Below the pieces are notes generated by a model that was not told the origin of the DNA, made no database searches, and saw only the letters and a program-made list of their open reading frames with translations. Source: Halomarina pelagica (lineage in GTDB: Archaea; Halobacteriota; Halobacteria; Halobacteriales; Haloarculaceae). Taken from it: a DNA stretch of 64,000 nt. Position numbers and translations under genes: made by a program. Positions 1 through 64,000 of the stretch are shown piece by piece. The stretch is taken from contig NZ_CP100454.1 of the NCBI RefSeq assembly GCF_024228315.1, positions 1 through 64,000 on the forward strand, read 5' to 3'. Position 1 is the first letter of the stretch, and each line of letters begins with the position of its first letter.

Positions 1-403
1 CTCGCTCTACTTTCATACATTCTTTCGGGCTTATCGTACCATTGACCCAGAATGTCGCCTCAAATCACCGGATCTCACCTCCGAAAGCCGACACTGTCCG
101 GTGATTCACCAGATCCAAAGCAGGGAACTCGAACTCGAGTGACTATCTGTATCCACGAATCGAAGGACCACAAGGGCACTCCCGAAGGTGTATCCTCAGT
201 CAATTTTCCCGACTCCCGACAATCGGGAGGCCATGCCTGTGGCTACTAAATTCCGAGTGTTGAACGTCTCTGTCAACGCTTCGAGGCGTTCACCATCCTC
301 TTGATAGCTGGGTAGCCACAGCAACCTCTACCGCTATCTACACCCGTGTCAAATACTAACATGGGATTCTGGTCGCAGAACTGTACAGACCCCGAAACCG
401 ATC
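1..403. other. Non-coding leader region
   Basis: I see no convincing gene in these 403 bases. Short open frames exist but their translations look like random haloarchaeal sequence. One inverted repeat, CTCCCGA-CAA-TCGGGAG, lies at 213-229 and could form a small hairpin. The last 60 bases before the AAA ATPase would hold its promoter. Confidence 0.5.
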
Positions 404-2644
404 ATGCCTATCGAACTCCGAGTCCAGGGATTAGCGCCGGAAGATACCGGCCGTGGAATTGCCCGTCTCGGCCAACAGAGCCGTGACGAATTAGGCGTCC
501 AACCGGGTGATGTCGTCCAGATAACGGGTCGTCGTCGCACCGTTGCGACGGTCCGACCAGCCTACGAAACCGATCCCGAGGACGTTCTCCGAATCGACGG
601 GATCACTCGGGCAAACGCGGACGTGGAAATCGACGACTACGTCGAAGTGACAGAGGTAGATTCGGAAGAAGCTACTTCGATCACGGTTGCGCTCCCGGAG
701 CGCATCATTCTGCGTGGGGCAGAGCCGTATCTGAAGCGTCATCTCCTCAACCGACCTGTCGTTCGTGGCGACACAATCCACCTTCGATTGCTCGGCCAAC
801 CGTTCGTCTTTATCGTCACGAAGACGACTCCGACGGGTCCCGTTCTGGTGACTGAGCAAACGACCCTAGAAGTTCGCGACCAGCCAATTACCGAGGAGGA
901 TCTCGAGGGCGAGCGTTCCGAACTCCCGGATGTCACCTACGAGGACGTGGGTGGACTCAAGCGGGAGCTCGGACTCATCCGGGAGATGATCGAACTACCG
1001 ATGCGGCATCCGGAACTGTTCCGTCGCCTCGGCATCGCCCCACCCAAGGGTGTATTACTCCATGGGCCACCCGGAACTGGCAAGACGCTGATTGCGAAGG
1101 CCGTCGCGAATGAGATCGACGCCAGCTTCTTTTCGTTGTCGGGGCCGGAGATCATGTCGCGGTACTACGGCGAATCCGAAGAGCAGCTCCGCGAGATTTT
1201 CGACGAAGCCCAGGAGGACGCGCCCGCGATCGTCTTTATCGACGAACTCGACTCGATTGCGCCGTCGAGGGACGAAGTCACCGGAGAGACGGAGCGACGC
1301 GTCGTGGCGCAACTACTCTCGTTAATGGATGGACTCGAAGCCCGCGGTGACGTTATCGTCATCGGCGCCACCAACCGTATCAATGCAATTGACCCCGCAC
1401 TCAGACGCGGCGGCAGGTTCGATCGCGAGATCGAAATCGGGGCTCCCGATCGGGATGGACGCCTCGAAATCCTCCAGATTCACACGCGGGATATGCCGAC
1501 TGCGGACGATGTCGACTTAGAGGGGTATGCCGACCGGACGTACGGATTTGTGGGTGCCGATATCGAATCATTCGCAAAGGAAGCCGCGATGCACGCGTTG
1601 CGGCGTGTCCAGGAGGAAATCGACATCGAAACCGACCACATTGAACCGGACGTTCTCGAGGAGATTGAGGTCACGAGGGACGACTTCGAGGCGGCCTTAC
1701 AGAACGTCGAACCGAGCGCGATGCGCGAGGTGTTCGTCGAAGTCCCGGACGTCACCTACGAGGATGTCGGGGGGCTCAAGTCGGTGCAACACGAACTCGT
1801 CCGGTCGGTCGAGTGGCCGCTCTCGTACCCGCAGATGTTCGAGAAAATTCGCACCGAGGCACCGAGGGGGATTCTCCTATATGGGCCTCCCGGGACGGGA
1901 AAGACACTTCTCGCACGGGCGGTCGCGAACGCGAGTAACGTGAATTTCATCTCGGTCAAGGGGCCTGAACTTCTCAACAAGTATGTCGGCGAGTCGGAAC
2001 GGGGTGTCAGAGAAGTCTTCCAGCGGGCCCGACAGAACGCCCCGACGATCATCTTCTTCGACGAGGTCGATGCAATCGCTCCCGAGCGCGGCGAGTCGTT
2101 CGACTCGCAGGTGACCGAACGCGTCGTCTCACAGCTGCTGACCGAACTTGACGGGATCGAGGAATTACGCGGCGTCTTCGTCCTAGGCGCGACCAACCGA
2201 CCAGACATTATCGACAGAGCACTCCTTCGGCCCGGTCGGTTGGAGAAAAACGTCTACGTCCCCATTCCCGACATCGAGGCCAGACGCGAGATCTTCGGTG
2301 TGCACACTCGGGAGATGCCACTCGGTGACGACGTCGATCTCGATGCTCTCGCGGAGGATACTGAGGGGTACACGGGTGGCGATATCGAAGGAATCGTTCG
2401 AGAGGCAAGTATGCTCGCGCTGGATGAGGTGGTGTCGAGGGTCGAACGTGACGGGATCGAGTCGTCCGAGGAACTAGACGAGGCTGCTGACGCCGTCGTA
2501 ATCGAAGCAGCACACTTCGAAGAAGCAGTTCGGAAAGTCAAACCGTCAGTCACGGAGGAGATGCACGAATTCTACGAGGGGCTGGTGGACGATCTGGGTG
2601 GCGAGTCGTCGGACGAACAGGCTTCTCCGGCGGGATTCCAGTAG
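404..2644 (+). CDS. CDC48/VCP-type AAA+ ATPase
   Basis: This 746-residue protein has the full archaeal CDC48 (VAT/p97) layout. An N-terminal double-psi barrel and substrate-binding region covers about residues 1-190. The D1 ATPase domain has Walker A GPPGTGKT near residue 221 and Walker B ending IDELDSIAP. The D2 domain has Walker A near residue 494 and Walker [11 protein letters not shown]. Family knowledge: these cytoplasmic hexamers unfold or extract proteins, often feeding the proteasome. Length and both nucleotide sites look intact. The next gene starts 2 bases after the stop, so the two are probably co-transcribed, which ties this unfoldase to a membrane protease. Haloarchaea usually carry several CDC48 paralogs, so this may be an accessory copy. 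The first ATG gives a proper N-domain start. Confidence 0.96.
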
Positions 2645-2646
2645 TT

Positions 2647-3849
2647 ATGCGGAGTAAGTTCAGGATTGGGACGGTGATGGGCATCCCGATTGAGATTCAC
2701 GTCTCGCTGCTTGTGATCCTTCCATTCCTCGCATGGCAACTCGCCAGTCCCCAGTACATCGCAACGTGGACAGGGATCATTAACGCAATTTCGCCACTGT
2801 CGATCACGACGGACACGTTGCTCTCGGGTTCGACGCCTTGGATTATCGGGATTGCCGGAGCGCTGAGCCTGTTCGTCGGCGTGGCGATTCACGAACTCGG
2901 CCACTCCTGGGTGGCACTCAGATATGATCTCACGATCCGCTCGATCACGTTGTGGCTGTTCGGTGGTGTCGCTCATATCGAGGACTTGCCGACTGAGTGG
3001 CGCAAGGAGTTCTGGATCGCTATTGCTGGTCCAATCACGAGCCTCCTGCTCGGTGTTATTGGATACGTGCTGCTCCAGGTTACGCCACCGTCGGCTCCCG
3101 TGGCTGGATTTGTCTTCGGTTGGTTCGGACTAACGAACGTGGGGCTGGCTCTGTTCAATCTGCTCCCTGCGTTCCCGATGGACGGCGGGCGCATTCTGCG
3201 GGCCCTGCTCGCTCGCTCGCGGCCGTTCGTCGAGGCGACCCAGCGTGCCGTGCAAGTCGCGACAGTCGTTGCGATCCTCCTCGCCCTCGTCGGTCTTTTC
3301 ACCTTTGATATTCTACTGTTGCTCATCGCCGGATTCGTCTTCCTCGCCGGCCGCTCCGAGGCGACGATCGTAATGACACAGGAACTGTTGAGTGGTGTCC
3401 GAGTACGCGATCTGATGCGTCCGGAACTGCCAACCGTGCGTACCGGGACACCGGTCCAAGCACTGATCGATCGGATGTTACACGAACGCCGAACCGAATA
3501 CGTGGTCGTCGATCAGTCGAGGACGGTCCAGGGTGTCGTCACCCTCGCGAACGTCCAGACCCTTCCGGAGACGATTGACCCAGATACAACGGTTGATGAA
3601 GTGATGACTGAAGACCCGCCGACGATCTCCAGCGACGATGATGCGTTCGAACTCTTCCGGAAGATAGGTGACACCGACGCTCATTGCGTTTTGATCGAGG
3701 AACAAGGACGAGTTCTCGGACTCGTCTCCGGAGACGACTTCATGCAGATTCTCGCATTACTACAGAGATCGGCCAAGTTGGATAACGCCCTCCTGCAGCC
3801 TCTTCCCAGTGAACAATCACATGAGTTCCGACGAAGTCGGGTTGATTGA
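2647..3849 (+). CDS. Site-2 protease (M50) with CBS domains
   Basis: A 400-residue integral membrane metalloprotease. The zinc motif HELGHSW is near residue 82 and the second metal ligand motif PMDGGRIL near residue 178; both sit among hydrophobic segments. The C-terminal 150 residues form two CBS repeats (about 255-375), which in this family bind nucleotides and tune cleavage. Known role of the family: cutting membrane-bound regulators or remnant signal peptides inside the bilayer. It follows the CDC48 gene by 2 bases, implying an operon. The last residues run over the start of a decayed permease fragment, so the present C-terminus (ending SRVD) may not be original. Substrate unknown. Confidence 0.93.
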   Translation: MRSKFRIGTVMGIPIEIHVSLLVILPFLAWQLASPQYIATWTGIINAISPLSITTDTLLSGSTPWIIGIAGALSLFVGVAIHELGHSWVALRYDLTIRSITLWLFGGVAHIEDLPTEWRKEFWIAIAGPITSLLLGVIGYVLLQVTPPSAPVAGFVFGWFGLTNVGLALFNLLPAFPMDGGRILRALLARSRPFVEATQRAVQVATVVAILLALVGLFTFDILLLLIAGFVFLAGRSEATIVMTQELLSGVRVRDLMRPELPTVRTGTPVQALIDRMLHERRTEYVVVDQSRTVQGVVTLANVQTLPETIDPDTTVDEVMTEDPPTISSDDDAFELFRKIGDTDAHCVLIEEQGRVLGLVSGDDFMQILALLQRSAKLDNALLQPLPSEQSHEFRRSRVD

Positions 3850-3939
3850 GACGATCTCCTTCGCCGTCAAGGGAATGGTTGGCGGGGTATCTTTGCTGTC
3901 CTCGGCGTCGTTGCGACTGTCACCGGTACATTTGCCTAG
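3821..3939 (+). pseudogene. Relic of APC amino-acid permease N-terminus
   Basis: From ATG 3821 the translation begins MSSDEVGLIETISFAVKGMV. After a one-base shift near 3884-3888 it continues IFAVLGVVATVTGTFA and then stops. The glycine-rich stretch GMVGG-IFAVLGVVA matches the first membrane helix of APC-family amino-acid permeases, whose signature there is G-x-x-G-x-G-I-F. Everything after this helix is missing. It overlaps the end of the M50 gene by 29 bases. I judge it a truncated remnant, not a functional small membrane protein; the frameshift and the immediate stop support that. Confidence 0.5.
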
Positions 3940-4064
3940 ACTGTGTTCATCGTCGCACAACCTCTGAACTTGAATTTTATGCGTGACTTTCTTTCGGCGT
4001 CATTCAAGAGAACTTCAGTCACCTACTCACAGCATGGATTCAACAAAGAACGGTTCGTATTCGT

Positions 4065-4172
4065 CCAATCACTCTGACGTTCAAGCAGTTCCGCGAACTC
4101 GTCATCAAGTGCGTTGTTTACAACGTGGAGCGAAGCTTCGCTGGTTCACACGATGAGTGTGAACGTCCGTAA
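4065..4172 (+). pseudogene. Relic of DDE transposase C-terminus
   Basis: An open stretch reads FKQFRELVIKCVVYNVERS and ends at TAA 4170-4172. The pattern W/F-x-x-FRE-x-V-x-x-x-VVYN-x-x-R is what I expect at the extreme C-terminus of haloarchaeal ISH (IS5/IS4-like DDE) transposases. No start and no upstream catalytic part is present. A 9-bp inverted repeat follows directly (4190-4215), plausibly the element's end. The family assignment is from a short stretch only. Confidence 0.45.
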
Positions 4173-4189
4173 TTCTGAGAGGAATGGAC

Positions 4190-4215
4190 TGCTGAATACA
4201 GAGGGATATTCAGCA
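4190..4215. repeat. 9-bp inverted repeat, third copy at 5534
   Basis: TGCTGAATA (4190-4198) and TATTCAGCA (4207-4215) are exact reverse complements. The same 9-mer TATTCAGCA recurs at 5534-5542, beyond the channel gene. With flanks, GGACTGCTGAATAC on the left matches GACTCTGCTGAATAC on the reverse strand at the right. The pair could be terminal repeats of a decayed IS or of a mobile segment carrying the channel gene. Confidence 0.4.
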
Positions 4216-4259
4216 CCACCTCACAAAATGGAGAGTTGCAGGTTGTCTACAGTACAACG

Positions 4260-5243
4260 TCACCTAGTTGTGTCGGATTCCTCCTCGGGTCCACCACCGT
4301 TTTCCGGTAACTGGATGCCCGGTCTCGGCGTTTCGAACGGGCGACCGCCTTTCAAACTGAACAGCATCTCCCGGGTCGACAGAACCCGAATCTCCGGATA
4401 CCGGCGTCTCACGGCTTGCGCGTAGCTCGCGAGCGCGACCAATACGACGCCACCAGTCGTGTTGCCAAGCAAGATCGGAAGCCAGAACTCATAAATCAGG
4501 GTGAATACCCCCGGACTCGGCGTCTTGAGAAACACGACGAAGAGTGCTTCAGCGCCCGAACTCACGACGTGGTACAGGCCGAGGACGGGAATCGTGTAGA
4601 AGACGAGATAGGTGATTACGACACGCGAGATCGTGTCTCGCGCAGCCGTATGGAGCCACACCACGCCAGCAACAAGCCACCCCGCGAATAAGGCCTTGAA
4701 GAATAGGTCCCACCAGCCCAGTTCGAGACCGTGCTGGAGGAATTCGGCTCCGACCTCCATCTCTGCCGGCGTAAGTACGTGCGTGTTTGCGAGGATGAAC
4801 GCGCCGAACGCGGCACCGATGACATTCGCCAGCAGGACGACGCTCCACATGCGTAACAGCAAGGGGAGACTGGCCAACCGGGTCAGCACCAGCTTGACCG
4901 GTGGGAGAGTGGTCTCGGTGTACAGTTCGTACCGTCCGAGAATGATGTACATGAACCCGATCGGATACAGCACTGCGGCGAGGAATCTATTGTTTGGGAA
5001 CGTCGCGGTCCCGACCGTGTAGCCGATGAACGTCAAGACGATCGCGAAGCCGGCGGTGAAACCGCTGAAAAACAGTTCCGAGAGCGTGCTGGCGATTTCC
5101 TCGTCGGCGGACGCGAGCAGCCGTTGATGGATTTCGTTCCACGAGAAGCGATCACCGAGTGCCCAGCCCGCTGCCGGGACGCCGGACGCAGCCCGGTCCT
5201 GGGATCGGACGACTGGTGGCGGGTCCTCGGATTCGTCGCTCAT
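4260..5243 (-). CDS. Formate/nitrite transporter (FNT) family channel
   Basis: About 327 residues with six hydrophobic segments and the FNT-type fold pattern, for example the FSGFTAGFAI and LANVIGAAFGAFI stretches that form half-helices lining the pore in this family. FNT pentamers move small monovalent anions such as formate, nitrite or hydrosulfide through the cytoplasmic membrane. The N-terminal 50 residues are soluble and acidic, as usual in halophiles. I take the ATG at 5243 (MSDESEDPP), because the nine residues upstream look untranslated. It is isolated, with no neighbour suggesting the anion, and is flanked by inverted copies of TGCTGAATA (4190 and 5534). Confidence 0.88.
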   Translation of the reverse strand: MSDESEDPPPVVRSQDRAASGVPAAGWALGDRFSWNEIHQRLLASADEEIASTLSELFFSGFTAGFAIVLTFIGYTVGTATFPNNRFLAAVLYPIGFMYIILGRYELYTETTLPPVKLVLTRLASLPLLLRMWSVVLLANVIGAAFGAFILANTHVLTPAEMEVGAEFLQHGLELGWWDLFFKALFAGWLVAGVVWLHTAARDTISRVVITYLVFYTIPVLGLYHVVSSGAEALFVVFLKTPSPGVFTLIYEFWLPILLGNTTGGVVLVALASYAQAVRRRYPEIRVLSTREMLFSLKGGRPFETPRPGIQLPENGGGPEEESDTTR

Positions 5244-5986
5244 GAAGGCCCTCCAGACAGCAACTGCCACGGTTCGACTATATTCGGAGTCGGGTCCGCT
5301 CGTCGGACGTGACTAGTCCGAGATTCCGGATTGAGGTGAAATGGTGGTACCATAATGTCTCTCCCCGAATAAGGATGACAATACGTGGCAGTATGAAGTT
5401 TATCTGCGGCGGGAGGGAGACGGCCTCTGGCGCTCGGACGTATGGCGTTCCATTATCCCGGGTATGCGGGTCAGGGCAAACTGAGTGGTGACTAATTTCT
5501 CTGAAGCTGCCATTCTGCTGACTACATCCTCAGTATTCAGCAGAGTCGTCGAAACCTATTCTCGGCTGAGGGTTTCAACAAGGCCCAAAAAATAGGTATC
5601 AAGTGTATGGGAAAGACAGCCGATCTTAGAACTATCGTTAGCCGATCGCCATGAGGGGATGGTGAGTAGTGGCATCGGCTGCAGAATCTGATGAGAACCT
5701 TACCAAGAGGGTCGCTGCATTTCTCCTCACTATTACGAATCTCACGCCCTCGGCGGGCAAGCCGCTCAAGGATGAGCGTTCGCTGTTGATTTGCGTTCTC
5801 GTAGGCGACACACGCTCGCAGCGTCTCCATATTGTGAATCGTCACGACACAGTGTTGACAACTCGCGAGTTTGGCGGTTCGAGTCGCTGTGCTGGCGACA
5901 GCTCGTTTGAATCCATCTCTTGCTTTGGATCGTTCACTGATAATCGTCTCCGCTCTTACAGAGGCGAAATAGACCGTACCACCCCG
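5244..5986. other. Mostly non-coding; one doubtful small ORF
   Basis: The region contains the right-hand TATTCAGCA copy (5534-5542) and a GAAACC/GGTTTC hairpin just after it (about 5551-5576). A minus-strand frame ending at 5537 reads TIHNMETLRACVAYENANQQ with a plausible helical, acidic-to-basic composition. It lacks an ATG and would need the GTG at 5845. It lies directly downstream of the minus-strand pair at 5987-6684, so it could be the decayed third gene of that operon. I do not recognise it. Confidence 0.3.
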
Positions 5987-6262
5987 CTACTCGTCGTCTC
6001 CTGGTTGGATCTGGCGAGCGTCCTCGGCGAGGTCGTGGATGTACTCCCGAAGCGTCTCCATGTCCTCGTGGGCCTCTTCGAGCGTTTTCGCCTTCACTTT
6101 GGCCGTGAGCTTGTCCTGATCGCGAGTCCCAGTGCCGCGAGTCAGCTTCACGGTGAGTGAGACGCCGACATCGCTTCGCTCGACGTATTCAGTAGGAGTC
6201 TGTCGCGCACTGTTCTCGGTCGATTCTGCGTTCGTACGGGACTGCTGGGTGTGTTCTGGCAT
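5987..6262 (-). CDS. Small acidic haloarchaeal protein, unknown
   Basis: A 91-residue protein starting MPEHTQQ. The first 30 residues are low complexity (T, S, N, Q, E). The rest forms a strand pair (VGVSLTVKLTRGTGTRD) followed by an acidic helix (LEEAHEDMETLREYIHDLAED). No catalytic motif is visible. It starts 17 bases after the stop of the gene ending at 6280, so the two are one transcription unit controlled from the hairpin leader at 6697-6744. Proteins of this type occur on haloarchaeal plasmids; that is recollection, not a search result. Confidence 0.7.
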   Translation of the reverse strand: MPEHTQQSRTNAESTENSARQTPTEYVERSDVGVSLTVKLTRGTGTRDQDKLTAKVKAKTLEEAHEDMETLREYIHDLAEDARQIQPGDDE

Positions 6263-6279
6263 GGATTGCTCTCTGACTG

Positions 6280-6684
6280 TTAGTTGACGGACGGTGCGAC
6301 CGGTTCGTCGACTGTCTCGCGAAGGGCGGCGTCGATCTCGCGCCCGGTGAGTCGCCAGCAGCCGTCTGGTTCTGTACATTCCAGCTGGCTCACGACCTTG
6401 GTCTTGAATTCCATGTACTCCTCGAGGGCGACGTCCTCGTCGTCAGTGTAGTCGAGGAGGAGCGCGAGCGCGAGTTGGGCCGGACCACTGCCACAGTATC
6501 CAACCTCGAATCCGCTCGGACTGTGGTTCGCCAATTCGAGACTCCGATCGGGTGTCACCTGTTCTTGGCCGGGCTGTTTCTCGACGATGACGCGCCCTCG
6601 ATGACGGTAGCCGACGTAGACGACGTCGCCGTCATCTGAGGCGCCTCTCTGTACGTGCGAGTGTAAGTCGGTGATTCCACTCAT
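6280..6684 (-). CDS. DUF6166-like plasmid-type protein
   Basis: A 134-residue protein starting MSGITDLHSH. The central stretch contains YVGYRHRGRVIVEK and GYCGSGPAQLALALLLDY. The G-Y-x-G-S-G-P-A-Q-L-A-L-A pattern is the one I associate with DUF6166, a family common on bacterial and archaeal mobile elements with no known function. A C-terminal E-P-D-G-C-W-R-L-T-G segment resembles the matching tail. It heads a two-gene operon with the gene at 5987. The upstream ATG at 6723 was rejected because that extension overlaps a perfect 10-bp hairpin in the leader. Confidence 0.75.
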   Translation of the reverse strand: MSGITDLHSHVQRGASDDGDVVYVGYRHRGRVIVEKQPGQEQVTPDRSLELANHSPSGFEVGYCGSGPAQLALALLLDYTDDEDVALEEYMEFKTKVVSQLECTEPDGCWRLTGREIDAALRETVDEPVAPSVN

Positions 6685-6696
6685 CGTTCTGTTCGT

Positions 6697-6744
6697 GGGA
6701 TGCTCGTTCGAGCATCCCCGCACCCCTTTTCGGGGGTGAAAAAC
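6697..6744 (-). promoter_or_regulatory. T-rich box plus hairpin leader (copy 1)
   Basis: On the coding strand, GTTTTTC (6744-6738) is followed by CACCCCC-GAAAAG-GGGTG and then by a perfect 10-bp hairpin, GGGATGCTCG-AA-CGAGCATCCC, ending 12 bases before the ATG of the DUF6166-like gene. The same order of box, GC-rich hairpin and ATG recurs before six other minus-strand genes. It could be promoter plus structured leader, or promoter plus operator. Confidence 0.55.
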
Positions 6745-6939
6745 CGCTCACAGTTACTAATCCAGATGTTCGATGGAACGACGGTGAACTGTCTATCTCT
6801 CATAGCCGGTATCGTCGTTAGTTGGATCGACACGGGCGAACTACAAGCCTAATACGCTCATGGGCAGACTGGGAGCCCGCAACAGCTGGTATAACCCTTG
6901 GACTCGTAGTCCGTCTCGCCGAGATACTATCCAATACAG

Positions 6940-7341
6940 ATGGCCTCGTCCCGATCGAGAATCGTCGTAATAGCCACCCTGCTTGAGAGATGTCTCAAGG
7001 TTTCTACCCATGTTGGGATGCGAGGAGCTCTCTTTGTTGGAAGCTGGTTTGCCCTCTATATCACTGCTGGTGTCATCGGGACTGTATTGGGCTGGTTTCG
7101 TCCTCCATTCGCCTTTCTTTCGCTTGATTCGGATCCCTTCTTCGTTATTGGAAGCGCGCTCATTGGGCTGTTTATCGTCCAAAGTTCGAGCTCATTACTC
7201 CTCTATCACTTTCTCGTCGGATTTGAGGATGAGAAGTCACAATTTGCCGTGTTGATGGGCTTTATCAGCCTCGGATTCGGTGGATCGCTCCTCCGGGTGA
7301 TTCTTCCTACGGTAATTCAGATCTCTACGATTTATCTCTGA
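6940..7341 (+). CDS. Small membrane protein, unknown
   Basis: Up to 133 residues with three likely membrane helices: LFVGSWFALYITAGVIGTVL, FFVIGSALIGLFIVQ and FAVLMGFISLGFGGSLL. No family signature is visible. The start could also be the ATG at 7018 (MRGALFVG), which would place the first helix at the very N-terminus. Its last 17 bases overlap the end of the convergent CPBP gene. Composition is slightly richer in A and T than its neighbours. The steady hydrophobic pattern is the main support for it being real. Confidence 0.5.
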   Translation: MASSRSRIVVIATLLERCLKVSTHVGMRGALFVGSWFALYITAGVIGTVLGWFRPPFAFLSLDSDPFFVIGSALIGLFIVQSSSSLLLYHFLVGFEDEKSQFAVLMGFISLGFGGSLLRVILPTVIQISTIYL

Positions 7342-8251
7342 TTTTACTCTTGATTGCCGGACTGATGCCGAGGCTTCCTGATCGCCACCAGCCATAGAAG
7401 ACGACAAAGATGGCCGCTGAAAGCTGGAACCCTGTTTGGAGAACTCCTGCTTGCCCGATCAGCCACTCTGGCCCCTGGACGGCCAAGGGAGCGATGGAGA
7501 CAGATGGGTCTTGATCGAGGGGGAAGACGTATCCTGATACGAAATTGAATCCCGCGTGAATACCGACCGGGAGTGCAAGTTGCCCTGTTATCAGATACGC
7601 AAGACCCAGTAATAATCCTGCCCCAAGGTAGTGAAACCCGACGAGGAGTGTCGGTGCCGGGTGCACTACTGCAAACAGGAATGCCGAGATTCCCCATGCT
7701 GAAGCAATCGTAACTGGCGAAGAGACCCATCGCAGGTCAAGGCCCTCAATGGCGTTCGTCAGGATATACCCTCGATAGACGAACTCTTCCACAAGTGCGA
7801 TACAGACAGTGACCACGATCGCTAATCCAATATTAGCTAACGTACTGGCCGTCAAGGTGAACGCAGCCTCGGGAACTGCGAGCCATCCCACAGCAAGCCC
7901 TAGGAGTACTGCAGCTGTTGGAATCGCACTCCCAATTAGAGCGCCAGCAACACTATCTGTCAACCAGTACCGATCAATACACAGACCGAAGCGGTAAACT
8001 GGTCTCTTATCGACAAACAGAGCCGCTGCAAACAGCAGCCCGACCGTACAGAGTCCCAACAGCAAGCGGAGCCCAGCAGCTCGCAAGAGTCCCGTTCCAG
8101 ACGGATCGATAAGCGCCGGGATTGAGAGGAAGACGACTGCATAGACCATCCAGAAGAGATAGACTCGAATAAACGCGCGTGGTCGTTGCTCGGTCTCGTT
8201 CCATGCGAGGAGTCGAAGCCGGCGAAGATATTCACGTAAATATGGATGCAT
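7325..8251 (-). CDS. CPBP family intramembrane protease
   Basis: A 308-residue membrane protein with about eight hydrophobic segments. The diagnostic motifs of CPBP (CAAX/Abi, Rce1-like) glutamic proteases are present: EEFVYRGYIL (E-E-x-x-x-R), then FAVVHPAP (F-x-x-x-H), then IHAGFNF (H-x-x-x-N/B). All three motifs are intact, so activity is likely. Known roles in the superfamily range from prenyl-protein processing to bacteriocin immunity; here the target is unknown. It converges with the small membrane gene at 6940 and lies 27 bases downstream of the channel gene at 8279, same strand. Confidence 0.9.
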   Translation of the reverse strand: MHPYLREYLRRLRLLAWNETEQRPRAFIRVYLFWMVYAVVFLSIPALIDPSGTGLLRAAGLRLLLGLCTVGLLFAAALFVDKRPVYRFGLCIDRYWLTDSVAGALIGSAIPTAAVLLGLAVGWLAVPEAAFTLTASTLANIGLAIVVTVCIALVEEFVYRGYILTNAIEGLDLRWVSSPVTIASAWGISAFLFAVVHPAPTLLVGFHYLGAGLLLGLAYLITGQLALPVGIHAGFNFVSGYVFPLDQDPSVSIAPLAVQGPEWLIGQAGVLQTGFQLSAAIFVVFYGWWRSGSLGISPAIKSKIRDKS

Positions 8252-8278
8252 GATACTCTGATTGTGGCAGTGCCTGAA

Positions 8279-9913
8279 TCAACTCATCAGCTCGTTGAAT
8301 TTCTGAATACCGGTATCCGTTCCGGCGATAATGAGCTCGTCGTCCGGTTCGATACGGAACTCGGGGCCAACATCCGTAATCACCTCATCATTACGTTCAA
8401 CGCCAACGACCGTGCACCCTGTCTTTGAGCGGACTAATGCCTCTCCGAGAGTCTGTCCGGTCAGCTTTGGTGCGGGGGTACGGATCACTTCGACTTGCTG
8501 GTCCAGCGAAAGTACGTCCTCGTCTTCGAGGATGGTTGAGGCGATCATTCGACCGCTCACAGTCGCTAGTGATAACACGTAGTCTGCGCCGGCACGATAC
8601 ATCTTCTGGGTACTCTGGGCCTCTTCAACGCGAGCGATAACCTCTGTCTGTGGACTGAGGTCACGAATCACGAGGGTGGCGAACTCGGACGTTGTGTCGT
8701 CAGGAAGCGTCAAAATCACCGACCGAGCATCACTGATCTCCGCTTTTTCTAGTGTTTCGGGATCAGTTGCATCTCCAATAACGTCAACACCCTCCATCTC
8801 CGTCTGGTCAACGACCGTGTACGGGAGATTCGCTTCGGAAAGTGCATCAGTGATCGTCCGGCCGACTTGCCCATACCCCACTACAATCGTCTCACCGTGA
8901 TCAAATCGTCTGATTTCTGAGAGCGTGAGTTCTTTCAACCGCTCGAGTTGATCCTCACGGCCGGTCACGAGCAGTACGGTCCCGTTCGTAAGCGTCGCCG
9001 TCGGCGAAGGTGGACTCTCAAATTCACCTCGGAACCAGGCTCCGATAACGTTGACACCGGCTCGCTCTCGAATGCCACTCTCGGCTAACGTCGTCCCGAT
9101 TAACCGACTTCCACGATGAATCGGCAGTTCAGCGATTTCGATGTCTCCCCCGATTTCGATTGACCCATCCAAATCGCTGGTCACCGAGGTTGTGACTTTC
9201 GAGGCGAGACTCTTGCCAAGAAGTGGGCGTGGTGAAAGAACCTCATCAGCACCGGCAAGCCGGTGATAGGCCGTACGATTCGGCTCTTCGACGACGCTGA
9301 CAATTGGTATCTCCTCTGCGACCTCCTGGGCCGTCAAGACGATGCTCGCATCGACCTGATCAGAGACGTCAGCGACGAGTGCCCGTGCTTCAGGGAGCCC
9401 TGCTTGTTCGAGTCCGTCGACCGACTCTGGATCCTCGTGGATAATCGTGTACTCGTTCTCGTAGAGATCAGTTGCTCGCTCCCGGTCTGGCTCAACGATG
9501 ACATACTCTACATCCCATGATTCGAGTTCGGCGATGAGGGCATCGGTTCGAGGAGTAAACGAACAGATCACCACGTGGTCAGAGAGTCCGTTCTCGATCG
9601 ATTTCGGAACAGTCGTTGAGAGCACATCTTCCAGGAGAGGAAACACCAACACGGGGAGGGCCATAAAAATCAAGGCCACGCCTGTGAGGTCCATCACGAT
9701 GACGAACGCGTTCATTTCCGGACTCTGCCATGGGGCATCCGATCCAAATCCGGTAGTTGTGAACGTCTCAACGACGACCTGTAATGAATGAAGGAATGAG
9801 AGACTCTCTCCTTCATAGATACGCATCCCGTGGTGATAGAGGACAGCGTACACGAGAATGAGCCCAGTCAAGAGAACTGAATAATAGACGGTTCGTCGCT
9901 GCCACTTATCCAT
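8279..9913 (-). CDS. Potassium channel protein with two RCK modules
   Basis: A 544-residue protein. Two N-terminal membrane helices (about 9-28 and 67-95) flank a pore loop reading TFTTTGFGSDAPW. Two tandem NAD-binding RCK modules follow: TrkA-N (VVICSFTPRTDAL, then ETIVVGYGQVGR) and TrkA-C domains. The layout is a two-helix ligand-gated potassium channel. The filter is unusual: TTTGFGS instead of the canonical TVGYGD. That resembles the single pore loop of Trk/Ktr-type carriers, so selectivity or gating may differ. The first RCK lacks a clean GxGxxG while the second has GYGQVG, so probably only the second binds nucleotide. It lies with other K+ genes at 10668 and 11177. Confidence 0.88.
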   Translation of the reverse strand: MDKWQRRTVYYSVLLTGLILVYAVLYHHGMRIYEGESLSFLHSLQVVVETFTTTGFGSDAPWQSPEMNAFVIVMDLTGVALIFMALPVLVFPLLEDVLSTTVPKSIENGLSDHVVICSFTPRTDALIAELESWDVEYVIVEPDRERATDLYENEYTIIHEDPESVDGLEQAGLPEARALVADVSDQVDASIVLTAQEVAEEIPIVSVVEEPNRTAYHRLAGADEVLSPRPLLGKSLASKVTTSVTSDLDGSIEIGGDIEIAELPIHRGSRLIGTTLAESGIRERAGVNVIGAWFRGEFESPPSPTATLTNGTVLLVTGREDQLERLKELTLSEIRRFDHGETIVVGYGQVGRTITDALSEANLPYTVVDQTEMEGVDVIGDATDPETLEKAEISDARSVILTLPDDTTSEFATLVIRDLSPQTEVIARVEEAQSTQKMYRAGADYVLSLATVSGRMIASTILEDEDVLSLDQQVEVIRTPAPKLTGQTLGEALVRSKTGCTVVGVERNDEVITDVGPEFRIEPDDELIIAGTDTGIQKFNELMS

Positions 9914-9974
9914 AACTGAGCAGAGTCACTCAACCACACTAAACCATGTGGAGTCGCATACCCTTCAGTGGCTC

Positions 9975-10208
9975 TTACTCTTCGAGCGAAGTCGTGAGTG
10001 TATATCCCGCATCGGAAAGCGCGGCTACGATGTGGGACTCGTGTTCGGGTTCTATCTCACCTTGTAAGCGAATGGTAGCGTTCTGGATATCCTCGAAGGC
10101 GAAGTGATACGAGACAATCGCGAACTCACCCTGTTCGTCGGTTCCCATGACCTCGACGACGACCTCATCAGCCCATTCGTATGTTTTTGTATCAGTTACT
10201 TCCTCCAT
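9975..10208 (-). CDS. Small conserved-looking protein, unknown
   Basis: A 77-residue acidic protein starting MEEVTDTKTYEWADEVVVEV. It alternates strands and a helix (VVVEVMGTDEQGEFAIVSYHF, EHESHIVAALSDAGYTL), resembling a small beta-alpha-beta domain such as an ACT-like or ferredoxin-like half. No catalytic residues stand out. It sits between the channel gene and a zinc-ribbon gene on the same strand, inside the potassium-handling block, so a regulatory role there is possible but unproven. Confidence 0.55.
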   Translation of the reverse strand: MEEVTDTKTYEWADEVVVEVMGTDEQGEFAIVSYHFAFEDIQNATIRLQGEIEPEHESHIVAALSDAGYTLTTSLEE

Positions 10209-10367
10209 CGACGCTCTCTATTAGAGTTCGTGGGTTCGGTATAAGAGAATCTCGGCAGTCCGTCCACTCGCAAGAATAACTTCACAAACGGACTCTGAAC
10301 TCTCAGATTTGGGTTCAGTGAATCGTGACCACACAATAGAACTGAGGAAACCCTACTCTTCTCAGGG

Positions 10368-10511
10368 TTAAAGGAGCTGGCGGCCACATTCCTCACAATT
10401 CTCTAGCCGGGGGTCCACCTTCGCACCACAGCCAGGACATACGAGATCTACGTTGGAAAAGAGGAGGGTGTTGTTCCTAAAGCGTTGATAGTATTTCTTC
10501 CAATCAACCAT
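10368..10511 (-). CDS. 47-residue zinc-ribbon protein
   Basis: This small gene starts at ATG 10511 and ends at TAA 10368. The translation begins MVDWKKYYQRFRNN and contains CPGCGAKVDPRLENCEEC. The two knuckles, CPGC and CEEC spaced by 14 residues, form a classical zinc ribbon, followed by GRQLL. The N-terminal 24 residues are basic and aromatic. Function unknown; such mini-ribbons often act as nucleic-acid or protein adaptors. It lies 159 bases upstream of the gene at 9975, same strand. Confidence 0.6.
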   Translation of the reverse strand: MVDWKKYYQRFRNNTLLFSNVDLVCPGCGAKVDPRLENCEECGRQLL

Positions 10512-10667
10512 ACCTCTCTCGTTATCTAGGTTCTTATGGGTCTTTTGGGACTCCCACGGAAATCATCGATAACACGCTCTATGACCAAACCTGAGCGAAC
10601 CTCAACTCACACCCCTTTCTCAAGAAGAATAGCGGGGTTTATAGAATTCACCCGTCTTCGTCCGAGC

Positions 10668-11168
10668 ATGGTCATTTACGAAGCGGATGTTCCGGGCGTC
10701 GGAAAACGCTACGAGGTGGAAACTGGTGATACTGAACGATTCGTAGTCATTGTCCACCACGATGGCAAACGAGAGATTTTCCGTCGTGATCACCCAGATG
10801 CCGATGCTGAGAAACTCTTCGAGTTCCCGGCTGGTGTGTCGCGAGAGATTGTAACTGCACTTCAGGGTGTAGACTTCCAACCGCTCGATCTCGATGATGT
10901 CGATATGCCACTCGGAAACGCAATTATGGAGTGGGTCGAAATCCCTGATGACTCTCCACTCGCCGGTGAGACCATCCAAGCAGCACAGCTCCGCCAGAAG
11001 ACTGGCGCAACCGTTGCTGCCATCCAACGAGAGGATGACACTCTCGCCAGCCCGAAAGCGGACACCGTTCTCCAGCCCGGTGATATCCTCGTTGTCATCG
11101 GAACTCGGCCCGAACAGAAATCGTTCGAATCCCTGATCAAGACTGGATCTACAGAGACATCGAACTAA
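10668..11168 (+). CDS. KhtT-like antiporter regulatory subunit (TrkA-C)
   Basis: A 166-residue cytosolic protein. The N-terminal half (MVIYEADVPGVGKRYEVETG to about residue 75) matches the small domain that precedes TrkA-C in KhtT-type subunits. The C-terminal half is a TrkA-C/RCK-C domain (LAGETIQAAQLRQKTGATV to ILVVIGTRP), which binds nucleotides such as c-di-AMP in relatives. I chose ATG 10668 because the upstream extension is rich in arginine and unlike the family. The antiporter gene starts 8 bases after its stop, so the two form a regulator/transporter operon like khtT-khtU. Confidence 0.88.
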   Translation: MVIYEADVPGVGKRYEVETGDTERFVVIVHHDGKREIFRRDHPDADAEKLFEFPAGVSREIVTALQGVDFQPLDLDDVDMPLGNAIMEWVEIPDDSPLAGETIQAAQLRQKTGATVAAIQREDDTLASPKADTVLQPGDILVVIGTRPEQKSFESLIKTGSTETSN

Positions 11169-11176
11169 TTTCTCTC

Positions 11177-12367
11177 ATGGCTGGAGCACTACTCTTAGAG
11201 GTCGGTATCGCACTCGTTACGCTTGCTCTCGTTGGGGCGCTCGCCCATCGATTCCGGCAGTCAGTTATCCCTGGCTACATCGCCGCTGGGATTCTCGTTG
11301 GGCCGTACGTCCCGACAGAGATCGGCGGCATCTCGCTTCGACTGGTCGGGAATAGCGAATTCGTCAGCACTGTTGGCGAACTGGGGATTATTCTCCTCCT
11401 GTTCTTCTTGGGATTGGAGTTTAATGTGGGAACATTGGTCGCAAATAAGACCCGGCTCGCAAAGCTCGGAGGGCTCGATCTCGTTCTCAATGGGATCATG
11501 GGGGTCCTCATCGGGTACGTGTTCGGCTTTGGAGTGACCGGTATCATCCTTATCACGGGAATTGTCTACATCTCGTCGAGCGCGATTATCACAAAGTCGC
11601 TTACAGATGCTGGGTGGCTCGCGAACCCCGAGAGTGACGTTATTCTGAGCACGCTCGTTGTTGAGGACATTGTCATCGCCGTCTATCTCGCGGTTGTTTC
11701 TGCACTTGTGCTGGGTGGGGGGACATTCGCTGAAGCAACGATGACGGTCGTCCAGGCGTTCGTCTTCTTGGCCGCGCTTGCCGCTGTTGCCTATCTCGGA
11801 ACAGACTACATCGAACGGATCTTCGACGTTGGGCCGGACGAATTGTTCGTCCTTCGTATTGTCGGGGTTGCAGTGCTGATTGGTGCAATCGCCCTCTCGA
11901 TTGGTGTGAGCGAAGCGGTGGCTGCCTTCTTTGTCGGCACTGCCTTCAGTGAAACTGACCTCATCGAACGAATCGAACATCTCGTCACCCCCCTCCGGGA
12001 TATTTTCGCAGCAGTGTTCTTCTTCTCAATTGGGTTGTCCACCGACCTCCGAGTCGTCGCTGGTGTAGCGCTTCTGTTACTCGTTGCCGTCATTCTGACA
12101 ACTGGAACGAAACTGATCAGTGGCTATGCGAGCGGGAGAGTGTATGGGCTGAGCACCCTCCGATCAACTCGTGTCGGAATGGGATTAGTTGCTCGCGGCG
12201 AGTTCTCACTCATCATCGCGACGCTAGCGAGTACGAGTGCGATTCCCGTGATTAGGAACACAGTTCCTGCATTCGCTGTTGGATACGTCCTTGTGATGAG
12301 TCTTCTTGGAACGCTGTTGATTGAGTATGAGGATACCATATCTTCCGTGCTTGGCATCTCTCCGTAA
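11177..12367 (+). CDS. CPA2 cation/proton antiporter (KhtU/KefB-like)
   Basis: A 396-residue protein with about 12-13 membrane helices. CPA2 hallmarks are visible: GYIAAGILVGPY near residue 35, LLLFFLGLEF near 75, VEDIVIAVYLAV in the ion-binding helix, and FFSIGLSTD near 285. There is no C-terminal RCK domain, which is supplied by the preceding gene. The expected role is K+ (or Na+) efflux in exchange for protons across the membrane. With the K+ channel protein at 8279 it makes a potassium-homeostasis cluster, sensible for a cell that keeps molar K+ inside. Confidence 0.92.
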   Translation: MAGALLLEVGIALVTLALVGALAHRFRQSVIPGYIAAGILVGPYVPTEIGGISLRLVGNSEFVSTVGELGIILLLFFLGLEFNVGTLVANKTRLAKLGGLDLVLNGIMGVLIGYVFGFGVTGIILITGIVYISSSAIITKSLTDAGWLANPESDVILSTLVVEDIVIAVYLAVVSALVLGGGTFAEATMTVVQAFVFLAALAAVAYLGTDYIERIFDVGPDELFVLRIVGVAVLIGAIALSIGVSEAVAAFFVGTAFSETDLIERIEHLVTPLRDIFAAVFFFSIGLSTDLRVVAGVALLLLVAVILTTGTKLISGYASGRVYGLSTLRSTRVGMGLVARGEFSLIIATLASTSAIPVIRNTVPAFAVGYVLVMSLLGTLLIEYEDTISSVLGISP

Positions 12368-12482
12368 GGATTCTAGATCAAAATCCACGGTCACCTCCTC
12401 ATGAAACCTCTCCTGCACCAGAAGAACTAGGACGTCCGCTGGGTCTGAGAATTGCTCAGAGGTGGTATCTGATGTAAAATCA

Positions 12483-12878
12483 TTACGCCAAGTGTGAGAC
12501 CTCCCCGGACTCGTCAACGTCGTCAAATTCACCGCGCTCGACCGGCTCCCAGTCGGTGCCGGGTTCGGGACTCCACCAATCAACTGTGTAGGTACCCGGG
12601 GCGCCGAGAATCTTCACCCGAGCCGACCCGTCAGGCAGGTCACGACGATGTTTTTCGTCGACGTGGAGATTCCAGGTCGTGTCGGTATCGAAGCAGGCGA
12701 GGACGGCTTCCTCGTAGCCACGATCCTCCTGTGATTCTTGGAGTTCAACCTGCGTGTTGCAATTCTTGCAGAATACCCCCTCGAAGGGGATGTGGTTAAA
12801 CACCTCGTGCCCGCAGACCGGACACCAGAGGAACTCGAACAGTGCCTTACTGTGGCGGTTGAGTACTTCGAGGCTCAT
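12483..12878 (-). CDS. Zinc-ribbon plasmid-type protein, unknown
   Basis: A 131-residue protein starting MSLEVLNRHSKALFEFLWCP. A zinc ribbon is formed by CPVCGHEVF and CKNC, 15 residues apart. The remainder is beta-rich (TWNLHVDEKHRRDLPDGSA, then GAPGTYTVDWW) and acidic. The longer frame from 13013 was rejected because it would start inside the neighbouring gene and cross the hairpin leader at 12888-12931. I recognise it as a conserved haloarchaeal mobile-element protein without known function. It lies downstream of 12956-13816 on the same strand but has its own leader. Confidence 0.75.
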   Translation of the reverse strand: MSLEVLNRHSKALFEFLWCPVCGHEVFNHIPFEGVFCKNCNTQVELQESQEDRGYEEAVLACFDTDTTWNLHVDEKHRRDLPDGSARVKILGAPGTYTVDWWSPEPGTDWEPVERGEFDDVDESGEVSHLA

Positions 12879-12887
12879 TGTTGGACC

Positions 12888-12931
12888 GCCCCGGTCAAAC
12901 CGGGGCACCCTCTCCTGCCCGGACGAAAAAC
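12888..12931 (-). promoter_or_regulatory. T-rich box plus hairpin leader (copy 2)
   Basis: The coding strand reads GTTTTTCGTCC (from 12931), then a spacer, then the hairpin GCCCCGG-tttga-CCGGGGC (12906-12888), and the ATG nine bases later. This is the same arrangement as at 6697, 13873, 19035, 19527, 19799 and 27447. It gives this gene its own promoter, apart from the genes upstream. Confidence 0.55.
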
Positions 12932-12955
12932 AGCTCCTAACGCGTTCTCGATCAA

Positions 12956-13321
12956 TTAGCGCTCGGCGCCGTATACGATCTCTGAGGGTGCTTCGTACCC
13001 ACAGTTCCGACACTCGAACCAGCGCTGAACTTTCGCGCGGTCAGCCGTTTTCCCTCCGACTACCACATCGCCGTTCAGACACTCCGGACAACTCAATTCG
13101 GGCGCTGGCCTGTCACGGAGCGCGTTCCGAAACGCCGTCGCGTCCTTTGTCTCATACCCTCGCGACCAGACCGGGTAGCCGTCAACGAGGATCGCTCCAC
13201 GCCATTTGTACCGGTAGGAGTCCGGGGCTCGATGCAGGACAGCTCGGGCACCCGTCTCAGTGTTCCGACACTCGAGAGTAGGCGTGCGATTTCTCCGTCG
13301 CCAGTTTGTGATTCGGGACAT
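12956..13321 (-). CDS. Zinc-ribbon plasmid-type protein, unknown
   Basis: A 121-residue protein starting MSRITNWRRRNRTPTLECRN. The N-terminal half is basic and beta-rich (GARAVLHRAPDSYRYKWRGA), with IL-VDGYPVWSRGYETK. The C-terminal third holds a zinc ribbon, CPEC and CRNC spaced by 24 residues. This looks like a small nucleic-acid-binding protein of mobile elements. It begins 3 bases after the stop of the 13325 gene, so the pair is translationally linked and probably expressed from the leader at 13873. Confidence 0.75.
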   Translation of the reverse strand: MSRITNWRRRNRTPTLECRNTETGARAVLHRAPDSYRYKWRGAILVDGYPVWSRGYETKDATAFRNALRDRPAPELSCPECLNGDVVVGGKTADRAKVQRWFECRNCGYEAPSEIVYGAER

Positions 13322-13324
13322 CGG

Positions 13325-13816
13325 TTAGAAGTGGACGTCGGCAGGCACAATCCAGAGGTCCTCGCTCTCGTCGAGAATCCGATCGAGCTGGGCGCGATGG
13401 CGGATGCCGCTCGCGTGCTCGGTGTACAGGAATACCGATGGACCGTCGTAGGCGCCGACCTGGTGGAAGGCGTGCCGGGCGAGGTCCTCGTCGCGCATAA
13501 TCTCTTCATCACTGAGGTCGTCGAGGGCCTCCTTCACCCGGTCGAGGTTCCGCTGGAACTCGTCCTCGGTCGCGTCCCAGCCGCGTTCCAGCAGCTCCTC
13601 TCCATCGTTGGAATCCACGGGCGCAGCCACCGGCAGGTCGCCCCATCGGGCTGAGCCGGCAACTGATGTCCCATCTTCGTCGAACGTCACATAGTAATCG
13701 AAGACAGCGCCAGCGTGGGGGACCGCGCCGACGAGTCGATCGAACACCGTCTTACCAGTGGCGAGAGCGTCGTCTCGCGTCGATGCCTCTACGAGCGTGT
13801 AGATGACCATATGCAT
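13325..13816 (-). CDS. Plasmid-type protein, unknown
   Basis: A 163-residue acidic protein beginning MHMVIYTLVEASTRDDALAT. An alpha/beta pattern is seen: a strand VIYTLVEA, helix DDALATGKTVFDRLVGAV, strand FDYYVTFDEDGT, helix EFQRNLDRVKEALDDL, and a C-terminal LWIVPADVHF. The ending resembles that of the broken gene at 20038 (DIWLVPAIALQ), and both carry an R-x-x-x-L-x-x-IL-D/FED-x-DD/ED pattern, so they may be distant relatives. The start could also be the second methionine two codons later. It is the first gene of a two-gene unit with 12956. Confidence 0.7.
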   Translation of the reverse strand: MHMVIYTLVEASTRDDALATGKTVFDRLVGAVPHAGAVFDYYVTFDEDGTSVAGSARWGDLPVAAPVDSNDGEELLERGWDATEDEFQRNLDRVKEALDDLSDEEIMRDEDLARHAFHQVGAYDGPSVFLYTEHASGIRHRAQLDRILDESEDLWIVPADVHF

Positions 13817-13872
13817 TGGTTCTCACCTCGGTCTGCCGACGCACCTGACTGTACACTACGTCACTACGGGAT

Positions 13873-13904
13873 GCGCCGGCACCCATCGCCGGCGCTCGAT
13901 AAAC
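13873..13904 (-). promoter_or_regulatory. T-rich box plus hairpin leader (copy 3)
   Basis: The coding strand reads GGGTTTATCGA followed by GCGCCGGC-gatgggt-GCCGGCGC, a perfect 8-bp hairpin. The distance to the ATG at 13816 is longer than in the other copies (about 80 bases from the box). Here the box is GTTTATC, closer to a standard haloarchaeal TATA element, which supports a promoter role for the box in all copies. Confidence 0.5.
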
Positions 13905-13959
13905 CCTCCTCACCCCGTTGGACGAACCATATACAACGATTGCCACTGTAGCTGCCCAC

Positions 13960-14403
13960 ATGAGCCGTACTGAGCCGGGACAGACGGCAGTTGCGTTCGT
14001 TTGTGAGGGGAACGCGGGTCGAAGTCAGATGGCCACAGCCTTCGCCGAACGAGAGCGAGCAGAGCGCGGGCTCGATATCGACATCATCACTGGTGGTACT
14101 GATCCAGCCGACCACGTTCACGAGTCGGTCATCACTGTGCTCCAGGAGAAGGGCATCGACATCAGCGACCGCACACCGCGACGAATTCAACCGGCGGATA
14201 TCGAGAACGTCGGTCACGTCGTCACCATGGGCTGTTCGGTCGACGAGTTCCGGCCCGACGGCTGGACAGGGGAGAGCGAGCAATGGGAGCTCGATCATCC
14301 GGGTGGTGACGACCTCGATGACGTCCGGGCACAACGCGACGAGATCGAACAGCTCGTCACAGCGTTCTTCGACGACCTTGAGACTACCTTGTCCCACGGA
14401 TAG
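13960..14403 (+). CDS. Low-molecular-weight phosphatase/ArsC-like protein
   Basis: A 147-residue protein starting MSRTEPGQTAVAFVCEGNAG. The P-loop CEGNAGRSQ fits the C-x5-R-S/T motif of low-molecular-weight tyrosine phosphatases and the related thioredoxin-dependent arsenate reductases. The helix after it (MATAFAERE) and a later Cys (VVTMGCSVDEF) match ArsC-type relatives, where further cysteines relay electrons. Next to a major facilitator and a ChrA transporter it may belong to an oxyanion-resistance group. Whether it reduces arsenate or dephosphorylates protein cannot be settled from sequence. The start lies within 20 bases of likely promoter sequence on the divergent side of the 13816 leader. 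Confidence 0.85.
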   Translation: MSRTEPGQTAVAFVCEGNAGRSQMATAFAERERAERGLDIDIITGGTDPADHVHESVITVLQEKGIDISDRTPRRIQPADIENVGHVVTMGCSVDEFRPDGWTGESEQWELDHPGGDDLDDVRAQRDEIEQLVTAFFDDLETTLSHG

Positions 14404-14459
14404 CGCCGGCCCAGACACCCCCCCTGTCTAATCACGATACGAAAAACAACGCTCTCCGT

Positions 14460-15836
14460 TCACCTCGCGTACGCTCCGAACTCTTCGCCGAAGACAGCGA
14501 AGTAGCCAACTCCGACGACGCCAACGACCGTTGCGACGGTGAACGCGAGCGTCGGGCCAGCGGTCACGACGACCTCTGGCACGCCTAGGGTACTGATTCG
14601 GCTCCCTAGCCTGAGCGTCCAGTCACTGCCGTAGAGCCAGCCACCGAGTGCCGCGCTCGGAATCACGATCGTGTTCCGAATCAGGTAGTACGTCCCGGTC
14701 ACCCGGCCGCCGGCATTGCGCTCGGCCGGGCCGACGATCAGCGCTTTATGCGCGGGAAGTCCGGCGAACCGGAGGCCGGAGTACGCGAACAGCGCGACCA
14801 GCACCCACTGGTTCGCCGGGGCATTGATCAGGAGGATGGGAAACGTCGCGTAGACGAAGAAGCCGAGTCCGACGACCGGCTTCAGCCCCGTGTATTCGGC
14901 GAGCTTCGAGACGGGTGCTTTCGTGATGATCGCGACGGCGATCTCGATACCGAGCAGCACCCCGAAGAAGGCCGCTGGCTGCAGGGTCGCCCCGAAGCCC
15001 TGGAAGCCCACGTCGAGGAAGTCCGTGACCACGATGACGAAGAAAACGTACACCATCCCGTTCGCGAAGCGGATGAGTGTGTCCGCGACCAGTAGCGGTC
15101 GTAAGGTCTCGGGCATCTCGCGGAGGTCGTGCCGAATCTGGTCGAGTCCCTCGAAGGAGTCCCCGATGGTGTCCTCGCTGGCGTCATACAGGAAATGCTG
15201 TACGACGGTCGCGACCGCTGCGAACGCGAGTCCCAGCAACAGGATTCGCTGGAAGCCTGTGACGAACGTGGCCGTCGTGGCGAGGATGGCTGCAGCGAGC
15301 AGTGGCCCGATGAGGAACCCGAACCGGCGGAAAATCTCCGTTGACGCGAATCCCATCGCCAGTTTGTTCGGTGGGACGCTCTGCTTGACGATGGCGAACG
15401 TCGCCCCGAGCCCGAACGATTTCCAGGCCTGCGCCAGAAACAGTCCGAGGAAGATCCACATCCACGCCGGGATTGAGAAGCCAGCTACACCGATAGCTCC
15501 CAATTCGGGGGCAAGCCACCACAGCCCGAACCCGAGCGTCGTCACGACGGCGAACCCGGTGAGCGCGATGCGCGAACCGACCCGATCCGAGAGCGCGCCG
15601 CCCGGGTAGGGATATACCGCACTGATGAGATTGCTGACGCTCCCGTAGAGGCCGATCACGCCGGCACCCGCTCCGAGCACCCGCATGTATTCGGGGATGT
15701 AGCGGCTGGTCATCTGGAAGCTGAGGCTGAACGCCAGCATCGCCACCGAGAGGACGAGGACGTCCCGTTCGAGGGCGAAGAACTGGCGGAACGATGCGAA
15801 CAGGTCGAAGGAGTCCGTCTCTTGGTCGGTTGCCAT
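14460..15836 (-). CDS. Major facilitator superfamily transporter
   Basis: A 458-residue membrane protein with about 12 hydrophobic segments and the MFS loop signature GGALSDRVGSR between helices 2 and 3. A cytosolic central loop (ASEDTIGDSFEGLDQIRHDL) separates the two halves. Relatives export drugs or small oxyanion compounds, but substrate motifs are not readable. It starts 6 bases after the stop of the ChrA gene, so the two are one operon. It converges with the phosphatase gene. In other prokaryotes MFS, ChrA and ArsC-like genes cluster in metal-resistance islands; that linkage is the basis for suggesting oxyanion efflux. Confidence 0.9.
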   Translation of the reverse strand: MATDQETDSFDLFASFRQFFALERDVLVLSVAMLAFSLSFQMTSRYIPEYMRVLGAGAGVIGLYGSVSNLISAVYPYPGGALSDRVGSRIALTGFAVVTTLGFGLWWLAPELGAIGVAGFSIPAWMWIFLGLFLAQAWKSFGLGATFAIVKQSVPPNKLAMGFASTEIFRRFGFLIGPLLAAAILATTATFVTGFQRILLLGLAFAAVATVVQHFLYDASEDTIGDSFEGLDQIRHDLREMPETLRPLLVADTLIRFANGMVYVFFVIVVTDFLDVGFQGFGATLQPAAFFGVLLGIEIAVAIITKAPVSKLAEYTGLKPVVGLGFFVYATFPILLINAPANQWVLVALFAYSGLRFAGLPAHKALIVGPAERNAGGRVTGTYYLIRNTIVIPSAALGGWLYGSDWTLRLGSRISTLGVPEVVVTAGPTLAFTVATVVGVVGVGYFAVFGEEFGAYAR

Positions 15837-15842
15837 AAGTGA

Positions 15843-17234
15843 TTACACGAGGAAGTACACGGCGGCGCCGAGGGCGCCACCACCGATGATCAGGTAGGCT
15901 GCATCCGTGCCGCGGGTGAAGAGACCGAACGTGACGGCCGCCAGGCCGACCCGCACTGGGTCAAGGGAGAGGGCCGCGAACATCGCCGGGGTTCCCGTGA
16001 CGACGGCGAACGCGTCGAACGCGAGCGTGACAGTCGCCCCAACGATGGCTCCAACGACCGCCGCGTTTATCCCGAAGAGAGCCACGCGGACGATATCGTT
16101 GTCCCGGACCCGCGCCACGTAGGGGAACGCGAGGGTGATGAACAGGAAGGAGGGCGCGAACGCGCCGACCATTGCGACGAACGCACCCACGACGGCCCAA
16201 CCGACACTCCCGTAGATGTCGAGCATGAGTTTGTAGCCGACGAACGTAGTCGTCATCACGACCGGGCCCGGCGTCAGTTGGCCAATGGCGATGCCGTCGA
16301 CGAACTGCGTCGCGGTCAGCCAGCCGAACTCACTGACGACGTACTTCTCGATGAACGGGATGAGCACCAGCCCGCCACCGAAGATGAACGATCCCGTATA
16401 GAGCATGAACAGGAACAGTTTCACCCAGACATTCCCCCACAGCGTCGCGACCAATCCGCCGACGGCACCCGGTAGCGCAACTGAGTCGCCGATGGTCGCC
16501 CCGATCCGGTCGCGGAACGTATAGAGAGCCGCCAGTAGCACACCACCCGCAGCAGTGATGGAGACGCGCCGTTGGTTCGCCCGCAGCCAGTCCGGACGAA
16601 ACAGGACGACGGCGACGAGTCCAGCGATGGCAAACTCGATGACGGGATTCGGATTGAGCAGGACCGTCGCGACGAGCGCGCCCACAAGCAAGGCGAGTAG
16701 TCGCACGTCGATCACCCAATCATGGTCGCCGAGCGTGAACTCGAGGTCGGCTCGCCCTTCTTTGAGCGAGCTGCGGGCCATTGAGTAGGCCGCCCCGGCG
16801 ATCAGTCCGATGACGACCGGGTTCACGCCGTAGAAGAACGCCTCAACGGACGGGAGCTGGCCGTACGCGAAGTAGACGTACGAGAGTGCGACGACGATCA
16901 GGAACGTGGGGGCCATGAACGTCGCGCCGGCGACGAGTGCGCCAAGGTTGCCCGCTCGAACCCAGCCCATGAAGATACCCAATTGTGTCGAGGCTGGGCC
17001 GGGGAGCATGTTGCAGATGGCCAGCCCTTCCATGAACGTGCCCTCGTCGCTCCACTCCTTGCTGTTCTCGCCGACGAGTTCGTCCTCCATCATCGCGATG
17101 TGGACGAGTGGACCGCCGAACCCGACCAGCCCGAGTTTGAGGAAGAACCGCGCGACTTCGAGGAGTTTCGATGGACTCGCCGCCCCCTGGTAGCCACGCA
17201 CGGTCTCTGTGTCGCGTGCAGGTGCGTCACTCAT
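15843..17234 (-). CDS. chrA: ChrA-type chromate efflux transporter
   Basis: A 463-residue membrane protein containing two homologous CHR domains in antiparallel repeat. The first has the signature LVGFGGPLVHIAMMEDELV near residue 35 and GPASTQLGIFMGW near 80. The second has SFIFGGGLVLIPFIEKYVV near 270 and TPGPVVMTTTFVGY near 305. This is the long-chain ChrA family, which expels chromate (and in some cases sulfate) across the cytoplasmic membrane. It is the first gene of an operon with the MFS gene at 14460. Its upstream region (17235-17414) is shared with a divergent gene and contains two palindromes that could bind a regulator. Confidence 0.92.
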   Translation of the reverse strand: MSDAPARDTETVRGYQGAASPSKLLEVARFFLKLGLVGFGGPLVHIAMMEDELVGENSKEWSDEGTFMEGLAICNMLPGPASTQLGIFMGWVRAGNLGALVAGATFMAPTFLIVVALSYVYFAYGQLPSVEAFFYGVNPVVIGLIAGAAYSMARSSLKEGRADLEFTLGDHDWVIDVRLLALLVGALVATVLLNPNPVIEFAIAGLVAVVLFRPDWLRANQRRVSITAAGGVLLAALYTFRDRIGATIGDSVALPGAVGGLVATLWGNVWVKLFLFMLYTGSFIFGGGLVLIPFIEKYVVSEFGWLTATQFVDGIAIGQLTPGPVVMTTTFVGYKLMLDIYGSVGWAVVGAFVAMVGAFAPSFLFITLAFPYVARVRDNDIVRVALFGINAAVVGAIVGATVTLAFDAFAVVTGTPAMFAALSLDPVRVGLAAVTFGLFTRGTDAAYLIIGGGALGAAVYFLV

Positions 17235-17339
17235 TACTACCGGTCACCTCGATGGTGTTCGAACCAATGAGGGGCGGGGAGTGACGCGGGATGCCCTGCA
17301 TCTACTATCGCAACTGAGCGGTAAGGGTAAATAGATTTG

Positions 17340-17387
17340 CTATACCGTATAGTATATCCGATTTACTTCGAACCGGGTATTTATACC
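17340..17387. promoter_or_regulatory. Two palindromes in divergent promoter region
   Basis: CTATAC-C-GTATAG (17340-17352) is a perfect odd palindrome, and GGTAT-TT-ATACC (17376-17387) is a perfect even one containing a TATA-like ATTTATA. They lie between the divergent ChrA gene and the gene at 17415, 24 bases apart. They look like operator and promoter elements for one or both genes. Confidence 0.5.
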
Positions 17388-17414
17388 GGCAGGAGCCGTC
17401 ACCACGAGCAGAGC

Positions 17415-18008
17415 ATGGCCAGTCGCAAGAATGCGATGCTAACTACTGAGGATCGCCGCTGGCTGACGGGCGACAAGGAATACGAGGGTGAACACGCCAA
17501 ACAGCAGCGCTATCAGCGTCGCAAGGATATCCGTGAACGCGTCTGGAACTCTGTTCTCGACTTCACGATCCTCTTCGAGCATCTCGACGATGACCAGTGC
17601 GAAGCGATCTTCGAACTGTTGGCCGCCGAGGGGACTTCGAAGACTGGCGAGCGCGAGTCCTTCGCGAACGGGGTTCGAGACGCGCTCGCGTTCTTCCTCT
17701 ACAACGTCGGTGTCACTGGACTCATGCGTGATGCGACGTCACCAGCCAAGGGTGGGGCAGCTGCCGAGCAGTTCGTCACCGACGCGCTTACTCGAGCGGG
17801 ACGGAAAGACGACTTACTCGTCAACCAGGTCCATCTCGATATCGAAGCGACGCCCGCGTCACTGTCCGACATTCTCGCCGACCTCGAGGCCGGGGAGGAA
17901 CTCTCTGCCGGTGAACTCCAGTACCTCATCGAGAGCGGGACTGTCGACGTCACTGAACTCCAAGGCTGTATTCGTGACCAGCTCTTCGCGGAGGACACTG
18001 ATGAGTAG
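17415..18008 (+). CDS. Haloarchaeal protein of unknown function
   Basis: A 197-residue protein starting MASRKNAMLTTEDRRWLTGD. The N-terminal 60 residues are charged (KQQRYQRRKDIRERVWNSVL) and look like a helical bundle with a region FTILFEHLDDDQCEAIFELL. A middle stretch ANGVRDALAFFLYNVGVTG is more hydrophobic. I know this as a recurrent haloarchaeal hypothetical without an assigned function. The ATG at 17415 is chosen because it lies 30 bases after the ATTTATA box; the longer frame from 17337 would cross the palindromes. A nucleic-acid role is only a guess. Confidence 0.7.
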   Translation: MASRKNAMLTTEDRRWLTGDKEYEGEHAKQQRYQRRKDIRERVWNSVLDFTILFEHLDDDQCEAIFELLAAEGTSKTGERESFANGVRDALAFFLYNVGVTGLMRDATSPAKGGAAAEQFVTDALTRAGRKDDLLVNQVHLDIEATPASLSDILADLEAGEELSAGELQYLIESGTVDVTELQGCIRDQLFAEDTDE

Positions 18009-18101
18009 GTCCAGAGTCGCCGTCGAGTCTCTCGACCGAGCAGCGCCTGAACGATACGTATTGACCACGGATTCGACGGTTGACCGGAGTTACACGGAAA
18101 G

Positions 18102-18587
18102 ATGACTATCAGAACGCAACGCGACATGTTCGAGCGGGAACTGCAGAAACTGTATCATGCCGAGGTGGAGATCCTCGATCTGCACGGCGATCTCTCGGAG
18201 GCGGCGGCCAGCGAGGAGATCAGCGACCTCTTTCGGGGGCACAAAGAGGACACGGTCGCCCAGATCCACCGTATCGAATCGATCTTCGAGTTGATCGGCG
18301 AAGAGCCCACCGAGCGGGGGAGTCCGATCATGGAGGGGTTGCTCGCCGAGAAAGACGAGTTCGTCGCCGAGGTCGCGGACGACGACCTCCGCGACCTCGA
18401 CGCAATTAGTATTGGTATGATCAACGAACGGCTCGAAATCACGCTCCTCGATCGGTTGATCCTCTTGGCTCGGGAACTCGACCTGCCTGAGGAAGTCGTC
18501 CAGCAGTTCACTGAGAATCGAGACGAGGCGCAGGCGGCGCTCGACCGGATGCAGACGTTCGTCGCCGAGACTCGTTCGAGTGGCTGA
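18102..18587 (+). CDS. YciE/YciF-like ferritin-fold protein (DUF892)
   Basis: A 161-residue all-helical protein. The start MTIRTQRDMFERELQKLYHA and following EVEILDLHGDLSEAA show the E-L-x-x-x-Y-x-A-E pattern of the DUF892 (YciF) ferritin-like family. Helix 2 carries HKEDTVAQIHRIESIFELIG, and helix 4 NERLEITLLDRLILLARELD. Relatives are dimeric di-iron proteins linked to stress. The gene lies close behind the 17415 gene on the same strand with a 93-base gap, so co-expression is possible. Confidence 0.82.
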   Translation: MTIRTQRDMFERELQKLYHAEVEILDLHGDLSEAAASEEISDLFRGHKEDTVAQIHRIESIFELIGEEPTERGSPIMEGLLAEKDEFVAEVADDDLRDLDAISIGMINERLEITLLDRLILLARELDLPEEVVQQFTENRDEAQAALDRMQTFVAETRSSG

Positions 18588-18590
18588 CGT

Positions 18591-19019
18591 CTACTCTTTC
18601 TTTTCCGCACCTTCGTCGACGGTGATCGTCAGATCGCCGGTCTCGTAGTCAGCCTCGAACTGAACGTCGAACACCTCCGATTCGTAGGCGGCGTGGTAGG
18701 CACGGTGGCGTTCGAGCGAGCCAGTCGCCTTGAAGTGGAAGAACGCAGCAGCGGTGTACGGGTTGCTCTGGGTTTCGATCTGTGTTTCAACTGAGGCTGG
18801 GAGCGCGATCTGTGGCGTGTCGGTGTCGATACTCGCTGCGAACGCCTTCGCCTCCTCGACAGTCGCTTGCGGATGCGCTGGTGTCTCGCCAGTCAGCACG
18901 TTCACTGGCGTCTCTGTGTCGTCTGTGAACAGGACGTCTTCGAAGGTCTGTGTCCCGAGAACCGCGTCGGGGCCCAACTCGCAGTCGTGGAACGGATCGT
19001 CGGATAGTTCTTCAGTCAT
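18591..19019 (-). CDS. Plasmid-type acidic protein, unknown
   Basis: A 142-residue protein starting MTEELSDDPFHDCELGPDAV. The middle contains a helix-rich part (ATVEEAKAFAASIDTDTP) and a motif NPYTAAAFFHFKATGSLERH, rich in aromatics and histidine, then a beta hairpin DYETGDLTITVDEG. No family is certain. It converges with the DUF892 gene, 3 bases apart, and has its own box-plus-hairpin leader. I regard it as part of the same minus-strand mobile-element gene set as 12483-13816 and 19113-19785. Confidence 0.68.
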   Translation of the reverse strand: MTEELSDDPFHDCELGPDAVLGTQTFEDVLFTDDTETPVNVLTGETPAHPQATVEEAKAFAASIDTDTPQIALPASVETQIETQSNPYTAAAFFHFKATGSLERHRAYHAAYESEVFDVQFEADYETGDLTITVDEGAEKKE

Positions 19020-19034
19020 GGAATCATGAGCCCA

Positions 19035-19066
19035 CGAGGGCTCAGTCCTTCCAGCCCTCGAAAAAC
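19035..19066 (-). promoter_or_regulatory. T-rich box plus hairpin leader (copy 4)
   Basis: The coding strand reads GCTGTTTTTCG, then the hairpin CGAGGGCT-ggaaggactg-AGCCCTCG (19060-19035; 8-bp arms, 10-base loop), then 15 bases to the ATG at 19019. The box overlaps the first base of the stem, as in copies 1 and 7. Confidence 0.55.
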
Positions 19067-19112
19067 AGCAGCTGCCTCGAAGCAGGTTGTCCTACGAGTG
19101 GATGAACAACAG

Positions 19113-19493
19113 CTACCCCTCAATTGGCTCGAGGGACCTGAGGTCAGCGTGGAAGACCTCTCCGTCGCGAACGACGTACCGCTTTGCCAGGACCGGGAAG
19201 CGACATTTCGTGAACCCAGCTGTCTGGATGTCGAGTACCTCGTCTAGTTCGAGATAGTCGGCAAGCGTCCGGAGGAACTCGTGGGTCACGATGCCGCCGT
19301 CGTAGTCCGGAAGACCGTCCTCCCGGGCTTTGTATACCTCGAAATCATCGTCGCCCCAGATGGTGAGCTCGCCGTCTTCAGTGACCTCCCAGTTGAGCGT
19401 CCCGAAGCAGTGGCTCTCGCAGAGCTCGCGGACTGTTTGTGCGTCCGATACGATTGCGCCGGTCGACGTCGTCGCTGCTTGGAGTGTTGCCAT
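19113..19493 (-). CDS. Plasmid-type acidic protein, unknown
   Basis: A 126-residue protein starting MATLQAATTSTGAIVSDAQT. It has an early Cys pair in RELCESHCFGTLNWEV, a beta stretch ELTIWGDDDFEVYKAR and a second half VTHEFLRTLADYLELDEVLD. The C-terminal third (KCRFPVLAKRYVVRDGEVF) is beta-rich. No catalytic signature is evident and I do not recognise a family. It has its own hairpin leader and is separated from the gene at 18591 by 93 bases. Confidence 0.65.
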   Translation of the reverse strand: MATLQAATTSTGAIVSDAQTVRELCESHCFGTLNWEVTEDGELTIWGDDDFEVYKAREDGLPDYDGGIVTHEFLRTLADYLELDEVLDIQTAGFTKCRFPVLAKRYVVRDGEVFHADLRSLEPIEG

Positions 19494-19526
19494 AGATTGT
19501 ATTCGGGGGCGTTCTCCTACCCCGCA

Positions 19527-19546
19527 CCCCCTCTAGGGGGATAACG
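19527..19546 (-). promoter_or_regulatory. T-rich box plus hairpin leader (copy 5)
   Basis: The coding strand reads GTTCGTTATC, then CCCCCT-ag-AGGGGG (19540-19527), then GTGCGGGGTAGG, and the ATG at 19493. The box is GTTATC, weaker than in the other copies, but the order and spacing match. Confidence 0.45.
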
Positions 19547-19596
19547 AACGTATCCTGAGATGAACTGGGAAGAAGTACTGTTCGACGGTCGTGTCG

Positions 19597-19785
19597 TCAG
19601 GAGTCTACGTGGACGCCGGCGTCCTCCGTGGCAGCTGGTCGAGTGAGGAGACTCACCTGCTCCAAGAGCGTCACCGCTGTGTCGATTCGCTCCCAATCAG
19701 CGGAATCCAATTGCTCGACATCGATATCGTTGAGATTACTGAGCGCGCGGTGCAGCCGGTACCCCGGTGTATCTCGCGGATCCAT
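19597..19785 (-). CDS. 62-residue protein, unknown
   Basis: A short acidic protein starting MDPRDTPGYRLHRALSNLND and continuing with a helix DSADWERIDTAVTLLEQVSL. The composition (acidic, helical) and the box-plus-hairpin leader at 19799-19820 suggest it is expressed. No function can be assigned. It belongs to the minus-strand series of this block. Confidence 0.55.
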   Translation of the reverse strand: MDPRDTPGYRLHRALSNLNDIDVEQLDSADWERIDTAVTLLEQVSLLTRPAATEDAGVHVDS

Positions 19786-19798
19786 TTGGACGCCTCCG

Positions 19799-19820
19799 CC
19801 GCTTTGCGGTGACGAAAAAC
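19799..19820 (-). promoter_or_regulatory. T-rich box plus hairpin leader (copy 6)
   Basis: The coding strand reads GTTTTTCGTCA (from 19820), then the short hairpin CCGC-aaa-GCGG (19809-19799), then 13 bases to the ATG at 19785. GTTTTTCGTC is identical over ten bases to copy 2, which points to a shared sequence-specific signal and not to structure alone. Confidence 0.5.
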
Positions 19821-20037
19821 GTAGGCGGGCAGATAGTAGGATATCTCCGAGACGATCCTAGACTGGTCTTCAGTTAACCAACGATACCAGATCTTCATTT
19901 CGGTGGTCTTTCCGGGCTACAACGCGACATCCGCTCCAGATGCGATTATCGGCTGGTCGAAGATACTTCAGCAGGGGTCTTGCTGTCGCATTACCGGTGA
20001 AAAGACCAACGACCGTTGGTTAAGCCCGACATCTAGC

Positions 20038-20933
20038 CTACCGCCCCCCTTCAGGCTCCGGCCCGTATCGAGGAGTTCCACACACCTGACACTCCCACAT
20101 CGGCTGCCCGGCCCACTCGTCGTCAGGAACAGGTTCGAATTCGTCGAATCGATGTTCGGTCTCTCGATTGCACTTCCGACACTCGAAGTGATCTCTGTTC
20201 GGGCTCGCGTATCGGGGGCTCCCGGTACTGGCGTCGGTGACGGATCGTTGGAGTGCAATCGCTGGCACCAGCCAGATATCGTCGTCTGCGTCCTCGAAAA
20301 GGGTTGCAAGACGCTCCTCGTCGCGAATCCCACTCCCGCTTTCGTCGTAGAGAAACGTCGCGTGCTCGCCGTCGTGACGCGACTGGGTCGAGTCTCGCCA
20401 CGTCGTCCGCTCATGAGCCGTCGCGAGCAGCTGTTCGCCGCACTCCGTTGAAACCCGTGTCGCCGAGGGGAGCGCGGGCCACTGGTCGGCAAGCTGCGCT
20501 GCTGGCTTCTCGTTGAGGTCGTAGATGAGCTGGCAGTCGTCGACCGCAGAGTTGGACCCCGGTTTCGCGAGGAGAGAGGCCGCAGCAGATCCCTTTGCCA
20601 CGGCGCCGTAGAACGTCGACGACTTGACGAGGACGTGAATGACGTGGAAGAGATCACACTCCGAATCAGGGGTGTCCGGGTCATCGACGACTGCATCGAG
20701 ATATGGTTCGATAGGCAGAACCGGCACTTCGTCTGGCCAGCGGGGATCGACGCCCCACAGGAGGCACACTCGGCCGGCGTTACTGCCGTGTCGTCTGGAT
20801 AGCCTGCGTCGACTGTACCTGTTCGTTGACGTTGGGGTTCCCCGTCGGTACCGCTGGAGAGGGTATTGTCGGGAATCTGCGTCGCTTCGCCGAGCGGCCG
20901 GAGCTCTTCGTGATCAGCATCTTGTCTGGACAT
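20038..20933 (-). pseudogene. Frameshifted zinc-ribbon protein gene
   Basis: Two frames together give one protein of about 297 residues. From ATG 20933 ([20 protein letters not shown]) the first frame reaches a zinc ribbon CASCGASIPAGQTKCRFCLS-NH. The second frame continues LDAVVDDPDTPDSECDLFHV through GAVAKGSAAASLLAKP to a second ribbon (CRKC, CQVC) and stops at 20038. The frames join at the plus-strand ATAT at 20701-20704, where one AT too many breaks the frame. Removing it restores NH-LDAVVDD. So this is a recent two-base slippage or a sequencing error. The protein resembles the one at 13325 in its region ending DIWLVPAIAL. Confidence 0.7.
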
Positions 20934-21021
20934 CTGTGGTCGTGAACTGTGTTGCTCCGGTTTCGCGTTTAAATATTCACTGCACTCCACTGCTCTGGTT
21001 GAGTATATAAGCTCGAGAATT

Positions 21022-21104
21022 ACCGGACGTTCCGGCAAGACTAGTATTTATACCCCCTACCGGATTCCGGTTAGATATATAAGTATAGCGAGCTACCTAG
21101 GTAG
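21022..21104. promoter_or_regulatory. Three palindromes upstream of AbiEi-like gene
   Basis: ACCGGA-cgt-TCCGG (21022-21035), ACCGGA-t-TCCGGT (21059-21071) and the 12-base palindrome CTACCTAGGTAG (21093-21104) lie between the divergent zinc-ribbon gene and the ATG at 21106. TATA-like ATTTATA and ATATATAAG sit among them. AbiEi antitoxins repress their own promoter through inverted repeats, so these are candidate operators. Confidence 0.5.
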
Positions 21105-21105
21105 T

Positions 21106-21708
21106 ATGCTCCTTGAGCCGCCCGCGCGTGAACGCGGATTCAAGAAGGAGCGACTGCATCGCGTCCTCTGTACTCACCCCACGGGTGATCTGAGCACGTA
21201 CGAAGTGGCCAAGCGTGCAGACGTCTCTCAGTCGTGGGGCTACGACTACCTCGGTCAGCTCGAAGCGGCTGGTCTCATCGACAATACGAGGGTAGTCGAT
21301 CCAACGGCCCTCTACGAGCACTGGCGCAAAACACGGGTCCCGCCAAACGATCTCAGCGTGTCGCTCCAGCAGCCACGCGACCAGCTTCAGGAGACCGGAC
21401 TCGAGTACGCCCTCACGACGTACGAAGCCGAGAACATCCACCAGGGATTTCTCTTCGTCTCCGAGACGGCCTTATACGTGAAGCCCGACGATATCGAACA
21501 GTGGCTTACGTTCATCGAACAGCGAGGATTGATTGGAGGTGGGAACACGGAATTCCGGGTGACCGACGAGTACGTCTTCTACAACACCCAGACGATTGAC
21601 GGTGTTCGGACGGTATCGATCCCACAAGTGATTGTTGACCTCCTCGACGAGGACGGCCCTGCTGTCGAGGCTGCCCATCGCCTGATCGAGAGGTATCACA
21701 ATGAGTAG
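21106..21708 (+). CDS. AbiEi-like winged-helix antitoxin/regulator
   Basis: A 200-residue protein with an N-terminal winged helix-turn-helix ([43 protein letters not shown]) and a C-terminal domain (about 85-200) of strands and helices ending [10 protein letters not shown]. The gene overlaps the next, a nucleotidyltransferase, by 8 bases. That order, HTH regulator then NTase, is the AbiEi/AbiEii type IV toxin-antitoxin layout, used against phage and to stabilise mobile elements. Similarity is by architecture; I could not test homology. The three upstream palindromes fit autorepression. Confidence 0.75.
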
Positions 21709-22528
21709 CGGCGACCGAAGCCAGTACGTCGACGCGGTGACCAAGCTATCCGAGCGGGAACTGCAGGATATCGCCGCGCCCGCGAACCCACCAGTGTGTC
21801 TGCTTGGCGGGTGGGCCGTCCACCTGCACGTTACAGGAGGATTCCAGGATGTCTATGATCGGCCCTACATCGGGTCGCGCGATATCGACCTCGGCATCCA
21901 TATCAAGCCGGACTGGACGACCGAGGAGCTACCCATGACGCCGGTCGCAACGACGCTTCAGCAGATCGAAGACGAACTCGGCTATACCCGGGGTCGGTTC
22001 GGCTTCTATCAACAGTTTCATCGGGAAACCGGAGAGCGCTTGAGTGACGAGGCAGCGAAAGACCACCCCCCACATAACATCTTTCGCGTCGATATCGACA
22101 TCATCCCCGACACCACCGCACTGGATGCGTTCCACGATGTCTTTGGCTTCAGGCCGCCCGCAGAACCATTGCTCGAACCCGCATTTACGGCTAGACGGGC
22201 GGAGGCACTCAATGACTACGTCTCCTGGGACGCACCTACGGCGGTTCTCATTGCCGCCCCGGAGCTGCTCGCAGCGATGAAAGTCCGTGCTTTTCCCCAG
22301 CGGGATAAGAGCCACAAGCGCTTGAAGGACCTCACTGATCTGCACGCGCTCCTCTGGTACGTCACCGAGTACGACGAGATAACGGAGGCCGTCCACACCC
22401 ATCTGAGCGACGACGATATCACGGCCTTTCGAGACGTGACAACAGATGAGGTATACGACCGCGCAGCGCGGCTCATCGGCGTCGATACATCCCTTCTCAG
22501 TCAGTCGATTGAACGCCTCTTTGTGTAG
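21701..22528 (+). CDS. AbiEii-like nucleotidyltransferase toxin
   Basis: A 275-residue protein with the DNA polymerase beta-type nucleotidyltransferase fold. [10 protein letters not shown] near residue 33 gives the G-G/S motif. SRDIDLGIH near 55 gives the D-x-D metal ligands. VDIDIIPD near 127 supplies the third acidic residue. A later K-V-R-A-F followed by [13 protein letters not shown] resembles motif IV of AbiEii. AbiEii and MenT toxins transfer nucleotides onto targets such as tRNA ends. The start ATG overlaps the antitoxin stop by 8 bases, implying coupled translation. The core motifs look intact, so it is probably active. Confidence 0.8.
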
Positions 22529-22823
22529 CTAATGGCTGAGTTATCTCACTCGCCGATAGAGTGCTGGTCTGCTCCGTTTGTTCGAGGAGTTCGTCAGGTG
22601 TATTTCGGTGGGTTCGCACCGTCACCGGCGACGAGTCCGCGATGTCGGCGATTGTCGACTGGCTGAGTCCCAACCATTTCCCCGGCCGGCTTTATTCATA
22701 TCTCATGGACACCGTCTCGAGGTTGTGGCTACGTGCGCAGCGAAGCGAGCACGTAGCGGAGGGTGGGGTGGCGGGGCTTGGGCCGGTCCGGCTCATAGCA
22801 AAAAAGAAGGCCGCGACGATAGC
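22529..22823. other. Non-coding with a 9-bp hairpin
   Basis: No gene is apparent. A perfect hairpin GCTACGTGC-N12-GCACGTAGC lies at 22728-22757, 66 bases beyond the stop of the minus-strand OB-fold gene and 200 bases after the AbiEii stop. The run AAAAAAGAAGG at 22800 follows. The hairpin could be a transcription end shared by the two converging genes, though archaeal termination mostly uses T-runs. Confidence 0.35.
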
Positions 22824-23723
22824 CTACGCTTCCCACCACCGACCGCGCTCAGGGAAGTACACGGTGCTCCACCCGGTCAGGGCCACGGAGACACGCCCAT
22901 TGTACCAGTTCTTCGCCGCTCCGTGAATCCGCACGCGCTCGCCCTCTTCGATCCACGGAGCATCCGACGCCTTCCAGCTCGTCAGTTTTGTACGACCGCT
23001 CTCGTCCTCGATGAGCCCAACTTGAGCGATGCTCGGACTGGAAGGTTCCCACAGCTGGGTCACAGTCCCTTCGATGCTCACCTCTTTGCGATCGACGTCC
23101 TCGAGCGTCCCGATGGGAACCACCTGTCCCGGCGCCGTCTCTAGTTCTTCGAACACCCCGACGACCGCACTCATCAGGTCTTTCCCACCGACGACGGCTT
23201 CACCCAGTCGCCGACCAATCGCCGCTCGCGACCAGCCATCCAGCTTCTCGGCCAACCGCATCGATTGCTTGTTCACCGCCGCCAGCTGTTCTTGCGCGAG
23301 TTCTGCACGAGGATCGTCTCGCTCTGGGTCCGCCATCGGATTCACGCTTGCCGCCCGCTGCTGGAACTCAGCACGCCGCTCAGCGCTCCGCTTCGCCGCG
23401 ATATCTCGCGTCCGCCTCTCCCGACCGTCTTGCGCCCCCAGCTCTGCCTGGGCACTGATGCGCTCCAGTTCAGCCTCCCGCGCCCGAATGCGCTCTTCCT
23501 GTTCGAGGGTCGCACCGTAGATCCGCTCGTCACTCGTGTCGACCATCCCGTCCGGGTGGTTGGCATCGACCTTCGCCTGCACCTCCATCTGCACCGTCGC
23601 CTGAAACTCTGGGGTCTCGTCGACGACCTCGAAGCCGTCTTCGTCGACCGCCGCTTCGTCCGCTGTTTCGAATACCTGTTCATCAACCGAAACCTCATTA
23701 CTGAAGACGTTCTTACTCGACAT
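22824..23723 (-). CDS. OB-fold ssDNA-binding-like protein
   Basis: A 299-residue protein. Residues 1-80 are acidic and disordered (MSSKNVFSNEVSVDEQVFET). A coiled stretch follows (QEERIRAREAELERISAQAE; RRAEFQQRAASVN) and then a helical part KLDGWSRAAIGRRLGEAV. The C-terminal 95 residues form an OB-fold of the RPA type (KEVSIEGTVTQLWEPSSPSI, RTKLTSWKASDAPWIEEGER, RIHGAAKNWYNGRVSVAL). It resembles single-stranded DNA-binding proteins of haloarchaeal plasmids and viruses. No zinc finger is seen. It is likely a replication or repair helper of the mobile block. Confidence 0.78.
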   Translation of the reverse strand: MSSKNVFSNEVSVDEQVFETADEAAVDEDGFEVVDETPEFQATVQMEVQAKVDANHPDGMVDTSDERIYGATLEQEERIRAREAELERISAQAELGAQDGRERRTRDIAAKRSAERRAEFQQRAASVNPMADPERDDPRAELAQEQLAAVNKQSMRLAEKLDGWSRAAIGRRLGEAVVGGKDLMSAVVGVFEELETAPGQVVPIGTLEDVDRKEVSIEGTVTQLWEPSSPSIAQVGLIEDESGRTKLTSWKASDAPWIEEGERVRIHGAAKNWYNGRVSVALTGWSTVYFPERGRWWEA

Positions 23724-24554
23724 TGGTACTCACTTGATCCTGGGTACCGCGAAGGCGCTCACTCGGCGTCTTCTTCCGACACCACGACTCTCCAGCCGTG
23801 GCTGTCCACAACGACCAACTCAACCATCTGCGCGCTCTCGCTCGCGCCTTCGCGAGCGCCCCTGGGGCGCGAGCGAGAGCGCGCCATAGGGAGGCCACCC
23901 AACCAGCACCGCGCGCCGACCCGCCCGGAGCGAGCGGCCAGCGGGATATGCCCGCTCGTGTCCGGCCCGATGCGCGGGTCCGTGTCCAGGGCGACAGTCG
24001 CCCTGGAACGCGAAAGCCCGCAAGGGGCGCAACCGACGGGGATACCCGCTGGCGTCGAGGGCACATTCATTTTAGCCCGGAACGGGCGCGGGCGGTGCGG
24101 AGAGCGCCCGCAGGCCCGGAATGGTCGGTCGCGAGCGAAGCGAGGCGCTCGCGCCTCGAAAGCGAACGGCGACTGGAAGGAGCCGTGAGCAAGCGGAGGG
24201 CGGAAGCGGCGAGCGGGGCGGGCCGTAGAGAAACACCGTTCAACCACTCTCGACGCTCAGTAACACAGTCGATATCCTGGTGGACTCAGAAAGGGCGAGG
24301 CCGCCTCGGTCGTCCCCCGACCCCGCCAAGCACCGAGTGAAACGAGGCGCGCAGCGTGGTCTTCGTGAGCGCAGCGAACGAAGGCAGGGAAGTCGCAGCC
24401 CGCCCAACGGAGTGAGCAGGACCGTCTTCCCGTGGTCGCGGGATGCCGAGCGGCCGAGGGCTTTCATCCGTTATATCCACGTCCTCGACTGAGCTAGTCG
24501 AGTGTTGCAAAATACCGAAGTTATTTATATATTAGTTCGCTAGTATGCAACAGT
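23724..24554. other. GC-rich non-coding stretch with long inverted repeat
   Basis: These 830 bases separate the OB-fold gene from the regulator at 24555. Several long open frames cross it on both strands, but their products are arginine/alanine/glycine repeats typical of stop-poor GC-rich DNA. The most striking element is a perfect 18-bp inverted repeat at 23831-23883 (CGCGCTCTCGCTCGCGCC and its complement, 17-base loop). GCGAGCGAAGCGAGGCGCTC-type repeats recur at 24130-24165. The last 30 bases contain TTATTTATATATTA, the likely promoter of the next gene, and a direct repeat AGTATGC-aac-AGTATGC overlapping its start. It could encode a structured RNA or a plasmid maintenance site. Confidence 0.45.
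23831..23883. repeat. Perfect 18-bp inverted repeat
   Basis: Left arm 23831-23848, right arm 23866-23883, exact reverse complements, separated by 17 bases that are themselves GC-rich. A transcript would fold into a very stable stem. Confidence 0.7.
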
Positions 24555-25478
24555 ATGCTCACAGAAGGCGAGGTTCGCGCCCTCACTGCCCTCCACGGTG
24601 AGCAGACGGTCTCTGACCTCGCAACGAATCTCGATCGGAGTCTCAGCTACACCTCAGAACTCGTTGACCGGCTCGAAACGGCTGGCCTCGTCGAGACACG
24701 TCGACAGGGCAAAACAAAGCAGCTTCGACTGTCGGACGCAAAGGCACTCGAGTTACTCACGGACCTCATGCAGCAGTATTCACACATCGACTGGCCGGAG
24801 CTGTTGTCAGGGGCAGCCCTCCGTGTGTGCTACTACCTCGATACCCCACGGACCGCGACTGATCTCGCACGCCGCGCCGACGTCCACCGAAGTACCGTCC
24901 ACCGGGCGCTTGCCCCGCTTCAACATCGCGGAATCATCTACCAAATCGACACCGGTGCGTACGCACTGAATGACGGCTTCGAACAGCTGAGTGCATTCGC
25001 TCGTGAGCTTGCCCATCACGCCCACCGCCAGACTATCGAAGAGCAGGCCGACACGTACACGATCCTCTGGGAATCTCTCGAGGAGTTCCTTGTGCAGACG
25101 ACGACTGAGATCACCGACGACCACTTCATTCCGACAGGGCCAGACCAATTCCAACAATACGGCCTACTACTCTTGGCACGTGACCGTCGGTACTACCTCT
25201 ATTCGGAGACGTTGGATGACCTCTCCCCGGAGACACTGTGCTGCCACATGCTCGTGATCGATTCGGGCGCACGAGCCCAGTCATACTGTCTGCTCTTGCT
25301 CAGTCACGTCGACATCGACCGCGACGAGCTACGAACACAAGCCGTGAAGTACGGCGTCGATGATGTCGTCGACGAACTCTGTACGTATCTCGACACCAGC
25401 GGTGACCAGCGAACGTCTCGACTTCCGGAATGGGAGGACTTCCAGGAATTGGCCGACGAGTACGGGGTGACAGTATGA
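24555..25478 (+). CDS. Double winged-helix transcriptional regulator
   Basis: A 307-residue protein with two successive MarR/ArsR-like winged helices. The first is about residues 1-60 (TVSDLATNLDRSLSYTSELV, DRLETAGLVETRRQGKTKQL). The second is about residues 85-145 (RTATDLARRADVHRSTVHRA, LAPLQHRGIIYQIDTGAYAL). The C-terminal half is an alpha/beta domain (YGLLLLARDRRYYLYSETLD) that may bind a ligand or partner. The ATG overlaps the direct repeat AGTATGC, suggesting autoregulation. It is adjacent to a decayed convergent gene and 250 bases from the MNT/HEPN operon. Target unknown. Confidence 0.8.
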   Translation: MLTEGEVRALTALHGEQTVSDLATNLDRSLSYTSELVDRLETAGLVETRRQGKTKQLRLSDAKALELLTDLMQQYSHIDWPELLSGAALRVCYYLDTPRTATDLARRADVHRSTVHRALAPLQHRGIIYQIDTGAYALNDGFEQLSAFARELAHHAHRQTIEEQADTYTILWESLEEFLVQTTTEITDDHFIPTGPDQFQQYGLLLLARDRRYYLYSETLDDLSPETLCCHMLVIDSGARAQSYCLLLLSHVDIDRDELRTQAVKYGVDDVVDELCTYLDTSGDQRTSRLPEWEDFQELADEYGVTV

Positions 25479-25663
25479 GAGGATGGCTTCCTCTCCGTAC
25501 TGATCGACGATCTCGGCCATGGCCTCGTCGAAATGCGCATCCTGATGGTCCTTGGGGGTTCTGCGCTCGCTTGCCCACGAGTTCGCATCCTTTCATCGAC
25601 CGACGCAAGAGCCGGGATCTCCGTCTGCTCTCGGATGGCATTGAGTGTATCAGAGTTCGGCAT
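25470..25663 (-). pseudogene. Relic of a small unknown gene
   Basis: Two minus-strand reading stretches look protein-like. From ATG 25663 the first reads MPNSDTLNAIREQTEIPALA followed by SVDERMRTRGQASAEPP. After a frame change near 25545 the second reads KDHQDAHFDEAMAEIVDQYG then EEAILS. They join naturally into one acidic helical protein that runs into the 3' end of the regulator gene. I do not recognise it. Its end is lost, so it is probably a truncated and shifted gene. Support is compositional only. Confidence 0.35.
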
Positions 25664-25732
25664 TCGGTCTGCATGTCTTTGGCAGTCCGACGGTGTTATC
25701 GGTTTTTCTGGTGCGAGTAGTAGTCACACGAT

Positions 25733-26230
25733 TCAGCGGGAGCAGGCGCATTCATGCCGCAATGAGGCGAAATTCAGAATATATCGGTGGACGGCTTCGG
25801 CAAGCGATAGCATCGCGTCGGCTTGCTCGGCACTGGCGACCGTCTCACGATAGTACACCTCGGCTCGGTTCCGCTTCCAGAGTTGGGTCAGGCGATCGGC
25901 AAACGCCTCGCTAAATAGATTCACCGCCCCGCCTTGCTGGTACACCGCTGTATGTTCATAGCGTAAATCCTCCCCAGAGGCGTGTCCGCGATGGAGGAGA
26001 TAGAACTGAATACTGCGCTCGACAGCGACGAACGATGCCTCGATCACCACTGTGTAGTAGCCGTTCTGCTCACGGAGCGTCCGCGCTGCTTTGAGGAGTC
26101 GACAGGCCTTCCGTAGCTGGACGAGGGCGGCGTCAGAGACATCTAAATCGGATTCGCCTGTTTGCCCGCGGGTCTCCTGAAAGGCTGCCTCGGCGTCGAT
26201 GAGTGCATCGTCGACGTAGCTATTGTCCAT
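25733..26230 (-). CDS. HEPN-domain protein paired with MNT
   Basis: A 165-residue helical protein starting MDNSYVDDALIDAEAAFQET. The helices VQLRKACRLLKAARTLREQN, GYYTVVIEASFVAVERSIQF and the following YLLHRGH fit a HEPN bundle. The region RNRAEVYYRE corresponds to the usual R-N-x4-H site, but no histidine is at the expected place, so RNase activity is doubtful. It overlaps the upstream nucleotidyltransferase gene by 11 bases. HEPN/MNT pairs such as HepT/MntA are toxin-antitoxin systems in which the MNT partner modifies the HEPN toxin. Confidence 0.72.
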   Translation of the reverse strand: MDNSYVDDALIDAEAAFQETRGQTGESDLDVSDAALVQLRKACRLLKAARTLREQNGYYTVVIEASFVAVERSIQFYLLHRGHASGEDLRYEHTAVYQQGGAVNLFSEAFADRLTQLWKRNRAEVYYRETVASAEQADAMLSLAEAVHRYILNFASLRHECACSR

Positions 26231-26903
26231 TCGTGAGCACCTCCTCTTTGAGCTGCGTGAGCGTTTCGGAGGTTTTGAGCGTCAGGCCCGTAGCGAAGAT
26301 CTCGCGCAGTCGATTCCCGTAGCGGTGTGCGCTCTCGACGGATTCGACGAGGACGTGGAATTTGTAGCGGTCACCATCGAAGGCTTCCTCGTTCAGCTCC
26401 GATGTAATTTCGTGGGCGGTTTGCTGGGCTGTCGCCTGGGTGCCGTCCACGAGCACGAAGCAATCGATATCGCTTCGCCGGTCGGCGTCCCCTCGGGCAA
26501 CACTGCCAAAGAGGACGATTCCGTGGATCTCCTCTATCTGGTCAGTTAACCTTCTCACGAGCTCTCGGACGGGGACGTGAAATTCGTCCTGTGGGATCTG
26601 AATGATCGGATCGTCGGGTTTGCTAAGTCGGCTACGATTGATACGAACGAGTTTTTTCCGCCCGGCGTGCTCAACTTCGACGAAGTCAATTGCTTCGAGA
26701 TCGTCGATGGCTGACGAAATACTTCGATGGGGGTGATTCGTCGCTCTGCTCAAATCCCGAATTCCGAACGCAGTATAGGGATTGTCGACGAGTACTGCAA
26801 GAATTTCCCCCGTAGACTTGTGTCTAAAGAGGGTGGTAGGAGGGACGGGGATCGGCAGCTCGAGTGATGTGCCCTTCTGGATACTTTGACTGCCCATGGG
26901 CAT
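26220..26903 (-). CDS. Winged-helix plus MNT nucleotidyltransferase
   Basis: A 227-residue protein starting MPMGSQSIQKG. Residues 25-95 form a winged helix (AFGIRDLSRATNHPHRSISS, AIDDLEAIDFVEVEHAGRKK). Residues 110-227 form a minimal nucleotidyltransferase with HGIVLFGSVARGDADRRSDI-DCFV, matching G-S-x10-D-x-D. The fusion of a DNA-binding domain with an MNT domain suggests it both represses the operon and modifies its HEPN partner. I chose the ATG at 26903, because the upstream frame runs into the end of the previous gene (stop at 26929, same strand). The MNT active site looks complete. Confidence 0.82.
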   Translation of the reverse strand: MPMGSQSIQKGTSLELPIPVPPTTLFRHKSTGEILAVLVDNPYTAFGIRDLSRATNHPHRSISSAIDDLEAIDFVEVEHAGRKKLVRINRSRLSKPDDPIIQIPQDEFHVPVRELVRRLTDQIEEIHGIVLFGSVARGDADRRSDIDCFVLVDGTQATAQQTAHEITSELNEEAFDGDRYKFHVLVESVESAHRYGNRLREIFATGLTLKTSETLTQLKEEVLTNGQ

Positions 26904-26928
26904 TTTTACTCCCCAGTAGTTAAATAGG

Positions 26929-27122
26929 CTACGGCAACGATGAGTCTGCACCCGTCGCAGGCAGGGTGAGCAAGCTTTCAGGATCTAGTCCGGCTTGGAT
27001 CACACAGTCAACACAGGCTGGATGCGAAACCCGCTTGTCCTCATCCCAGGTAACGTCTTCTGCACGCTCTGACCCGGGAACGCATCAGAGAACCCATATC
27101 CTGAAAGCGTCTGCTGCATCAT
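26929..27122 (-). pseudogene. Frameshifted small zinc-finger gene
   Basis: From ATG 27122, which overlaps the stop of the upstream gene as ATGA, the frame reads MMQQTLSGYGFSDAFP. One base is missing in the GGG run near 27073-27078. In the shifted frame it continues GSERAEDVTWDEDKRVSHPA then CVDCVIQAGLDPESLL, ending at TAG 26929. With the base restored it would be a 64-residue protein with a CVDC knuckle and nearby histidine. It stops 25 bases before the MNT gene, so it is a member of that operon. It is either a real mutation or an error in a G-run. Confidence 0.5.
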
Positions 27123-27409
27123 TCGTCTACTCTGCCAGCATCGCAGGCAGTCGACCAGCCGCGATGAAAGACAGCGAGCTGTCGAATCGAGTCGAACGCC
27201 TCGCCACTCGGTTCGTGAACGAGGACTCGCTGCTCGGCGACCGCCGTCACGACACCGTCGTCGACGAGGTCACTCACGAGTTGTCGTGCGGTCGTCTCGT
27301 CGACGTCCGCCGTCGACACTCGGGCTGCATCCCGATCCTGTGCGAGGAGTTCGGTTTCATGCCGCTCGTGATCGGCTGCCGTGTCGTCGAGTATGTCTGG
27401 ATCGGTCAT
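27119..27409 (-). CDS. Small acidic protein heading MNT/HEPN operon
   Basis: A 96-residue protein starting MTDPDILDDTAADHERHETE. The first half is a charged helix. The second half resembles a small winged helix (STADVDETTARQLVSDLVDD then GVVTAVAEQRVLVHEP). It is followed with ATGA overlap by the broken zinc-finger gene and then by the MNT and HEPN genes, so it is the promoter-proximal gene of a four-gene unit. It is preceded by a T-rich box and hairpin leader. Function unknown; an operon regulator is plausible. Confidence 0.62.
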   Translation of the reverse strand: MTDPDILDDTAADHERHETELLAQDRDAARVSTADVDETTARQLVSDLVDDGVVTAVAEQRVLVHEPSGEAFDSIRQLAVFHRGWSTACDAGRVDE

Positions 27410-27446
27410 ATGAATTCACGCTCCGGCACGCTCGCAGGCGCGCCTC

Positions 27447-27468
27447 GCGCCTTTCGGCGCCGACAAAC
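27447..27468 (-). promoter_or_regulatory. T-rich box plus hairpin leader (copy 7)
   Basis: The coding strand reads GGGTTTGTCG, then GGCGCCGAAAGGCGC (stem GCGCC/GGCGC), followed by another GCGCGCC element, and the ATG at 27409. The GGGTTTGTC box resembles GGGTTTATC of copy 3. Confidence 0.45.
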
Positions 27469-28019
27469 CCTCCTGTCGCTAGCCCGTGGGAAACTGGTAC
27501 ACTCCACAGACGAGGACGACCCCCCCGCGCGAGAGGACGCCATCGCCTATCTCATAAAGCCGGGCAACAAGTGTGTCGACGCGCGAGCGCACATCGAGCA
27601 GTTGCCCCTGAAGGGCTATCTCTACGATGCCGATGGACGTTCACCACTCATCGGCGCTCCCCCACCAAGCCCGGGTCTGTTGGCGCTCCCCACCTGAATC
27701 TATCTTCGTGTGCTGACCGCTGGCCGCGACCAGCAACGGGGCGTCGATGAGACGTATCGTCGAACATGTTTGCAGTCGACCGCTCGCAGAGCGGCCCATC
27801 CATTCGTGCCGCCCGAGAGACGTTACCGAGCGGCGCTACCAGTTGTTCAAGAATCTGATAGACAGGCTGGCGTCGCGGCTTCCGTATCGGAGAGCGAAAT
27901 ATAGCTCCTGGGTGGGTATTCTCTGTCGGAAATTTTTGGACAGGCTGTATTAGAGCTATAGTCACTAAGGCTGTAATCTTATTAGTGCTGCATAGGATCG
28001 CTATATTGGATCTGATAAA
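27469..28019. other. No clear gene
   Basis: Several short frames occur on both strands (for example 27747-27953 plus, 27648-28337 minus) but their composition is arginine-rich and unlike haloarchaeal proteins. A short frame reading MFAVDRSQSGPSIRAARETL at about 27767 looks slightly more natural but is only 30 codons. The 3' part is AT-rich (TGTATTAGAGCTATAGTCAC) and likely carries the promoter of the next gene. Confidence 0.4.
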
Positions 28020-28529
28020 TTGGACACCGGCTCGCCCGTGTTCGAGCAAATCGATGCCGAGATCTCCGAGGACCAGGCGAAACTCCTCGCAACGATCCAC
28101 GCTGCTGAGGAAGGCATACCGACTGGCCGATTGCGAGAGGCGGTCTCGATCCCCTCCGGAAGCATGCACTACCACCTCACCCGTCTCGAAGACTGGGATC
28201 TCGTCGATGTCGTCGGTCGTCAAGAGGAGGGCGGCGGCTCGCCCTCGAAGGTATGGGAGACGACTGAGCGGGGCGCCATCTACCTCGAACGGCCCGGTCG
28301 CACCGCTCCGACGACGTTCCAGGATCTGCTCACGCACATCGACGATCTCGAACGCGACCTCGACCGTGGCGATGATACAGATAGAACGTCTCGAAGGAGG
28401 GCGAGATATAAACCGGCACTTTGTCTACGACGCCAGGATCGATGCGCCACCGGATCGACACTCGCCCCCTGCCTCGGTCTGCTGGTCCAACTATCCTTAA
28501 ACAGCGAGAGAATCCCATCATCGTCATGA
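28020..28529 (+). CDS. Winged-helix protein, probably truncated
   Basis: Starts at TTG 28020 (DTGSPVFEQIDAEISEDQAK). Residues 15-90 form a winged helix: LLATIHAAEEGIPTGRLREA, VSIPSGSMHYHLTRLEDWDL, then VVGRQEEGGGSPSKVWETTE. A coiled stretch follows (LLTHIDDLERDLDRGDD). After about residue 120 the sequence becomes arginine-rich and unnatural (RTSRRRARYKPALCLRRQDR), so the original C-terminus was probably lost to a rearrangement near 28380. The start codon is uncertain. It would be a DNA-binding protein of the ArsR/PadR style. Confidence 0.55.
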   Translation: MDTGSPVFEQIDAEISEDQAKLLATIHAAEEGIPTGRLREAVSIPSGSMHYHLTRLEDWDLVDVVGRQEEGGGSPSKVWETTERGAIYLERPGRTAPTTFQDLLTHIDDLERDLDRGDDTDRTSRRRARYKPALCLRRQDRCATGSTLAPCLGLLVQLSLNSERIPSSS

Positions 28530-28694
28530 TCGTCTGGCGGGTTGACGTCCGCGCGCTCGCGGGTATAACGTAAATTCGATTCGTCTGAATCTGCGATCCC
28601 AGCTCTGTGAAATATAATAGACATTTTAGCATATGTTTTTAAATATATTTATGTTGCGATAATACTCATATACCGTCGACTAAATATCGTGTGC
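28530..28694. promoter_or_regulatory. AT-rich promoter region of GH97 gene
   Basis: The segment 28610-28680 is strikingly AT-rich for this genome (ATGTTTTTAAATATATTTATG) and contains several TATA-like boxes 30-50 bases before the ATG at 28695. It marks a sharp boundary between the accessory block and the glycosidase gene. Confidence 0.45.
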
Positions 28695-31600
28695 ATGTCC
28701 GGCACTCCGAACGGAAACGAGGATCGTCGTAGAGAATCGACCTCCACCACCTGGCTCGACCGGCGGAACGTCCTGAGCGGGTTCGCTGGATTGCTCGCTG
28801 CCGCTGCATACACCGTAGAGGTCCCTGAATCGGTATCTGCGACGATCTCGAACGAGACCGATACCGATATACAGACTGTCGCTTCTCCCGACGGGAGCAT
28901 TCGAGTAACGCTCGATGTCTCTACTGGCGTACCCGCGTACACTGTCTCGTTCGACGGGACCGAGTACGTCAAATCCTCGGCGCTGGGCTTCGATTTCCGG
29001 AATCAACCACCGTTCGGCGCTACAGCGGACGGTGCCAGCGGTACGAGGATTACGGTCACGGGAAGCGAGACCGGTGTCGCAACCGAGACGTGGGAGCCGG
29101 TGTGGGGTCAGTATGCCACCGTTTCGGAGGACTACGCGTTTCTCCGCGTCGGGTTGGCTGAGACGAGTGCGCCGGGGCGGACAGCGAACGTGGAGTTTCG
29201 CGTGTTCGACGACGGAGTGGGGTTCCGATTCGTCCTCGGCGACGATTTCGCCAGTAACAGCGGACGCACCGTCATCGCCTCGGAGAATACCCAGTTCAAC
29301 TTCGCCGACGACTACACGGCCTGGTGGATCGACAACGAGTTCGTCAATCCCCGGTTCGAGCAGGAGTACAGGGAGACGAAGCTCAGCGACGTCGAGTCCG
29401 GAACCCGAACCGCCCGTCCGAACGGTAACACCATTCGAAACGGTGCGCACACCCCGTTCACCGTCAAAGCCGGCGAGGACGCGTATCTGAGCGTCCACGA
29501 GGCGGACCTTACGGATTACGCCACGATGTCGCTCGCCCCCCGATCCGACGACGGTGGGACGGACTTCGCGGCGGAACTCGCACCGCTTCCCGACGGGACG
29601 AAGGTGTCGACCGAACCGCCGACAGTGACCCCCTGGCGGACGATACAGCTTACGGACAGCCCAGGCGAACTCGTAGAATCGTCACTGATTCCGCTTCTCA
29701 ACGACGAACTGAACGAGTCGGTGCTCCCGACCGTCGACGGCGAACCCGACACGGGCTGGATTACGCCCCGCAAGTACGTCGGCATCTGGTGGACGATGAT
29801 CGCGGGGAACGCCAACTGGGAGTACAAGTCCGACACAGAGATCGAGGCGAACGGGAACGATCCGGCAGGGTACATCCACGGTGCCCGCACCGAACGGATG
29901 AAGCGGTACATGCGGTTCGCCAGCGAGAACTGCATCGAGAGCGTGCTCGTCGAAGGATGGAATCAGGGCTGGAACAGCTTCCCCGGGTCGGGGGTGACGA
30001 TGGACTTCGACCGGTCGTATCCCGACTTCGATCTGACCGAGGTCACCGACTACGGGCAGTCACTCGCTCCGACTGTCGAGATGACCGCCCACAACGAGAC
30101 AGCCGGGAACCTCGTCACCTACGAGGAGCAGATCCTGAACGACGATATCTTTCAGTACTACGAGGACAACGGTATCCGCAGTATCAAGAACGGATACGTC
30201 AACGACGACGGACTGGGTCACACGGGGGACGGCGGAACGGCGACCACCAGCCAACACAGCCAGATCGCGGTCAACCACCACGAACTGGTCGCCCGAAAGG
30301 CGGCGGCGAATCGCCAGTTGCTCGAGCGCCACGAGGCCGACAAGCCGACCGGGAAGCGCCGTACGTATCCGAACCTGACGTCCACCGAGACGGTCAAGGC
30401 ACAGGAATACGACGGCTTCGGTGCGCTCGCCTCCGACGTCAGCCCGGCCCACCACGTCACCCTGCCGTTCACCCGGATGCTGGCCGGTCCGGCGAGCTAC
30501 CAGCCGGGTATCTTCGACATCACCTTCAACGACGATACCGGCGGGCGGATCCAGACGACGCGGGCCAAACAGCTCGCGATGTACCCGAACTACAACGCCG
30601 GGCTGCAGATGGTCGCCGATCGCATCGAGGCCTACGTAAACCCGGAACTGGAGATCGGTGAACTCCTGCAGGCGGCCGCCGGAGACCTGGACGGGTTCGT
30701 CACCGCCGACGAGTGGCGCAACGCGTTCGGGACGAACTACGTCGCAGTCGACCCGAACCGAGTGCCGTCCGGATCGTCGGTCTCGTGGACGGTCACGGAC
30801 GTCCCGTCGGATGGGGCGTACGACCTGCACCTGCGCTACGCCAGTGCGCCCGAAGAGAACGCGACTCGAGTCGTCGAAGCTGGCGAGCCACGGGCCACGC
30901 TCCGGGTGAACGACTCGACCGAGACGATCACGCCGCCGTTCACGCGGTACTGGGACGACTGGCGAGTGTTCACGACGCGGGTCGAACTCACCGAAGGTGA
31001 GAACAGCATCGCCGTCGAACTGCACTACGACGACTCCGGGGAGACGTTCACCGGCGACGTCGGCGGGTTCAATCTCAACACGATAGCGGTCACCGAGAGC
31101 GGGGCGGAGTCGCCGGTGCCAGCCGAGTACGAGGGATACACCCCGGAGAACGAGAACTTCGAGACGGAGCCTGAATTCGATTTTCTACGGAAGGTTCCCG
31201 CGGGCGGCTGGGAGGACACGGTCGTCGTCGAGGCCGAAATCGGCGAGCACATCGTTACCGCCCGGCGAAAGGGCGAGGAGTGGTACGTCGGCGCGATGAC
31301 CGACGGCGACGGTCGCGCCGTCGATGTGCCGCTCGAGTTCCTCAATCCGGGAAAGAACGGTACGCGGGCACGGGGCCCGAAGTACGTCGCCGAGATCTAC
31401 TCGGACGGGAGCGACACCCGTTTCGACGAGAACCCGACCGACGTGCGGATGGACGAGCTGATCGTCGATCCGAGTACGACGATCCTCGCCTCGATGGCCG
31501 CCAGCGGCGGCCAGGCGATTCGGCTACGACCCGTGAGCGGTACAGATATGCGGGTGTTACCGACCTACGAGCCGCCCGAGCAGGAGTACGTCTCCTTCGA

Positions 31601-32324
31601 GGCACCGGAGGTCGCGGTCGCCGGGGAGCCGATCACCGTCACGATCACGGGGGTGAACTCCGGGTCGGTCGTCGGCGGAGATACCCTGCGCGTCTTCGTC
31701 GATGGCGAGGACGTCGGTGCCGCGTTCGTCCGGTTGGCCCCCGGCGAGAGCGAGAGCACCGTCCAGTTCGAACTCCCCGTCCTCTCGTCCGGCGAGCACG
31801 AAATACGAATCGGACGGTCGCTGGACGAAGCGCTCCCCGCGCAGACGATACGGGTGCTTCCGGTGCTGTCACTCTCGCCGACCTGGTCGTTCCACAGAGG
31901 CGACGACGCGGCCTGGGCGGCACCCGACTACGACGACAGCGACTGGGAACGGGTCGAACTCCCCGCGAGCTGGGAGGACCACTCGGAGTACACGGAGGAT
32001 CAGGTCTTCGGCTGGTATCGAAAAACGATCACCGTTCCGAATTCCTGGGAGGACTACGAGGAGGACCTACTCCTGCCGGTGGGCAAGATCGACGACGTCG
32101 ACCGGACGTTCGTCAACGGGGAGGCGGTCGGCCAATCGGGGAGTTTCCCCGACGACGGCTTCAGCACCGCCTGGCAGGTACCGAGAGAGTACTCGGTGCC
32201 GGCCGAGATCGTCAACTACGGGGGTGAAAACGTCATCGCGATCAGGGTCTACGACGAGTTCGGCGGCGGCGGCCTCTACGCGGGACCGATCGGTCCCGTC
32301 CGGCCGGATTACGACACCGCCTGA
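28695..32324 (+). CDS. Secreted multidomain GH97-type glycosidase
   Basis: A 1209-residue exoenzyme. The N-terminus has a Tat signal (LDRRNVLSGFAGLLAAAA, Arg-Arg at 23-24), so it is exported folded. The GH97 N-terminal sandwich (about 50-290) and catalytic barrel follow, with KYVGIWWTMIAGNANW, ENCIESVLVEGWNQGWNSF, TAHNETAGNLVTYEEQI and GIRSIKNGYVNDDG. The HNET and GYV motifs resemble the inverting alpha-glucosidase branch. A CBM6/35-like beta domain follows (about 680-815), then a GH97 C-terminal part, a CARDB-like domain (about 970-1045) and a galactose-binding-like domain at the end (WSFHRGDDAAWAAPDYDDSD). Most GH97 proteins have about 650-700 residues, so this is nearly twice the usual size. 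ATG 28695 was preferred to GTG 28689. No transporter gene is adjacent. Confidence 0.88.
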   Translation: MSGTPNGNEDRRRESTSTTWLDRRNVLSGFAGLLAAAAYTVEVPESVSATISNETDTDIQTVASPDGSIRVTLDVSTGVPAYTVSFDGTEYVKSSALGFDFRNQPPFGATADGASGTRITVTGSETGVATETWEPVWGQYATVSEDYAFLRVGLAETSAPGRTANVEFRVFDDGVGFRFVLGDDFASNSGRTVIASENTQFNFADDYTAWWIDNEFVNPRFEQEYRETKLSDVESGTRTARPNGNTIRNGAHTPFTVKAGEDAYLSVHEADLTDYATMSLAPRSDDGGTDFAAELAPLPDGTKVSTEPPTVTPWRTIQLTDSPGELVESSLIPLLNDELNESVLPTVDGEPDTGWITPRKYVGIWWTMIAGNANWEYKSDTEIEANGNDPAGYIHGARTERMKRYMRFASENCIESVLVEGWNQGWNSFPGSGVTMDFDRSYPDFDLTEVTDYGQSLAPTVEMTAHNETAGNLVTYEEQILNDDIFQYYEDNGIRSIKNGYVNDDGLGHTGDGGTATTSQHSQIAVNHHELVARKAAANRQLLERHEADKPTGKRRTYPNLTSTETVKAQEYDGFGALASDVSPAHHVTLPFTRMLAGPASYQPGIFDITFNDDTGGRIQTTRAKQLAMYPNYNAGLQMVADRIEAYVNPELEIGELLQAAAGDLDGFVTADEWRNAFGTNYVAVDPNRVPSGSSVSWTVTDVPSDGAYDLHLRYASAPEENATRVVEAGEPRATLRVNDSTETITPPFTRYWDDWRVFTTRVELTEGENSIAVELHYDDSGETFTGDVGGFNLNTIAVTESGAESPVPAEYEGYTPENENFETEPEFDFLRKVPAGGWEDTVVVEAEIGEHIVTARRKGEEWYVGAMTDGDGRAVDVPLEFLNPGKNGTRARGPKYVAEIYSDGSDTRFDENPTDVRMDELIVDPSTTILASMAASGGQAIRLRPVSGTDMRVLPTYEPPEQEYVSFEAPEVAVAGEPITVTITGVNSGSVVGGDTLRVFVDGEDVGAAFVRLAPGESESTVQFELPVLSSGEHEIRIGRSLDEALPAQTIRVLPVLSLSPTWSFHRGDDAAWAAPDYDDSDWERVELPASWEDHSEYTEDQVFGWYRKTITVPNSWEDYEEDLLLPVGKIDDVDRTFVNGEAVGQSGSFPDDGFSTAWQVPREYSVPAEIVNYGGENVIAIRVYDEFGGGGLYAGPIGPVRPDYDTA

Positions 32325-32597
32325 GCTGGATCGCTCGATACGTCCCCAGGCAACCGATGGACGCTATACTGGCGTCTGTCCGATCGAGATTCGCGGTGTG
32401 ACTCGGTAATCCCACGCACGCTCCCCTGTTTGGTAAGGGTAACGCGGCCAGGGGACATCGGAGCGGGTTCTAACGGAAACGCGGTGTCGATTCCCGGAGA
32501 GCGGGGTCGTGCATCGTTGCGTCGGCCGCTGCGTCTCCACTGGAGGACTCGGTCGAAATTCTAGCCCGTTTTGGCGTTGCAGTATATCAGTCCGATA

Positions 32598-32922
32598 ATG
32601 GCTGAGATTCCCGATTCGCTGCAGTCGTTGTTCGAAACCACGCTCGAAGCGCACGACGATCGCTACGTCATCCCGATCCCTGCGGACCTCGTCGAGAACG
32701 GCTCGCTCTCCGTCGACGACTCGTACCGCGTTGCACTCCTTCCAGCCGCGGCCACCGCTATCTAAACGGGATCAACGACCGCGACAGAATGGGATGTGAC
32801 CGAGACTACCTCATCCTCGTCGCATGGGCACCCAGCCGGGCGACCAGGTGAGGGTGGAGATCACGGACGTGAAGGAGACGGTGGCGTTCGCCGAGCCAGT
32901 GGGTGATGCCACTGTTCGCTAA
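32598..32922 (+). pseudogene. Broken TRAM-domain protein gene
   Basis: The 5' part from ATG 32598 reads MAEIPDSLQSLFETTLEAHD through YRVALLPAAATAI and stops at 32763-32765. The 3' part reappears downstream: CDRDYLILV in one frame, then after a one-base shift MGTQPGDQVRVEITDVKETV AFAEPV, ending at TAA 32920-32922. Together they match the haloarchaeal small TRAM-domain protein whose tail carries G-x-x-P-G-x-x-V-x-V-x-I-x-D-V-x-x-x-VAFAE. The middle of the TRAM domain is deleted. TRAM proteins bind RNA; this copy cannot be functional. Confidence 0.7.
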
Positions 32923-32957
32923 CGGGGACAGATCGAAAGTGATTTCATACGCTCAAA

Positions 32958-33131
32958 ATGCGAGTCGACCGCTTCCACACTTCGTGTATGGGCAGTCGGT
33001 CGAGCGTCCGCGAGTGGTTCAGACAATTCACGCAATACTATGACTTTCAACGACCGTATCACTCGCTCAACGGACGATCCCGGTCAAGGAGGTCGTTAAC
33101 TACCCAGTACCGTATAGCTTCAACTGTCTAA
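32958..33131 (+). pseudogene. IS6-type transposase C-terminal relic
   Basis: The frame starting at 32958 reads MRVDRFHTSCMGSRSSVREW then FRQFTQYYDFQRPYHSLNGR. The M-R-V-D-R-F-x-x-x-x-M-G-S-R-S-S and QYY-x-x-QRP-H-x-x-L-x-G-R patterns are those of haloarchaeal IS6-family transposases near the last catalytic residue. The copy at 47125-47875 has the equivalent region. All sequence before this point is missing. ACTGTCTAAAC at 33123-33133 resembles the ACTGTCTAGTTGAG end found in reverse complement at 47914-47927. Confidence 0.7.
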
Positions 33132-33778
33132 ACCTTTACAGCGCCTATCCCGGCGACGTAGCCACCCATTATTACGGAAAGTCAAGGAGAAAGCCCCATG
33201 CTTCAGCGCGGGGATGAATCCGACAACGCCGCCACAACCGCCGGTATTAAGCCCCCAGACAGCGTATCCGTGGGCAAGCACAACGGGCAAACACTGGCGG
33301 TTGGATTGGGGTCCGCCCGGACGACGAAGGCCACCACACCGTTCCCGCAAGGGCGTCACCGAGGCCGTGGCGACACGGCAGGCAAAAAGCGCCCCTCGCT
33401 CGATTGTGCCTGCCCACCGTGGCACGAAGGGCAGGCAGGCCGATGGCACGGCCCGTGCCCGGACGCGGGGAACCCTGCGACCGGGGGCATCCCGTCCGTC
33501 TCGGAGAGACGGACGGGATGCCCGGTGCAAGCGGGTACCGCGTCTGAATGGACGCCGAATACGCCACACCCCTCGCGGGGCCGACGTATCGCGCACACAC
33601 CCGGTATCGCCTCGCCGGACCCCGTTCGGCAGGCGAGACGTTGCCGACGGGGACGCACGACCGGCGTGCTGTCCCACGGAGGAATCCTCGCCCTTCAGGG
33701 CCGGGAGGATGTCAAAAACCCGCATACCGTAGCGCGGTTCAGAGCGTGTAAGGCCAAACGAACAAATCAGAGGGAGCT
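33132..33778. other. IS200/IS605-end-like hairpin region, no gene
   Basis: No credible gene. Two hairpins with TTCA loops occur in the same orientation: CCCCATGC-TTCA-GCGCGGGG followed by ATG (33194-33216) and CCTCGCCC-TTCA-GGGCCGGGAGG followed by ATG (33686-33711). Such TTCA hairpins followed by GGATG mark the 3' ends of haloarchaeal IS200/IS605 (TnpB) elements, where a guide RNA ends. About 490 bases with several further hairpins lie between them, and no TnpB coding sequence is left. I read this as two element ends, the second perhaps a small non-autonomous derivative keeping only the RNA-like part. Confidence 0.45.
33485..33523. repeat. Perfect 18-bp hairpin, 3-base loop
   Basis: GGGCATCCCGTCCGTCTC (33485-33502), loop GGA, then its exact reverse complement (33506-33523). 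The near-complete palindrome lies midway between the two TTCA hairpins and would dominate the fold of any transcript. Confidence 0.75.
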
Positions 33779-34309
33779 ATGACACTCCTCAGAGACCTCC
33801 CGATCATCCCAGATCCCTCTAAGAAGTGGCTCAATGCCCGCCAGCGCGTAGACTACAGGGAGCACCGGGAGGACCTCCTTGAGTGGCTCTGCGTGTTCGG
33901 GAAGGATCCAGAACACGCGGAGGGCTACTCCCATGCCACGGTCAAGAACACTGCCTACCGGACCGATCAGTTCTATCGGTGGGTCTGGGAGCGGGAGGGA
34001 TACACAACGGACCTCATCCGGAACCACGCGGACCGCTATCTCCGGGAGTTGGCGGGGCAGGACACTAGTACATCCCACAAAGCCAAATGCGTCAAGGCCC
34101 TAAAGCGCCTGTTCAAATGGCGCGTCCACGAGAAGGGAGGAGAACCATGGAAGCCACAACTCACCTTCTCCGATGCAGGGAACGCCACTCAACCGCGGGA
34201 CTTCCTCACTAAAGCAGAGCGCTCACGGATCAGGGAGGCGGCCCTGAAGTACGGCTCCATCCCCTCATACAACAGCCTCACCACCGATGTACACCATCTA
34301 GTGATGTAA
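33779..34309 (+). CDS. Truncated tyrosine recombinase (integrase)
   Basis: A 176-residue protein starting MTLLRDLPIIPDPSKKWLNA. It contains the N-terminal SAM-like core-binding domain of haloarchaeal integrases: REHREDLLEWLCVFGKDPEH, TVKNTAYRTDQFYRWVWERE and KCVKALKRLFKWRVHEKGGE. It runs into FLTKAERSRIREAALKYGSI, where the catalytic domain normally begins, and then ends abruptly with TTDVHHLVM. The catalytic R-H-x-x-R and Tyr are absent. Full-length relatives have about 400 residues. It is therefore a 5' fragment of the gene that probably mobilised the island to its right. It could still bind DNA. Confidence 0.8.
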   Translation: MTLLRDLPIIPDPSKKWLNARQRVDYREHREDLLEWLCVFGKDPEHAEGYSHATVKNTAYRTDQFYRWVWEREGYTTDLIRNHADRYLRELAGQDTSTSHKAKCVKALKRLFKWRVHEKGGEPWKPQLTFSDAGNATQPRDFLTKAERSRIREAALKYGSIPSYNSLTTDVHHLVM

Positions 34310-34380
34310 CATGTTTCTTGAGTAGCACTCATGCCGATGGGTCTTGTTCTCATGATGTGAATACCGAAGAAAACGTAGCC

Positions 34381-34521
34381 ATGGGGGTCTGCCAGAGATG
34401 CGGCAAAGCGCGGGCAGTACGGATCCGAACTGATGGGACGATAGCCTCCATGCGCCCGAATCGTAGGTGCCCGTGTGGGAGTAAGGAGTTCAGAGTCGTC
34501 TCCGAGGACACGCCTCGGTAG
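34381..34521 (+). CDS. 46-residue zinc-ribbon protein
   Basis: Starts MGVCQRCGKARAVRIRTDGT and ends CPCGSKEFRVVSEDTPR. Knuckles CQRC and CPCG are separated by 24 residues, forming a compact ribbon. The protein at 34959 has the same plan (CTDCGRSRVV ... CECGSDEFELV), so the two are paralogs within the island. The frame is open from 34318, but the earlier part (MSSTHADGSCSHDV) is less convincing. Function unknown. Confidence 0.55.
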   Translation: MGVCQRCGKARAVRIRTDGTIASMRPNRRCPCGSKEFRVVSEDTPR

Positions 34522-34958
34522 AGCCGTAGTGGAAAGGAGAGAGGGGAAGCCAGTTCCATCGTGGGGATGGAGCGTGGCGGAGACATGTTCGGAAGACACT
34601 CGGCGGGAGGGGATGAGCAGTCACCCTCTACCAACAGACTAGGTAATGGGTAGACAGATCTATTGCATGTGAGGTAGTAGCAGAGATGGAGGCCTATCAA
34701 CAGTGGACCGTGCATGAAGTGGCCTCCTCTTTGTTGAGCATCCTCAGAGCCCCGCGATTGCGTCCTCCCGCGTTCCGTGTCTCCCGAGGGGTATCTCCCC
34801 TCCAATAGGCGCTGGGTGTGTGAGATCTGATCGTAGACCTATTTGCTTGATGCCCCCTTCATCTGATAGCAATAGCCTCTCCCGCTTCGACACCTTTGCA
34901 CTGATTGTAATGCCAATCTGACGATGTGTTTATATCTGGGTGATACCTCCAGGACTGC
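34522..34958. other. No clear gene
   Basis: Short frames on both strands lack protein-like composition. The last 35 bases contain GTTTATATC (34928-34936), placed 31 bases before the GTG of the next gene and therefore its likely TATA box. Confidence 0.4.
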
Positions 34959-35141
34959 GTGGTCCCTGAGAGTCGGAGAGAAATAGCAGTATGTACTGAC
35001 TGCGGACGTTCCCGAGTTGTATTGACGCAGGATGACGGAAAGCATCATCCCCTCACAGAGAACGGAGTCTGTGAGTGCGGCTCAGACGAGTTTGAGTTGG
35101 TAGGGTGGGAAGATGTGGATGCCCCTGCCGAGGAAGAGTAA
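34959..35141 (+). CDS. 60-residue zinc-ribbon protein
   Basis: Begins at GTG 34959 (VPESRREIAVCTDCGRSRVV) and ends GWEDVDAPAEEE. Cysteines CTDC and CECG enclose 23 residues, as in the paralog at 34381. The tail is acidic. A TATA box 31 bases upstream of the GTG implies a leaderless transcript. The two proteins could be adaptors or transcription cofactors of the island. Confidence 0.6.
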   Translation: MVPESRREIAVCTDCGRSRVVLTQDDGKHHPLTENGVCECGSDEFELVGWEDVDAPAEEE

Positions 35142-35349
35142 CGGTCTACTACCTTTGGACCTGCTCCCATTGGAGCCCGCTGAGACGCTCCAGTTTGCCT
35201 CCTGGACAATTTCGTCCCTTTCTAGGAGAAATCTTCCCTCGGATGGCGCTCCGATGCAGTACGGGGCATTCTGAAGAGCCAGTTAGCTCAGGAAGGAGAT
35301 ACTCGTCCTGAGAGGAACAGTCAAGGTACTCCCCACCAGGGATACCACC
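35142..35349. other. Intergenic, small inverted repeat
   Basis: No gene. CTCAGGA-N12-TCCTGAG at about 35289-35314 is an inverted repeat close to the start of the next gene and may be regulatory. Confidence 0.35.
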
Positions 35350-35607
35350 ATGGACCCCAGGATGCTCGGCATCCTCCTCGGCATCCTCACGCTGATAGCG
35401 GTGAACATCGGCGGGTGGCTCCTGAGTGTCAACGGAGCCGTCGTTACGATCCTGGCGCTGTTCAGTGCCGTCCGCCAGCGTGAGAGAGAACGTGATGCGG
35501 AAGGGGAACTCCCCGCCCCGTCGGGGACAAGGGTGCGGCATCGGACGCAACGCTCCAACTCGGGGTATGGCTCACTCATCGGCCCACCTCCCGGAGTCCG
35601 AGAGTGA
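35350..35607 (+). CDS. Small single-pass membrane protein
   Basis: 85 residues starting MDPRMLGILLGILTLIAVNI. One long hydrophobic segment spans residues 5-40 (GILLGILTLIAVNIGGWLLS, GAVVTILALFSAV), enough for one or two passes. A basic, proline-rich tail follows (RQRERERDAEGELPAPSGTR). Viral and plasmid elements of haloarchaea often encode such mini membrane proteins. No family assigned. Confidence 0.5.
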   Translation: MDPRMLGILLGILTLIAVNIGGWLLSVNGAVVTILALFSAVRQRERERDAEGELPAPSGTRVRHRTQRSNSGYGSLIGPPPGVRE

Positions 35608-35717
35608 TGCCCGTCGTCCCACCAGACCACGGAGAGCCGCTCTGAGCGCGTCCACCACATCCTCCGTCCCCTTCACGGGAGTAGAGGAGGGAGACCGGAG
35701 GGCGGGCCAGGTGAGGG

Positions 35718-36527
35718 TCATTGCTCCCCCCCGGGGAAGCTCTCCAGCGGCCACATGAACTCCTTCGTCTTGAGGATCAACTCTTTACGTCCTCGGGGAC
35801 CCGTGGCAAGCACTCCAAGCCCAAGCGCGGCCAGTTGCTCCAGCCGGGTAATGGCGGTCGGGGTGCTCACCCCCGTGAGGTCCTTCACGTCCTCGGCGTA
35901 GAAGACAAGCGGGTGGTCCCTGGCCGGGGCGGGGTCCAACAGGGCCTCGACCAGCGGACGGCGGTCCAGGGGGACCGTAGTGGGGACTACCAGCCCCAGT
36001 AGCTCCACGTCCTCCATCGTCACCCGCTCCCGACCGTAGAGCAGGGCGTGCCCTCGGGCCAGGTCCCGGAGCATCTCATGGGCCCGGTTAAAGCCTCCTC
36101 TGGAAGCGTGCCACGCATCTCCTTCCTTCCGGAGGGGAGCCCGGGCATGGCGGACGAGTTGAGTGAGGCGGTATAGCGCCCGGGCGGCCTCCTCATCCAT
36201 CCCCTCCTCCCAGGCCACTCTTTGCGCCCCACCGTGGTACTCCCAGAGGTCTCTAAGGTACGCCCGAGTGGCCTCTTGAGCCGCCGCTACCTTCTCTCCG
36301 TACTCCAATCCTCCGCCCTGCATGAGGGCCGCTACGGCGGCCTCCTCATCTACCTCCCCACCCTGCATCGTCACCGTGACGGATCGGTGACCCACGTGAC
36401 TCATAGCACTCCGAGAGGCCCCGGAGAGGGGCGTGTTCTCAGAGGAGAGAGGGCTATCTGAGGAGGAAGGGCGCGTGGGGGTGGCCGCAATTTTAATGTC
36501 CTGCAATCCTACCGATTGGATAGGCAA
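35718..36527 (-). CDS. Possible C-terminal part of a replication ATPase
   Basis: Up to 269 residues. The N-terminal 60 residues are low complexity (TPTRPSSSDSPLSSENTPLS). A helical region then reads EATRAYLRDLWEYHGGAQRV and ARALYRLTQLVRHARAPLRK, followed by MLRDLARGHALLYGRERVTM then EDVELLGLVVPTTVPLDRRP. A winged helix ends the protein (EDVKDLTGVSTPTAITRLEQ, LAALGLGV). GHALLYGRERVTMEDVELLG resembles the lid after the AAA+ core of MCM-like or plasmid replication ATPases, which have a winged helix at the end. No Walker motifs are present. Either the ATPase part is missing or this is a separate DNA-binding protein. The true start may be the ATG at about 36368 (MQGGEVDEEA). Confidence 0.55.
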   Translation of the reverse strand: MPIQSVGLQDIKIAATPTRPSSSDSPLSSENTPLSGASRSAMSHVGHRSVTVTMQGGEVDEEAAVAALMQGGGLEYGEKVAAAQEATRAYLRDLWEYHGGAQRVAWEEGMDEEAARALYRLTQLVRHARAPLRKEGDAWHASRGGFNRAHEMLRDLARGHALLYGRERVTMEDVELLGLVVPTTVPLDRRPLVEALLDPAPARDHPLVFYAEDVKDLTGVSTPTAITRLEQLAALGLGVLATGPRGRKELILKTKEFMWPLESFPGGEQ

Positions 36528-36571
36528 AGAAGGGGTGAGGGCAGGGGCACTTGAAAGTTGAGATAGTTGAT

Positions 36572-36874
36572 ATGAAGGGTCAGAGGTCTCTCGTGTGCTT
36601 CCTCATCTATCTCGGGAAGGAGGTCAGAGACGTTCTCGTGACCTCAACCACAGATGGGGGTTGGCTGATACCACTGGGGAAGTTGTCGTGGGCCCATAGG
36701 GCACTCCGTAGAGAGAGGGGAGCGCCGAGGGAGAAAGGGATGAGTGGCATGATAGCTATTGGCCTTGTCCGAACCACGGGTAGTTGTAGCTTCTCTCAGA
36801 GAGGGGAAGTCACAGGCGGGGGTGCTGGCTTCATGCTAAGAGGACGCTCTCTTCCCCACAAAGCGCCTCACTGA
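36572..36874 (+). CDS. Doubtful small ORF
   Basis: A 100-residue frame starting MKGQRSLVCFLIYLGKEVRD, then VLVTSTTDGGWLIPLGKLSW. The first 40 residues look like a beta-rich domain. The remainder is glycine/arginine-rich and less natural. It is divergent from the gene at 35718. It may be a real short protein with an eroded tail. No family is recognised. Confidence 0.3.
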   Translation: MKGQRSLVCFLIYLGKEVRDVLVTSTTDGGWLIPLGKLSWAHRALRRERGAPREKGMSGMIAIGLVRTTGSCSFSQRGEVTGGGAGFMLRGRSLPHKAPH

Positions 36875-36979
36875 TGAAGTAGCGGCTGGGACGGTCTGGC
36901 CTACGGGATAGAGCCGTGACAGTACACAGTGTCCGCCTGAAGACACGTACTTGAACTACTTGAGAGGGGGTGCCGTTCT

Positions 36980-37168
36980 GTGACCCCCGAGGCCCTTCTT
37001 CAAGAGTGGGAAGCAGGCATGCGTCCCGCGCGGGTGCTTGTCCTCCGCCAGGACCTCATGGCCGTTACGAGGATGTGGCTTCCAGACCGCCATACCTAAC
37101 TGGAGGCGTACATGGCCCATATGAGGGGCCAGGTGACCCGGAAACTCCGGGACCCCGCCAAGGAGTAG
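36980..37168 (+). pseudogene. 62-codon ORF with an in-frame stop
   Basis: From GTG 36980 the frame reads TPEALLQEWEAGMRPARVLV then LRQDLMAVTRMWLPDRHT, meets TAA at 37097-37099, and continues without shift LEAYMAHMRGQVTRKLRDPA KE to TAG 37166-37168. Both parts are convincing amphipathic helices in one frame, so the TAA looks like a single nonsense mutation. Family unknown. Confidence 0.4.
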
Positions 37169-37280
37169 GCCGCGTAGCTCTCGTTCAAGGGTAACCCAAG
37201 ATAGATCCACCATACACAGTCATGGAACAATCATCATGCTCGGTTACTTACGCATCTGTGCCTTTGAGGAATGCACGATC

Positions 37281-37565
37281 ATGCCTGAGCCGTCTCTCAC
37301 CTGCCAGCACACTATAGAGTCCGAGTCATCACTGAGTACCGCCGTTATAGAAGCGGTATCTGAGGCTTCAGATACAGCCTCTCGGGATCTCCCACCGCTT
37401 CATGAGGTGGTTGATCCTGACGCTCTAAACGATTTGTTCAAACCCCAGCTGGATGGAGAGTCACGAACAGATGGAGAAGTGAGCTTCGTCTACGACGGGT
37501 ATGAGGTAGTCGTGGAACAAGAGACCGTAGAGGTCTGGGACGCCGAAGCCAACACTTCGGGGTAG
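37281..37565 (+). CDS. HalOD1 output-domain protein (copy 1)
   Basis: A 94-residue protein starting MPEPSLTCQHTIESESSLST. The features SLSTAVIEAVSEASD, DLPPLHEVVDPDALNDLF and VSFVYDGYEVVVEQE match the HalOD1 domain: a helix, the L-P-P-L-x-x-x-V-D-P-D-A-L-x-x-L core and a closing strand pair with F-x-Y-x-G-Y-x-V. HalOD1 is a haloarchaeal signal-output domain of unknown biochemistry, often at the end of two-component pathways. The gene converges with a DUF7344-type gene 26 bases away. The same pair is repeated at 38291-38850. Confidence 0.8.
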   Translation: MPEPSLTCQHTIESESSLSTAVIEAVSEASDTASRDLPPLHEVVDPDALNDLFKPQLDGESRTDGEVSFVYDGYEVVVEQETVEVWDAEANTSG

Positions 37566-37591
37566 TATCCGAGAGATAGTGAGGGTACCAC

Positions 37592-37963
37592 TCACTGACA
37601 AGGACAGTCACACATCTCCTTCGGGAAGTCATCCACCGGCTGGATGAGGTCCAGTAGTGGCTGAAGGTCGTCTACTTTGTCCGCCAGCACGACATCTCCA
37701 TGTCGTTTGTCGTACTCAATGACATTCACGGCGGCCAACTTGGGTAAGTGGCAGTGGGACAACTGTATACAGATCTGCTGATGTACCTCCTCTGATGGCC
37801 CTCCTGCTGCCGACTCTTGCCACGTGCCGATCTGCGCGGCAAGCTTATCTTGTGTCAGTGACTCGTCAGCCTCTATAAGACAGTAGAGGATGGCACGCCG
37901 GTATGGATGAGAGAGCAAGTTCAATGCATTCTCAAGGTCCATTGTTGGGTTCCAGTCACTCAT
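37592..37963 (-). CDS. DUF7344-type winged-helix protein (copy 1)
   Basis: A 123-residue protein starting MSDWNPTMDLENALNLLSHP. The segment YRRAILYCLIEADESLTQDK, the helix VHQQICIQLSHCHLPKLAAV and NVIEYDKRHGDVVLADKVDD define the winged helix seen in haloarchaeal DUF7344 proteins (H-x-x-LP-K-L-x-x-x-x-x-I-x-Y-D). The tail ends MCDCPCQ, giving a possible metal site. It is probably a small transcriptional regulator. It converges with HalOD1 copy 1. The longer frame from 38098 was rejected. Confidence 0.78.
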   Translation of the reverse strand: MSDWNPTMDLENALNLLSHPYRRAILYCLIEADESLTQDKLAAQIGTWQESAAGGPSEEVHQQICIQLSHCHLPKLAAVNVIEYDKRHGDVVLADKVDDLQPLLDLIQPVDDFPKEMCDCPCQ

Positions 37964-38290
37964 TGTCCCACCTTGAGTAGAAGTGTACGGAAGGAAGTCA
38001 CAAAGGGTCCTTGGTTGCACATTGCACCCGTTCATTACCGGGAGGATATAAGTGTCAATCAGGAAGTAATCGGTATCACCAGCCGCCAGAGGAGGCACAT
38101 GGAGACACTCATTCTACGCTGAACTTCCACAGGGACTCACTCTGATTGTGTGGTGGGCCTCCCGGTGGCTCTCGGGTGGGTAGAGATAGATGTTCAACCA
38201 ATAGGCCACATCCGTTAAGGGACCAGTACCAGAGTACGTTATTGATATGGGATAGCAAGGGAGATGAACCGGGGAGTACTACTACTTCAA

Positions 38291-38575
38291 ATGCCCTCCA
38301 AGGACCACGATACGTTCATTCTCCGCTATGACGTGGAGCCCGGGATGCGCATAAGTACCGCCGTTGTTGAGGCTCTGACATTGGTTGATGACTCTCCCAT
38401 AGTTGATCTCCCCCCATTGACCGACGCTGTAGATCCAGATGCACTGAACACGCTCAGTGAGTCTTCGGGCTTCGGGCGCTTCTCATTCATCTATAACGGA
38501 TACGAGGTAACGATAGAAGGTGGAGAGACGGTGATCATTACCCGAGGAGCCTCAGACGCCGATACCACAGAGTAG
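38291..38575 (+). CDS. HalOD1 output-domain protein (copy 2)
   Basis: A 94-residue protein starting MPSKDHDTFILRYDVEPGMR. ISTAVVEALTLVDD, DLPPLTDAVDPDALNTL and FSFIYNGYEVTIEGGE give the HalOD1 pattern and align well with copy 1. The gene converges with the truncated DUF7344-type gene 5 bases away. Compared with copy 1 it has a shorter central loop. The two copies probably arose by duplication of a two-gene unit. Confidence 0.8.
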   Translation: MPSKDHDTFILRYDVEPGMRISTAVVEALTLVDDSPIVDLPPLTDAVDPDALNTLSESSGFGRFSFIYNGYEVTIEGGETVIITRGASDADTTE

Positions 38576-38580
38576 ACAGT

Positions 38581-38850
38581 CTATCGGCTGACCAACCTAT
38601 TGGCAGAAGTCCTCAATGGCCTCATGAGTGGCCTCAGCGTCTCCTCAGCGGCCCCCACGGCCGTCTTGAGGGCTTCACCGTCGTCCGAGAGCACTACTTC
38701 CCCTGTCTCCCGGTTGTGATCCACGATCCCATGCTGGCCCAGCTTCGGGAGGTGACAGTGATACAACGAGATGTGCATGTCCTGGATGCGCCCCGTCTGA
38801 TCACGCGCTCTCCACGAGTCCCGCGACCCGAAGGTATACTCCGTGAGAGA
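38581..38850 (-). pseudogene. DUF7344-type protein (copy 2), 5' end missing
   Basis: The C-terminal part is clear: TGRIQDMHISLYHCHLPKLG then QHGIVDHNRETGEVVLSDDG, aligning with copy 1. Upstream the open frame continues SLTEYTFGSRDSWRARDQ to about 38850 but has no start and no counterpart of the first helix of copy 1. The next gene on the other strand starts at 38865. The likely reading is that the island was cut here, leaving the 3' two thirds of the gene. An internal ATG (38778) could in principle start a 65-residue fragment. Confidence 0.65.
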
Positions 38851-38864
38851 CCATCGTCGTTCCC

Positions 38865-39878
38865 ATGCGCGTCGCAGCCTTCACCGGATTTACCGGACCC
38901 GACGACGTCACCGTATTGGACCGAGAGGATCCCACGCCGAGTGCCGGCGAGGCCGTGATCGACGTCGAGGCGTGCTCGATCAACCGCCACGACCTGTGGA
39001 TCCTCGAAGGCGACTCCGCGATGGTCGGCACCGACGAACTGCCGTTCGTCTCCGGACTCGACGTCGCCGGCACCGTCAGCGCGGTCGGCGGGGACGACGC
39101 GCCGGTCGCAGCCGGTGATCGGGTCGTGCTCTGTCCGAACCAGACGTGTGGCGTCTGCCGTTACTGCCGCGAGGGGCCGGAGAACCTGTGTGAACGCTAC
39201 AGCCTCTTTCACGGTGGCCTCGCGGAACGCGCACTCGTCGACGTAGATCGCTTAGTTCCCCTCCCCGACGCGGTGGACGCGACGATCGCGGCGGCGATCC
39301 CCACGGCGTACATGACGGCCTACCACATGCTCCGACGCGCCGAGACCGCACCGGGCGACCTCGTGTTCGTCCCGGGAGCGACCGGCGGCGTCGGCGTCGC
39401 CGCCGTCCAACTGATCGATACGCTCGGCGCGCGTTCCGTGGGGACGACGACCTCGTCGGCAAAGGCGGCGCGATTGCGGGATCTCGGCGCAGGTCACGTG
39501 ATCGAAGCGGGCGATCCTGAGGAGATCGCGATGGCCCTGGGGGAGCTCAGCGCGCCTGACGCCGTGCTCAACCATCTCGGCGGGGAATTCACCGAACTAG
39601 GGCTCGACGTGCTGCGTCGTGGCGGGCGAATGGTGATCTGTGGACGAACTGCGGGCGATCGATCGGCCTTCGACGTCCCACAGCTGTTTCTCTCTCACCA
39701 GCGGATCATCGGGAGTACGATGGGCACCCAGGACGACCTCGAACGCCTGGTTCGGCTGATCGCGGCGGGGGCGTTCGAGCCGCCGGTGGACGCGACCTAT
39801 CCGCTCGAGGAAACGGGCACGGCGTTCGCGGACATGCAACGGCGCGACGCCTTCGGGAAGCTGGTTATCCAACCCTGA
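38865..39878 (+). CDS. Zinc-binding MDR alcohol dehydrogenase/quinone reductase
   Basis: A 337-residue medium-chain dehydrogenase/reductase. The N-terminal GroES-like domain has CSINRHDLW. The structural zinc site CPNQTCGVCRYCREGPENLC is intact. The catalytic-zinc histidine motif GHE is replaced by SGLDVAG, so catalysis may follow the quinone-reductase branch. The cofactor domain carries PGATGGVGVAAVQLI for NAD(P)H binding. The gene is monocistronic and starts 14 bases beyond the truncated DUF7344-type gene, so its original promoter may have been replaced by island sequence. Confidence 0.9.
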   Translation: MRVAAFTGFTGPDDVTVLDREDPTPSAGEAVIDVEACSINRHDLWILEGDSAMVGTDELPFVSGLDVAGTVSAVGGDDAPVAAGDRVVLCPNQTCGVCRYCREGPENLCERYSLFHGGLAERALVDVDRLVPLPDAVDATIAAAIPTAYMTAYHMLRRAETAPGDLVFVPGATGGVGVAAVQLIDTLGARSVGTTTSSAKAARLRDLGAGHVIEAGDPEEIAMALGELSAPDAVLNHLGGEFTELGLDVLRRGGRMVICGRTAGDRSAFDVPQLFLSHQRIIGSTMGTQDDLERLVRLIAAGAFEPPVDATYPLEETGTAFADMQRRDAFGKLVIQP

Positions 39879-40171
39879 CTGACGGCCCTCGGGCGTGTCG
39901 CATCGCACGATCCCCTCGGCGCGTGTAGTGACCCGATTCATCCAAGATACGTAGAGAACGAACACCGAGCGAATCAAGCCGGATTCTTCGGCGCGCTCTC
40001 GCCACCACCTCCCGAAACTCGTCGCAACGATGACCGAGAACGGCGTTCTTGGCGCCTCGGTCTTTCACCACTTGTCTTCTCGGTGGGGACGCACCGTAGG
40101 TTGTCCCCTGCCAGCTCGGTCGAGGAGACAGCCGTTGAGCGACCCGGGCCCGTCGATCGCCGAGTCTGTGC
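39879..40171. other. No clear gene
   Basis: No good open frame. A minus-strand stretch (about 40020-39900) reads FSVIVATSFGRWWRERAEES without a start and could be a transposase or membrane-protein scrap, but I cannot assign it. Confidence 0.4.
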
Positions 40172-40627
40172 TCACTCGAGGTCGACCATTCCATCGTCGA
40201 GCAGGTCACCGAGGACCTCGCGAGCGTGGCCCTTCGGCGTAACGTCCGTGTAGACAGCATAGACCTCTCCGTCAACGACGACGAACGTCGTCCGCTCGGT
40301 CTCGCCACTCGCTCGCCGTTCGACATCGAACGCCGCCGCGATTTCGCCATCTGGGTCTGCGAGTAGGTCGAAGCCAATGTCGTGGCGCTCGACGAACGCA
40401 GCGTGCGAATCGACATCGTCGGCCGACACTCCGTAGACCGAGACTCCTGCATCGCGATACGTCCCCTGTTCCTTCGTAAACTCCGTCGCCTCCGTCGTAC
40501 ATCCCGGCGTGTCGTCCGCGGGATAGAAGTAGACGACCGTCGGCTCGTCGAACGCCACGGTGAGTTGCGTGCCGTGCTGATTGGGTGCCGAGACCTGCGG
40601 CGCGGGATCGCCTGGCTCGAGTGGCAT
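40172..40627 (-). CDS. Bcp/PrxQ-type peroxiredoxin
   Basis: A 151-residue thioredoxin-fold peroxidase. The active-site motif is VVYFYPADDTPGCTTEATEF, with the peroxidatic Cys in PGCT. The usual resolving Cys five residues later (TxEAC) is replaced by Thr, so this is a one-Cys version needing an external thiol. AAFDVERRASGETERTTFVV gives the conserved second half with Arg. Role: reduction of peroxides in the cytoplasm. Monocistronic. Confidence 0.92.
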   Translation of the reverse strand: MPLEPGDPAPQVSAPNQHGTQLTVAFDEPTVVYFYPADDTPGCTTEATEFTKEQGTYRDAGVSVYGVSADDVDSHAAFVERHDIGFDLLADPDGEIAAAFDVERRASGETERTTFVVVDGEVYAVYTDVTPKGHAREVLGDLLDDGMVDLE

Positions 40628-40918
40628 AGCTCCCAGTACACGTGGCGTATGGAAAACCGTTCGTCCGGGCGAGTACCACCGACGATCCCGACGGAGTGAG
40701 GCGGTCGGTCGATTGATGTCGCTTCACCAGTGGGGGATTCTGCGTCCGGCGGCAGGGAGTGTCTATCTGAGTATCCGACAAAATTGGCACGAATCGACCC
40801 GCAGCCTATCCGCTCCGCGGTTAGTGGGTGTGAGTATCCACCGATGGTAGCAGGGTGTATCAACAGTAAAAGGAACGTTGAGTCAGAGCTAATATAGCCA
40901 TCGAGTGACCGATCAGCC
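40628..40918. other. Intergenic, nothing recognised
   Basis: About 290 bases between the peroxiredoxin gene and the zinc-finger gene, both on the minus strand. Small frames only. No palindromes stood out. Confidence 0.4.
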
Positions 40919-41254
40919 TCACCGAACAGTGAAGTCGGGTTCGTGGATCTCTTCGGTATACGTAACGAGGAGGTTCACGAGCTCCTGTTTCGTATGAGAG
41001 ACCATGAAATGGGTTCGGATCTCTCCAGACACCTCGTCTTTGCAGACGGGACATTCGAGTTGCAGTCGGGTGGCTTTCATGGCGAATCGATCGACAATAC
41101 GTGCACGATCGGCAAAACGAGAGCGGCAGCAGGAGCAAGTCACGTGTATACCTCTACCCCGTTGATCACTATCCTGCGATTCGAGCGTACACTCGCCTGC
41201 CACCTGCCGTAAATACTCGGAGTCACTCGATAGCTTGTGCTCACTGTGCAGCAT
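40919..41254 (-). CDS. Zinc-finger protein, unknown
   Basis: Up to 111 residues. The core reads VTCSCCRSRFADRARIVDRF, then LECPVCKDEVSGEIRTHFMV, then SHTKQELVNLLVTYTEEI. Cysteine pairs CSCC and CPVC, followed by H-x4-H, suggest two zinc sites. The start is uncertain: the first 30 residues (MLHSEHKLSSDSEYLRQVAG) may or may not be translated. Probably a nucleic-acid-binding regulator. Confidence 0.6.
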   Translation of the reverse strand: MLHSEHKLSSDSEYLRQVAGECTLESQDSDQRGRGIHVTCSCCRSRFADRARIVDRFAMKATRLQLECPVCKDEVSGEIRTHFMVSHTKQELVNLLVTYTEEIHEPDFTVR

Positions 41255-41370
41255 CTAGCGGCAGTACGTGGCCATTCTCTCGGACGAGTCAGTGGTCGGG
41301 AGATCTCCCACGGCGATGCTTGGACACGACACCACGGTTGTTATCGGAGCGGCGATCGTAGCCTGGGGAT

Positions 41371-42273
41371 GTGACCACGCGCGCTCGCCAGCTCGGATTA
41401 TTCGTTCTCGCTGGGATCCTCTTCGGAGGCACGTTCGTCGCCGTTCGCGCAGGCCTCGCCTACTTCCCACCGCTCACATTTGTGGCCCTCCGCTTCGATA
41501 TCGCGGGCGCACTCCTCCTCGCGTACGTCATCCTCGCTCGTGATGACTGGCGCCCGCGGACTCGCCGTGACATCACAGCAATCCTCATCACCGGGATTCC
41601 CGCCCTCGGCCTGAGCAACGCACTGTTGTTCGTCGGGCAGCAGTACACCACGAGTGCAGTGGCGGCGATCGTCTTCAGTCTCGCCCCTGTCCTGACACCC
41701 CTCTTCGCCGTCGCATTGCTGAGCGACGAATCGCTCTCGCTCCGTGGCGCTGGCGGCCTTCTTGTAGGCCTCTGCGGCGTCGGCCTCGTCGTCCAGCCCC
41801 AGCCAACCCGCCTACTCGCTGGCGGCGCGACTGGCCAGCTCATCTTGCTCTGTGGAGCGGTGAGCGTCGCCCTCGGTTCGGTCCTCATCCGGCGTGCCGA
41901 CGCCACCCTCCCGAGCGTCGTGGTCACCGCCTGGGCCCTCCCGCTCGGCGGCGTCACGTTGCATCTCGCGAGTCTCGCTGCCGGGGAATCGCTCGGGGCT
42001 GTCCAGTGGACGCCTGGCGCCATCGTCGCCCTTGGCTACGTGAGCGTATTTGCTGGCGCGATTGCCTACACCGCGTACTTCGAGTTACTCGCTGAGGCGG
42101 GAGCGATCCAGACGAATCTCATCAACTACTTCATTCCCGTGGTAACGACGGTCCTTGGCTGGGCGCTGCTCGACGAGACGATCACCCTCGCGACCATCGC
42201 TGGCTTCCTCGTCATCTTCGCCGGATTCGCACTGCTGAAGGCTCGAACGCTCACACAGCATTTGCATCACTGA
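41371..42273 (+). CDS. EamA/DMT family transporter
   Basis: A 300-residue protein with ten predicted helices in two EamA repeats (residues 8-135 and 150-295). Repeat signatures are FVAVRAGLAYFPPLTFVALR in the first and GAIAYTAYFELLAEAGAIQT with NLINYFIPVVTTVLGWALLD in the second. It starts at GTG 41371, because the nearby ATG at 41369 runs straight into TGA. DMT carriers export metabolites or amino acids; substrate unknown. Confidence 0.9.
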   Translation: MTTRARQLGLFVLAGILFGGTFVAVRAGLAYFPPLTFVALRFDIAGALLLAYVILARDDWRPRTRRDITAILITGIPALGLSNALLFVGQQYTTSAVAAIVFSLAPVLTPLFAVALLSDESLSLRGAGGLLVGLCGVGLVVQPQPTRLLAGGATGQLILLCGAVSVALGSVLIRRADATLPSVVVTAWALPLGGVTLHLASLAAGESLGAVQWTPGAIVALGYVSVFAGAIAYTAYFELLAEAGAIQTNLINYFIPVVTTVLGWALLDETITLATIAGFLVIFAGFALLKARTLTQHLHH

Positions 42274-42307
42274 GCGGTCCGTGACTGCGCGTGAGCCGTC
42301 TGGGCGC

Positions 42308-42610
42308 TTAGTTGCGCTCGCTGAGCGCCAACCAGCATAAGACGATCCCCACACAACCCATCGCTCCACCCCCGGCAGTGAAGCCGAGTTGCGTGAGCGG
42401 TGAAACGAGCGCGGGCGCACAGTCGAGCGTTCGCGTCCCGCCCACGATACACGCCTGCAGTGGAGCGAGCAGGCCGAGCGAGGTGCTCACCACGCCGACC
42501 AGCAGGAGGCCGATCCCGAGGGCGAGGCGGTCGGCCTGTCGGCGCTGATGCTCGAGTGTCTGCCAGCGCTGGCAGATGGCGCGTTCCTCGTACTCCGTCC
42601 CGCGCTCCAT
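42308..42610 (-). CDS. Small membrane protein, unknown
   Basis: A 100-residue protein. An N-terminal charged helix (EYEERAICQRWQTLEHQRRQ) precedes two hydrophobic segments, LALGIGLLLVGVVSTSLGLL and GGGAMGCVGIVLCWLAL, around a loop with two cysteines (QACIVGGTRTLDCAP) likely disulfide-bonded outside. No family recognised. It converges with the EamA gene. Confidence 0.6.
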   Translation of the reverse strand: MERGTEYEERAICQRWQTLEHQRRQADRLALGIGLLLVGVVSTSLGLLAPLQACIVGGTRTLDCAPALVSPLTQLGFTAGGGAMGCVGIVLCWLALSERN

Positions 42611-42762
42611 AGCTCCCCTTCTTCACGTGTCATGATAACTTTTCGCACTATCGCGCCTCGAGATCGAGAGTGCCTCTCGGCGGATTTATTTCTCCGACTG
42701 ATCTATTCATTCCATGTAGCCACTATGCATTTCTATTGTCCATCCACTACGGAACATACGCG

Positions 42763-42969
42763 ATGGCTCTGACGACGCTCGACCTGTTCATCGATCTCAA
42801 GCGCCTCGAAGACGACCTCGGCCGGCTCCCCCGCGCCAACGACGTGATTCGCGACGGTGCCCACAGCGTCAACACCTACTACAAGCGCTTCGATGGCAAT
42901 TGGCGCTACGTCGAAACCGCCTATCGAGAGTGGTGCGAGACGGGCCGGTTGCCCGCTGACGCACAGTAA
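42763..42969 (+). CDS. Homing-endonuclease-associated-repeat mini protein
   Basis: A 68-residue protein starting MALTTLDLFIDLKRLEDDLG. The pattern DLKRLEDDLGRLPRANDVIR then GAHSVNTYYKRFDGNWRYVE matches the DNA-binding repeat seen next to HNH and other homing endonucleases (x-L-G-x-x-P-x-x-x-x-x-x-x-G-x-x-S-x-x-x-Y-x-x-x-F-G-x-W). It stands alone with no nuclease domain. Likely a small DNA-binding regulator. The ATG at 42763 is chosen because the upstream extension is hydrophobic and unnatural. Confidence 0.65.
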   Translation: MALTTLDLFIDLKRLEDDLGRLPRANDVIRDGAHSVNTYYKRFDGNWRYVETAYREWCETGRLPADAQ

Positions 42970-43087
42970 GCTCTCGAGTGCCGTCGCCACCGCTGACCAA
43001 CTGACGGTGCGCCTGCCGGATGCTGGCTATACGGGCGTCAGGGAGAGCCACCGCCGTTCGTCGGCAAGGTGCTGTCGCTACCGGAGT

Positions 43088-43381
43088 TCAGACGGAGTGT
43101 AACGCACCGTCATCGACGTACTGGGCGATCCAGTCGGCACGATCCGCGAGTTCGCGCCGGCCCCGCCGGGTCACCGAATATTCGTTGGTGCGGCGGTCTT
43201 TTTCGGACTTCTCGACGAGGCCTTTCTCGACGAGCACGTCGAGGTTGGGATACAATCGCCCGTGATGGATTTCGGTTTCGTAGTAGTCTTCGAGGTCGGC
43301 TTTGATGGCGAGACCGTGTGGCTCGCCGAGGCCGGTGATGACGTACAACAGATCGCGTTGAAAGCCGGTCAGGTCGTACAT
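43088..43381 (-). CDS. PadR-family regulator (copy 1)
   Basis: A 97-residue winged-helix protein starting MYDLTGFQRDLLYVITGLGE. PHGLAIKADLEDYYETEIHH then GRLYPNLDVLVEKGLVEKSE is the PadR signature (G-x-x-I-x-x-x-L-x-x-x-x-x-x-x-x-x-x-GRLYP-x-L). It aligns closely with the protein at 43964. The start codon is inside ACAT-N8-ATGT (43378-43393), so it probably represses itself. Confidence 0.9.
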   Translation of the reverse strand: MYDLTGFQRDLLYVITGLGEPHGLAIKADLEDYYETEIHHGRLYPNLDVLVEKGLVEKSEKDRRTNEYSVTRRGRRELADRADWIAQYVDDGALHSV

Positions 43382-43393
43382 TGCGTTGGATGT
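43378..43393. promoter_or_regulatory. ACAT-N8-ATGT site over PadR start
   Basis: ACAT (43378-43381) and ATGT (43390-43393) form an inverted repeat with 8-base spacing, overlapping the start codon of the PadR gene at 43381. Known PadR operators are built from ATGT/ACAT half-sites, so autoregulation is plausible. Confidence 0.45.
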
Positions 43394-43963
43394 GACTCTC
43401 CTCTCCTACCTAAACATACACGCTTTGGCCAGGCAGCCCACGAGGAGTACGACCTGCGACAGCCAAGCCATCGAGCGCCGCTGAGCGGCGCTCAGATGGA
43501 GCAGCGAGCTGTGAGAAGGCTAACCCGCTCGTAGCTGGCCTTCTCGTCAACCCCCGGTTGGTCGCTCGCTGCGGCCGTGTCGTACGCAAACCGCGGACTC
43601 ACTGCTGTGGGTCTTCGTCCGAGACACAGGTGGGGAGGAGGGTGCGTTACAGCGCATCGTGGGGATGCTCGGGAAATATCGCCCCCTCTGGATCCGAATT
43701 GCAGCAGCCCCGTTCGCATATCCGCCTGCTCGTAGTTAGGTGGTTCTAATTAAATCGTGAATATATCTTCTGTAATAAAGATTGGTGGCCATGATGGTCA
43801 CGTCACAGACGATGGCTCTGGACGGCTCATCAGCCAGTTGAGAGGCTGAGCCGGGCACTCCCCATCACTCAGTGCCGAGAGCGATAGCGCCACTGCTCTG
43901 ACTCCCTGTCGAGCCGCGAGCGAGTTCCTTCGGACCTTCTCTTGGCCAGAGCTGGGCGGCTGG
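43394..43963. other. Intergenic between the two PadR genes
   Basis: No gene of convincing composition in 570 bases. A perfect hairpin GAGCGCCGCT-g-AGCGGCGCTC lies at 43473-43493. An AT-rich segment (TAATTAAATCGTGAATATAT) is near 43750. The region may be the scar of a lost target gene of the PadR regulators. Confidence 0.4.
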
Positions 43964-44263
43964 TTATGTCGGGGTGGCCGTTTCAAACGGGAGATAGGAG
44001 TCTTCCCACTCGTGGCGTGCAGCAAGGGCTTCCCGGCCTTTTTCAGAGAGCGCATACCAGTTGGTGCGCCGATCGAGCTGGCCTTTCTCGACGTAGCCCT
44101 GATTGACGAGCGTATCGAGATTGGGGTACAAGCGGCCGTGGGTGATCTCGCGGTCGATCTGCGCTTCCAGCTCGGTTTTGATCTCCTGGCCAGAGGGCTG
44201 GTCGAAGCCCGCAATCACGTACAGCAAGTCACGCTGGAACCCAGTGAGGTCAAACAGTGTCAT
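43964..44263 (-). CDS. PadR-family regulator (copy 2)
   Basis: A 99-residue protein starting MTLFDLTGFQRDLLYVIAGF. DQPSGQEIKTELEAQIDREI then THGRLYPNLDTLVNQGYVEK gives the PadR fold; it shares DLTGFQRDLLYVI with copy 1. The paralogs are 580 bases apart in the same orientation. The start codon is the first triplet of a perfect palindrome (44261-44276). Targets unknown. Confidence 0.9.
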   Translation of the reverse strand: MTLFDLTGFQRDLLYVIAGFDQPSGQEIKTELEAQIDREITHGRLYPNLDTLVNQGYVEKGQLDRRTNWYALSEKGREALAARHEWEDSYLPFETATPT

Positions 44264-44276
44264 GTGCGTTCACATG
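44261..44276. promoter_or_regulatory. CATGTG-N4-CACATG palindrome over PadR start
   Basis: CATGTG (44261-44266), CGTT, CACATG (44271-44276) is a perfect 6-bp inverted repeat whose left end is the reverse complement of the start codon. Its core ATGT-N6-ACAT uses the same half-sites as the site at 43378. Confidence 0.5.
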
Positions 44277-46090
44277 CACCTAGTATTGAGACGAGGATAT
44301 TGTTACGCAGGGGATACGGGTCCTCCCAGATCGTTGCCCCGCACAACGATGGCAAGCGTCTCGCTTACACACCAAACATGAACGAAGAGATTCTATGACC
44401 GGTGTATGACGGGCGCTAACCGGAGTTTCCTCTGGCTCGAATGATCACTCAACGAGGACTCATTGGTGGTACGACGATATTTCACGGTACCTGCGCCGTA
44501 TCACACGTCGACGCAGGAGCGGAGGGCACGTCGGCAGCCCCATCGGGGAGCCGCGATCGGGGGTGAGTCAATGACCGGGCGCGGGAATCACCATGGCACG
44601 GCGGACTCCGAGAGAGTCAGGGGACCAGTCGTCAACTCCCTCGGGGCATGCTGAGGGATCGTGACGGCTCGTATCGGTGTCCGTCCGATCCCTGACTGCC
44701 GACGCCTGCCGTTTCGCCCTGCCTGGCATCTGCTTTGTGGTCAGTGAAAGACGCGTTGCATATATCACGTCGTGTTCCTGTCGGTAGATTCGGCTCACGA
44801 CAGTGATCAACCGCGAATATCGTTGGAACTAATTACTCGAAAAACAGTCGCCGCGTCGGCGAAGGCGGTACCTGATACCAGTAGCGGACACCACGCAAGC
44901 CACGGAGTAGCGTCTTCCACACAATTACGAGTTGAGCGGTATCCAATACGCCGTGCGACACTGGAACCGCGACCCCTAGGTGATCGTAGCGGTCTACCTG
45001 TCGATACGGCCGTTTCGGGGGCCTGTGTGAAGGGAACGGACGTGAGTAGATGGATCTATCCCCCGCACGCTACTGAACCCCAGGACGCTCTCATTTCGTA
45101 ACATACGCGCAGTGAGTGCTATCCGTTCGGGCAGTCGGATATCACGGATTGACGCCAACGAGCGGGCGGTCCGTACCCGAAATGGATCGACGGCCAGTCC
45201 GATCAGCGACTAACTCCGTACGTATATGAGGGAGATACCACTTGAGCGGACGACGTTACGATGACCGTGCGACATCCACCGTCCAGCGTTTATTACCTAA
45301 GCGATCTCGAGTCCTCCGTTGTCCGGTAGCCGAACAGTAGGCGCAGGACGAAACAGCGTTTAGACGCCGGATTTCTCGGGAGACGCGCAGCAGCCGTTCC
45401 CGCAACGAATCCAGCGTCACGTGCCACGTCTGTAGCGTTGACACTGACCTGTCGATGTACGCCCCCAGAAACGTCGCCCCTCCAAGTAATCGAGCAATTA
45501 ATATTAATACTATCTTGCAAGGAGTGTCCGACTGACCAGTATACATCGCCGCTCACTCCACCGTCTCTTGGAGCGTGTGAACGCGACCGACCGGGCGATA
45601 ATCCCAGGCCGAGAAGTCACAGCGGTATCACCGCACGGTGTCCATTTTTGGGGGAGAAAAGTCACGTGCAGGAAGTCGCGCTGACCGAATTGTTTTTCGC
45701 TCGTTTTTTCCGGGAGTTACAAGTTGCTCAGGAATTCGCCATAAAGGATGGTCCGTGAGAGCGCCATACGGTTGCGAATATCTATCAAATAATGGTGGGT
45801 ACGTCTATTACCTTCGCTCTTGCGTAGAACATTGTTGGTAAAGAGCCGTCCGTCGGTTTTCCTGTAGATGGACTCGATGAGAAGGCTCTCCAGAACAGGA
45901 GCGCGGTCGGTCGAACGGGAGGATCTACCAACCCGATTCACAGGATGGGATCGTCACTAATGATCTACTTCACGAGAGCGCTCGCCGAAACATGGTTGCA
46001 AACATTTGCAGTTTGCTGGAACCAGCTAATCTGAACAGTGCCCCCGTAGACGTCCCATAGAGTTATTAACAACCATATCGATTCCATCTC
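44277..46090. other. 1.8-kb gap without a recognisable gene
   Basis: Short frames occur but none has convincing haloarchaeal composition. The minus-strand frame 45941-45717 (APVLESLLIESIYRKTDGRL) has a transposase-like feel near its middle but I cannot name it. The region is less GC-rich than its surroundings near 45430-45550. Immediately before 46091 the sequence GTTATTAACAACC and AACATTTGCAGTTTGC could hold the dehydrogenase promoter and a regulator site. I regard this gap as decayed DNA between the accessory part and the catabolic island. Confidence 0.4.
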
Positions 46091-47134
46091 ATGAGGGGAT
46101 TAGTCAAGGCTAGTCGCAGCCGGGGCGCTATGGAACTTGTCAAGCGTGAACGACCGGAACCTGCGGCCGACGAAGCGCTCGTCGAGGTCGACTACGCTGG
46201 ACTCTGTGGCAGTGATGCGGGTATCTACGAGTTCGAGTCCGCGTTCGAGCGGATGGACCTCCCGACCGTCATCGGCCACGAGTACGCGGGCCGCGTCGTC
46301 GAAGTGGGCTCGAACGTACAGAACTACGCAGTGGGCGACCGCGTCGTCGAACGACCGATCCGTGGCTGTGGCGCCTGCTACCAGTGTCGAGTCGGCGAGT
46401 CGAACGTCTGCCAGAACGCCGTCATCACGGGTGTCGACCACGATGGCGCATACGAACAGTTCCTCACGGTCCCGGCGGACGCCCTCCACCCCGTCCCCGA
46501 CGACGTCCCTCAGAAACACGCCGCCATGGTGGAACCTACGAGCATCGCGGCACGCGCCGTCATCCAGAACTCGCGAGTCGAGCCAGGCGACCGAGTCCTG
46601 GTCGAAGGCCCCGGTCCGATCGGGCTTCTAACTGCCCAGATCGCTCGCGTGCAGGGCGGAACCGTCGCCGTATCCGGCGTCGGCCAGGACACGAAGTGCC
46701 GCCTCCCGCTCGCCCGCGAACTCGGTTTCGAGACCATCAACGTCGCCGATGACGACATGGAGGCACGGCGGAGGGACTTGACCGATAGCGTGGGCTACGA
46801 CGCCGTGTTCGACACTACCGGTCACCCCTCGGGGCTCACGACCGCCGTGGACGAGGTTCGGAAGGGCGGCCAGATCGTGCTCGTCGGACAGACCGGCGAG
46901 ACCACGATGCCGTACTCGCCGCTCGTTCGCGCGGAGATCGACCTACAGTGCTCGTACGCGTCGATGTACGAGGATTTCGAGCGGTCCCTCCGCTTGATTC
47001 GGTCCGGCGACGTCGACGCACGGACGTTCATCGACGACCGGTTCTCGCTGCTCGACCCCGACGAAGCGTTCGAGGCGTTCATCGCCGGGGAGACGGTGAA
47101 GCCAGTCTTCGACGTCTCCGAACTTCACGAGTAA
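46091..47134 (+). CDS. Zinc-dependent MDR polyol/alcohol dehydrogenase
   Basis: A 347-residue enzyme with both zinc sites: catalytic ligands CGSD and GHEYAGRVVE, and the structural site CGACYQCRVGESNVC. The Rossmann stretch VLVEGPGPIGLLTAQIARVQ binds NAD(P). Closest in style to sorbitol, threonine or galactitol-phosphate dehydrogenases, oxidising a secondary alcohol. It lies at the left edge of the catabolic island and is transcribed toward it. The 3' end overlaps the remnant of an IS6 transposase gene by 10 bases. A polyol or sugar substrate is inferred from family and neighbours. Confidence 0.92.
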   Translation: MRGLVKASRSRGAMELVKRERPEPAADEALVEVDYAGLCGSDAGIYEFESAFERMDLPTVIGHEYAGRVVEVGSNVQNYAVGDRVVERPIRGCGACYQCRVGESNVCQNAVITGVDHDGAYEQFLTVPADALHPVPDDVPQKHAAMVEPTSIAARAVIQNSRVEPGDRVLVEGPGPIGLLTAQIARVQGGTVAVSGVGQDTKCRLPLARELGFETINVADDDMEARRRDLTDSVGYDAVFDTTGHPSGLTTAVDEVRKGGQIVLVGQTGETTMPYSPLVRAEIDLQCSYASMYEDFERSLRLIRSGDVDARTFIDDRFSLLDPDEAFEAFIAGETVKPVFDVSELHE

Positions 47135-47875
47135 CACGGCGAGCCACGCACGCCGCATCCTGTGACCAACGGAGGCTTTTCGATAGTCGGCACTGTCGAG
47201 TGCTGCACCTCCTCGATCGGCGTCTTTCCATCGAGAGTTCGGTGGGGTCGCTGACGGTTGTAGTAGTGCAGAAACTGTTCAAGCCACTTACGGACGCCCC
47301 CCGACTGCCAACCCATGAATTACGGAAGCGATCGACGCGAATTTTGAGCGTGTGAAACCGCTTTTCGATCAGGTTTCGCTCGGTATAGCTGACCCGACCG
47401 CTCAGACCTAACCGAGAGAGGGCAGTCCGATAACCGAATTGGTCGACGAGAAACTCAGCCTCAGAGAGTTCATATGTCTCCTTAAGTCGATGGAGAAACG
47501 CAGCCGCTGGATCGGCACCGCACCGACCAAACAACACGACATCGAGAATCAGCTTCGTCTCGGTGTCTATTGCAGCGTACAACCACGACCACTCGCCATT
47601 GACCTTGACAGTGGTTTCGTCAACAGCGATCCGCTTCGGCTGCGCCTCGGGTGGGTCGCATCCGCTGTCAGTCAGCCGACGCACCTCATTCCAAACCGCT
47701 CCACGCGAGCGTTCAACGCCTAATTCAGCTACGGTCGCTATTGTCTCCCGAAGCGAACACTCGATCTGATGGAGCCGGACGGCGAACGCCCTGACGCAAT
47801 CGCCGTCCGATCGTTCTCCCACGATTCTCCAGAATCCACGCCTCAGCTCTCGCTGAGCAGGTCCGCGAGCGACAT
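47125..47875 (-). pseudogene. Degenerate IS6-family transposase
   Basis: Three frames are needed. From ATG 47875 it reads MSLADLLSES and hits TGA. A second frame gives RAFAVRLHQIECSLRETIAT through VDETTVKVNGEWSWLYAAID, DTETKLILDVVLFGRCGADP and TERNLIEKRFHTLKIRVDRF. A third frame, entered at a six-C run (47297-47302), gives VRKWLEQFLHYYNRQRPHRT then LDGKTPIEEV. The D-D-E core residues (VDETTV, AIDTETK, NLIEK) are still visible. One end-like sequence, read on the plus strand as CTCAACTAGACAGTGCC (47914-47930), remains on the right; the left end is not found. The element is dead. It is a relative of the fragment at 32958. Confidence 0.88.
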
Positions 47876-47978
47876 GACCACTCACTCAACGATCTGCTCA
47901 CTTCTTAAACTGGCTCAACTAGACAGTGCCGAAGAAACTATTATACTGCTCGGCGCAGACGTTTCGTAACGAGGTAGC

Positions 47979-48770
47979 ATGAGCGACTTGTTAGCTGGCG
48001 ATGTCGCAGTCGTCACCGGCGGTTCGAGCGGTAACGGACGACAAATCTCGTTGACGTTGGCCGAACACGGCGCCGACGTCGTCGTCGCGGACCTCCGCGA
48101 GGACCCGCGGGAGGGCGGGACACCGACTCACGAACGCATCGGGGACGAGGGCGGAAACGCTCGGTTCGTCGAGTGCGACGTCACCGACGTCGAGAACCTC
48201 CGGGGCGCGGTCGACGTCGCCGACGAGTTCGGCGGCGTCACCGTCATGGTGAACAACGCGGGCATCACCCACAGCAGCGACTTCCTGGAGACGAAGGAGG
48301 CCGAGTACGAACAGTTGATGGACGTCAACTCGAAGGGCGTCTTCTTCGGCGCGCAGGCCGCCGCGCGCAAGATGGTCGACCACGGCCGCGGCGGATCCAT
48401 CGTCAACATCTCGAGCATCTCAGGGCTCACCGGCCGCGGCGACGGCGTCCGGTACTGCACCTCCAAGGGTGCCGTTCGGCTGATGACCTACGCGCTGGCC
48501 GACGCCCTCGGGCGGTACGACATCCGCGTGAACGCCGTCCACCCGGGACTCGTCGAGACGAGCATGAGCGCCGACGATCTCGGGGTCATCGGGAGCGACT
48601 CCGCCGCCGCCTACGAGCGGACGACGCCGCTGGGTCGAATCGGTCAGCCCCAGGACGTCGCAGACGCGACACTCTTTCTCGCCGGGCCGCGGTCGAGTTT
48701 CGTCAACGGCGAGTCGCTCGTCGTCGACGGCGGCGTGACCAACACCTGGGGCGGCGGCTGGGAGGAGTGA
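47979..48770 (+). CDS. SDR-family oxidoreductase
   Basis: A 263-residue classical short-chain dehydrogenase. TGGSSGNGRQI binds the cofactor, NNAGITHSSDF follows, and the catalytic Ser and Y-x-x-x-K are in NISSISGLTGRGDGVRYCTS-KGA. The C-terminal FVNGESLVVDGGVTNTWGGG is typical. Asp-rich VVVADLRED after strand 2 favours NAD. Probably oxidises a sugar or polyol to a ketone or lactone. TATTATAC about 40 bases upstream of the ATG gives a near-leaderless promoter. Confidence 0.93.
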   Translation: MSDLLAGDVAVVTGGSSGNGRQISLTLAEHGADVVVADLREDPREGGTPTHERIGDEGGNARFVECDVTDVENLRGAVDVADEFGGVTVMVNNAGITHSSDFLETKEAEYEQLMDVNSKGVFFGAQAAARKMVDHGRGGSIVNISSISGLTGRGDGVRYCTSKGAVRLMTYALADALGRYDIRVNAVHPGLVETSMSADDLGVIGSDSAAAYERTTPLGRIGQPQDVADATLFLAGPRSSFVNGESLVVDGGVTNTWGGGWEE

Positions 48771-48859
48771 ACGAACGGTCGGTCCCGCGGATTCGGCGGC
48801 GACCGTAAAGAACGGACGTCGGAGCCGAGACGTAACGTCGGCCCGTGGCGCGTCCCGTC

Positions 48860-50311
48860 CTACTTGGACAGGGTCTTCGTGATCCGGTTCTTGATGGCCT
48901 CCACCGTCCCCGAGGGCGAGTGCTGGCCGGCGATTCCCTCGCTGATGGTCTGGTTGAGGTCGGTCCACCGGATCTGACTGGTCTCCCTGAGGTCCCAGTT
49001 CGCCCCCGCGCTGTTGTACTGCGAACCGTACTGCTTGGGCAGGTCGTACATCACCTTCTGAATCTGCGGCATCGAGTCGCCGTACTGCGAGAGCAGTTTC
49101 TGGTTCAGCGGCTTGTAGGCCGCCAGCGCCGGGTAGTCCTCGGCGAGGAGCGTGAGGTTGTGGTCGGCGCTGGTGTTCAGATACGTCATCAGTTTGAACG
49201 CCTGCTCCGGCTTGTTGTGGTCCTGTCCGAACGCCTGCTTCATCATCTGGATCGCCCACAGGTGCCCGCCGTGGGCACCTTCCTTGCCCGCGAGTTCGTC
49301 GATGCCGAACTCCTGGCCGTAATTGGCGTCGAGCTTCGGAATCGGCCCCTGCCAGATGTCGCCGTCCCAGCCGAACGTGACGTCTTGCTCGACGGACCGG
49401 TACCGGACCGGGTTGCCGAGGCCGTACGTGAACGAGGCGGCCTGGTCGGTCAGGAGGAGCGGCGGCACCTGCTCGTCGCTCCGGGTTGCGGCCTTCTCGC
49501 TCGAGTACGCGTTCGCCATATCGATGATGTTCTTTATCATCCCGTCAGTCCGGCCGGCCTGCCCGACCTTCAGCGAGTCCGTCGGGTTCTCCCAGGCCTT
49601 CGAGTCGAACCACGGGTCCTCGCCGCCGGAGTAGGCCGTTCGGGCCTCACCCCAGTACGACTCCAGGTCGTTCGGCGCACCCGTCGCCTCGTAGGCGTAG
49701 ACCTGGGGGTGCTTCTGCGTCATTTTCTCGAGCGCGCGGCGGTAGCCCGTCCACGTCTCCAGTTGGGCTGGATCGTCGACGCCGACATCCTTGAACAGTT
49801 TCGGGCGAACCGCGAGCATCGAGACGAGGTGCCGGTTGCCGCCGCCGCTCCAGTACTCGCCCTGGTAGGTCATCGAGTCGCGGTTGGCCTGTGTGAAGCC
49901 GTCCAGGAAGTCGCCGCCCTCGACGTACGACCCGTGGTCGGCTAGCGTGCCGTCGAGGAAGAACTCGAGGCCGGCGATGCCGCCCTCAGCGAGGTCCGGG
50001 GCGTTGCCGGCCGACACCGCCGACGGGAGTTTATTCCGCATCTGCCCGCCCGAGATGGCCTGCATGTTGACGCCGATATTCGGGTTCATCGACTCGAAGT
50101 TCTTCAGGGACTGCTCGAAGTGCTCCCCCGCCTTGGCGTTCTCCGCAGCCAGGAACGACCAGAAGTTGACGGTGACCTTCTCACTGCCGCCGCCGTCGCT
50201 CGTCGTCGGTTGATCGCTCGCACATCCCGCCAACGACCCAAGTGCACCTGCGGCGATGGCCGACGAGGCGCCTCTGAGAAATCCTCGGCGTGACGGATCA
50301 CTCTCGCTCAT
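48860..50311 (-). CDS. Tat lipoprotein solute-binding protein (sugar ABC type)
   Basis: A 483-residue protein. The signal SRRGFLRGASSAIAAGALGS then LAGCAS combines a twin-arginine motif (Arg8-Arg9) with a lipobox whose Cys is residue 30, so it is exported folded and lipid-anchored. The mature part begins with an acidic linker and then VTVNFWSFLAAENAKAGEHF, the start of a family 1 (MalE/UgpB-like) binding fold. LGNPVRYRSVEQDVTFGWDG and YLNTSADHNLTLLAEDYPAL are typical of sugar-binding members. No permease or ATPase gene lies next to it in this window, so it may use a distant transporter. ATG 50311 was chosen because the longer frame puts 17 unnatural residues before the signal. Confidence 0.88.
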   Translation of the reverse strand: MSESDPSRRGFLRGASSAIAAGALGSLAGCASDQPTTSDGGGSEKVTVNFWSFLAAENAKAGEHFEQSLKNFESMNPNIGVNMQAISGGQMRNKLPSAVSAGNAPDLAEGGIAGLEFFLDGTLADHGSYVEGGDFLDGFTQANRDSMTYQGEYWSGGGNRHLVSMLAVRPKLFKDVGVDDPAQLETWTGYRRALEKMTQKHPQVYAYEATGAPNDLESYWGEARTAYSGGEDPWFDSKAWENPTDSLKVGQAGRTDGMIKNIIDMANAYSSEKAATRSDEQVPPLLLTDQAASFTYGLGNPVRYRSVEQDVTFGWDGDIWQGPIPKLDANYGQEFGIDELAGKEGAHGGHLWAIQMMKQAFGQDHNKPEQAFKLMTYLNTSADHNLTLLAEDYPALAAYKPLNQKLLSQYGDSMPQIQKVMYDLPKQYGSQYNSAGANWDLRETSQIRWTDLNQTISEGIAGQHSPSGTVEAIKNRITKTLSK

Positions 50312-50397
50312 AGTACCAGTTGACAGATCCGGCCCGGGGTGTAAATAGATAACGGTTGTCACGGCCGTCTCGACAGATCGGGGATGCCACGCCAGCG

Positions 50398-50406
50398 TTT
50401 ATGCGC
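50398..50406 (+). promoter_or_regulatory. TATA-like TTTATGCGC box
   Basis: TTTATGCGC lies 31 bases before the ATG of the truncated PEP mutase-like gene. The identical nine bases lie 30 bases before the ATG of the intact paralog (52815-52823). A TATA box at this distance implies leaderless transcription. Confidence 0.5.
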
Positions 50407-50428
50407 CACCCCGCTCTCTACCTGCTCG

Positions 50429-50640
50429 ATGTCACGACGACAGTTCGGTGAACTCGTCGAAGACGATAGCGTCCTCGTCTGTCCGGGGGTCCACGACCCC
50501 CTGACGGCGCGCGCCGCGGCGACCGCCGACCCCGAGGCGATATACGTGACGGGGTACGGGACGTCGCTGTCGGTCACCGGCTACCCCGACGTTGGATTGA
50601 CGACGATGTCGGGGACAGTCACCAACGCGAATAACGTCTG
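50429..50640 (+). pseudogene. Truncated PEP mutase/isocitrate lyase family gene
   Basis: From ATG 50429: MSRRQFGELVEDDSVLVCPG, VHDPLTARAAATADPEAIYV, TGYGTSLSVTGYPDVGLTTM and NANNVCESVDD. These align with the first 75 residues of the intact protein at 52845 (LVCPDAHDPLTARIVDMADF; GFGTSLARSGYADVGLTTLT). At about 50650, where the CDADxGYG motif should come, the similarity stops and unrelated sequence begins. This is a 5' fragment joined by a deletion to the remnant at 50716-50803. Confidence 0.8.
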
Positions 50641-50715
50641 CGAGAGCGTCGACGATTCTGTCATCTACGAGGCCGGCGACGGCTTCATCGTCAAGGCACT
50701 TGCAGGGAGCGACGG

Positions 50716-50803
50716 CAAGGTAGGCGACTTCTTCGCCGGCCTCAAGGAGATGCTCGGCGATCCACGTTCCGACAAACACGGTGCCGCCGATGATTACCGT
50801 CGT
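50716..50803 (-). pseudogene. Relic of NAD-dependent epimerase gene start
   Basis: On the minus strand, directly downstream of the SAF-domain oxidoreductase, the sequence reads TTVIIGGTVFVGTWIAEHLL EAGEEVAYLA. G-G-T-x-F-V-G-x-x-I-A-x-x-L-L-x-x-G-x-E-V is the nucleotide-binding start of extended SDR (epimerase/dehydratase) proteins. The expected ATG is GCG and the frame leads into the truncated gene coming from the other side. The evidence is one motif, so moderate confidence. Confidence 0.45.
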
Positions 50804-50808
50804 CGCGG

Positions 50809-52155
50809 CTACAGCGTGCTGTCCTGTACCTGCCGGAGGTGGTAGATGAACGAGTCTCCGTCGAGCTCAACGTCATCGTAGGTGACGATCTCGTCGGAGC
50901 CCACCTCGCTCGTAACCGTGGCACCGTCGAGTATCTCGAAGGGGACGTACCTCTCGGCGTCGGCGTCGTCGGCGTCGACGAGCACCCCATAGACCGTGTA
51001 CCCGCCGCCGCCGTCGAGTTCGTCGCCCGGTTCGAGGGGGCGCTTGGCCGCGCCGACGACCTCGCCCACCCGCTCTCTGGGGGTGCCGGTGGGTTCGTTC
51101 CGGAGCGCCGCGTTCGCGACGCTGACGGGCGTCTCGAGCCCCGGCAGGTGAAACGGACGGTAGAACACCTGGTACTTGCCGTCGCTGGCGGTGTAGAGGC
51201 CGGTGCCGGCGTACTGGTCGAGATACTCCCGGACGCGCGGCTCCGGCGTCGTCGTCACGACGAACACGCCGAAGCTCACGTCCTCGTCGACTTCCGACCC
51301 GTCGGGATAGAGCGAACTGACCGTGTCGACGACGCCGCTCGACTCGAGAATGCCGCCGTCCGTCTTCGGGCGGAGTTTCTCCGGAATCTCCGGGATTTCC
51401 GCCGTCGGGAGGTGCATCCGCGGCACGTCCGGCTTCAGCCCCGTTGCGTTGGCGACGGCGCACATCTCGACGGCAACCTTGGTACCGTCGAAGAAGGAGT
51501 TGTACATTCGGGGGTTGAGGTTCTGCCGCTCGACGAACTCCTCCTCGAAGCCGATACGGTCGAAGATGTCGTCCGGCGTCGCGTGGTGGTTCTCCTCGAG
51601 GTAGGGGTTGCCCTTGCCCGCGGCGACGACGTCCAGACCGACGGTTTCCGCCCAGTCGCAGAGTTCGACGATGAGTGACGGCTGGTCACCGTAGGCCATC
51701 GAGTAGGTCGTGTCGTTGCGCTCGGCTATCCGCGAGAGTATCGGGCCGACGACGGTGTCCGCCTCGACGGTCACCATGACGACGTGCGTCCCGGAGGTGA
51801 GGCCGACGAACGCATGTCTGGCACCCACCTCGGGGACGCCCGTCGCCTCGACGACCACGTCCACGTCGGCCCGGGCGAGATCGACCCCGTCGCCTATGAC
51901 GACCCGATCGCCGTCGGCCATCGCCTCGTCGGCCTCGTCGGTCCCGTCGACCAGTCGTACGGCGTCGCCGGCGACGCCGTTGCGCTCGAACGTCTCTATG
52001 GCCTTCTCGCGGTCGATGTCGGCGATGGCGGCCGTGGTCATGCCGGTTACCCGCTCGACCTGATCTATCAGGTTCGACCCGAAGAGTCCCGCGCCGATGA
52101 CGCCGACGCGGATCGGGTCGTCGAGGGCTGTCAGTTGTGAGGGTAGGTTCAACAT
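50809..52155 (-). CDS. SAF-domain NAD(P)-dependent oxidoreductase
   Basis: A 448-residue protein. An N-terminal Rossmann domain with VGVIGAGLFGSNLIDQVERV is related to homoserine dehydrogenase. The middle reads TYSMAYGDQPSLIVELCDWA and AGKGNPYLEENHHATPDDIF. A C-terminal SAF domain covers about 370-440 (GAAKRPLEPGDELDGGGGYT). Proteins of this build occur in bacterial carbohydrate-catabolism loci and act on branched or acidic sugars, with the SAF domain possibly helping substrate binding. The divergent VOC gene starts 94 bases away. TTTATAG (about 52198) is its likely TATA box. Confidence 0.88.
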   Translation of the reverse strand: MLNLPSQLTALDDPIRVGVIGAGLFGSNLIDQVERVTGMTTAAIADIDREKAIETFERNGVAGDAVRLVDGTDEADEAMADGDRVVIGDGVDLARADVDVVVEATGVPEVGARHAFVGLTSGTHVVMVTVEADTVVGPILSRIAERNDTTYSMAYGDQPSLIVELCDWAETVGLDVVAAGKGNPYLEENHHATPDDIFDRIGFEEEFVERQNLNPRMYNSFFDGTKVAVEMCAVANATGLKPDVPRMHLPTAEIPEIPEKLRPKTDGGILESSGVVDTVSSLYPDGSEVDEDVSFGVFVVTTTPEPRVREYLDQYAGTGLYTASDGKYQVFYRPFHLPGLETPVSVANAALRNEPTGTPRERVGEVVGAAKRPLEPGDELDGGGGYTVYGVLVDADDADAERYVPFEILDGATVTSEVGSDEIVTYDDVELDGDSFIYHLRQVQDSTL

Positions 52156-52217
52156 GGGTTTTGTGACACGTTCGCACCGTCATATCGGACTACTATAAAG
52201 CTATGCCAGCGAGCGGA

Positions 52218-52223
52218 TTTATG
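52218..52223 (+). promoter_or_regulatory. TATA-like TTTATG box of VOC gene
   Basis: TTTATG lies 32 bases before the ATG at 52250, the same spacing as for the PEP mutase-like genes, so this promoter probably also makes a leaderless transcript. Confidence 0.4.
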
Positions 52224-52249
52224 TGGACTCGGTCGGAAGACCCTCCCGC

Positions 52250-52669
52250 ATGACGTACGAGCCACACCACTACGGCGTGACAGTCTCGGACATCGACGCC
52301 GCCGAGGAGTTTTACGGCGAGCGACTGGGGTTGCCGGTCGCCGACCGCCTGTCGTTCGACGACGAGGCGTTCGGTCGGTTCGTGGGCGTCCCGGACGCCG
52401 ATGTCGACATCGTCTTCTTCGACGCAGGCGGCTTCCAGATAGAGGTCCTCGAGTACGCGAACTCGTCGAGGAACGCCAACGAGGGCGTCTCGAACGACGA
52501 TGTGGGTGCTGCCCACGTCTGCCTGACGGTCGACGACCTCGACGCCGAGTACCGGCGCCTCTCTGACGACGTCGACTTCGTCAGCCCTCCGCAGACTCTG
52601 GAGAACGGGGCGACGGTCGCCTACGCTCTCGACCCCGACGGCAACGTGGTCGAACTGCTGGAGACCTGA
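52250..52669 (+). CDS. VOC/glyoxalase-family protein
   Basis: A 139-residue single-domain vicinal-oxygen-chelate protein starting MTYEPHHYGVTVSDIDAAEE. Two beta-alpha-beta-beta-beta modules are visible: HHYGVTVSDIDAAEEFYGER and AHVCLTVDDLDAEYRRLSDD. Likely metal ligands are His (HYGVTV), Glu (QIEVLEY), His (AHVCLTV) and Glu (NVVELLE). The fold serves isomerases, lyases and dioxygenases. In this island it could act as an epimerase or lactone-handling enzyme. The ATG at 52250 was preferred over the frame opening at 52223. Confidence 0.88.
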   Translation: MTYEPHHYGVTVSDIDAAEEFYGERLGLPVADRLSFDDEAFGRFVGVPDADVDIVFFDAGGFQIEVLEYANSSRNANEGVSNDDVGAAHVCLTVDDLDAEYRRLSDDVDFVSPPQTLENGATVAYALDPDGNVVELLET

Positions 52670-52814
52670 TACTGTCGGGCGTAGACCGGGCGAGAATTTC
52701 GCCGCTCTCGGGTAGTGACTCCCTTCACGACGGACGACCTTCCGGCGGCAGGGACGACGCGCGTCGAGCCTCTCGGTCGATCGGTTGCGTCAGAGCGCCA
52801 CATTCACCCCGTAC

Positions 52815-52823
52815 TTTATGCGC
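52815..52823 (+). promoter_or_regulatory. TATA-like TTTATGCGC box
   Basis: TTTATGCGC, 30 bases before ATG 52845, identical to the box at 50398-50406 of the truncated paralog. Confidence 0.5.
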
Positions 52824-52844
52824 GACGCGGCACATCGTCACGTG

Positions 52845-53747
52845 ATGTCCGCCGGAGCAACCTTCAGACAGCTATTGGCGAGCGAGGAGTTGCTCGTGTG
52901 CCCGGATGCACACGACCCGCTGACCGCTCGCATCGTCGACATGGCCGACTTCGACGCCATCCACATGACCGGGTTCGGGACGTCCCTGGCCCGGTCGGGC
53001 TACGCCGACGTCGGTCTCACGACCCTGACCGAGGTACTCGACAACGCGCGGAAGTTCGCCACTCAGGTCGACGTGCCGGTCTTCTGTGACGCCGACGACG
53101 GCTATGGAGACGTCAGGAACGTGATTCGAACCGTCGAGGAGTTCGTCCACACCGGTGTCGCCGGGATTCACCTCGAGGACCAGGCGACGCCCAAGCGCGG
53201 AATCATCTCGGGGCACGAGGTCGTCTCGGAGGACCGATTCCTCTCGAAGGTCGAAGCGGCGTGTGACGTCCGAGACGAACACGACGAGGACTTCGTCGTC
53301 GTAGCCCGGAGCGACGCACCCGGCGCCGAGAACGCCACCCTCGACGACGCAATAGCACGACTGAACGGAGCCGTCGATCTCGGCGCGGACGCGGCGTTCG
53401 TCATCGGCCAGTCCACCGAGGAGGAAGTCATCCGCGTCGGCGAGGAAATCGATGCCCCGCTGGTGTACGACTGGAACGGCTACCACCCCCGCCTGAACCC
53501 CGAGACGCTCACCGAGTACGGCTACGACGTCGCCATCGTCTCGATGCTCGCGACCCGCGCGACCATGATCGGCGTGTACAGGCGGGCGAAGCAACTCGAG
53601 GAGGGACTCGACGTGACCTTCGAGATGATGGACGAGATCGAGGACCTCGACCGCTCGTGGGTGGAGTTCGCCGGCTTCTCGAAGGTGCTCGAGTGGGAGG
53701 AGGCATACGGTCAGATCGACGTGACCGACGTCGAGATGGACGGCTAA
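52845..53747 (+). CDS. PEP mutase/isocitrate lyase family enzyme
   Basis: A 300-residue TIM-barrel protein starting MSAGATFRQLLASEELLVCP. Family marks: CPDAHDPLTARIVDMADFDA, GFGTSLARSGYADVGLTTLT, the metal-binding CDADDGYGDVRNVIRTVEEF, and GVAGIHLEDQ. The catalytic loop reads TPKRGIISGHEVVSEDRFLS; the lyase-type K-K/R-C-G-H cysteine is absent, which disfavours true isocitrate or methylisocitrate lyase activity. Oxaloacetate decarboxylase-like or other C-C lyase activity on an oxoacid is more likely. The frame is open from 52785 but ATG 52845 fits the TATA spacing. The 5' fragment at 50429 is its paralog. Confidence 0.9.
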   Translation: MSAGATFRQLLASEELLVCPDAHDPLTARIVDMADFDAIHMTGFGTSLARSGYADVGLTTLTEVLDNARKFATQVDVPVFCDADDGYGDVRNVIRTVEEFVHTGVAGIHLEDQATPKRGIISGHEVVSEDRFLSKVEAACDVRDEHDEDFVVVARSDAPGAENATLDDAIARLNGAVDLGADAAFVIGQSTEEEVIRVGEEIDAPLVYDWNGYHPRLNPETLTEYGYDVAIVSMLATRATMIGVYRRAKQLEEGLDVTFEMMDEIEDLDRSWVEFAGFSKVLEWEEAYGQIDVTDVEMDG

Positions 53748-53813
53748 GTCGACGGTTCGCGTACGGCAGCGCTGTCGCTGTTCACCCACCCCGTCCGCTA
53801 CGAGCTCACCCCC

Positions 53814-54818
53814 TCACTCGACCAGCCCTTCGGCCTCGCCGACGATGTCGTCGACGTTCGGGACGACCACTTCCTTCAGGGACGGGGAATACGGGATCGG
53901 AACGTCCGGGGGCGTGAGGCGCGCCACCGCCTCCAGCGCCTCCGGTTCCGACTCGGTGACGCGGGCGACGAGTTCGCCCGACAGTCCGAACGACCGGTAG
54001 TCCTCGTCGACGACGAGCAGGCGACCCGTCTTCTGGACCGACTCGATGACGGCCTCGTCGTCCAGCGGCACCAGCGTCCGCAGGTCGAGCACCTCGGCGT
54101 CGACGCCGGCCTCGCCGAGTCGCGCCGCGGCCTCGAGTGCGCGGTGGACGTGGAGTCCGAGAGTGGCTATCGTGACGTCGGTCCCCTCGCGCTTGACGTC
54201 GGCCTCGCCGATGGGGACCTCGTACGGCTCGTCGGGGACGTCCGTCCCGATCTCCTCGGCGAAGTCGAACATCCCGAGCATCAACTGCTTGTGGAACATG
54301 TAGACGACCGGGTTGTCGTCGCGGACCGAACTGTGCATCAACCCCTTGGCGTCGTACGGCGAACTCGGGACGACCACCTTCATGCCCGGCAGGTGGGAGA
54401 ACGTGCCGTACAGCGTCTGGGTGTGCGTCGGGTCCTGGTACGGCGTCATCCCGACGGAGGTCATCAGCACCATCGGGACGGGGTGGGACCCGTCGCTCAT
54501 GTAGTGGGTCTTCGCCATCTCGTTGTAGATCTGGTCCATCGCCACCCCGGCGAAGTCCACGTACATCAGTTCGACGACCGGTCGGAGACCGGCCATCGCG
54601 GCCCCGAGGCCGGCCCCGATGAAGCACGTCTCGCTGATGGGCGTGTCCATCACGCGGTCACCGCCGAACTCCTCGTAGAGGCCCTCGGTGCTGTCGAATA
54701 TCCCGCCGAACTCGCCGACGTCCTCTCCCATGACGAACACGTCGTCGTCCATCGCCATCTCGTCACGGAGTCCCGACACGACGGCCGGGCTCATCCTCGT
54801 GCGTCGTTCACGTGCCAT
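53814..54818 (-). CDS. 2-oxoacid dehydrogenase E1 beta subunit
   Basis: A 334-residue transketolase-type protein starting MARERRTRMSPAVVSGLRDE. It has the E1-beta features MGEDVGEFGGIFDSTEGLYE, FGGDRVMDTPISETCFIGAG, and a C-terminal domain DAEVLDLRTLVPLDDEAVIE with VVDEDYRSFGLSGELVARV. It pairs with the alpha subunit 2 bases upstream. Together they decarboxylate a 2-oxoacid or cleave acetoin. No E2 lipoyl transferase or E3 gene is adjacent, so the partners must be encoded elsewhere or the enzyme uses another acceptor. Confidence 0.94.
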   Translation of the reverse strand: MARERRTRMSPAVVSGLRDEMAMDDDVFVMGEDVGEFGGIFDSTEGLYEEFGGDRVMDTPISETCFIGAGLGAAMAGLRPVVELMYVDFAGVAMDQIYNEMAKTHYMSDGSHPVPMVLMTSVGMTPYQDPTHTQTLYGTFSHLPGMKVVVPSSPYDAKGLMHSSVRDDNPVVYMFHKQLMLGMFDFAEEIGTDVPDEPYEVPIGEADVKREGTDVTIATLGLHVHRALEAAARLGEAGVDAEVLDLRTLVPLDDEAVIESVQKTGRLLVVDEDYRSFGLSGELVARVTESEPEALEAVARLTPPDVPIPYSPSLKEVVVPNVDDIVGEAEGLVE

Positions 54819-54820
54819 GG

Positions 54821-55789
54821 TTACGTCCTCCGAGTCTCCGCGAACGTCCCCCTCGTCGCGACCGCGGCGTCCGGTGTCGGCTGGTCGACGGCGTACCGTA
54901 TCGCCTCGTCGACCTCGGCCTCGACCGCGGACTCGACGTCGGCGACCTCAGCCGCGGTGACGCCCGCCTCGCGGACGGCGTTCAGGATCTTCGGCATGCA
55001 GTCGTCCGCCTCCATCTCCTCTCGTTCCCCCGGCGTCCGGTAGTCCTCCGGGTCCTCAAAGAAGTGGCCCATGAGGCGGTACGTCTCTATCTCGAGGAGC
55101 GTCGGCCCCCCGCCGCTCCGAGCGCGCTCGATGGCCTCTGCGGCCTCCTCGCGGACGGTCAGCACGTCGTTGTCCTCGATACGCCTGCCGGGCATGTTCT
55201 GTCCCACCGCCCGCTTGGAGTTGTCCTCGACGGCGGTCACGTGGTCCTTGGGCGTGCTTATCCCCCACCTGTTGTCCTCGATAACGAACACGACGGGGAG
55301 GTCGTGGACGCTCGCGAAGTTCAGACACTCGTAGAACGCGCCCTGGTTGGCAGCGCCGTCGCCGACGAACCCGACGACCACGTTGTCGTTCCCCCGTTTC
55401 TTGTTGGCGAGGGCGATGCCCGTCGCGGCCGGGAGGTGCTGGGCGACGATCGCACCCGAGACGAAGTTCGCCTCCCGGTCGAGGATGTGCTGCTCGCCGG
55501 CCTTCCCGTTGCAGATACCGCCCTGCTTGCCGAGTTGCTCGGCCACCAGGCCCTTCACGTCGCTCCCCTTCGCGATCGCGACGTGCGGACTGCGATGGGA
55601 GGCGAGCGCCCAGTCGTCGTCGCCCAGCAGATGGCAGACGCCGACCGCGGGCGCCTCCTGCCCCATGCTGCCGTGGATTCCGGACGGGATGCCCTCACCG
55701 TCGTCGTACGCCTCCCGCAACCGTCGGTTGTAGTAACGGATGGTGTACATCTCTCGATACAACTCTCGTAGCGTATCGGCTGCTAACAT
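54821..55789 (-). CDS. Thiamine-PP dehydrogenase E1 alpha subunit
   Basis: A 322-residue protein starting MLAADTLRELYREMYTIRYY. The thiamine diphosphate motif is GDGAANQGAFYECLNFASVH followed by VVFVIEDNRWGIS (G-D-G then about 28 residues to N). The phosphorylation-loop region (HVTAVEDNSKRAVGQNMPGR) and the tail GHFFEDPEDYRTPGEREEME are as in acetoin or branched-chain type E1 alpha. It is the first gene of the E1 operon. TTTAATA (55824-55818) is a TATA box 35 bases upstream. Confidence 0.94.
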   Translation of the reverse strand: MLAADTLRELYREMYTIRYYNRRLREAYDDGEGIPSGIHGSMGQEAPAVGVCHLLGDDDWALASHRSPHVAIAKGSDVKGLVAEQLGKQGGICNGKAGEQHILDREANFVSGAIVAQHLPAATGIALANKKRGNDNVVVGFVGDGAANQGAFYECLNFASVHDLPVVFVIEDNRWGISTPKDHVTAVEDNSKRAVGQNMPGRRIEDNDVLTVREEAAEAIERARSGGGPTLLEIETYRLMGHFFEDPEDYRTPGEREEMEADDCMPKILNAVREAGVTAAEVADVESAVEAEVDEAIRYAVDQPTPDAAVATRGTFAETRRT

Positions 55790-56271
55790 TGCGCATTGAA
55801 CAGGTACCGCAGAGGCGTATTAAACGTTCTGCTCGGCGTTCGCTACGACCGCTCCATCCGGCGCTCTAGCCGCGTACGACCTGTTGCGCGCTCGTCGTCG
55901 ACGGGGCCGAGCGCGTCGGATCGTCGCCTTCCTCCACGATGACGAAAGTCTCGCGCTGGCCCTAGAACGCGACTCCGTCTATCAGTGGACGCTCTCTTCC
56001 GCCCACGTCTGCGATTGTAGACCGACGAAAACGGCGGACCGAGCGCGTGAGGTTCGAACGCCGACGGTAGAGCCCCCGATTCACGATGAACGAAGGTACC
56101 GTCGACGGGAGACACCGTTTCGTTGGGCGTTTTCGCCCAAGCCCTTCACCGGACATTACCTCCAGAACGGCGGAATCCGGGCGGACGGACCCCGTTCGAC
56201 GGATCGCCCCCGAAAAAACATCAATCTTCACACATAGTAAAGTTAAGTCGGTGGTCTTGCTACGCGTACAC
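55790..56271. promoter_or_regulatory. Divergent regulatory region, E1 operon and iclR
   Basis: About 480 bases between the E1 operon and an IclR gene. Frames here translate to arginine-rich noise. The E1 TATA box is at 55818-55824. AT-rich ACATAGTAAAGTTAAGTC (56233-56250) likely holds the IclR promoter. No perfect long palindrome was found, so the IclR site is not located. Confidence 0.45.
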
Positions 56272-57045
56272 ATGGACGAACGCGACGCCCACGGACAAAC
56301 GGTGCAGGCTACGGAGACCTCCTTCACGGTCGTTGAGTACCTGAAGGAGCAGGACGGCGCCCGGCTGTACGAGGTCGCCGACGACCTGGGACTGGCGAAC
56401 AGCACTGCCCACAAACACCTCGCGACGCTCGTCGACCTGGGGTACGTGGTTCGCGAGGGTAACGAGTACCACCTCGGACTGGAGTTCCTCCACATCGGCG
56501 GGCTGATACGCGACCGGAAGAAGGTCAACCGTCTCTCGATGCCGGTAGTGCGAAGTCTGGCCGATCGGACCGGAGAGCAGGTGCAGTTCATCGTCGAGGA
56601 GAACGGCCGCGGCTACCACGTCTACACGTCGCCCGGCGACCAGGCCGTCCGCGTCGACACCCGGATTGGCAAGCGGATATACCTCCACGCCAACGCGTCG
56701 GGCAAGGCGATGATGGCCTACTGGGACCCCGAGCGCGTCGACGCGGTCGTCGATCAGTGGGGGCTCCCCGCCGTCACCCAGCATACGATCACCGACCGGG
56801 ACGAACTGTTCGAGGAACTCGAGGCCGTCCGCGAGCGAGGGTACGCCTACAACCTCGAGGAGCACATCGTCGGGTACCGCGGCGTCGCCGCACCGGTCTG
56901 CTCTCACGACGGCGAGGTGCTCGGGGCGCTCGGCGTCGGCGGACCGACCCGTCGGCTGAAGGACGACTGGCTCCGCGAGGACCTCCCCGAGATGACGCTC
57001 GAGGCCGTGAACGAGTTCGAGCTGAAGGTCGAGTTCGCCGTATGA
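56272..57045 (+). CDS. IclR-family transcriptional regulator (copy 1)
   Basis: A 257-residue protein starting MDERDAHGQTVQATETSFTV. The winged helix covers 15-75 (LYEVADDLGLANSTAHKHLA, TLVDLGYVVREGNEYHLGLE). The ligand-binding domain covers 85-255, with IYLHANASGKAMMAYWDPER, HTITDRDELFEELEAVRERG and EEHIVGYRGVAAPVCSHDGE typical of IclR effector domains. It is divergent from the E1 operon and probably controls the island in response to a catabolite. The frame is open further upstream (56086), but the ATG at 56272 fits the family N-terminus. Confidence 0.92.
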   Translation: MDERDAHGQTVQATETSFTVVEYLKEQDGARLYEVADDLGLANSTAHKHLATLVDLGYVVREGNEYHLGLEFLHIGGLIRDRKKVNRLSMPVVRSLADRTGEQVQFIVEENGRGYHVYTSPGDQAVRVDTRIGKRIYLHANASGKAMMAYWDPERVDAVVDQWGLPAVTQHTITDRDELFEELEAVRERGYAYNLEEHIVGYRGVAAPVCSHDGEVLGALGVGGPTRRLKDDWLREDLPEMTLEAVNEFELKVEFAV

Positions 57046-57200
57046 CGCCCGGCATGACGACACCGTGGCAGTAACGGACGTCGGCTCTACCGTCCGCGTC
57101 GGACCAGTTCGGGCGTCCGCCCTCGCAGGCGCTCTGAGAGCCGTCTCGGTGAGGGCGTGGCCGCCGATAAAAGCCAGGTGACGCGCCGAGCGGCGGCTAC

Positions 57201-57385
57201 GTGGACCCCTACGAAGGGTTCCAACGACTGAGGGATTCGAGTTCGGCGTGATGGCATCGACGACGAGTAACCCGTATGGGCTCCCCGATGAGGAACTCCC
57301 CGGAGTGTTCCGACGACGGGGGTTCGCGATTCATAACCACCAGCAGTTCAAGAGGACGCAGGTACGGGCGGCAGAATCAGCATAG
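57201..57385 (+). pseudogene. C-terminal scrap of an unknown enzyme
   Basis: Two frames join: VDPYEGFQRLRD, then after a shift near 57235 FEFGVMASTTSNPYGLPDEE followed by LPGVFRRRGFAIHNHQQFKR TQVRAAESA and TAG at 57383-57385. The coherent text suggests the tail of a real protein placed between the two IclR genes. I do not recognise the family. Confidence 0.4.
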
Positions 57386-58342
57386 TAGACAGTGTTCTGA
57401 ATACACGTAATTTCTTTTGGGATTGACTCTACCTGAGGGGTTCGCATGGTTGCGTTAACTTGCAATAGTATTGTTGTCGGTACCTAGGCGTATCGAAGTC
57501 TCGAGTACGGTTGTACAGTAGTCCCCCTCTGATAAGGAGTAACATCAGTATAGATGTTATCCTGGTCCGTTTTCCAGTCTACTCTATCTAGGAAGAGAAA
57601 TAGGAGGAGTTCGGCATCAATGAATGACGCTGGGTCTGCGACGCCGCGTTTCGCGGGGGGCCAACAGGAGCGCCGTCATGAGGTCGGACAATCGCTGGAC
57701 TTTCTAGGTCCGCTCCAATTGAGCGATTACTAGTCGTTCGTCCGCTGTCGAGACCACCGCTCTCGCTATCTGGACTCCGGATCAGATATCCTATGTAGTG
57801 ACGATTCGCCAGCGATGCCGAGTTAGTAACGAGGCGTGCCCACGCGCCGATAGCCAATTGACAACGGTCATATTCGGCGGCCTCAGTTTCACCAATCGTG
57901 CTGACGGTATGATATGATGTACGTCTTCAATCATAGCGGGAGTTAAGTGATAGACCGGAGTATACAGTCAGAACAATATTACTAATGGGATAAATTCCTA
58001 GTAGGTGGCCCAGATATTTTTCTATTTTGAGTCTAGAGTTCACGTATGAGTAACTTTTACAACTAGATCCATCGATATACGGGTATCTTACTGGATTTGG
58101 GTGAATCAACCGGTGGAATTGATAGTATATTCAGCTATTTCTAATCATATACATGTTTGTCGCTCTGATTGCTGGCTCTCCCGCCTTACGCGGTGTACAT
58201 GAATCTTAGGAGGTGAGAGAAATTGATTTATATCCAGCTGACACCGTCGGTACCGTCTACCGAGATTGCTTCTTGGAGTCTACTTCCGGGATTCGTTCAA
58301 CGATTGGTAAACTATATCACTGGAGAGTCTATAACACGTGTC
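57386..58342. other. AT-richer region without a clear gene
   Basis: Nearly 1 kb with lower GC content than its surroundings (for example GAACAATATTACTAATGGGA). A minus-strand frame 57857-57588 has no start context or recognisable composition. The end of the region carries the promoter of the IclR copy 2 gene (ATTGATAGTATATTCAGCTATTTC around 58120-58142). It looks like decayed or imported DNA. Confidence 0.4.
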
Positions 58343-59158
58343 ATGGCTGAATCCGACAATCGACGGGGAAAGACAAAGAGCGCAAACGGTGTGAAGGCTG
58401 TCGAGACATCGTTTACGATCGTCGAAACTCTGAAAAAGATAAACGGCGGTAAAGTGACCGAGATCGTCGACCAAACTGGTTACTCCAAAGGGGCAGTATA
58501 CAAGCACCTGACCACATTGATGGACCACGACTTCGTGGTGAAGCGGGGAGAGGAGTACACCCTCGGGTTTCGATTCCTAGATTATGGAGGGTTCATACGA
58601 TCAAGATACATCGGATCGGAACTCATCAAACCCCAAATCCAGGAGTTAGCAGAGATAACCAACGAAGTCGCTCTGTTCGGCATCCCCGAGAAGGATCGAG
58701 TAATAACGCTATTTAGAGAAAACGGGAACAGAGGAGTGTTTACGCGGACGCGCTTAGGCCGACGGCTATACTTGAACCAAACAGCAGGAGGGAAAGCGAT
58801 TCTTTCAGAGTTTTCGAAATCCGAAGTGGAGGGGGTTATCGATCGAGTCGGACTCCCGAAGGCGACGGAACACACGATAACGGACGAAGACGAGCTATTC
58901 GATGAGCTAGAAACGATCCGCGACCGGGGGTACGCCCTTAACCGAGAGGAAAGTACGGAGGGGCTGGTTGCCGTCTCTGTCCCGCTCGTCCCCGACGGAA
59001 CTCTCATCGGCACGTGTAGCATCACGGGCCCGCGACACCGAATGACTGAAGACCAACTGACCGGTGAGTTTCCAGAACTGCTCCTGAGCGTAGTAAATGA
59101 ACTGGAACTGAACATTACTCACTCCTCGGGGCCCGTCCAGATGTTCTGTCCAGAGTAG
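58343..59158 (+). CDS. IclR-family transcriptional regulator (copy 2)
   Basis: A 271-residue protein starting MAESDNRRGKTKSANGVKAV. Winged helix 20-85 (VTEIVDQTGYSKGAVYKHLT, TLMDHDFVVKRGEEYTLGFR) and an IclR effector domain (RLYLNQTAGGKAILSEFSKS, HTITDEDELFDELETIRDRG, LNREESTEGLVAVSVPLVPD). It is similar to copy 1 over its whole length. Its codons are less GC-biased than those of its neighbours, suggesting separate acquisition. It may control the genes to its right, including the dioxygenase and CoA-transferase. The 40 residues before this ATG are unlike the family. Confidence 0.9.
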   Translation: MAESDNRRGKTKSANGVKAVETSFTIVETLKKINGGKVTEIVDQTGYSKGAVYKHLTTLMDHDFVVKRGEEYTLGFRFLDYGGFIRSRYIGSELIKPQIQELAEITNEVALFGIPEKDRVITLFRENGNRGVFTRTRLGRRLYLNQTAGGKAILSEFSKSEVEGVIDRVGLPKATEHTITDEDELFDELETIRDRGYALNREESTEGLVAVSVPLVPDGTLIGTCSITGPRHRMTEDQLTGEFPELLLSVVNELELNITHSSGPVQMFCPE

Positions 59159-59191
59159 CCGTCGCCCCGCCTTCTCGGTACGTCGTGTCCG

Positions 59192-59948
59192 TTATGACTG
59201 AGCGAGTATCTTCACCGCTTCACTCTCCTCGTCGAGCAGCCACACGAACCCTCCCTCGGCGACGTACTCGACCAGGTCCGTCGCGATAAGGTCTATCACC
59301 TCGTCGGCACCATACTCCTCGGCGAGGCCGCGTCGATACGGATCCGGTTTGGAAACGTATACCGGGTCCGCGCCTTTCATGGCCGCCGCCTGCAGCACCA
59401 TCAGGCAGATGGAGCCGCTGTCGAACCCAGCCACGCTGTCCCCCCAGTTCGACCCTCCGAGCGCCGTACCGGATGGACGCCCACGGTGAACGGTTCTACT
59501 AGCGCCGCAATCTCGACCGGTACCTCGTCGGGGAGCAGAACGACCTGGTCGGCGGAGACGACGAGGTGCTCGGAGAACTCGCCGCCACCGCCCGGGAAAT
59601 CGACGAACCCACTGGCCGAACAGAGGTGGTAACTCTCCTTGGCCAGTACCGACAGTCGCCACACCAGACGATGGGGTTGACGGCGACATCGGTTTCCACG
59701 TCAATGGAGACGCCTTGCCCGTCTCCGAGGCCGGGCCGCTGATCTCGTGGTCGATGATGGGGATCGACTCGCCCGTCCAGGGGTGGCGAGTCTAGAATCA
59801 TGATCTACCCGGCGGCGTACGCATGGAGGTCGGAGTCACAGATGCCATACGTAGCCACCTCGATGAGCACCTCGTTCGGCCCGAGCGACTACGGTTCGAC
59901 GTCCTCAACGCGTACGTCTCGCACTCCGTAGTACCGTGCCGTTCGCAT
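59192..59948 (-). pseudogene. Decayed MDR (butanediol-dehydrogenase-like) gene
   Basis: From ATG 59948: MRTARYYGVRDVRVEDVEP, a TAG, then SLGPNEVLIEVATYGICDSD and LHAYAAG, another TAG, and further frames with VAVNPIVWCGDC, YHLCSASGFVDFPGGGGEFS, VVSADQVVLLPDEVPVEIAA, and finally SICLMVLQAAAMKGADPVYV and SKPDPYRRGLAEEYGADEVI. This is recognisably a zinc MDR of the 2,3-butanediol/sorbitol dehydrogenase type. At least two nonsense codons and three frameshifts make it dead. If it acted on butanediol or acetoin it would fit the acetoin-type E1 genes nearby. Confidence 0.85.
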
Positions 59949-60065
59949 GCTAACTGAGACCGAGTAGCGAGTAATAGACCTTGGTGTCAGCCTAGTGAAG
60001 GCGGTCGAGCCGTCAGGAAAAGACAGTGATGGCAGGGGGACGGTACGCCGAAAGAAGGCAGGGGG

Positions 60066-61031
60066 TTACCGGTTTCGCCTGGTCTCAAGCGTCGGCAGCA
60101 TCTCCTCGATGCGCTCGATGTCGACGTCTAGCCAGTCTGGGACCTTCAGTTCCTCGCCGTACTCTGAGGGGTCTTGGTCGATCTCGAAGCCGGGACCCAT
60201 CGTGGCGTACTCGAAGATGGCTCCGCCAGGTTCGGTGATGTACCGCGAGTGGAAGTAGTCGCGGTCCTTCCGCGAGGTGGTTATATAGCCGTTCTCGCGG
60301 AGTTCACCGCTGATCTGGTCCTGCTCCCAATCGTTTTCCACCCGGAACGCGACGTGGAGGTACGTTCCGATGCCCATCACGCCGGTCGGCGCGTTCGGGC
60401 GGATGAGGATGTCGACCTTGTTAGCACACGGCGCGTCGCCGGGCGCCCGGTAACGTATGCGGTCGCCGGCCTGGGGGTGCGTGGCCTCGCCGATGCGGTC
60501 CCAGCCCATAACTTCCAGCACGTCCATCGTACCGGCGGGGTCAGAGGAGTGGACTGTCGTGTTGTACATGCCACGGATGCCGTGTTTGGCGGGGACGTCG
60601 TTGGTCTCCGTCCACGGTTCGATATCGGACTTACCGGTCACCAGTTCGTACGGGAGGCCGTCCGGGTCGGTGAAGGAGATGGCCGTCTCGTCGAAGCGCT
60701 CCTCGACGTCGTACTCCATGTCGTACTCCTCGAATCGGTTCGTCCAGTAGTCGACCGATCCCTCCGGTATCGTCAGGCCGACCGAACTCATCATCCCCTT
60801 CCCAACCATGCCCTCCTCCATCGGCATGTTCGTCATCGGAAAGTAGGTAACGACGGTCCCAGGCGTCCCCTCCTCGTCCCCGTAGTAGAGGTGGTAGATT
60901 TTCTCGGGGACATCGAATCGCACGGTTCGCTTGACGAAGCGGAGTCCGAGGACCTCCGTGAAGAAGTCGTAGTTCTCCTGTGGGTCGTCACAAAACGCCG
61001 TTACGTGGTGTATCCCATCGATTTCTGGCAT
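60066..61031 (-). CDS. Ring-cleaving dioxygenase-type VOC enzyme
   Basis: A 321-residue protein starting MPEIDGIHHVTAFCDDPQEN, then YDFFTEVLGLRFVKRTVRFD. Two VOC modules cover 5-125 and 150-300. The N-terminal GIHHVTA...N-x-x-FYT-x-VLGL-R-x-VK-x-T-V-x-F-D pattern is that of the MhqO/LinE-like group, which includes hydroquinone ring-cleaving enzymes. Candidate metal ligands are His (HHVTAF), His (YLHVAFRV) and Glu (GGAIFEYA). Function beyond dioxygenase type is inference. Starts from ATG 61031; a longer frame adds six residues. Confidence 0.88.
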   Translation of the reverse strand: MPEIDGIHHVTAFCDDPQENYDFFTEVLGLRFVKRTVRFDVPEKIYHLYYGDEEGTPGTVVTYFPMTNMPMEEGMVGKGMMSSVGLTIPEGSVDYWTNRFEEYDMEYDVEERFDETAISFTDPDGLPYELVTGKSDIEPWTETNDVPAKHGIRGMYNTTVHSSDPAGTMDVLEVMGWDRIGEATHPQAGDRIRYRAPGDAPCANKVDILIRPNAPTGVMGIGTYLHVAFRVENDWEQDQISGELRENGYITTSRKDRDYFHSRYITEPGGAIFEYATMGPGFEIDQDPSEYGEELKVPDWLDVDIERIEEMLPTLETRRNR

Positions 61032-61162
61032 GGTATGATACAACCCCACAGTAACGTCGCCCCCGTCATAACATTTTCTGTATATTACCCCCCGGAACGT
61101 ATTCCTAACGACGTAGGAGGAGTCGCCGATGACCGAGTCCTCCGTCGACCGATTCTGGCCGG
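61032..61162. other. Short promoter region
   Basis: The segment contains the AT-rich CATTTTCTGTATATTA (61070-61085), a plausible TATA area for the dioxygenase gene reading left. No palindrome was recognised. Confidence 0.4.
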
Positions 61163-62008
61163 TCAGGGGCCGGTGTAGATGCCCTCCGGGTCCAGTTCGT
61201 TCCGGATGAGATCGATCTCGCGGTCGGTCGGCGGTTCCGTCGTCGTCAGGTCCGCGGCGAACTGGAGGTCCCAGTCGGTCTCGCTCCAGACGGTCTCCCG
61301 GTCCACGCCGGGGTGGAGCGACTCGACGTACATCTCGCCCGCATCGTCGAATCGCATCACCGCCATGTCCGTTATGACCGCCTCGGGGCCGCCCCGGAGA
61401 CCGAGTTGCCCGCGGTTCTCGCGCCCCTCGACGTAGCCCGGACTCGTCACGAAGTCGACCTCCTCGGGGAACCGGCGCTCGCTGTGTGGCGTGATGACGA
61501 TGGTCCGGTGAGTGTTACTCGCTATTTCGCAGGCGCCGCCGCTCCCCGGGAGTCGGACGATCGGGTCGTCGTACTCGCCGATGACCGTCGAGTTGATGTT
61601 GCCGTGCCGGTCGATCTGTGCGCCGCCAAGGAAGCCGACGTCGATGCGACCGGACTGAAGGTAGTAGCCGAATCCCTGCACCATCGGGACGATGCTACGG
61701 GCGTTCGTCGCCAGTACCGGGTCGCCGATGGACAGCGGCAATTTCGACGGGTCGGAGCCGACGGTCCCCGACTCGTACACCATCTCCAGGTCCGGGGCAT
61801 GGGTTCGCTTCGCGAGGTTGCACGCGAGGTTCGGGACGCCGACGCCAACGAGCGTTGTATCGCCGTCTACCAGTTCCTTCGCCGCACGGGTCACCATCAG
61901 TTCGGTGTCGGTGTAGTCGGCGTCGGTGGCGTCGGAATCGATGCGGTCAACGTCGGTGTGACCAGAGTCAGTGCGTCCAGAGTCAGCGCGGTTGGTGTCG
62001 TCGCTCAT
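61163..62008 (-). CDS. CoA-transferase subunit B
   Basis: A 281-residue protein. The catalytic domain begins MVTRAAKELVDGDTTLVGVG. The active-site glutamate lies in MVYESGTVGSDPSKLPLSIG (E-S-G). GFLGGAQIDRHGNINSTVIG and PGSGGACEIASNTHRTIVI are standard for the glutaconate/3-oxoadipate CoA-transferase B subunit. An unusual 37-residue N-terminal extension is made of S/T-D repeats (DSGRTDSGHTDVDRIDSDAT) and is not part of the fold. The family-like start would be Met38. It starts one base after the stop of the A subunit. Predicted to activate an oxo or dicarboxylic acid with CoA. Confidence 0.9.
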   Translation of the reverse strand: MSDDTNRADSGRTDSGHTDVDRIDSDATDADYTDTELMVTRAAKELVDGDTTLVGVGVPNLACNLAKRTHAPDLEMVYESGTVGSDPSKLPLSIGDPVLATNARSIVPMVQGFGYYLQSGRIDVGFLGGAQIDRHGNINSTVIGEYDDPIVRLPGSGGACEIASNTHRTIVITPHSERRFPEEVDFVTSPGYVEGRENRGQLGLRGGPEAVITDMAVMRFDDAGEMYVESLHPGVDRETVWSETDWDLQFAADLTTTEPPTDREIDLIRNELDPEGIYTGP

Positions 62009-62009
62009 C

Positions 62010-62927
62010 TCAGTACTCTCCCATGTCGACGGGCGTCGCGTAGTTCGACCGGGGCTGGAGGTCGAGGAACCGTTCGGTGTCCAGTTTCTCCAGGTACTCC
62101 GCCCGGTTCTCGACGCCGTACACCCACTCGTCGAGCCACTCGACCGTCGACTCGTGTGACGCGGACTGGCGGTCCCAGTCGAGGTACGCCTCGTTGTCGC
62201 GGTCGTAGTACCCCTGCGCGTACGACGGGTGTGACCCGTACGGCTCTTCGACCACGTAATCGACGATGGACCCCGGAATCAGGGTCCGGTTCGGGTCGCT
62301 GCGAATGACTCGCGAATCGACGAATTCCTCGACGCTCAGGACGACCGTGTCGGCGGCGAACGCCGCCTCCACCATCTCACCGACGATGCCCCAGAGCTGT
62401 CCGTTCCCGTCCGCGTCGGCACGTTGTGCTCTGACGACGGCCACGTCTGGGTTCAGCGGGGGGACGACCGGTATTTCGTCGACGCCCTCGTCGTAGGGGT
62501 TCTCGACGGTCCGAATGGCGTCGGTATGCTCGGGGTAGCTGGACCCGATATACGTCCGGAGCGGGAGGAACGGGAGGTCCTGTGCCCCCGCCGCAAGACG
62601 GGTGACGAGGCCGAAGTGTGAGTACTCCTCGATGGACAGTTCGTTCGGCACGCCGTCCTCGACTGCCCGACGGAACGCCCGAAGGCTCCCCACGCCGGGG
62701 TTCCCCGCCCACGAGAACGTCATCTCGCTCGCACAGCCGGCGGCGACCAGCTGGTCGTAGACGAGATCCGGCGTCGCCCTGACGAGGTGCAGGTCGCGTC
62801 GTCCCTGCCGGATTATCTCGTGGCCGGCCGCGAACGGGATGAGGTGCGTGAACCCACCGAGGTAGAGGCTCTGGCCGTCGGCGACCGCCGCCTCAATGGC
62901 GCGGTCCATCTCGACTACTTCGGGCAC
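62010..62927 (-). CDS. CoA-transferase subunit A
   Basis: A 305-residue protein starting at GTG 62927 (PEVVEMDRAIEAAVADGQSL). YLGGFTHLIPFAAGHEIIRQ, the GxGG-like loop, and TFSWAGNPGVGSLRAFRRAV are typical of GctA-type A subunits. VGEMVEAAFAADTVVLSVEE and VDSRVIRSDPNRTLIPGSIV complete the fold. Together with the B subunit it forms a heteromeric type I CoA-transferase. The gene directly follows a decayed SDR gene, which was likely the first gene of the operon. Confidence 0.92.
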   Translation of the reverse strand: MPEVVEMDRAIEAAVADGQSLYLGGFTHLIPFAAGHEIIRQGRRDLHLVRATPDLVYDQLVAAGCASEMTFSWAGNPGVGSLRAFRRAVEDGVPNELSIEEYSHFGLVTRLAAGAQDLPFLPLRTYIGSSYPEHTDAIRTVENPYDEGVDEIPVVPPLNPDVAVVRAQRADADGNGQLWGIVGEMVEAAFAADTVVLSVEEFVDSRVIRSDPNRTLIPGSIVDYVVEEPYGSHPSYAQGYYDRDNEAYLDWDRQSASHESTVEWLDEWVYGVENRAEYLEKLDTERFLDLQPRSNYATPVDMGEY

Positions 62928-62928
62928 G

Positions 62929-63825
62929 TTACGACCCCCTCTCGAACGATGACTCTACTCGGCACGCTGCGCGGCACGCTGGGTCTTCCATGAGGCGTGT
63001 ATCCGGGGGTTCGTCATAAGTGTCCGGTCCGCACTGCGGGCCCTCGTCGACTCCTGGCCCACGGATGGTGACCCAGCCACCGTCGACGAGGATGGTCTCA
63101 GCGGTGACGTACGAGGACTGGTCGCTCGCGAAGAACACGGCGACGTTCCCCACGTCGTCGGGCATACCGAGTCGGTCCATCACCGCCTCCTCGGCCCAAG
63201 TCGCCGCGGCCTCCGGGTCGTGGTTCTCCGCCAGGCCGTCTGGTCGGTGACCCCCGGCTGGATGGCGTTGACGCGGACTTCCTGTCCGAGGCGGTCGGCG
63301 ATCGAGAGGGTCATCGACCTCACGCCTCCTTCGCGGCGGCGTAGAAGACAGACCCTGGTTCGACGAACCCCTGGTCGGCCGCGGAACTCAGGACGTTAAC
63401 TATGGAGCCGCCATCCTCCAGCATCTGTTCACCGGCGGCCTGAAAGCCGTAGTACGCGCCCTTCAGGTCCACCTCGATGCGCGTCTCGAAGTCCTCGTCG
63501 GTGGTATCGAAGAACTCCACCAGGTGGAGGCTGCCTGCGTTATTGACCACAACGTCTACGCGGCCGAGAAGTTCGGCTGCGTCAACCACCCCGACCAGGT
63601 CGTCGTAGTCCGTCACGTCACACTCCACGACCTCGCCGTGGGAGTCGGTTACGTCCTCGACGGCCTTCCAGCGTGGGCGTCGTCTCCGTCGTCTTTGGTT
63701 TGTGGTGCAGGTTAGCGATGACGACGTTGACGCCCGCTCTGGCTAGTTTCAGGGGTGATTCCCCGTCCGGTGTCGCTCGCGTCGCCTGTGATTATCGCGT
63801 TCATTCCGCTCAACTGACTCGGCAT
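62929..63825 (-). pseudogene. Decayed SDR oxidoreductase gene
   Basis: Pieces in several frames cover an SDR from start to end: MPSQLSGMNAIITGDASDTG (from ATG 63825), ECDVTDYDDLVGVVDAAELL, GRVDVVVNNAGSLHLVEFFD, DLKGAYYGFQAAGEQMLEDG, GSIVNVLSSAADQGFVEPGS and VFYAAAKEA, then MDRLGMPDDVGNVAVFFASD and TAETILVDGGWVTIRG. Breaks occur near 63770, 63640, 63320 and 63185. The catalytic Y-x-x-x-K site reads YAAAK. It is inactive in this sequence unless several indels are errors. Confidence 0.85.
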
Positions 63826-63943
63826 AAGCCTATAGTAACAGGAAACGATATCGAAGCTCCGGTCAGGGGCCTGCAGGAAGCCCGGGAATTGGGGTGCCGA
63901 CGGCGTGGATACCTTTATTACCGACTCGCCAGGTGTCGTTGAC

Positions 63944-64000
63944 ATGCCCAAGTCGAGTATTACGAGACTGGAGGAAGTCGGCGAAGCGACATTGGCCGTC
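63944..64000 (+). CDS. Start of a gene cut by the window end
   Basis: ATG 63944 opens MPKSSITRLEEVGEATLAV and runs off the window. ACCTTTATTACC (63911-63922) is 30 bases upstream and is a good TATA box. Only 19 residues are visible, so no family can be given. Its direction is divergent from the decayed SDR gene. Confidence 0.5.
   Translation, partial: MPKSSITRLEEVGEATLAV

Follow-up and report, generated by a model that had tools for sequence, protein, structure and literature searches.

The window analysed here comprises the first 64 kb of the main contig (3.54 Mb) in a haloarchaeal genome of 4.6 Mb. Its plasmid-type genes lie in the order p96, RPA, p62, p126, p140, p163, DUF7568, DUF7567 and DUF6166, with chromate/MFS genes and other cargo inserted among them. 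Across 12 annotated plasmid regions, the recurring order is p62, p126, DUF6735, p140, p163, DUF7568, DUF7567, DUF6166 ... DUF6610, p115, ArdC-like ... Orc1, and the cargo inserted in it differs between plasmids. Since the kept gene order is split by cargo and VirB4 found no match in the window, the window looks like an integrated plasmid remnant.

Seven minus-strand genes of the window are each preceded by a T-rich box, a hairpin and then the start codon, and all seven boxes reported in an initial annotation of this DNA were confirmed in place. Element 1 (6712..6744, minus strand; 29.8 bits with a covariance model of the element) starts with GTTTTTC and has a left arm CACCCCC(G), a right arm (C)GGGGATG and a loop with AAAAGGGGTG; downstream of it is the DUF6166 gene (PF19663; 6280..6684, minus). 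Element 2 (12897..12931, minus; 19.7 bits), ahead of the DUF7567 gene (PF24451; 12483..12878, minus), combines GTTTTTC with the stem CCGGG(C)/(G)CCCGG and a loop containing GGAGAGGGTG, and its right arm has an alternative downstream partner, GCCCCGGTTTGACCGGGGC. The best-scoring copy is Element 3 (13870..13904, minus; 31.8 bits), with GTTTATC, the stem GCGCCGG/CCGGCGC and the loop CGATGGGTG. It precedes p163, encoding an unknown protein (13325..13816, minus), closely 3' of which is the DUF7568 gene (12956-13321) without an element of its own. Three further copies stand before genes for unknown proteins: Element 4 (19035..19066, minus; GTTTTTC, stem CGAGGGCT/AGCCCTCG, loop GGAAGGACTG; 18.4 bits) before p140 (18591..19019, minus), Element 5 (19516..19549, minus; box GTTCGTTATC, stem CCCC/GGGG, loop TAGAGGGGGTGC; 24.1 bits) before p126 (19113..19493, minus), and Element 6 (19788..19820, minus; 13.1 bits) before p62 (19597..19785, minus). 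Element 6 has GTTTTTC and a stem that is weak in the window and clear in homologs, where it reads GCGCC/GGCGC. Element 7 (27437..27468, minus; GTTTGTC, stem GCGCC/GGCGC, loop GAAAGGCGCGA; 27.5 bits) lies upstream of p96, a gene with a weak DUF7342 match (27119..27409, minus). From the start of the box to the start codon, Elements 1-7 span 60, 53, 88, 47, 56 (52 from GTTATC), 35 and 59 nt, respectively, and the copies at 12931 and 19820 do have GTTTTTCGTC in common, as first described. The plus-strand cargo genes were said to lack the element; this holds, the sole plus-strand match not being before a cargo gene.

The box is enriched and is tied to the stem. The window has 12 copies of GTTTTTC where 3.5 are expected, a number that no shuffle attained; in the whole genome, GTTTTTCG is found 92 times and the reversed pattern 23 times. 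Among the 98 GTTTTTC boxes in the genome's islands and plasmid DNA, 10 have a strong GC stem immediately behind them; reversing the sequence gives 0 of 29, and 400 kb of control chromosome has 0 of 9. A covariance model was then built from a small gap-free seed, mostly copies from other plasmids, and realigned with the model; a first MAFFT alignment of the elements was dropped because it was not structural. The model recovers all seven window copies (13.1-31.8 bits). In the genome's own islands and plasmids (860 kb) it finds at least 28 full-length copies of 16 bits or more, including six of the seven in the window, and in the control chromosome (400 kb) one. Folded alone, single copies are frequently no better than shuffles; thus, single-copy folding is uninformative and the case for the element depends on comparison between plasmids. 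In some copies, the conserved hairpin differs from the best-folding hairpin of the lone sequence; the copies at 6744 and 12931 have another hairpin further 3' that outdoes or rivals the conserved one in folding. The folding of lone copies is also what would favor a chance pairing of T-rich boxes with GC stems, an explanation whose probability is practically nil because conservation across genera already refutes it. The seven window copies are real and homologous. The initial annotation was right about all of them and too narrow about their extent, as the element is far more widespread. Within the same genome, at least five more element blocks were seen (C1 at ~157-174 kb, 262-266 kb and 358-374 kb; C4 at ~95 kb; C5 at 44-55 kb), indicating that related plasmids entered repeatedly.

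The element is compact (28-35 nt) and consists of a box, a GC stem and a G-rich loop. The box has the consensus GTYTDTY, mostly GTTTTTC, and is followed by 0-4 nt, the left arm, a loop of ~10 nt and the right arm. The loop is conserved, about GARGGGTG or GARGGGYG; the stem, of 5-8 bp, is GC and varies freely in sequence. The distance from the start of the box to the end of the hairpin is mostly 28-35 nt. From the end of the hairpin to the start codon it is 4 to 66 nt overall and narrow inside most families: 4-8 nt in p62, p73 and p101 (~5 nt in the p62 homologs) and up to 66 nt in p163. The arms show Watson-Crick pairing of 0.96, a figure inflated by the selection of stems for pairing, against 0.56 when right arms were dealt between families. 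There are 36 different inner arm pentamers, largely still complementary. The palindrome arms vary from one gene family to the next and still pair, which makes a classical double-stranded operator unlikely. The "shared promoter plus structured leader or operator" proposed in the initial annotation holds insofar as a regulatory element is shared across a plasmid backbone. An ordinary double-stranded promoter or operator, with the box and loop read in duplex by a dedicated factor such as a plasmid TFIIB and with the palindrome as a dimer site, might be argued for from three observations: a plasmid TFIIB gene lies within the block and itself bears the element, the box is at TATA distance, and some families have TTAACCAAC inverted repeats directly adjoining the box. 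A dimer site, however, needs conserved half-sites, in place of which the 36 pentamers are found, and we regard this explanation as improbable.

Which genes carry the element was determined on upstream regions gathered by protein homology, blind to the motif. The box and stem stand upstream of many or most members of at least 18 gene families; these include ArdC-like antirestriction, TFIIB, DUF6166, DUF6735, DUF6610, DUF7567 and small unknowns, and the ArdC-like gene (PF08401) has the element in 30 of 30 cases. In 15 other families on the same plasmids, no copy has the element upstream. The element-free families are chiefly cargo (P-type ATPase and HTH genes) and genes overlapping, or directly adjoining, the one before them (DUF7568, p121 and p107b). 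This split was repeated on more genomes. The genes downstream of the element have homologs on ~75-100 haloarchaeal plasmid records each. The initial annotation would have put the pattern down to chance had homologs elsewhere lacked the element; they bear it. One element per gene in a modular gene order might suggest an attC-like recombination site of gene cassettes, and the T-rich tract that follows the upstream gene's stop codon might suggest a terminator. For a cassette site, no inverted partner core site was seen, and the gene order is largely kept across genera. Nothing about a terminator calls for a hairpin after its T-tract, and isolated copies have nothing preceding them to terminate; adjacent coupled genes without an element upstream tell against both. 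Both readings were rejected on geometry, and we consider them very improbable.

In these scans, the element was found in haloarchaea only. Under strict filters, the covariance model finds it in 68 of 145 haloarchaeal genomes and in 34 of 59 genera. A strict pattern scan of 84,980 prokaryote genomes (species) gave 52 matches, every one of them in haloarchaea, and a strict pattern gave no match in viral contigs. Laboratory haloarchaea with a plasmid of this kind include Halobacterium salinarum R1 (PHS1), Haloferax mediterranei (pHME132) and Natrinema J7-2 (pJ7-1). Whole plasmids (n = 12) carry 7-42 copies each, and only one copy is discordant in strand among the 150 best plasmid matches. The discordant copy, at 25270-25301 (+) of Haloferax mediterranei pHME132, may mark an inversion. 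On three complete plasmids, the 44 matches scoring 16.8 bits or more all share one strand, and nearly all fall within one ~30 kb arc. On a plasmid of 107 kb (W04), the arc runs from 46.5 to 76.7 kb; it starts right after the VirB4 cluster, co-oriented with it, and stops before an Orc/AAA gene on the opposite strand. The genome's own C5 plasmid shares this layout. The T4SS genes are co-oriented with the elements in all three complete plasmids and lie ahead of the arc where mapped; they themselves have no element match of 16.8 bits or more. Neither a relaxase nor an oriT was found. Directly 5' of the T4SS cluster, xseA/xseB (exonuclease VII) were seen at 31287-32524 of NZ_CP101324.1, and xseA is present in pJ7-1 too.

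How might such an element act? It is established for H. volcanii that 72% of mRNAs are leaderless, that the TATA box is TTWT and that the BRE is CGAAA (PMC4983044). Like this canonical haloarchaeal promoter, the partly TATA-like box often contains TTWT and is suitably spaced from the presumed start, the distance from the box to the end of the hairpin matching the TATA-to-start spacing; about a quarter of boxes (GTTTGTC, GTTGTTC, GTCTGTC and others) would be poor TATA boxes. Unlike it, the element has no BRE, and its interval between box and start is a palindrome. Upstream of the box, the base composition is flat, with no AT-rich position and no BRE. A TATA-like hexamer at -36 to -18 before the box is absent from 300 of 302 copies, and the 32 copies without a co-directional ORF upstream have only two TATA-like matches between -80 and the box. 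A layout with the TATA box upstream of the hairpin, which would make the hairpin an RNA leader, is thus unsupported by the base profile and by the motif count. The absence of an upstream TATA box, together with the fitting spacing, favors promoter function. The start codons of p62, p73 and p101, 4-8 nt past the hairpin, fit near-leaderless mRNAs. On the other hand, 269 of 301 copies are close behind a co-directional ORF, so that an operon-internal use as RNA is possible.

The main stem bears on the same question. Its departures from Watson-Crick pairing, counted in family alignments from sequence alone, are 19 G.U, 32 A.C and 66 others. The same count on haloarchaeal SRP RNA, a control whose pairs were picked via an RNA folding model, gives 89 G.U, 17 A.C and 27 others. 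The difference in G.U to A.C has a Fisher value of 9e-9 on related sequences uncorrected for descent, and by alignment column (~9:12 in the element versus 26:15 in SRP) the contrast is weak. That the main stem shows no G.U excess argues for maintenance of the palindrome as DNA. We propose that the element is a dedicated gene-start element of a family of T4SS-bearing haloarchaeal plasmids and their integrated remnants, one of which lies in the window, and that it serves, as DNA rather than RNA, as a self-contained promoter, a proposal to which we give about an even chance. The T-rich box would stand in place of the TATA box, ~27 nt ahead of the point where transcription starts; the palindrome would occupy the interval from -24 to ~+1 up to that point, and the RNA would start at, or just past, the right arm. 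Going a step further than promoter function, the element may work as an extruded or single-stranded hairpin.

The main rival of this promoter reading is an RNA leader switch. Here, the hairpin would be transcribed, and a protein of the plasmid or host, or translation itself, would select between pairing of the left with the right arm and pairing of the right arm with a third arm, thus controlling translation or termination gene by gene; the U-rich box would be part of the protein site. The third arm comes from DUF6735, p163, DUF7567, p115 and p96, in which the right arm is also complementary to a segment before the Shine-Dalgarno (SD) sequence or start codon, with z values of 1.9-3.1 relative to shuffled downstream sequence. 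An RNA switch with mutually exclusive hairpins fits this second partner. Departures in the third-arm helix include G.U and no A.C, a count that is biased, since the right arm is rich in G and constrained by its pairing in the main stem. Third-arm pairing was therefore dropped as proof of RNA and is suggestive only. The position of most copies between co-directional genes likewise agrees with a switch, as does GGAGG at SD distance in the right arm of p62, p73 and p101. Those three families, however, have no space for a third arm; the main stem is without a G.U excess, isolated copies have no promoter upstream, and a switch does not predict the restriction to one strand of a plasmid arc. We take the RNA switch to be a real possibility, though not the one we would expect. 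Leaders of the nut/put type or riboswitch-like leaders resemble the element in the recurrence of a box and hairpin before genes and in possible alternative pairing; they differ in that the main stem of the element has no G.U tolerance, there is no promoter upstream and Rfam gives no match, the element reaching the gathering score of no family. The promoter reading can accommodate the third arm: if the RNA begins at the right arm, the right and third arms would form a hairpin of the 5' leader, and the left and right arms would pair in DNA. This conjectured arrangement would join all the observations.

Two known systems offer parallels to a hairpin promoter. In bacterial leading regions, anti-defence families are confined to the T-strand; the Frpo hairpin serves there as a promoter on the entering ssDNA, and its stems rebuild -35 and -10 boxes in duplex (PMC11541004). 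The element resembles Frpo/ssi as hairpin DNA before co-oriented backbone genes, including ardC-type antirestriction, on a T4SS plasmid, and in the co-orientation of elements and genes on one plasmid strand (44/44). As for a leading-region location, the element arc adjoins T4SS genes, and no oriT was found. No sequence similarity to Frpo/ssi was seen. The design also differs, as the GC-rich stem of the element, of 5-8 bp, is without recognizable promoter boxes, the T-box is outside the stem and unpaired, the loop is conserved, the host is archaeal and there are up to 42 copies per plasmid. In the early promoters of phage N4, the hairpin structure is kept while non-conserved stem bases vary, so DNA hairpins with variable stems can serve as promoters (PMC4496689). 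The element is similar in having a short hairpin just before the (presumed) start, a conserved loop, a free stem and several copies before early genes; N4, in contrast, has a 3-base loop and a phage polymerase, where the element has a loop of ~10 nt and a T-box. Among the annotated plasmid genes examined, no cognate single-subunit RNA polymerase was found by annotation. By analogy with Frpo in F and with the N4 early promoters, the ArdC-like and other backbone genes could be expressed from the strand that enters the recipient. We tentatively suggest, as a possibility and no stronger, that archaeal conjugative plasmids provide each establishment gene with its own ssDNA hairpin promoter, so that antirestriction genes and others would be switched on from the incoming strand ahead of second-strand synthesis. 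If true, archaea would have an equivalent of the bacterial leading-region system that relies on another promoter design.

No description of the element was found in the literature searched, which covers subscription journals thinly and is thus weak evidence; it looks like an apparently undescribed type of gene switch. With one searchable signal, a set of co-regulated genes can be delimited on plasmids from much of the haloarchaea. Unnamed DUFs account for many members of this set, and the neighboring genes are candidates for anti-defence functions. A hairpin promoter would, to our knowledge, be the first such in archaea and would open the expression of genes soon after plasmid entry to direct testing; an RNA switch would instead mean a large undescribed archaeal regulon.

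Two further features of these plasmids were observed. Operator-like repeats, TTAACCAAC-N~22-GTTGGTTAA or lone halves of it, stand before several plasmid genes, located upstream of p107 and p272 in one plasmid region (L076) and also of DUF6610, p386 and p62. In p272, the inverted repeats abut the T-box. They are probably the site of a plasmid regulator or an Orc-type protein. The second feature, upstream of the plasmid RPA-like gene, is a highly structured non-coding stretch of ~600 nt with strong conservation (window 23724-24400, minus; L076 9580-10263; L082 6200-6798; also in L073, L077, L081, L083 and L084). It has no convincing Rfam match. It contains an invariant long hairpin, GGCGCGCTCTCGCTCGCGCCC...GAGCGAGAGCGCGC, and 12 predicted pairs changed on both sides, with a consensus energy of -204 kcal/mol. 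Candidate roles for it are those of a large non-coding RNA, an oriT or a site of replication. The plus-strand element match of the window, at 24065-24097 (+), is weak (16.1 bits) and lies inside this region; the same weak opposite-strand match recurs at the homologous sites of L073 (6474-6506, minus), L082 (6389-6421, minus) and L084 (3449-3481, minus).
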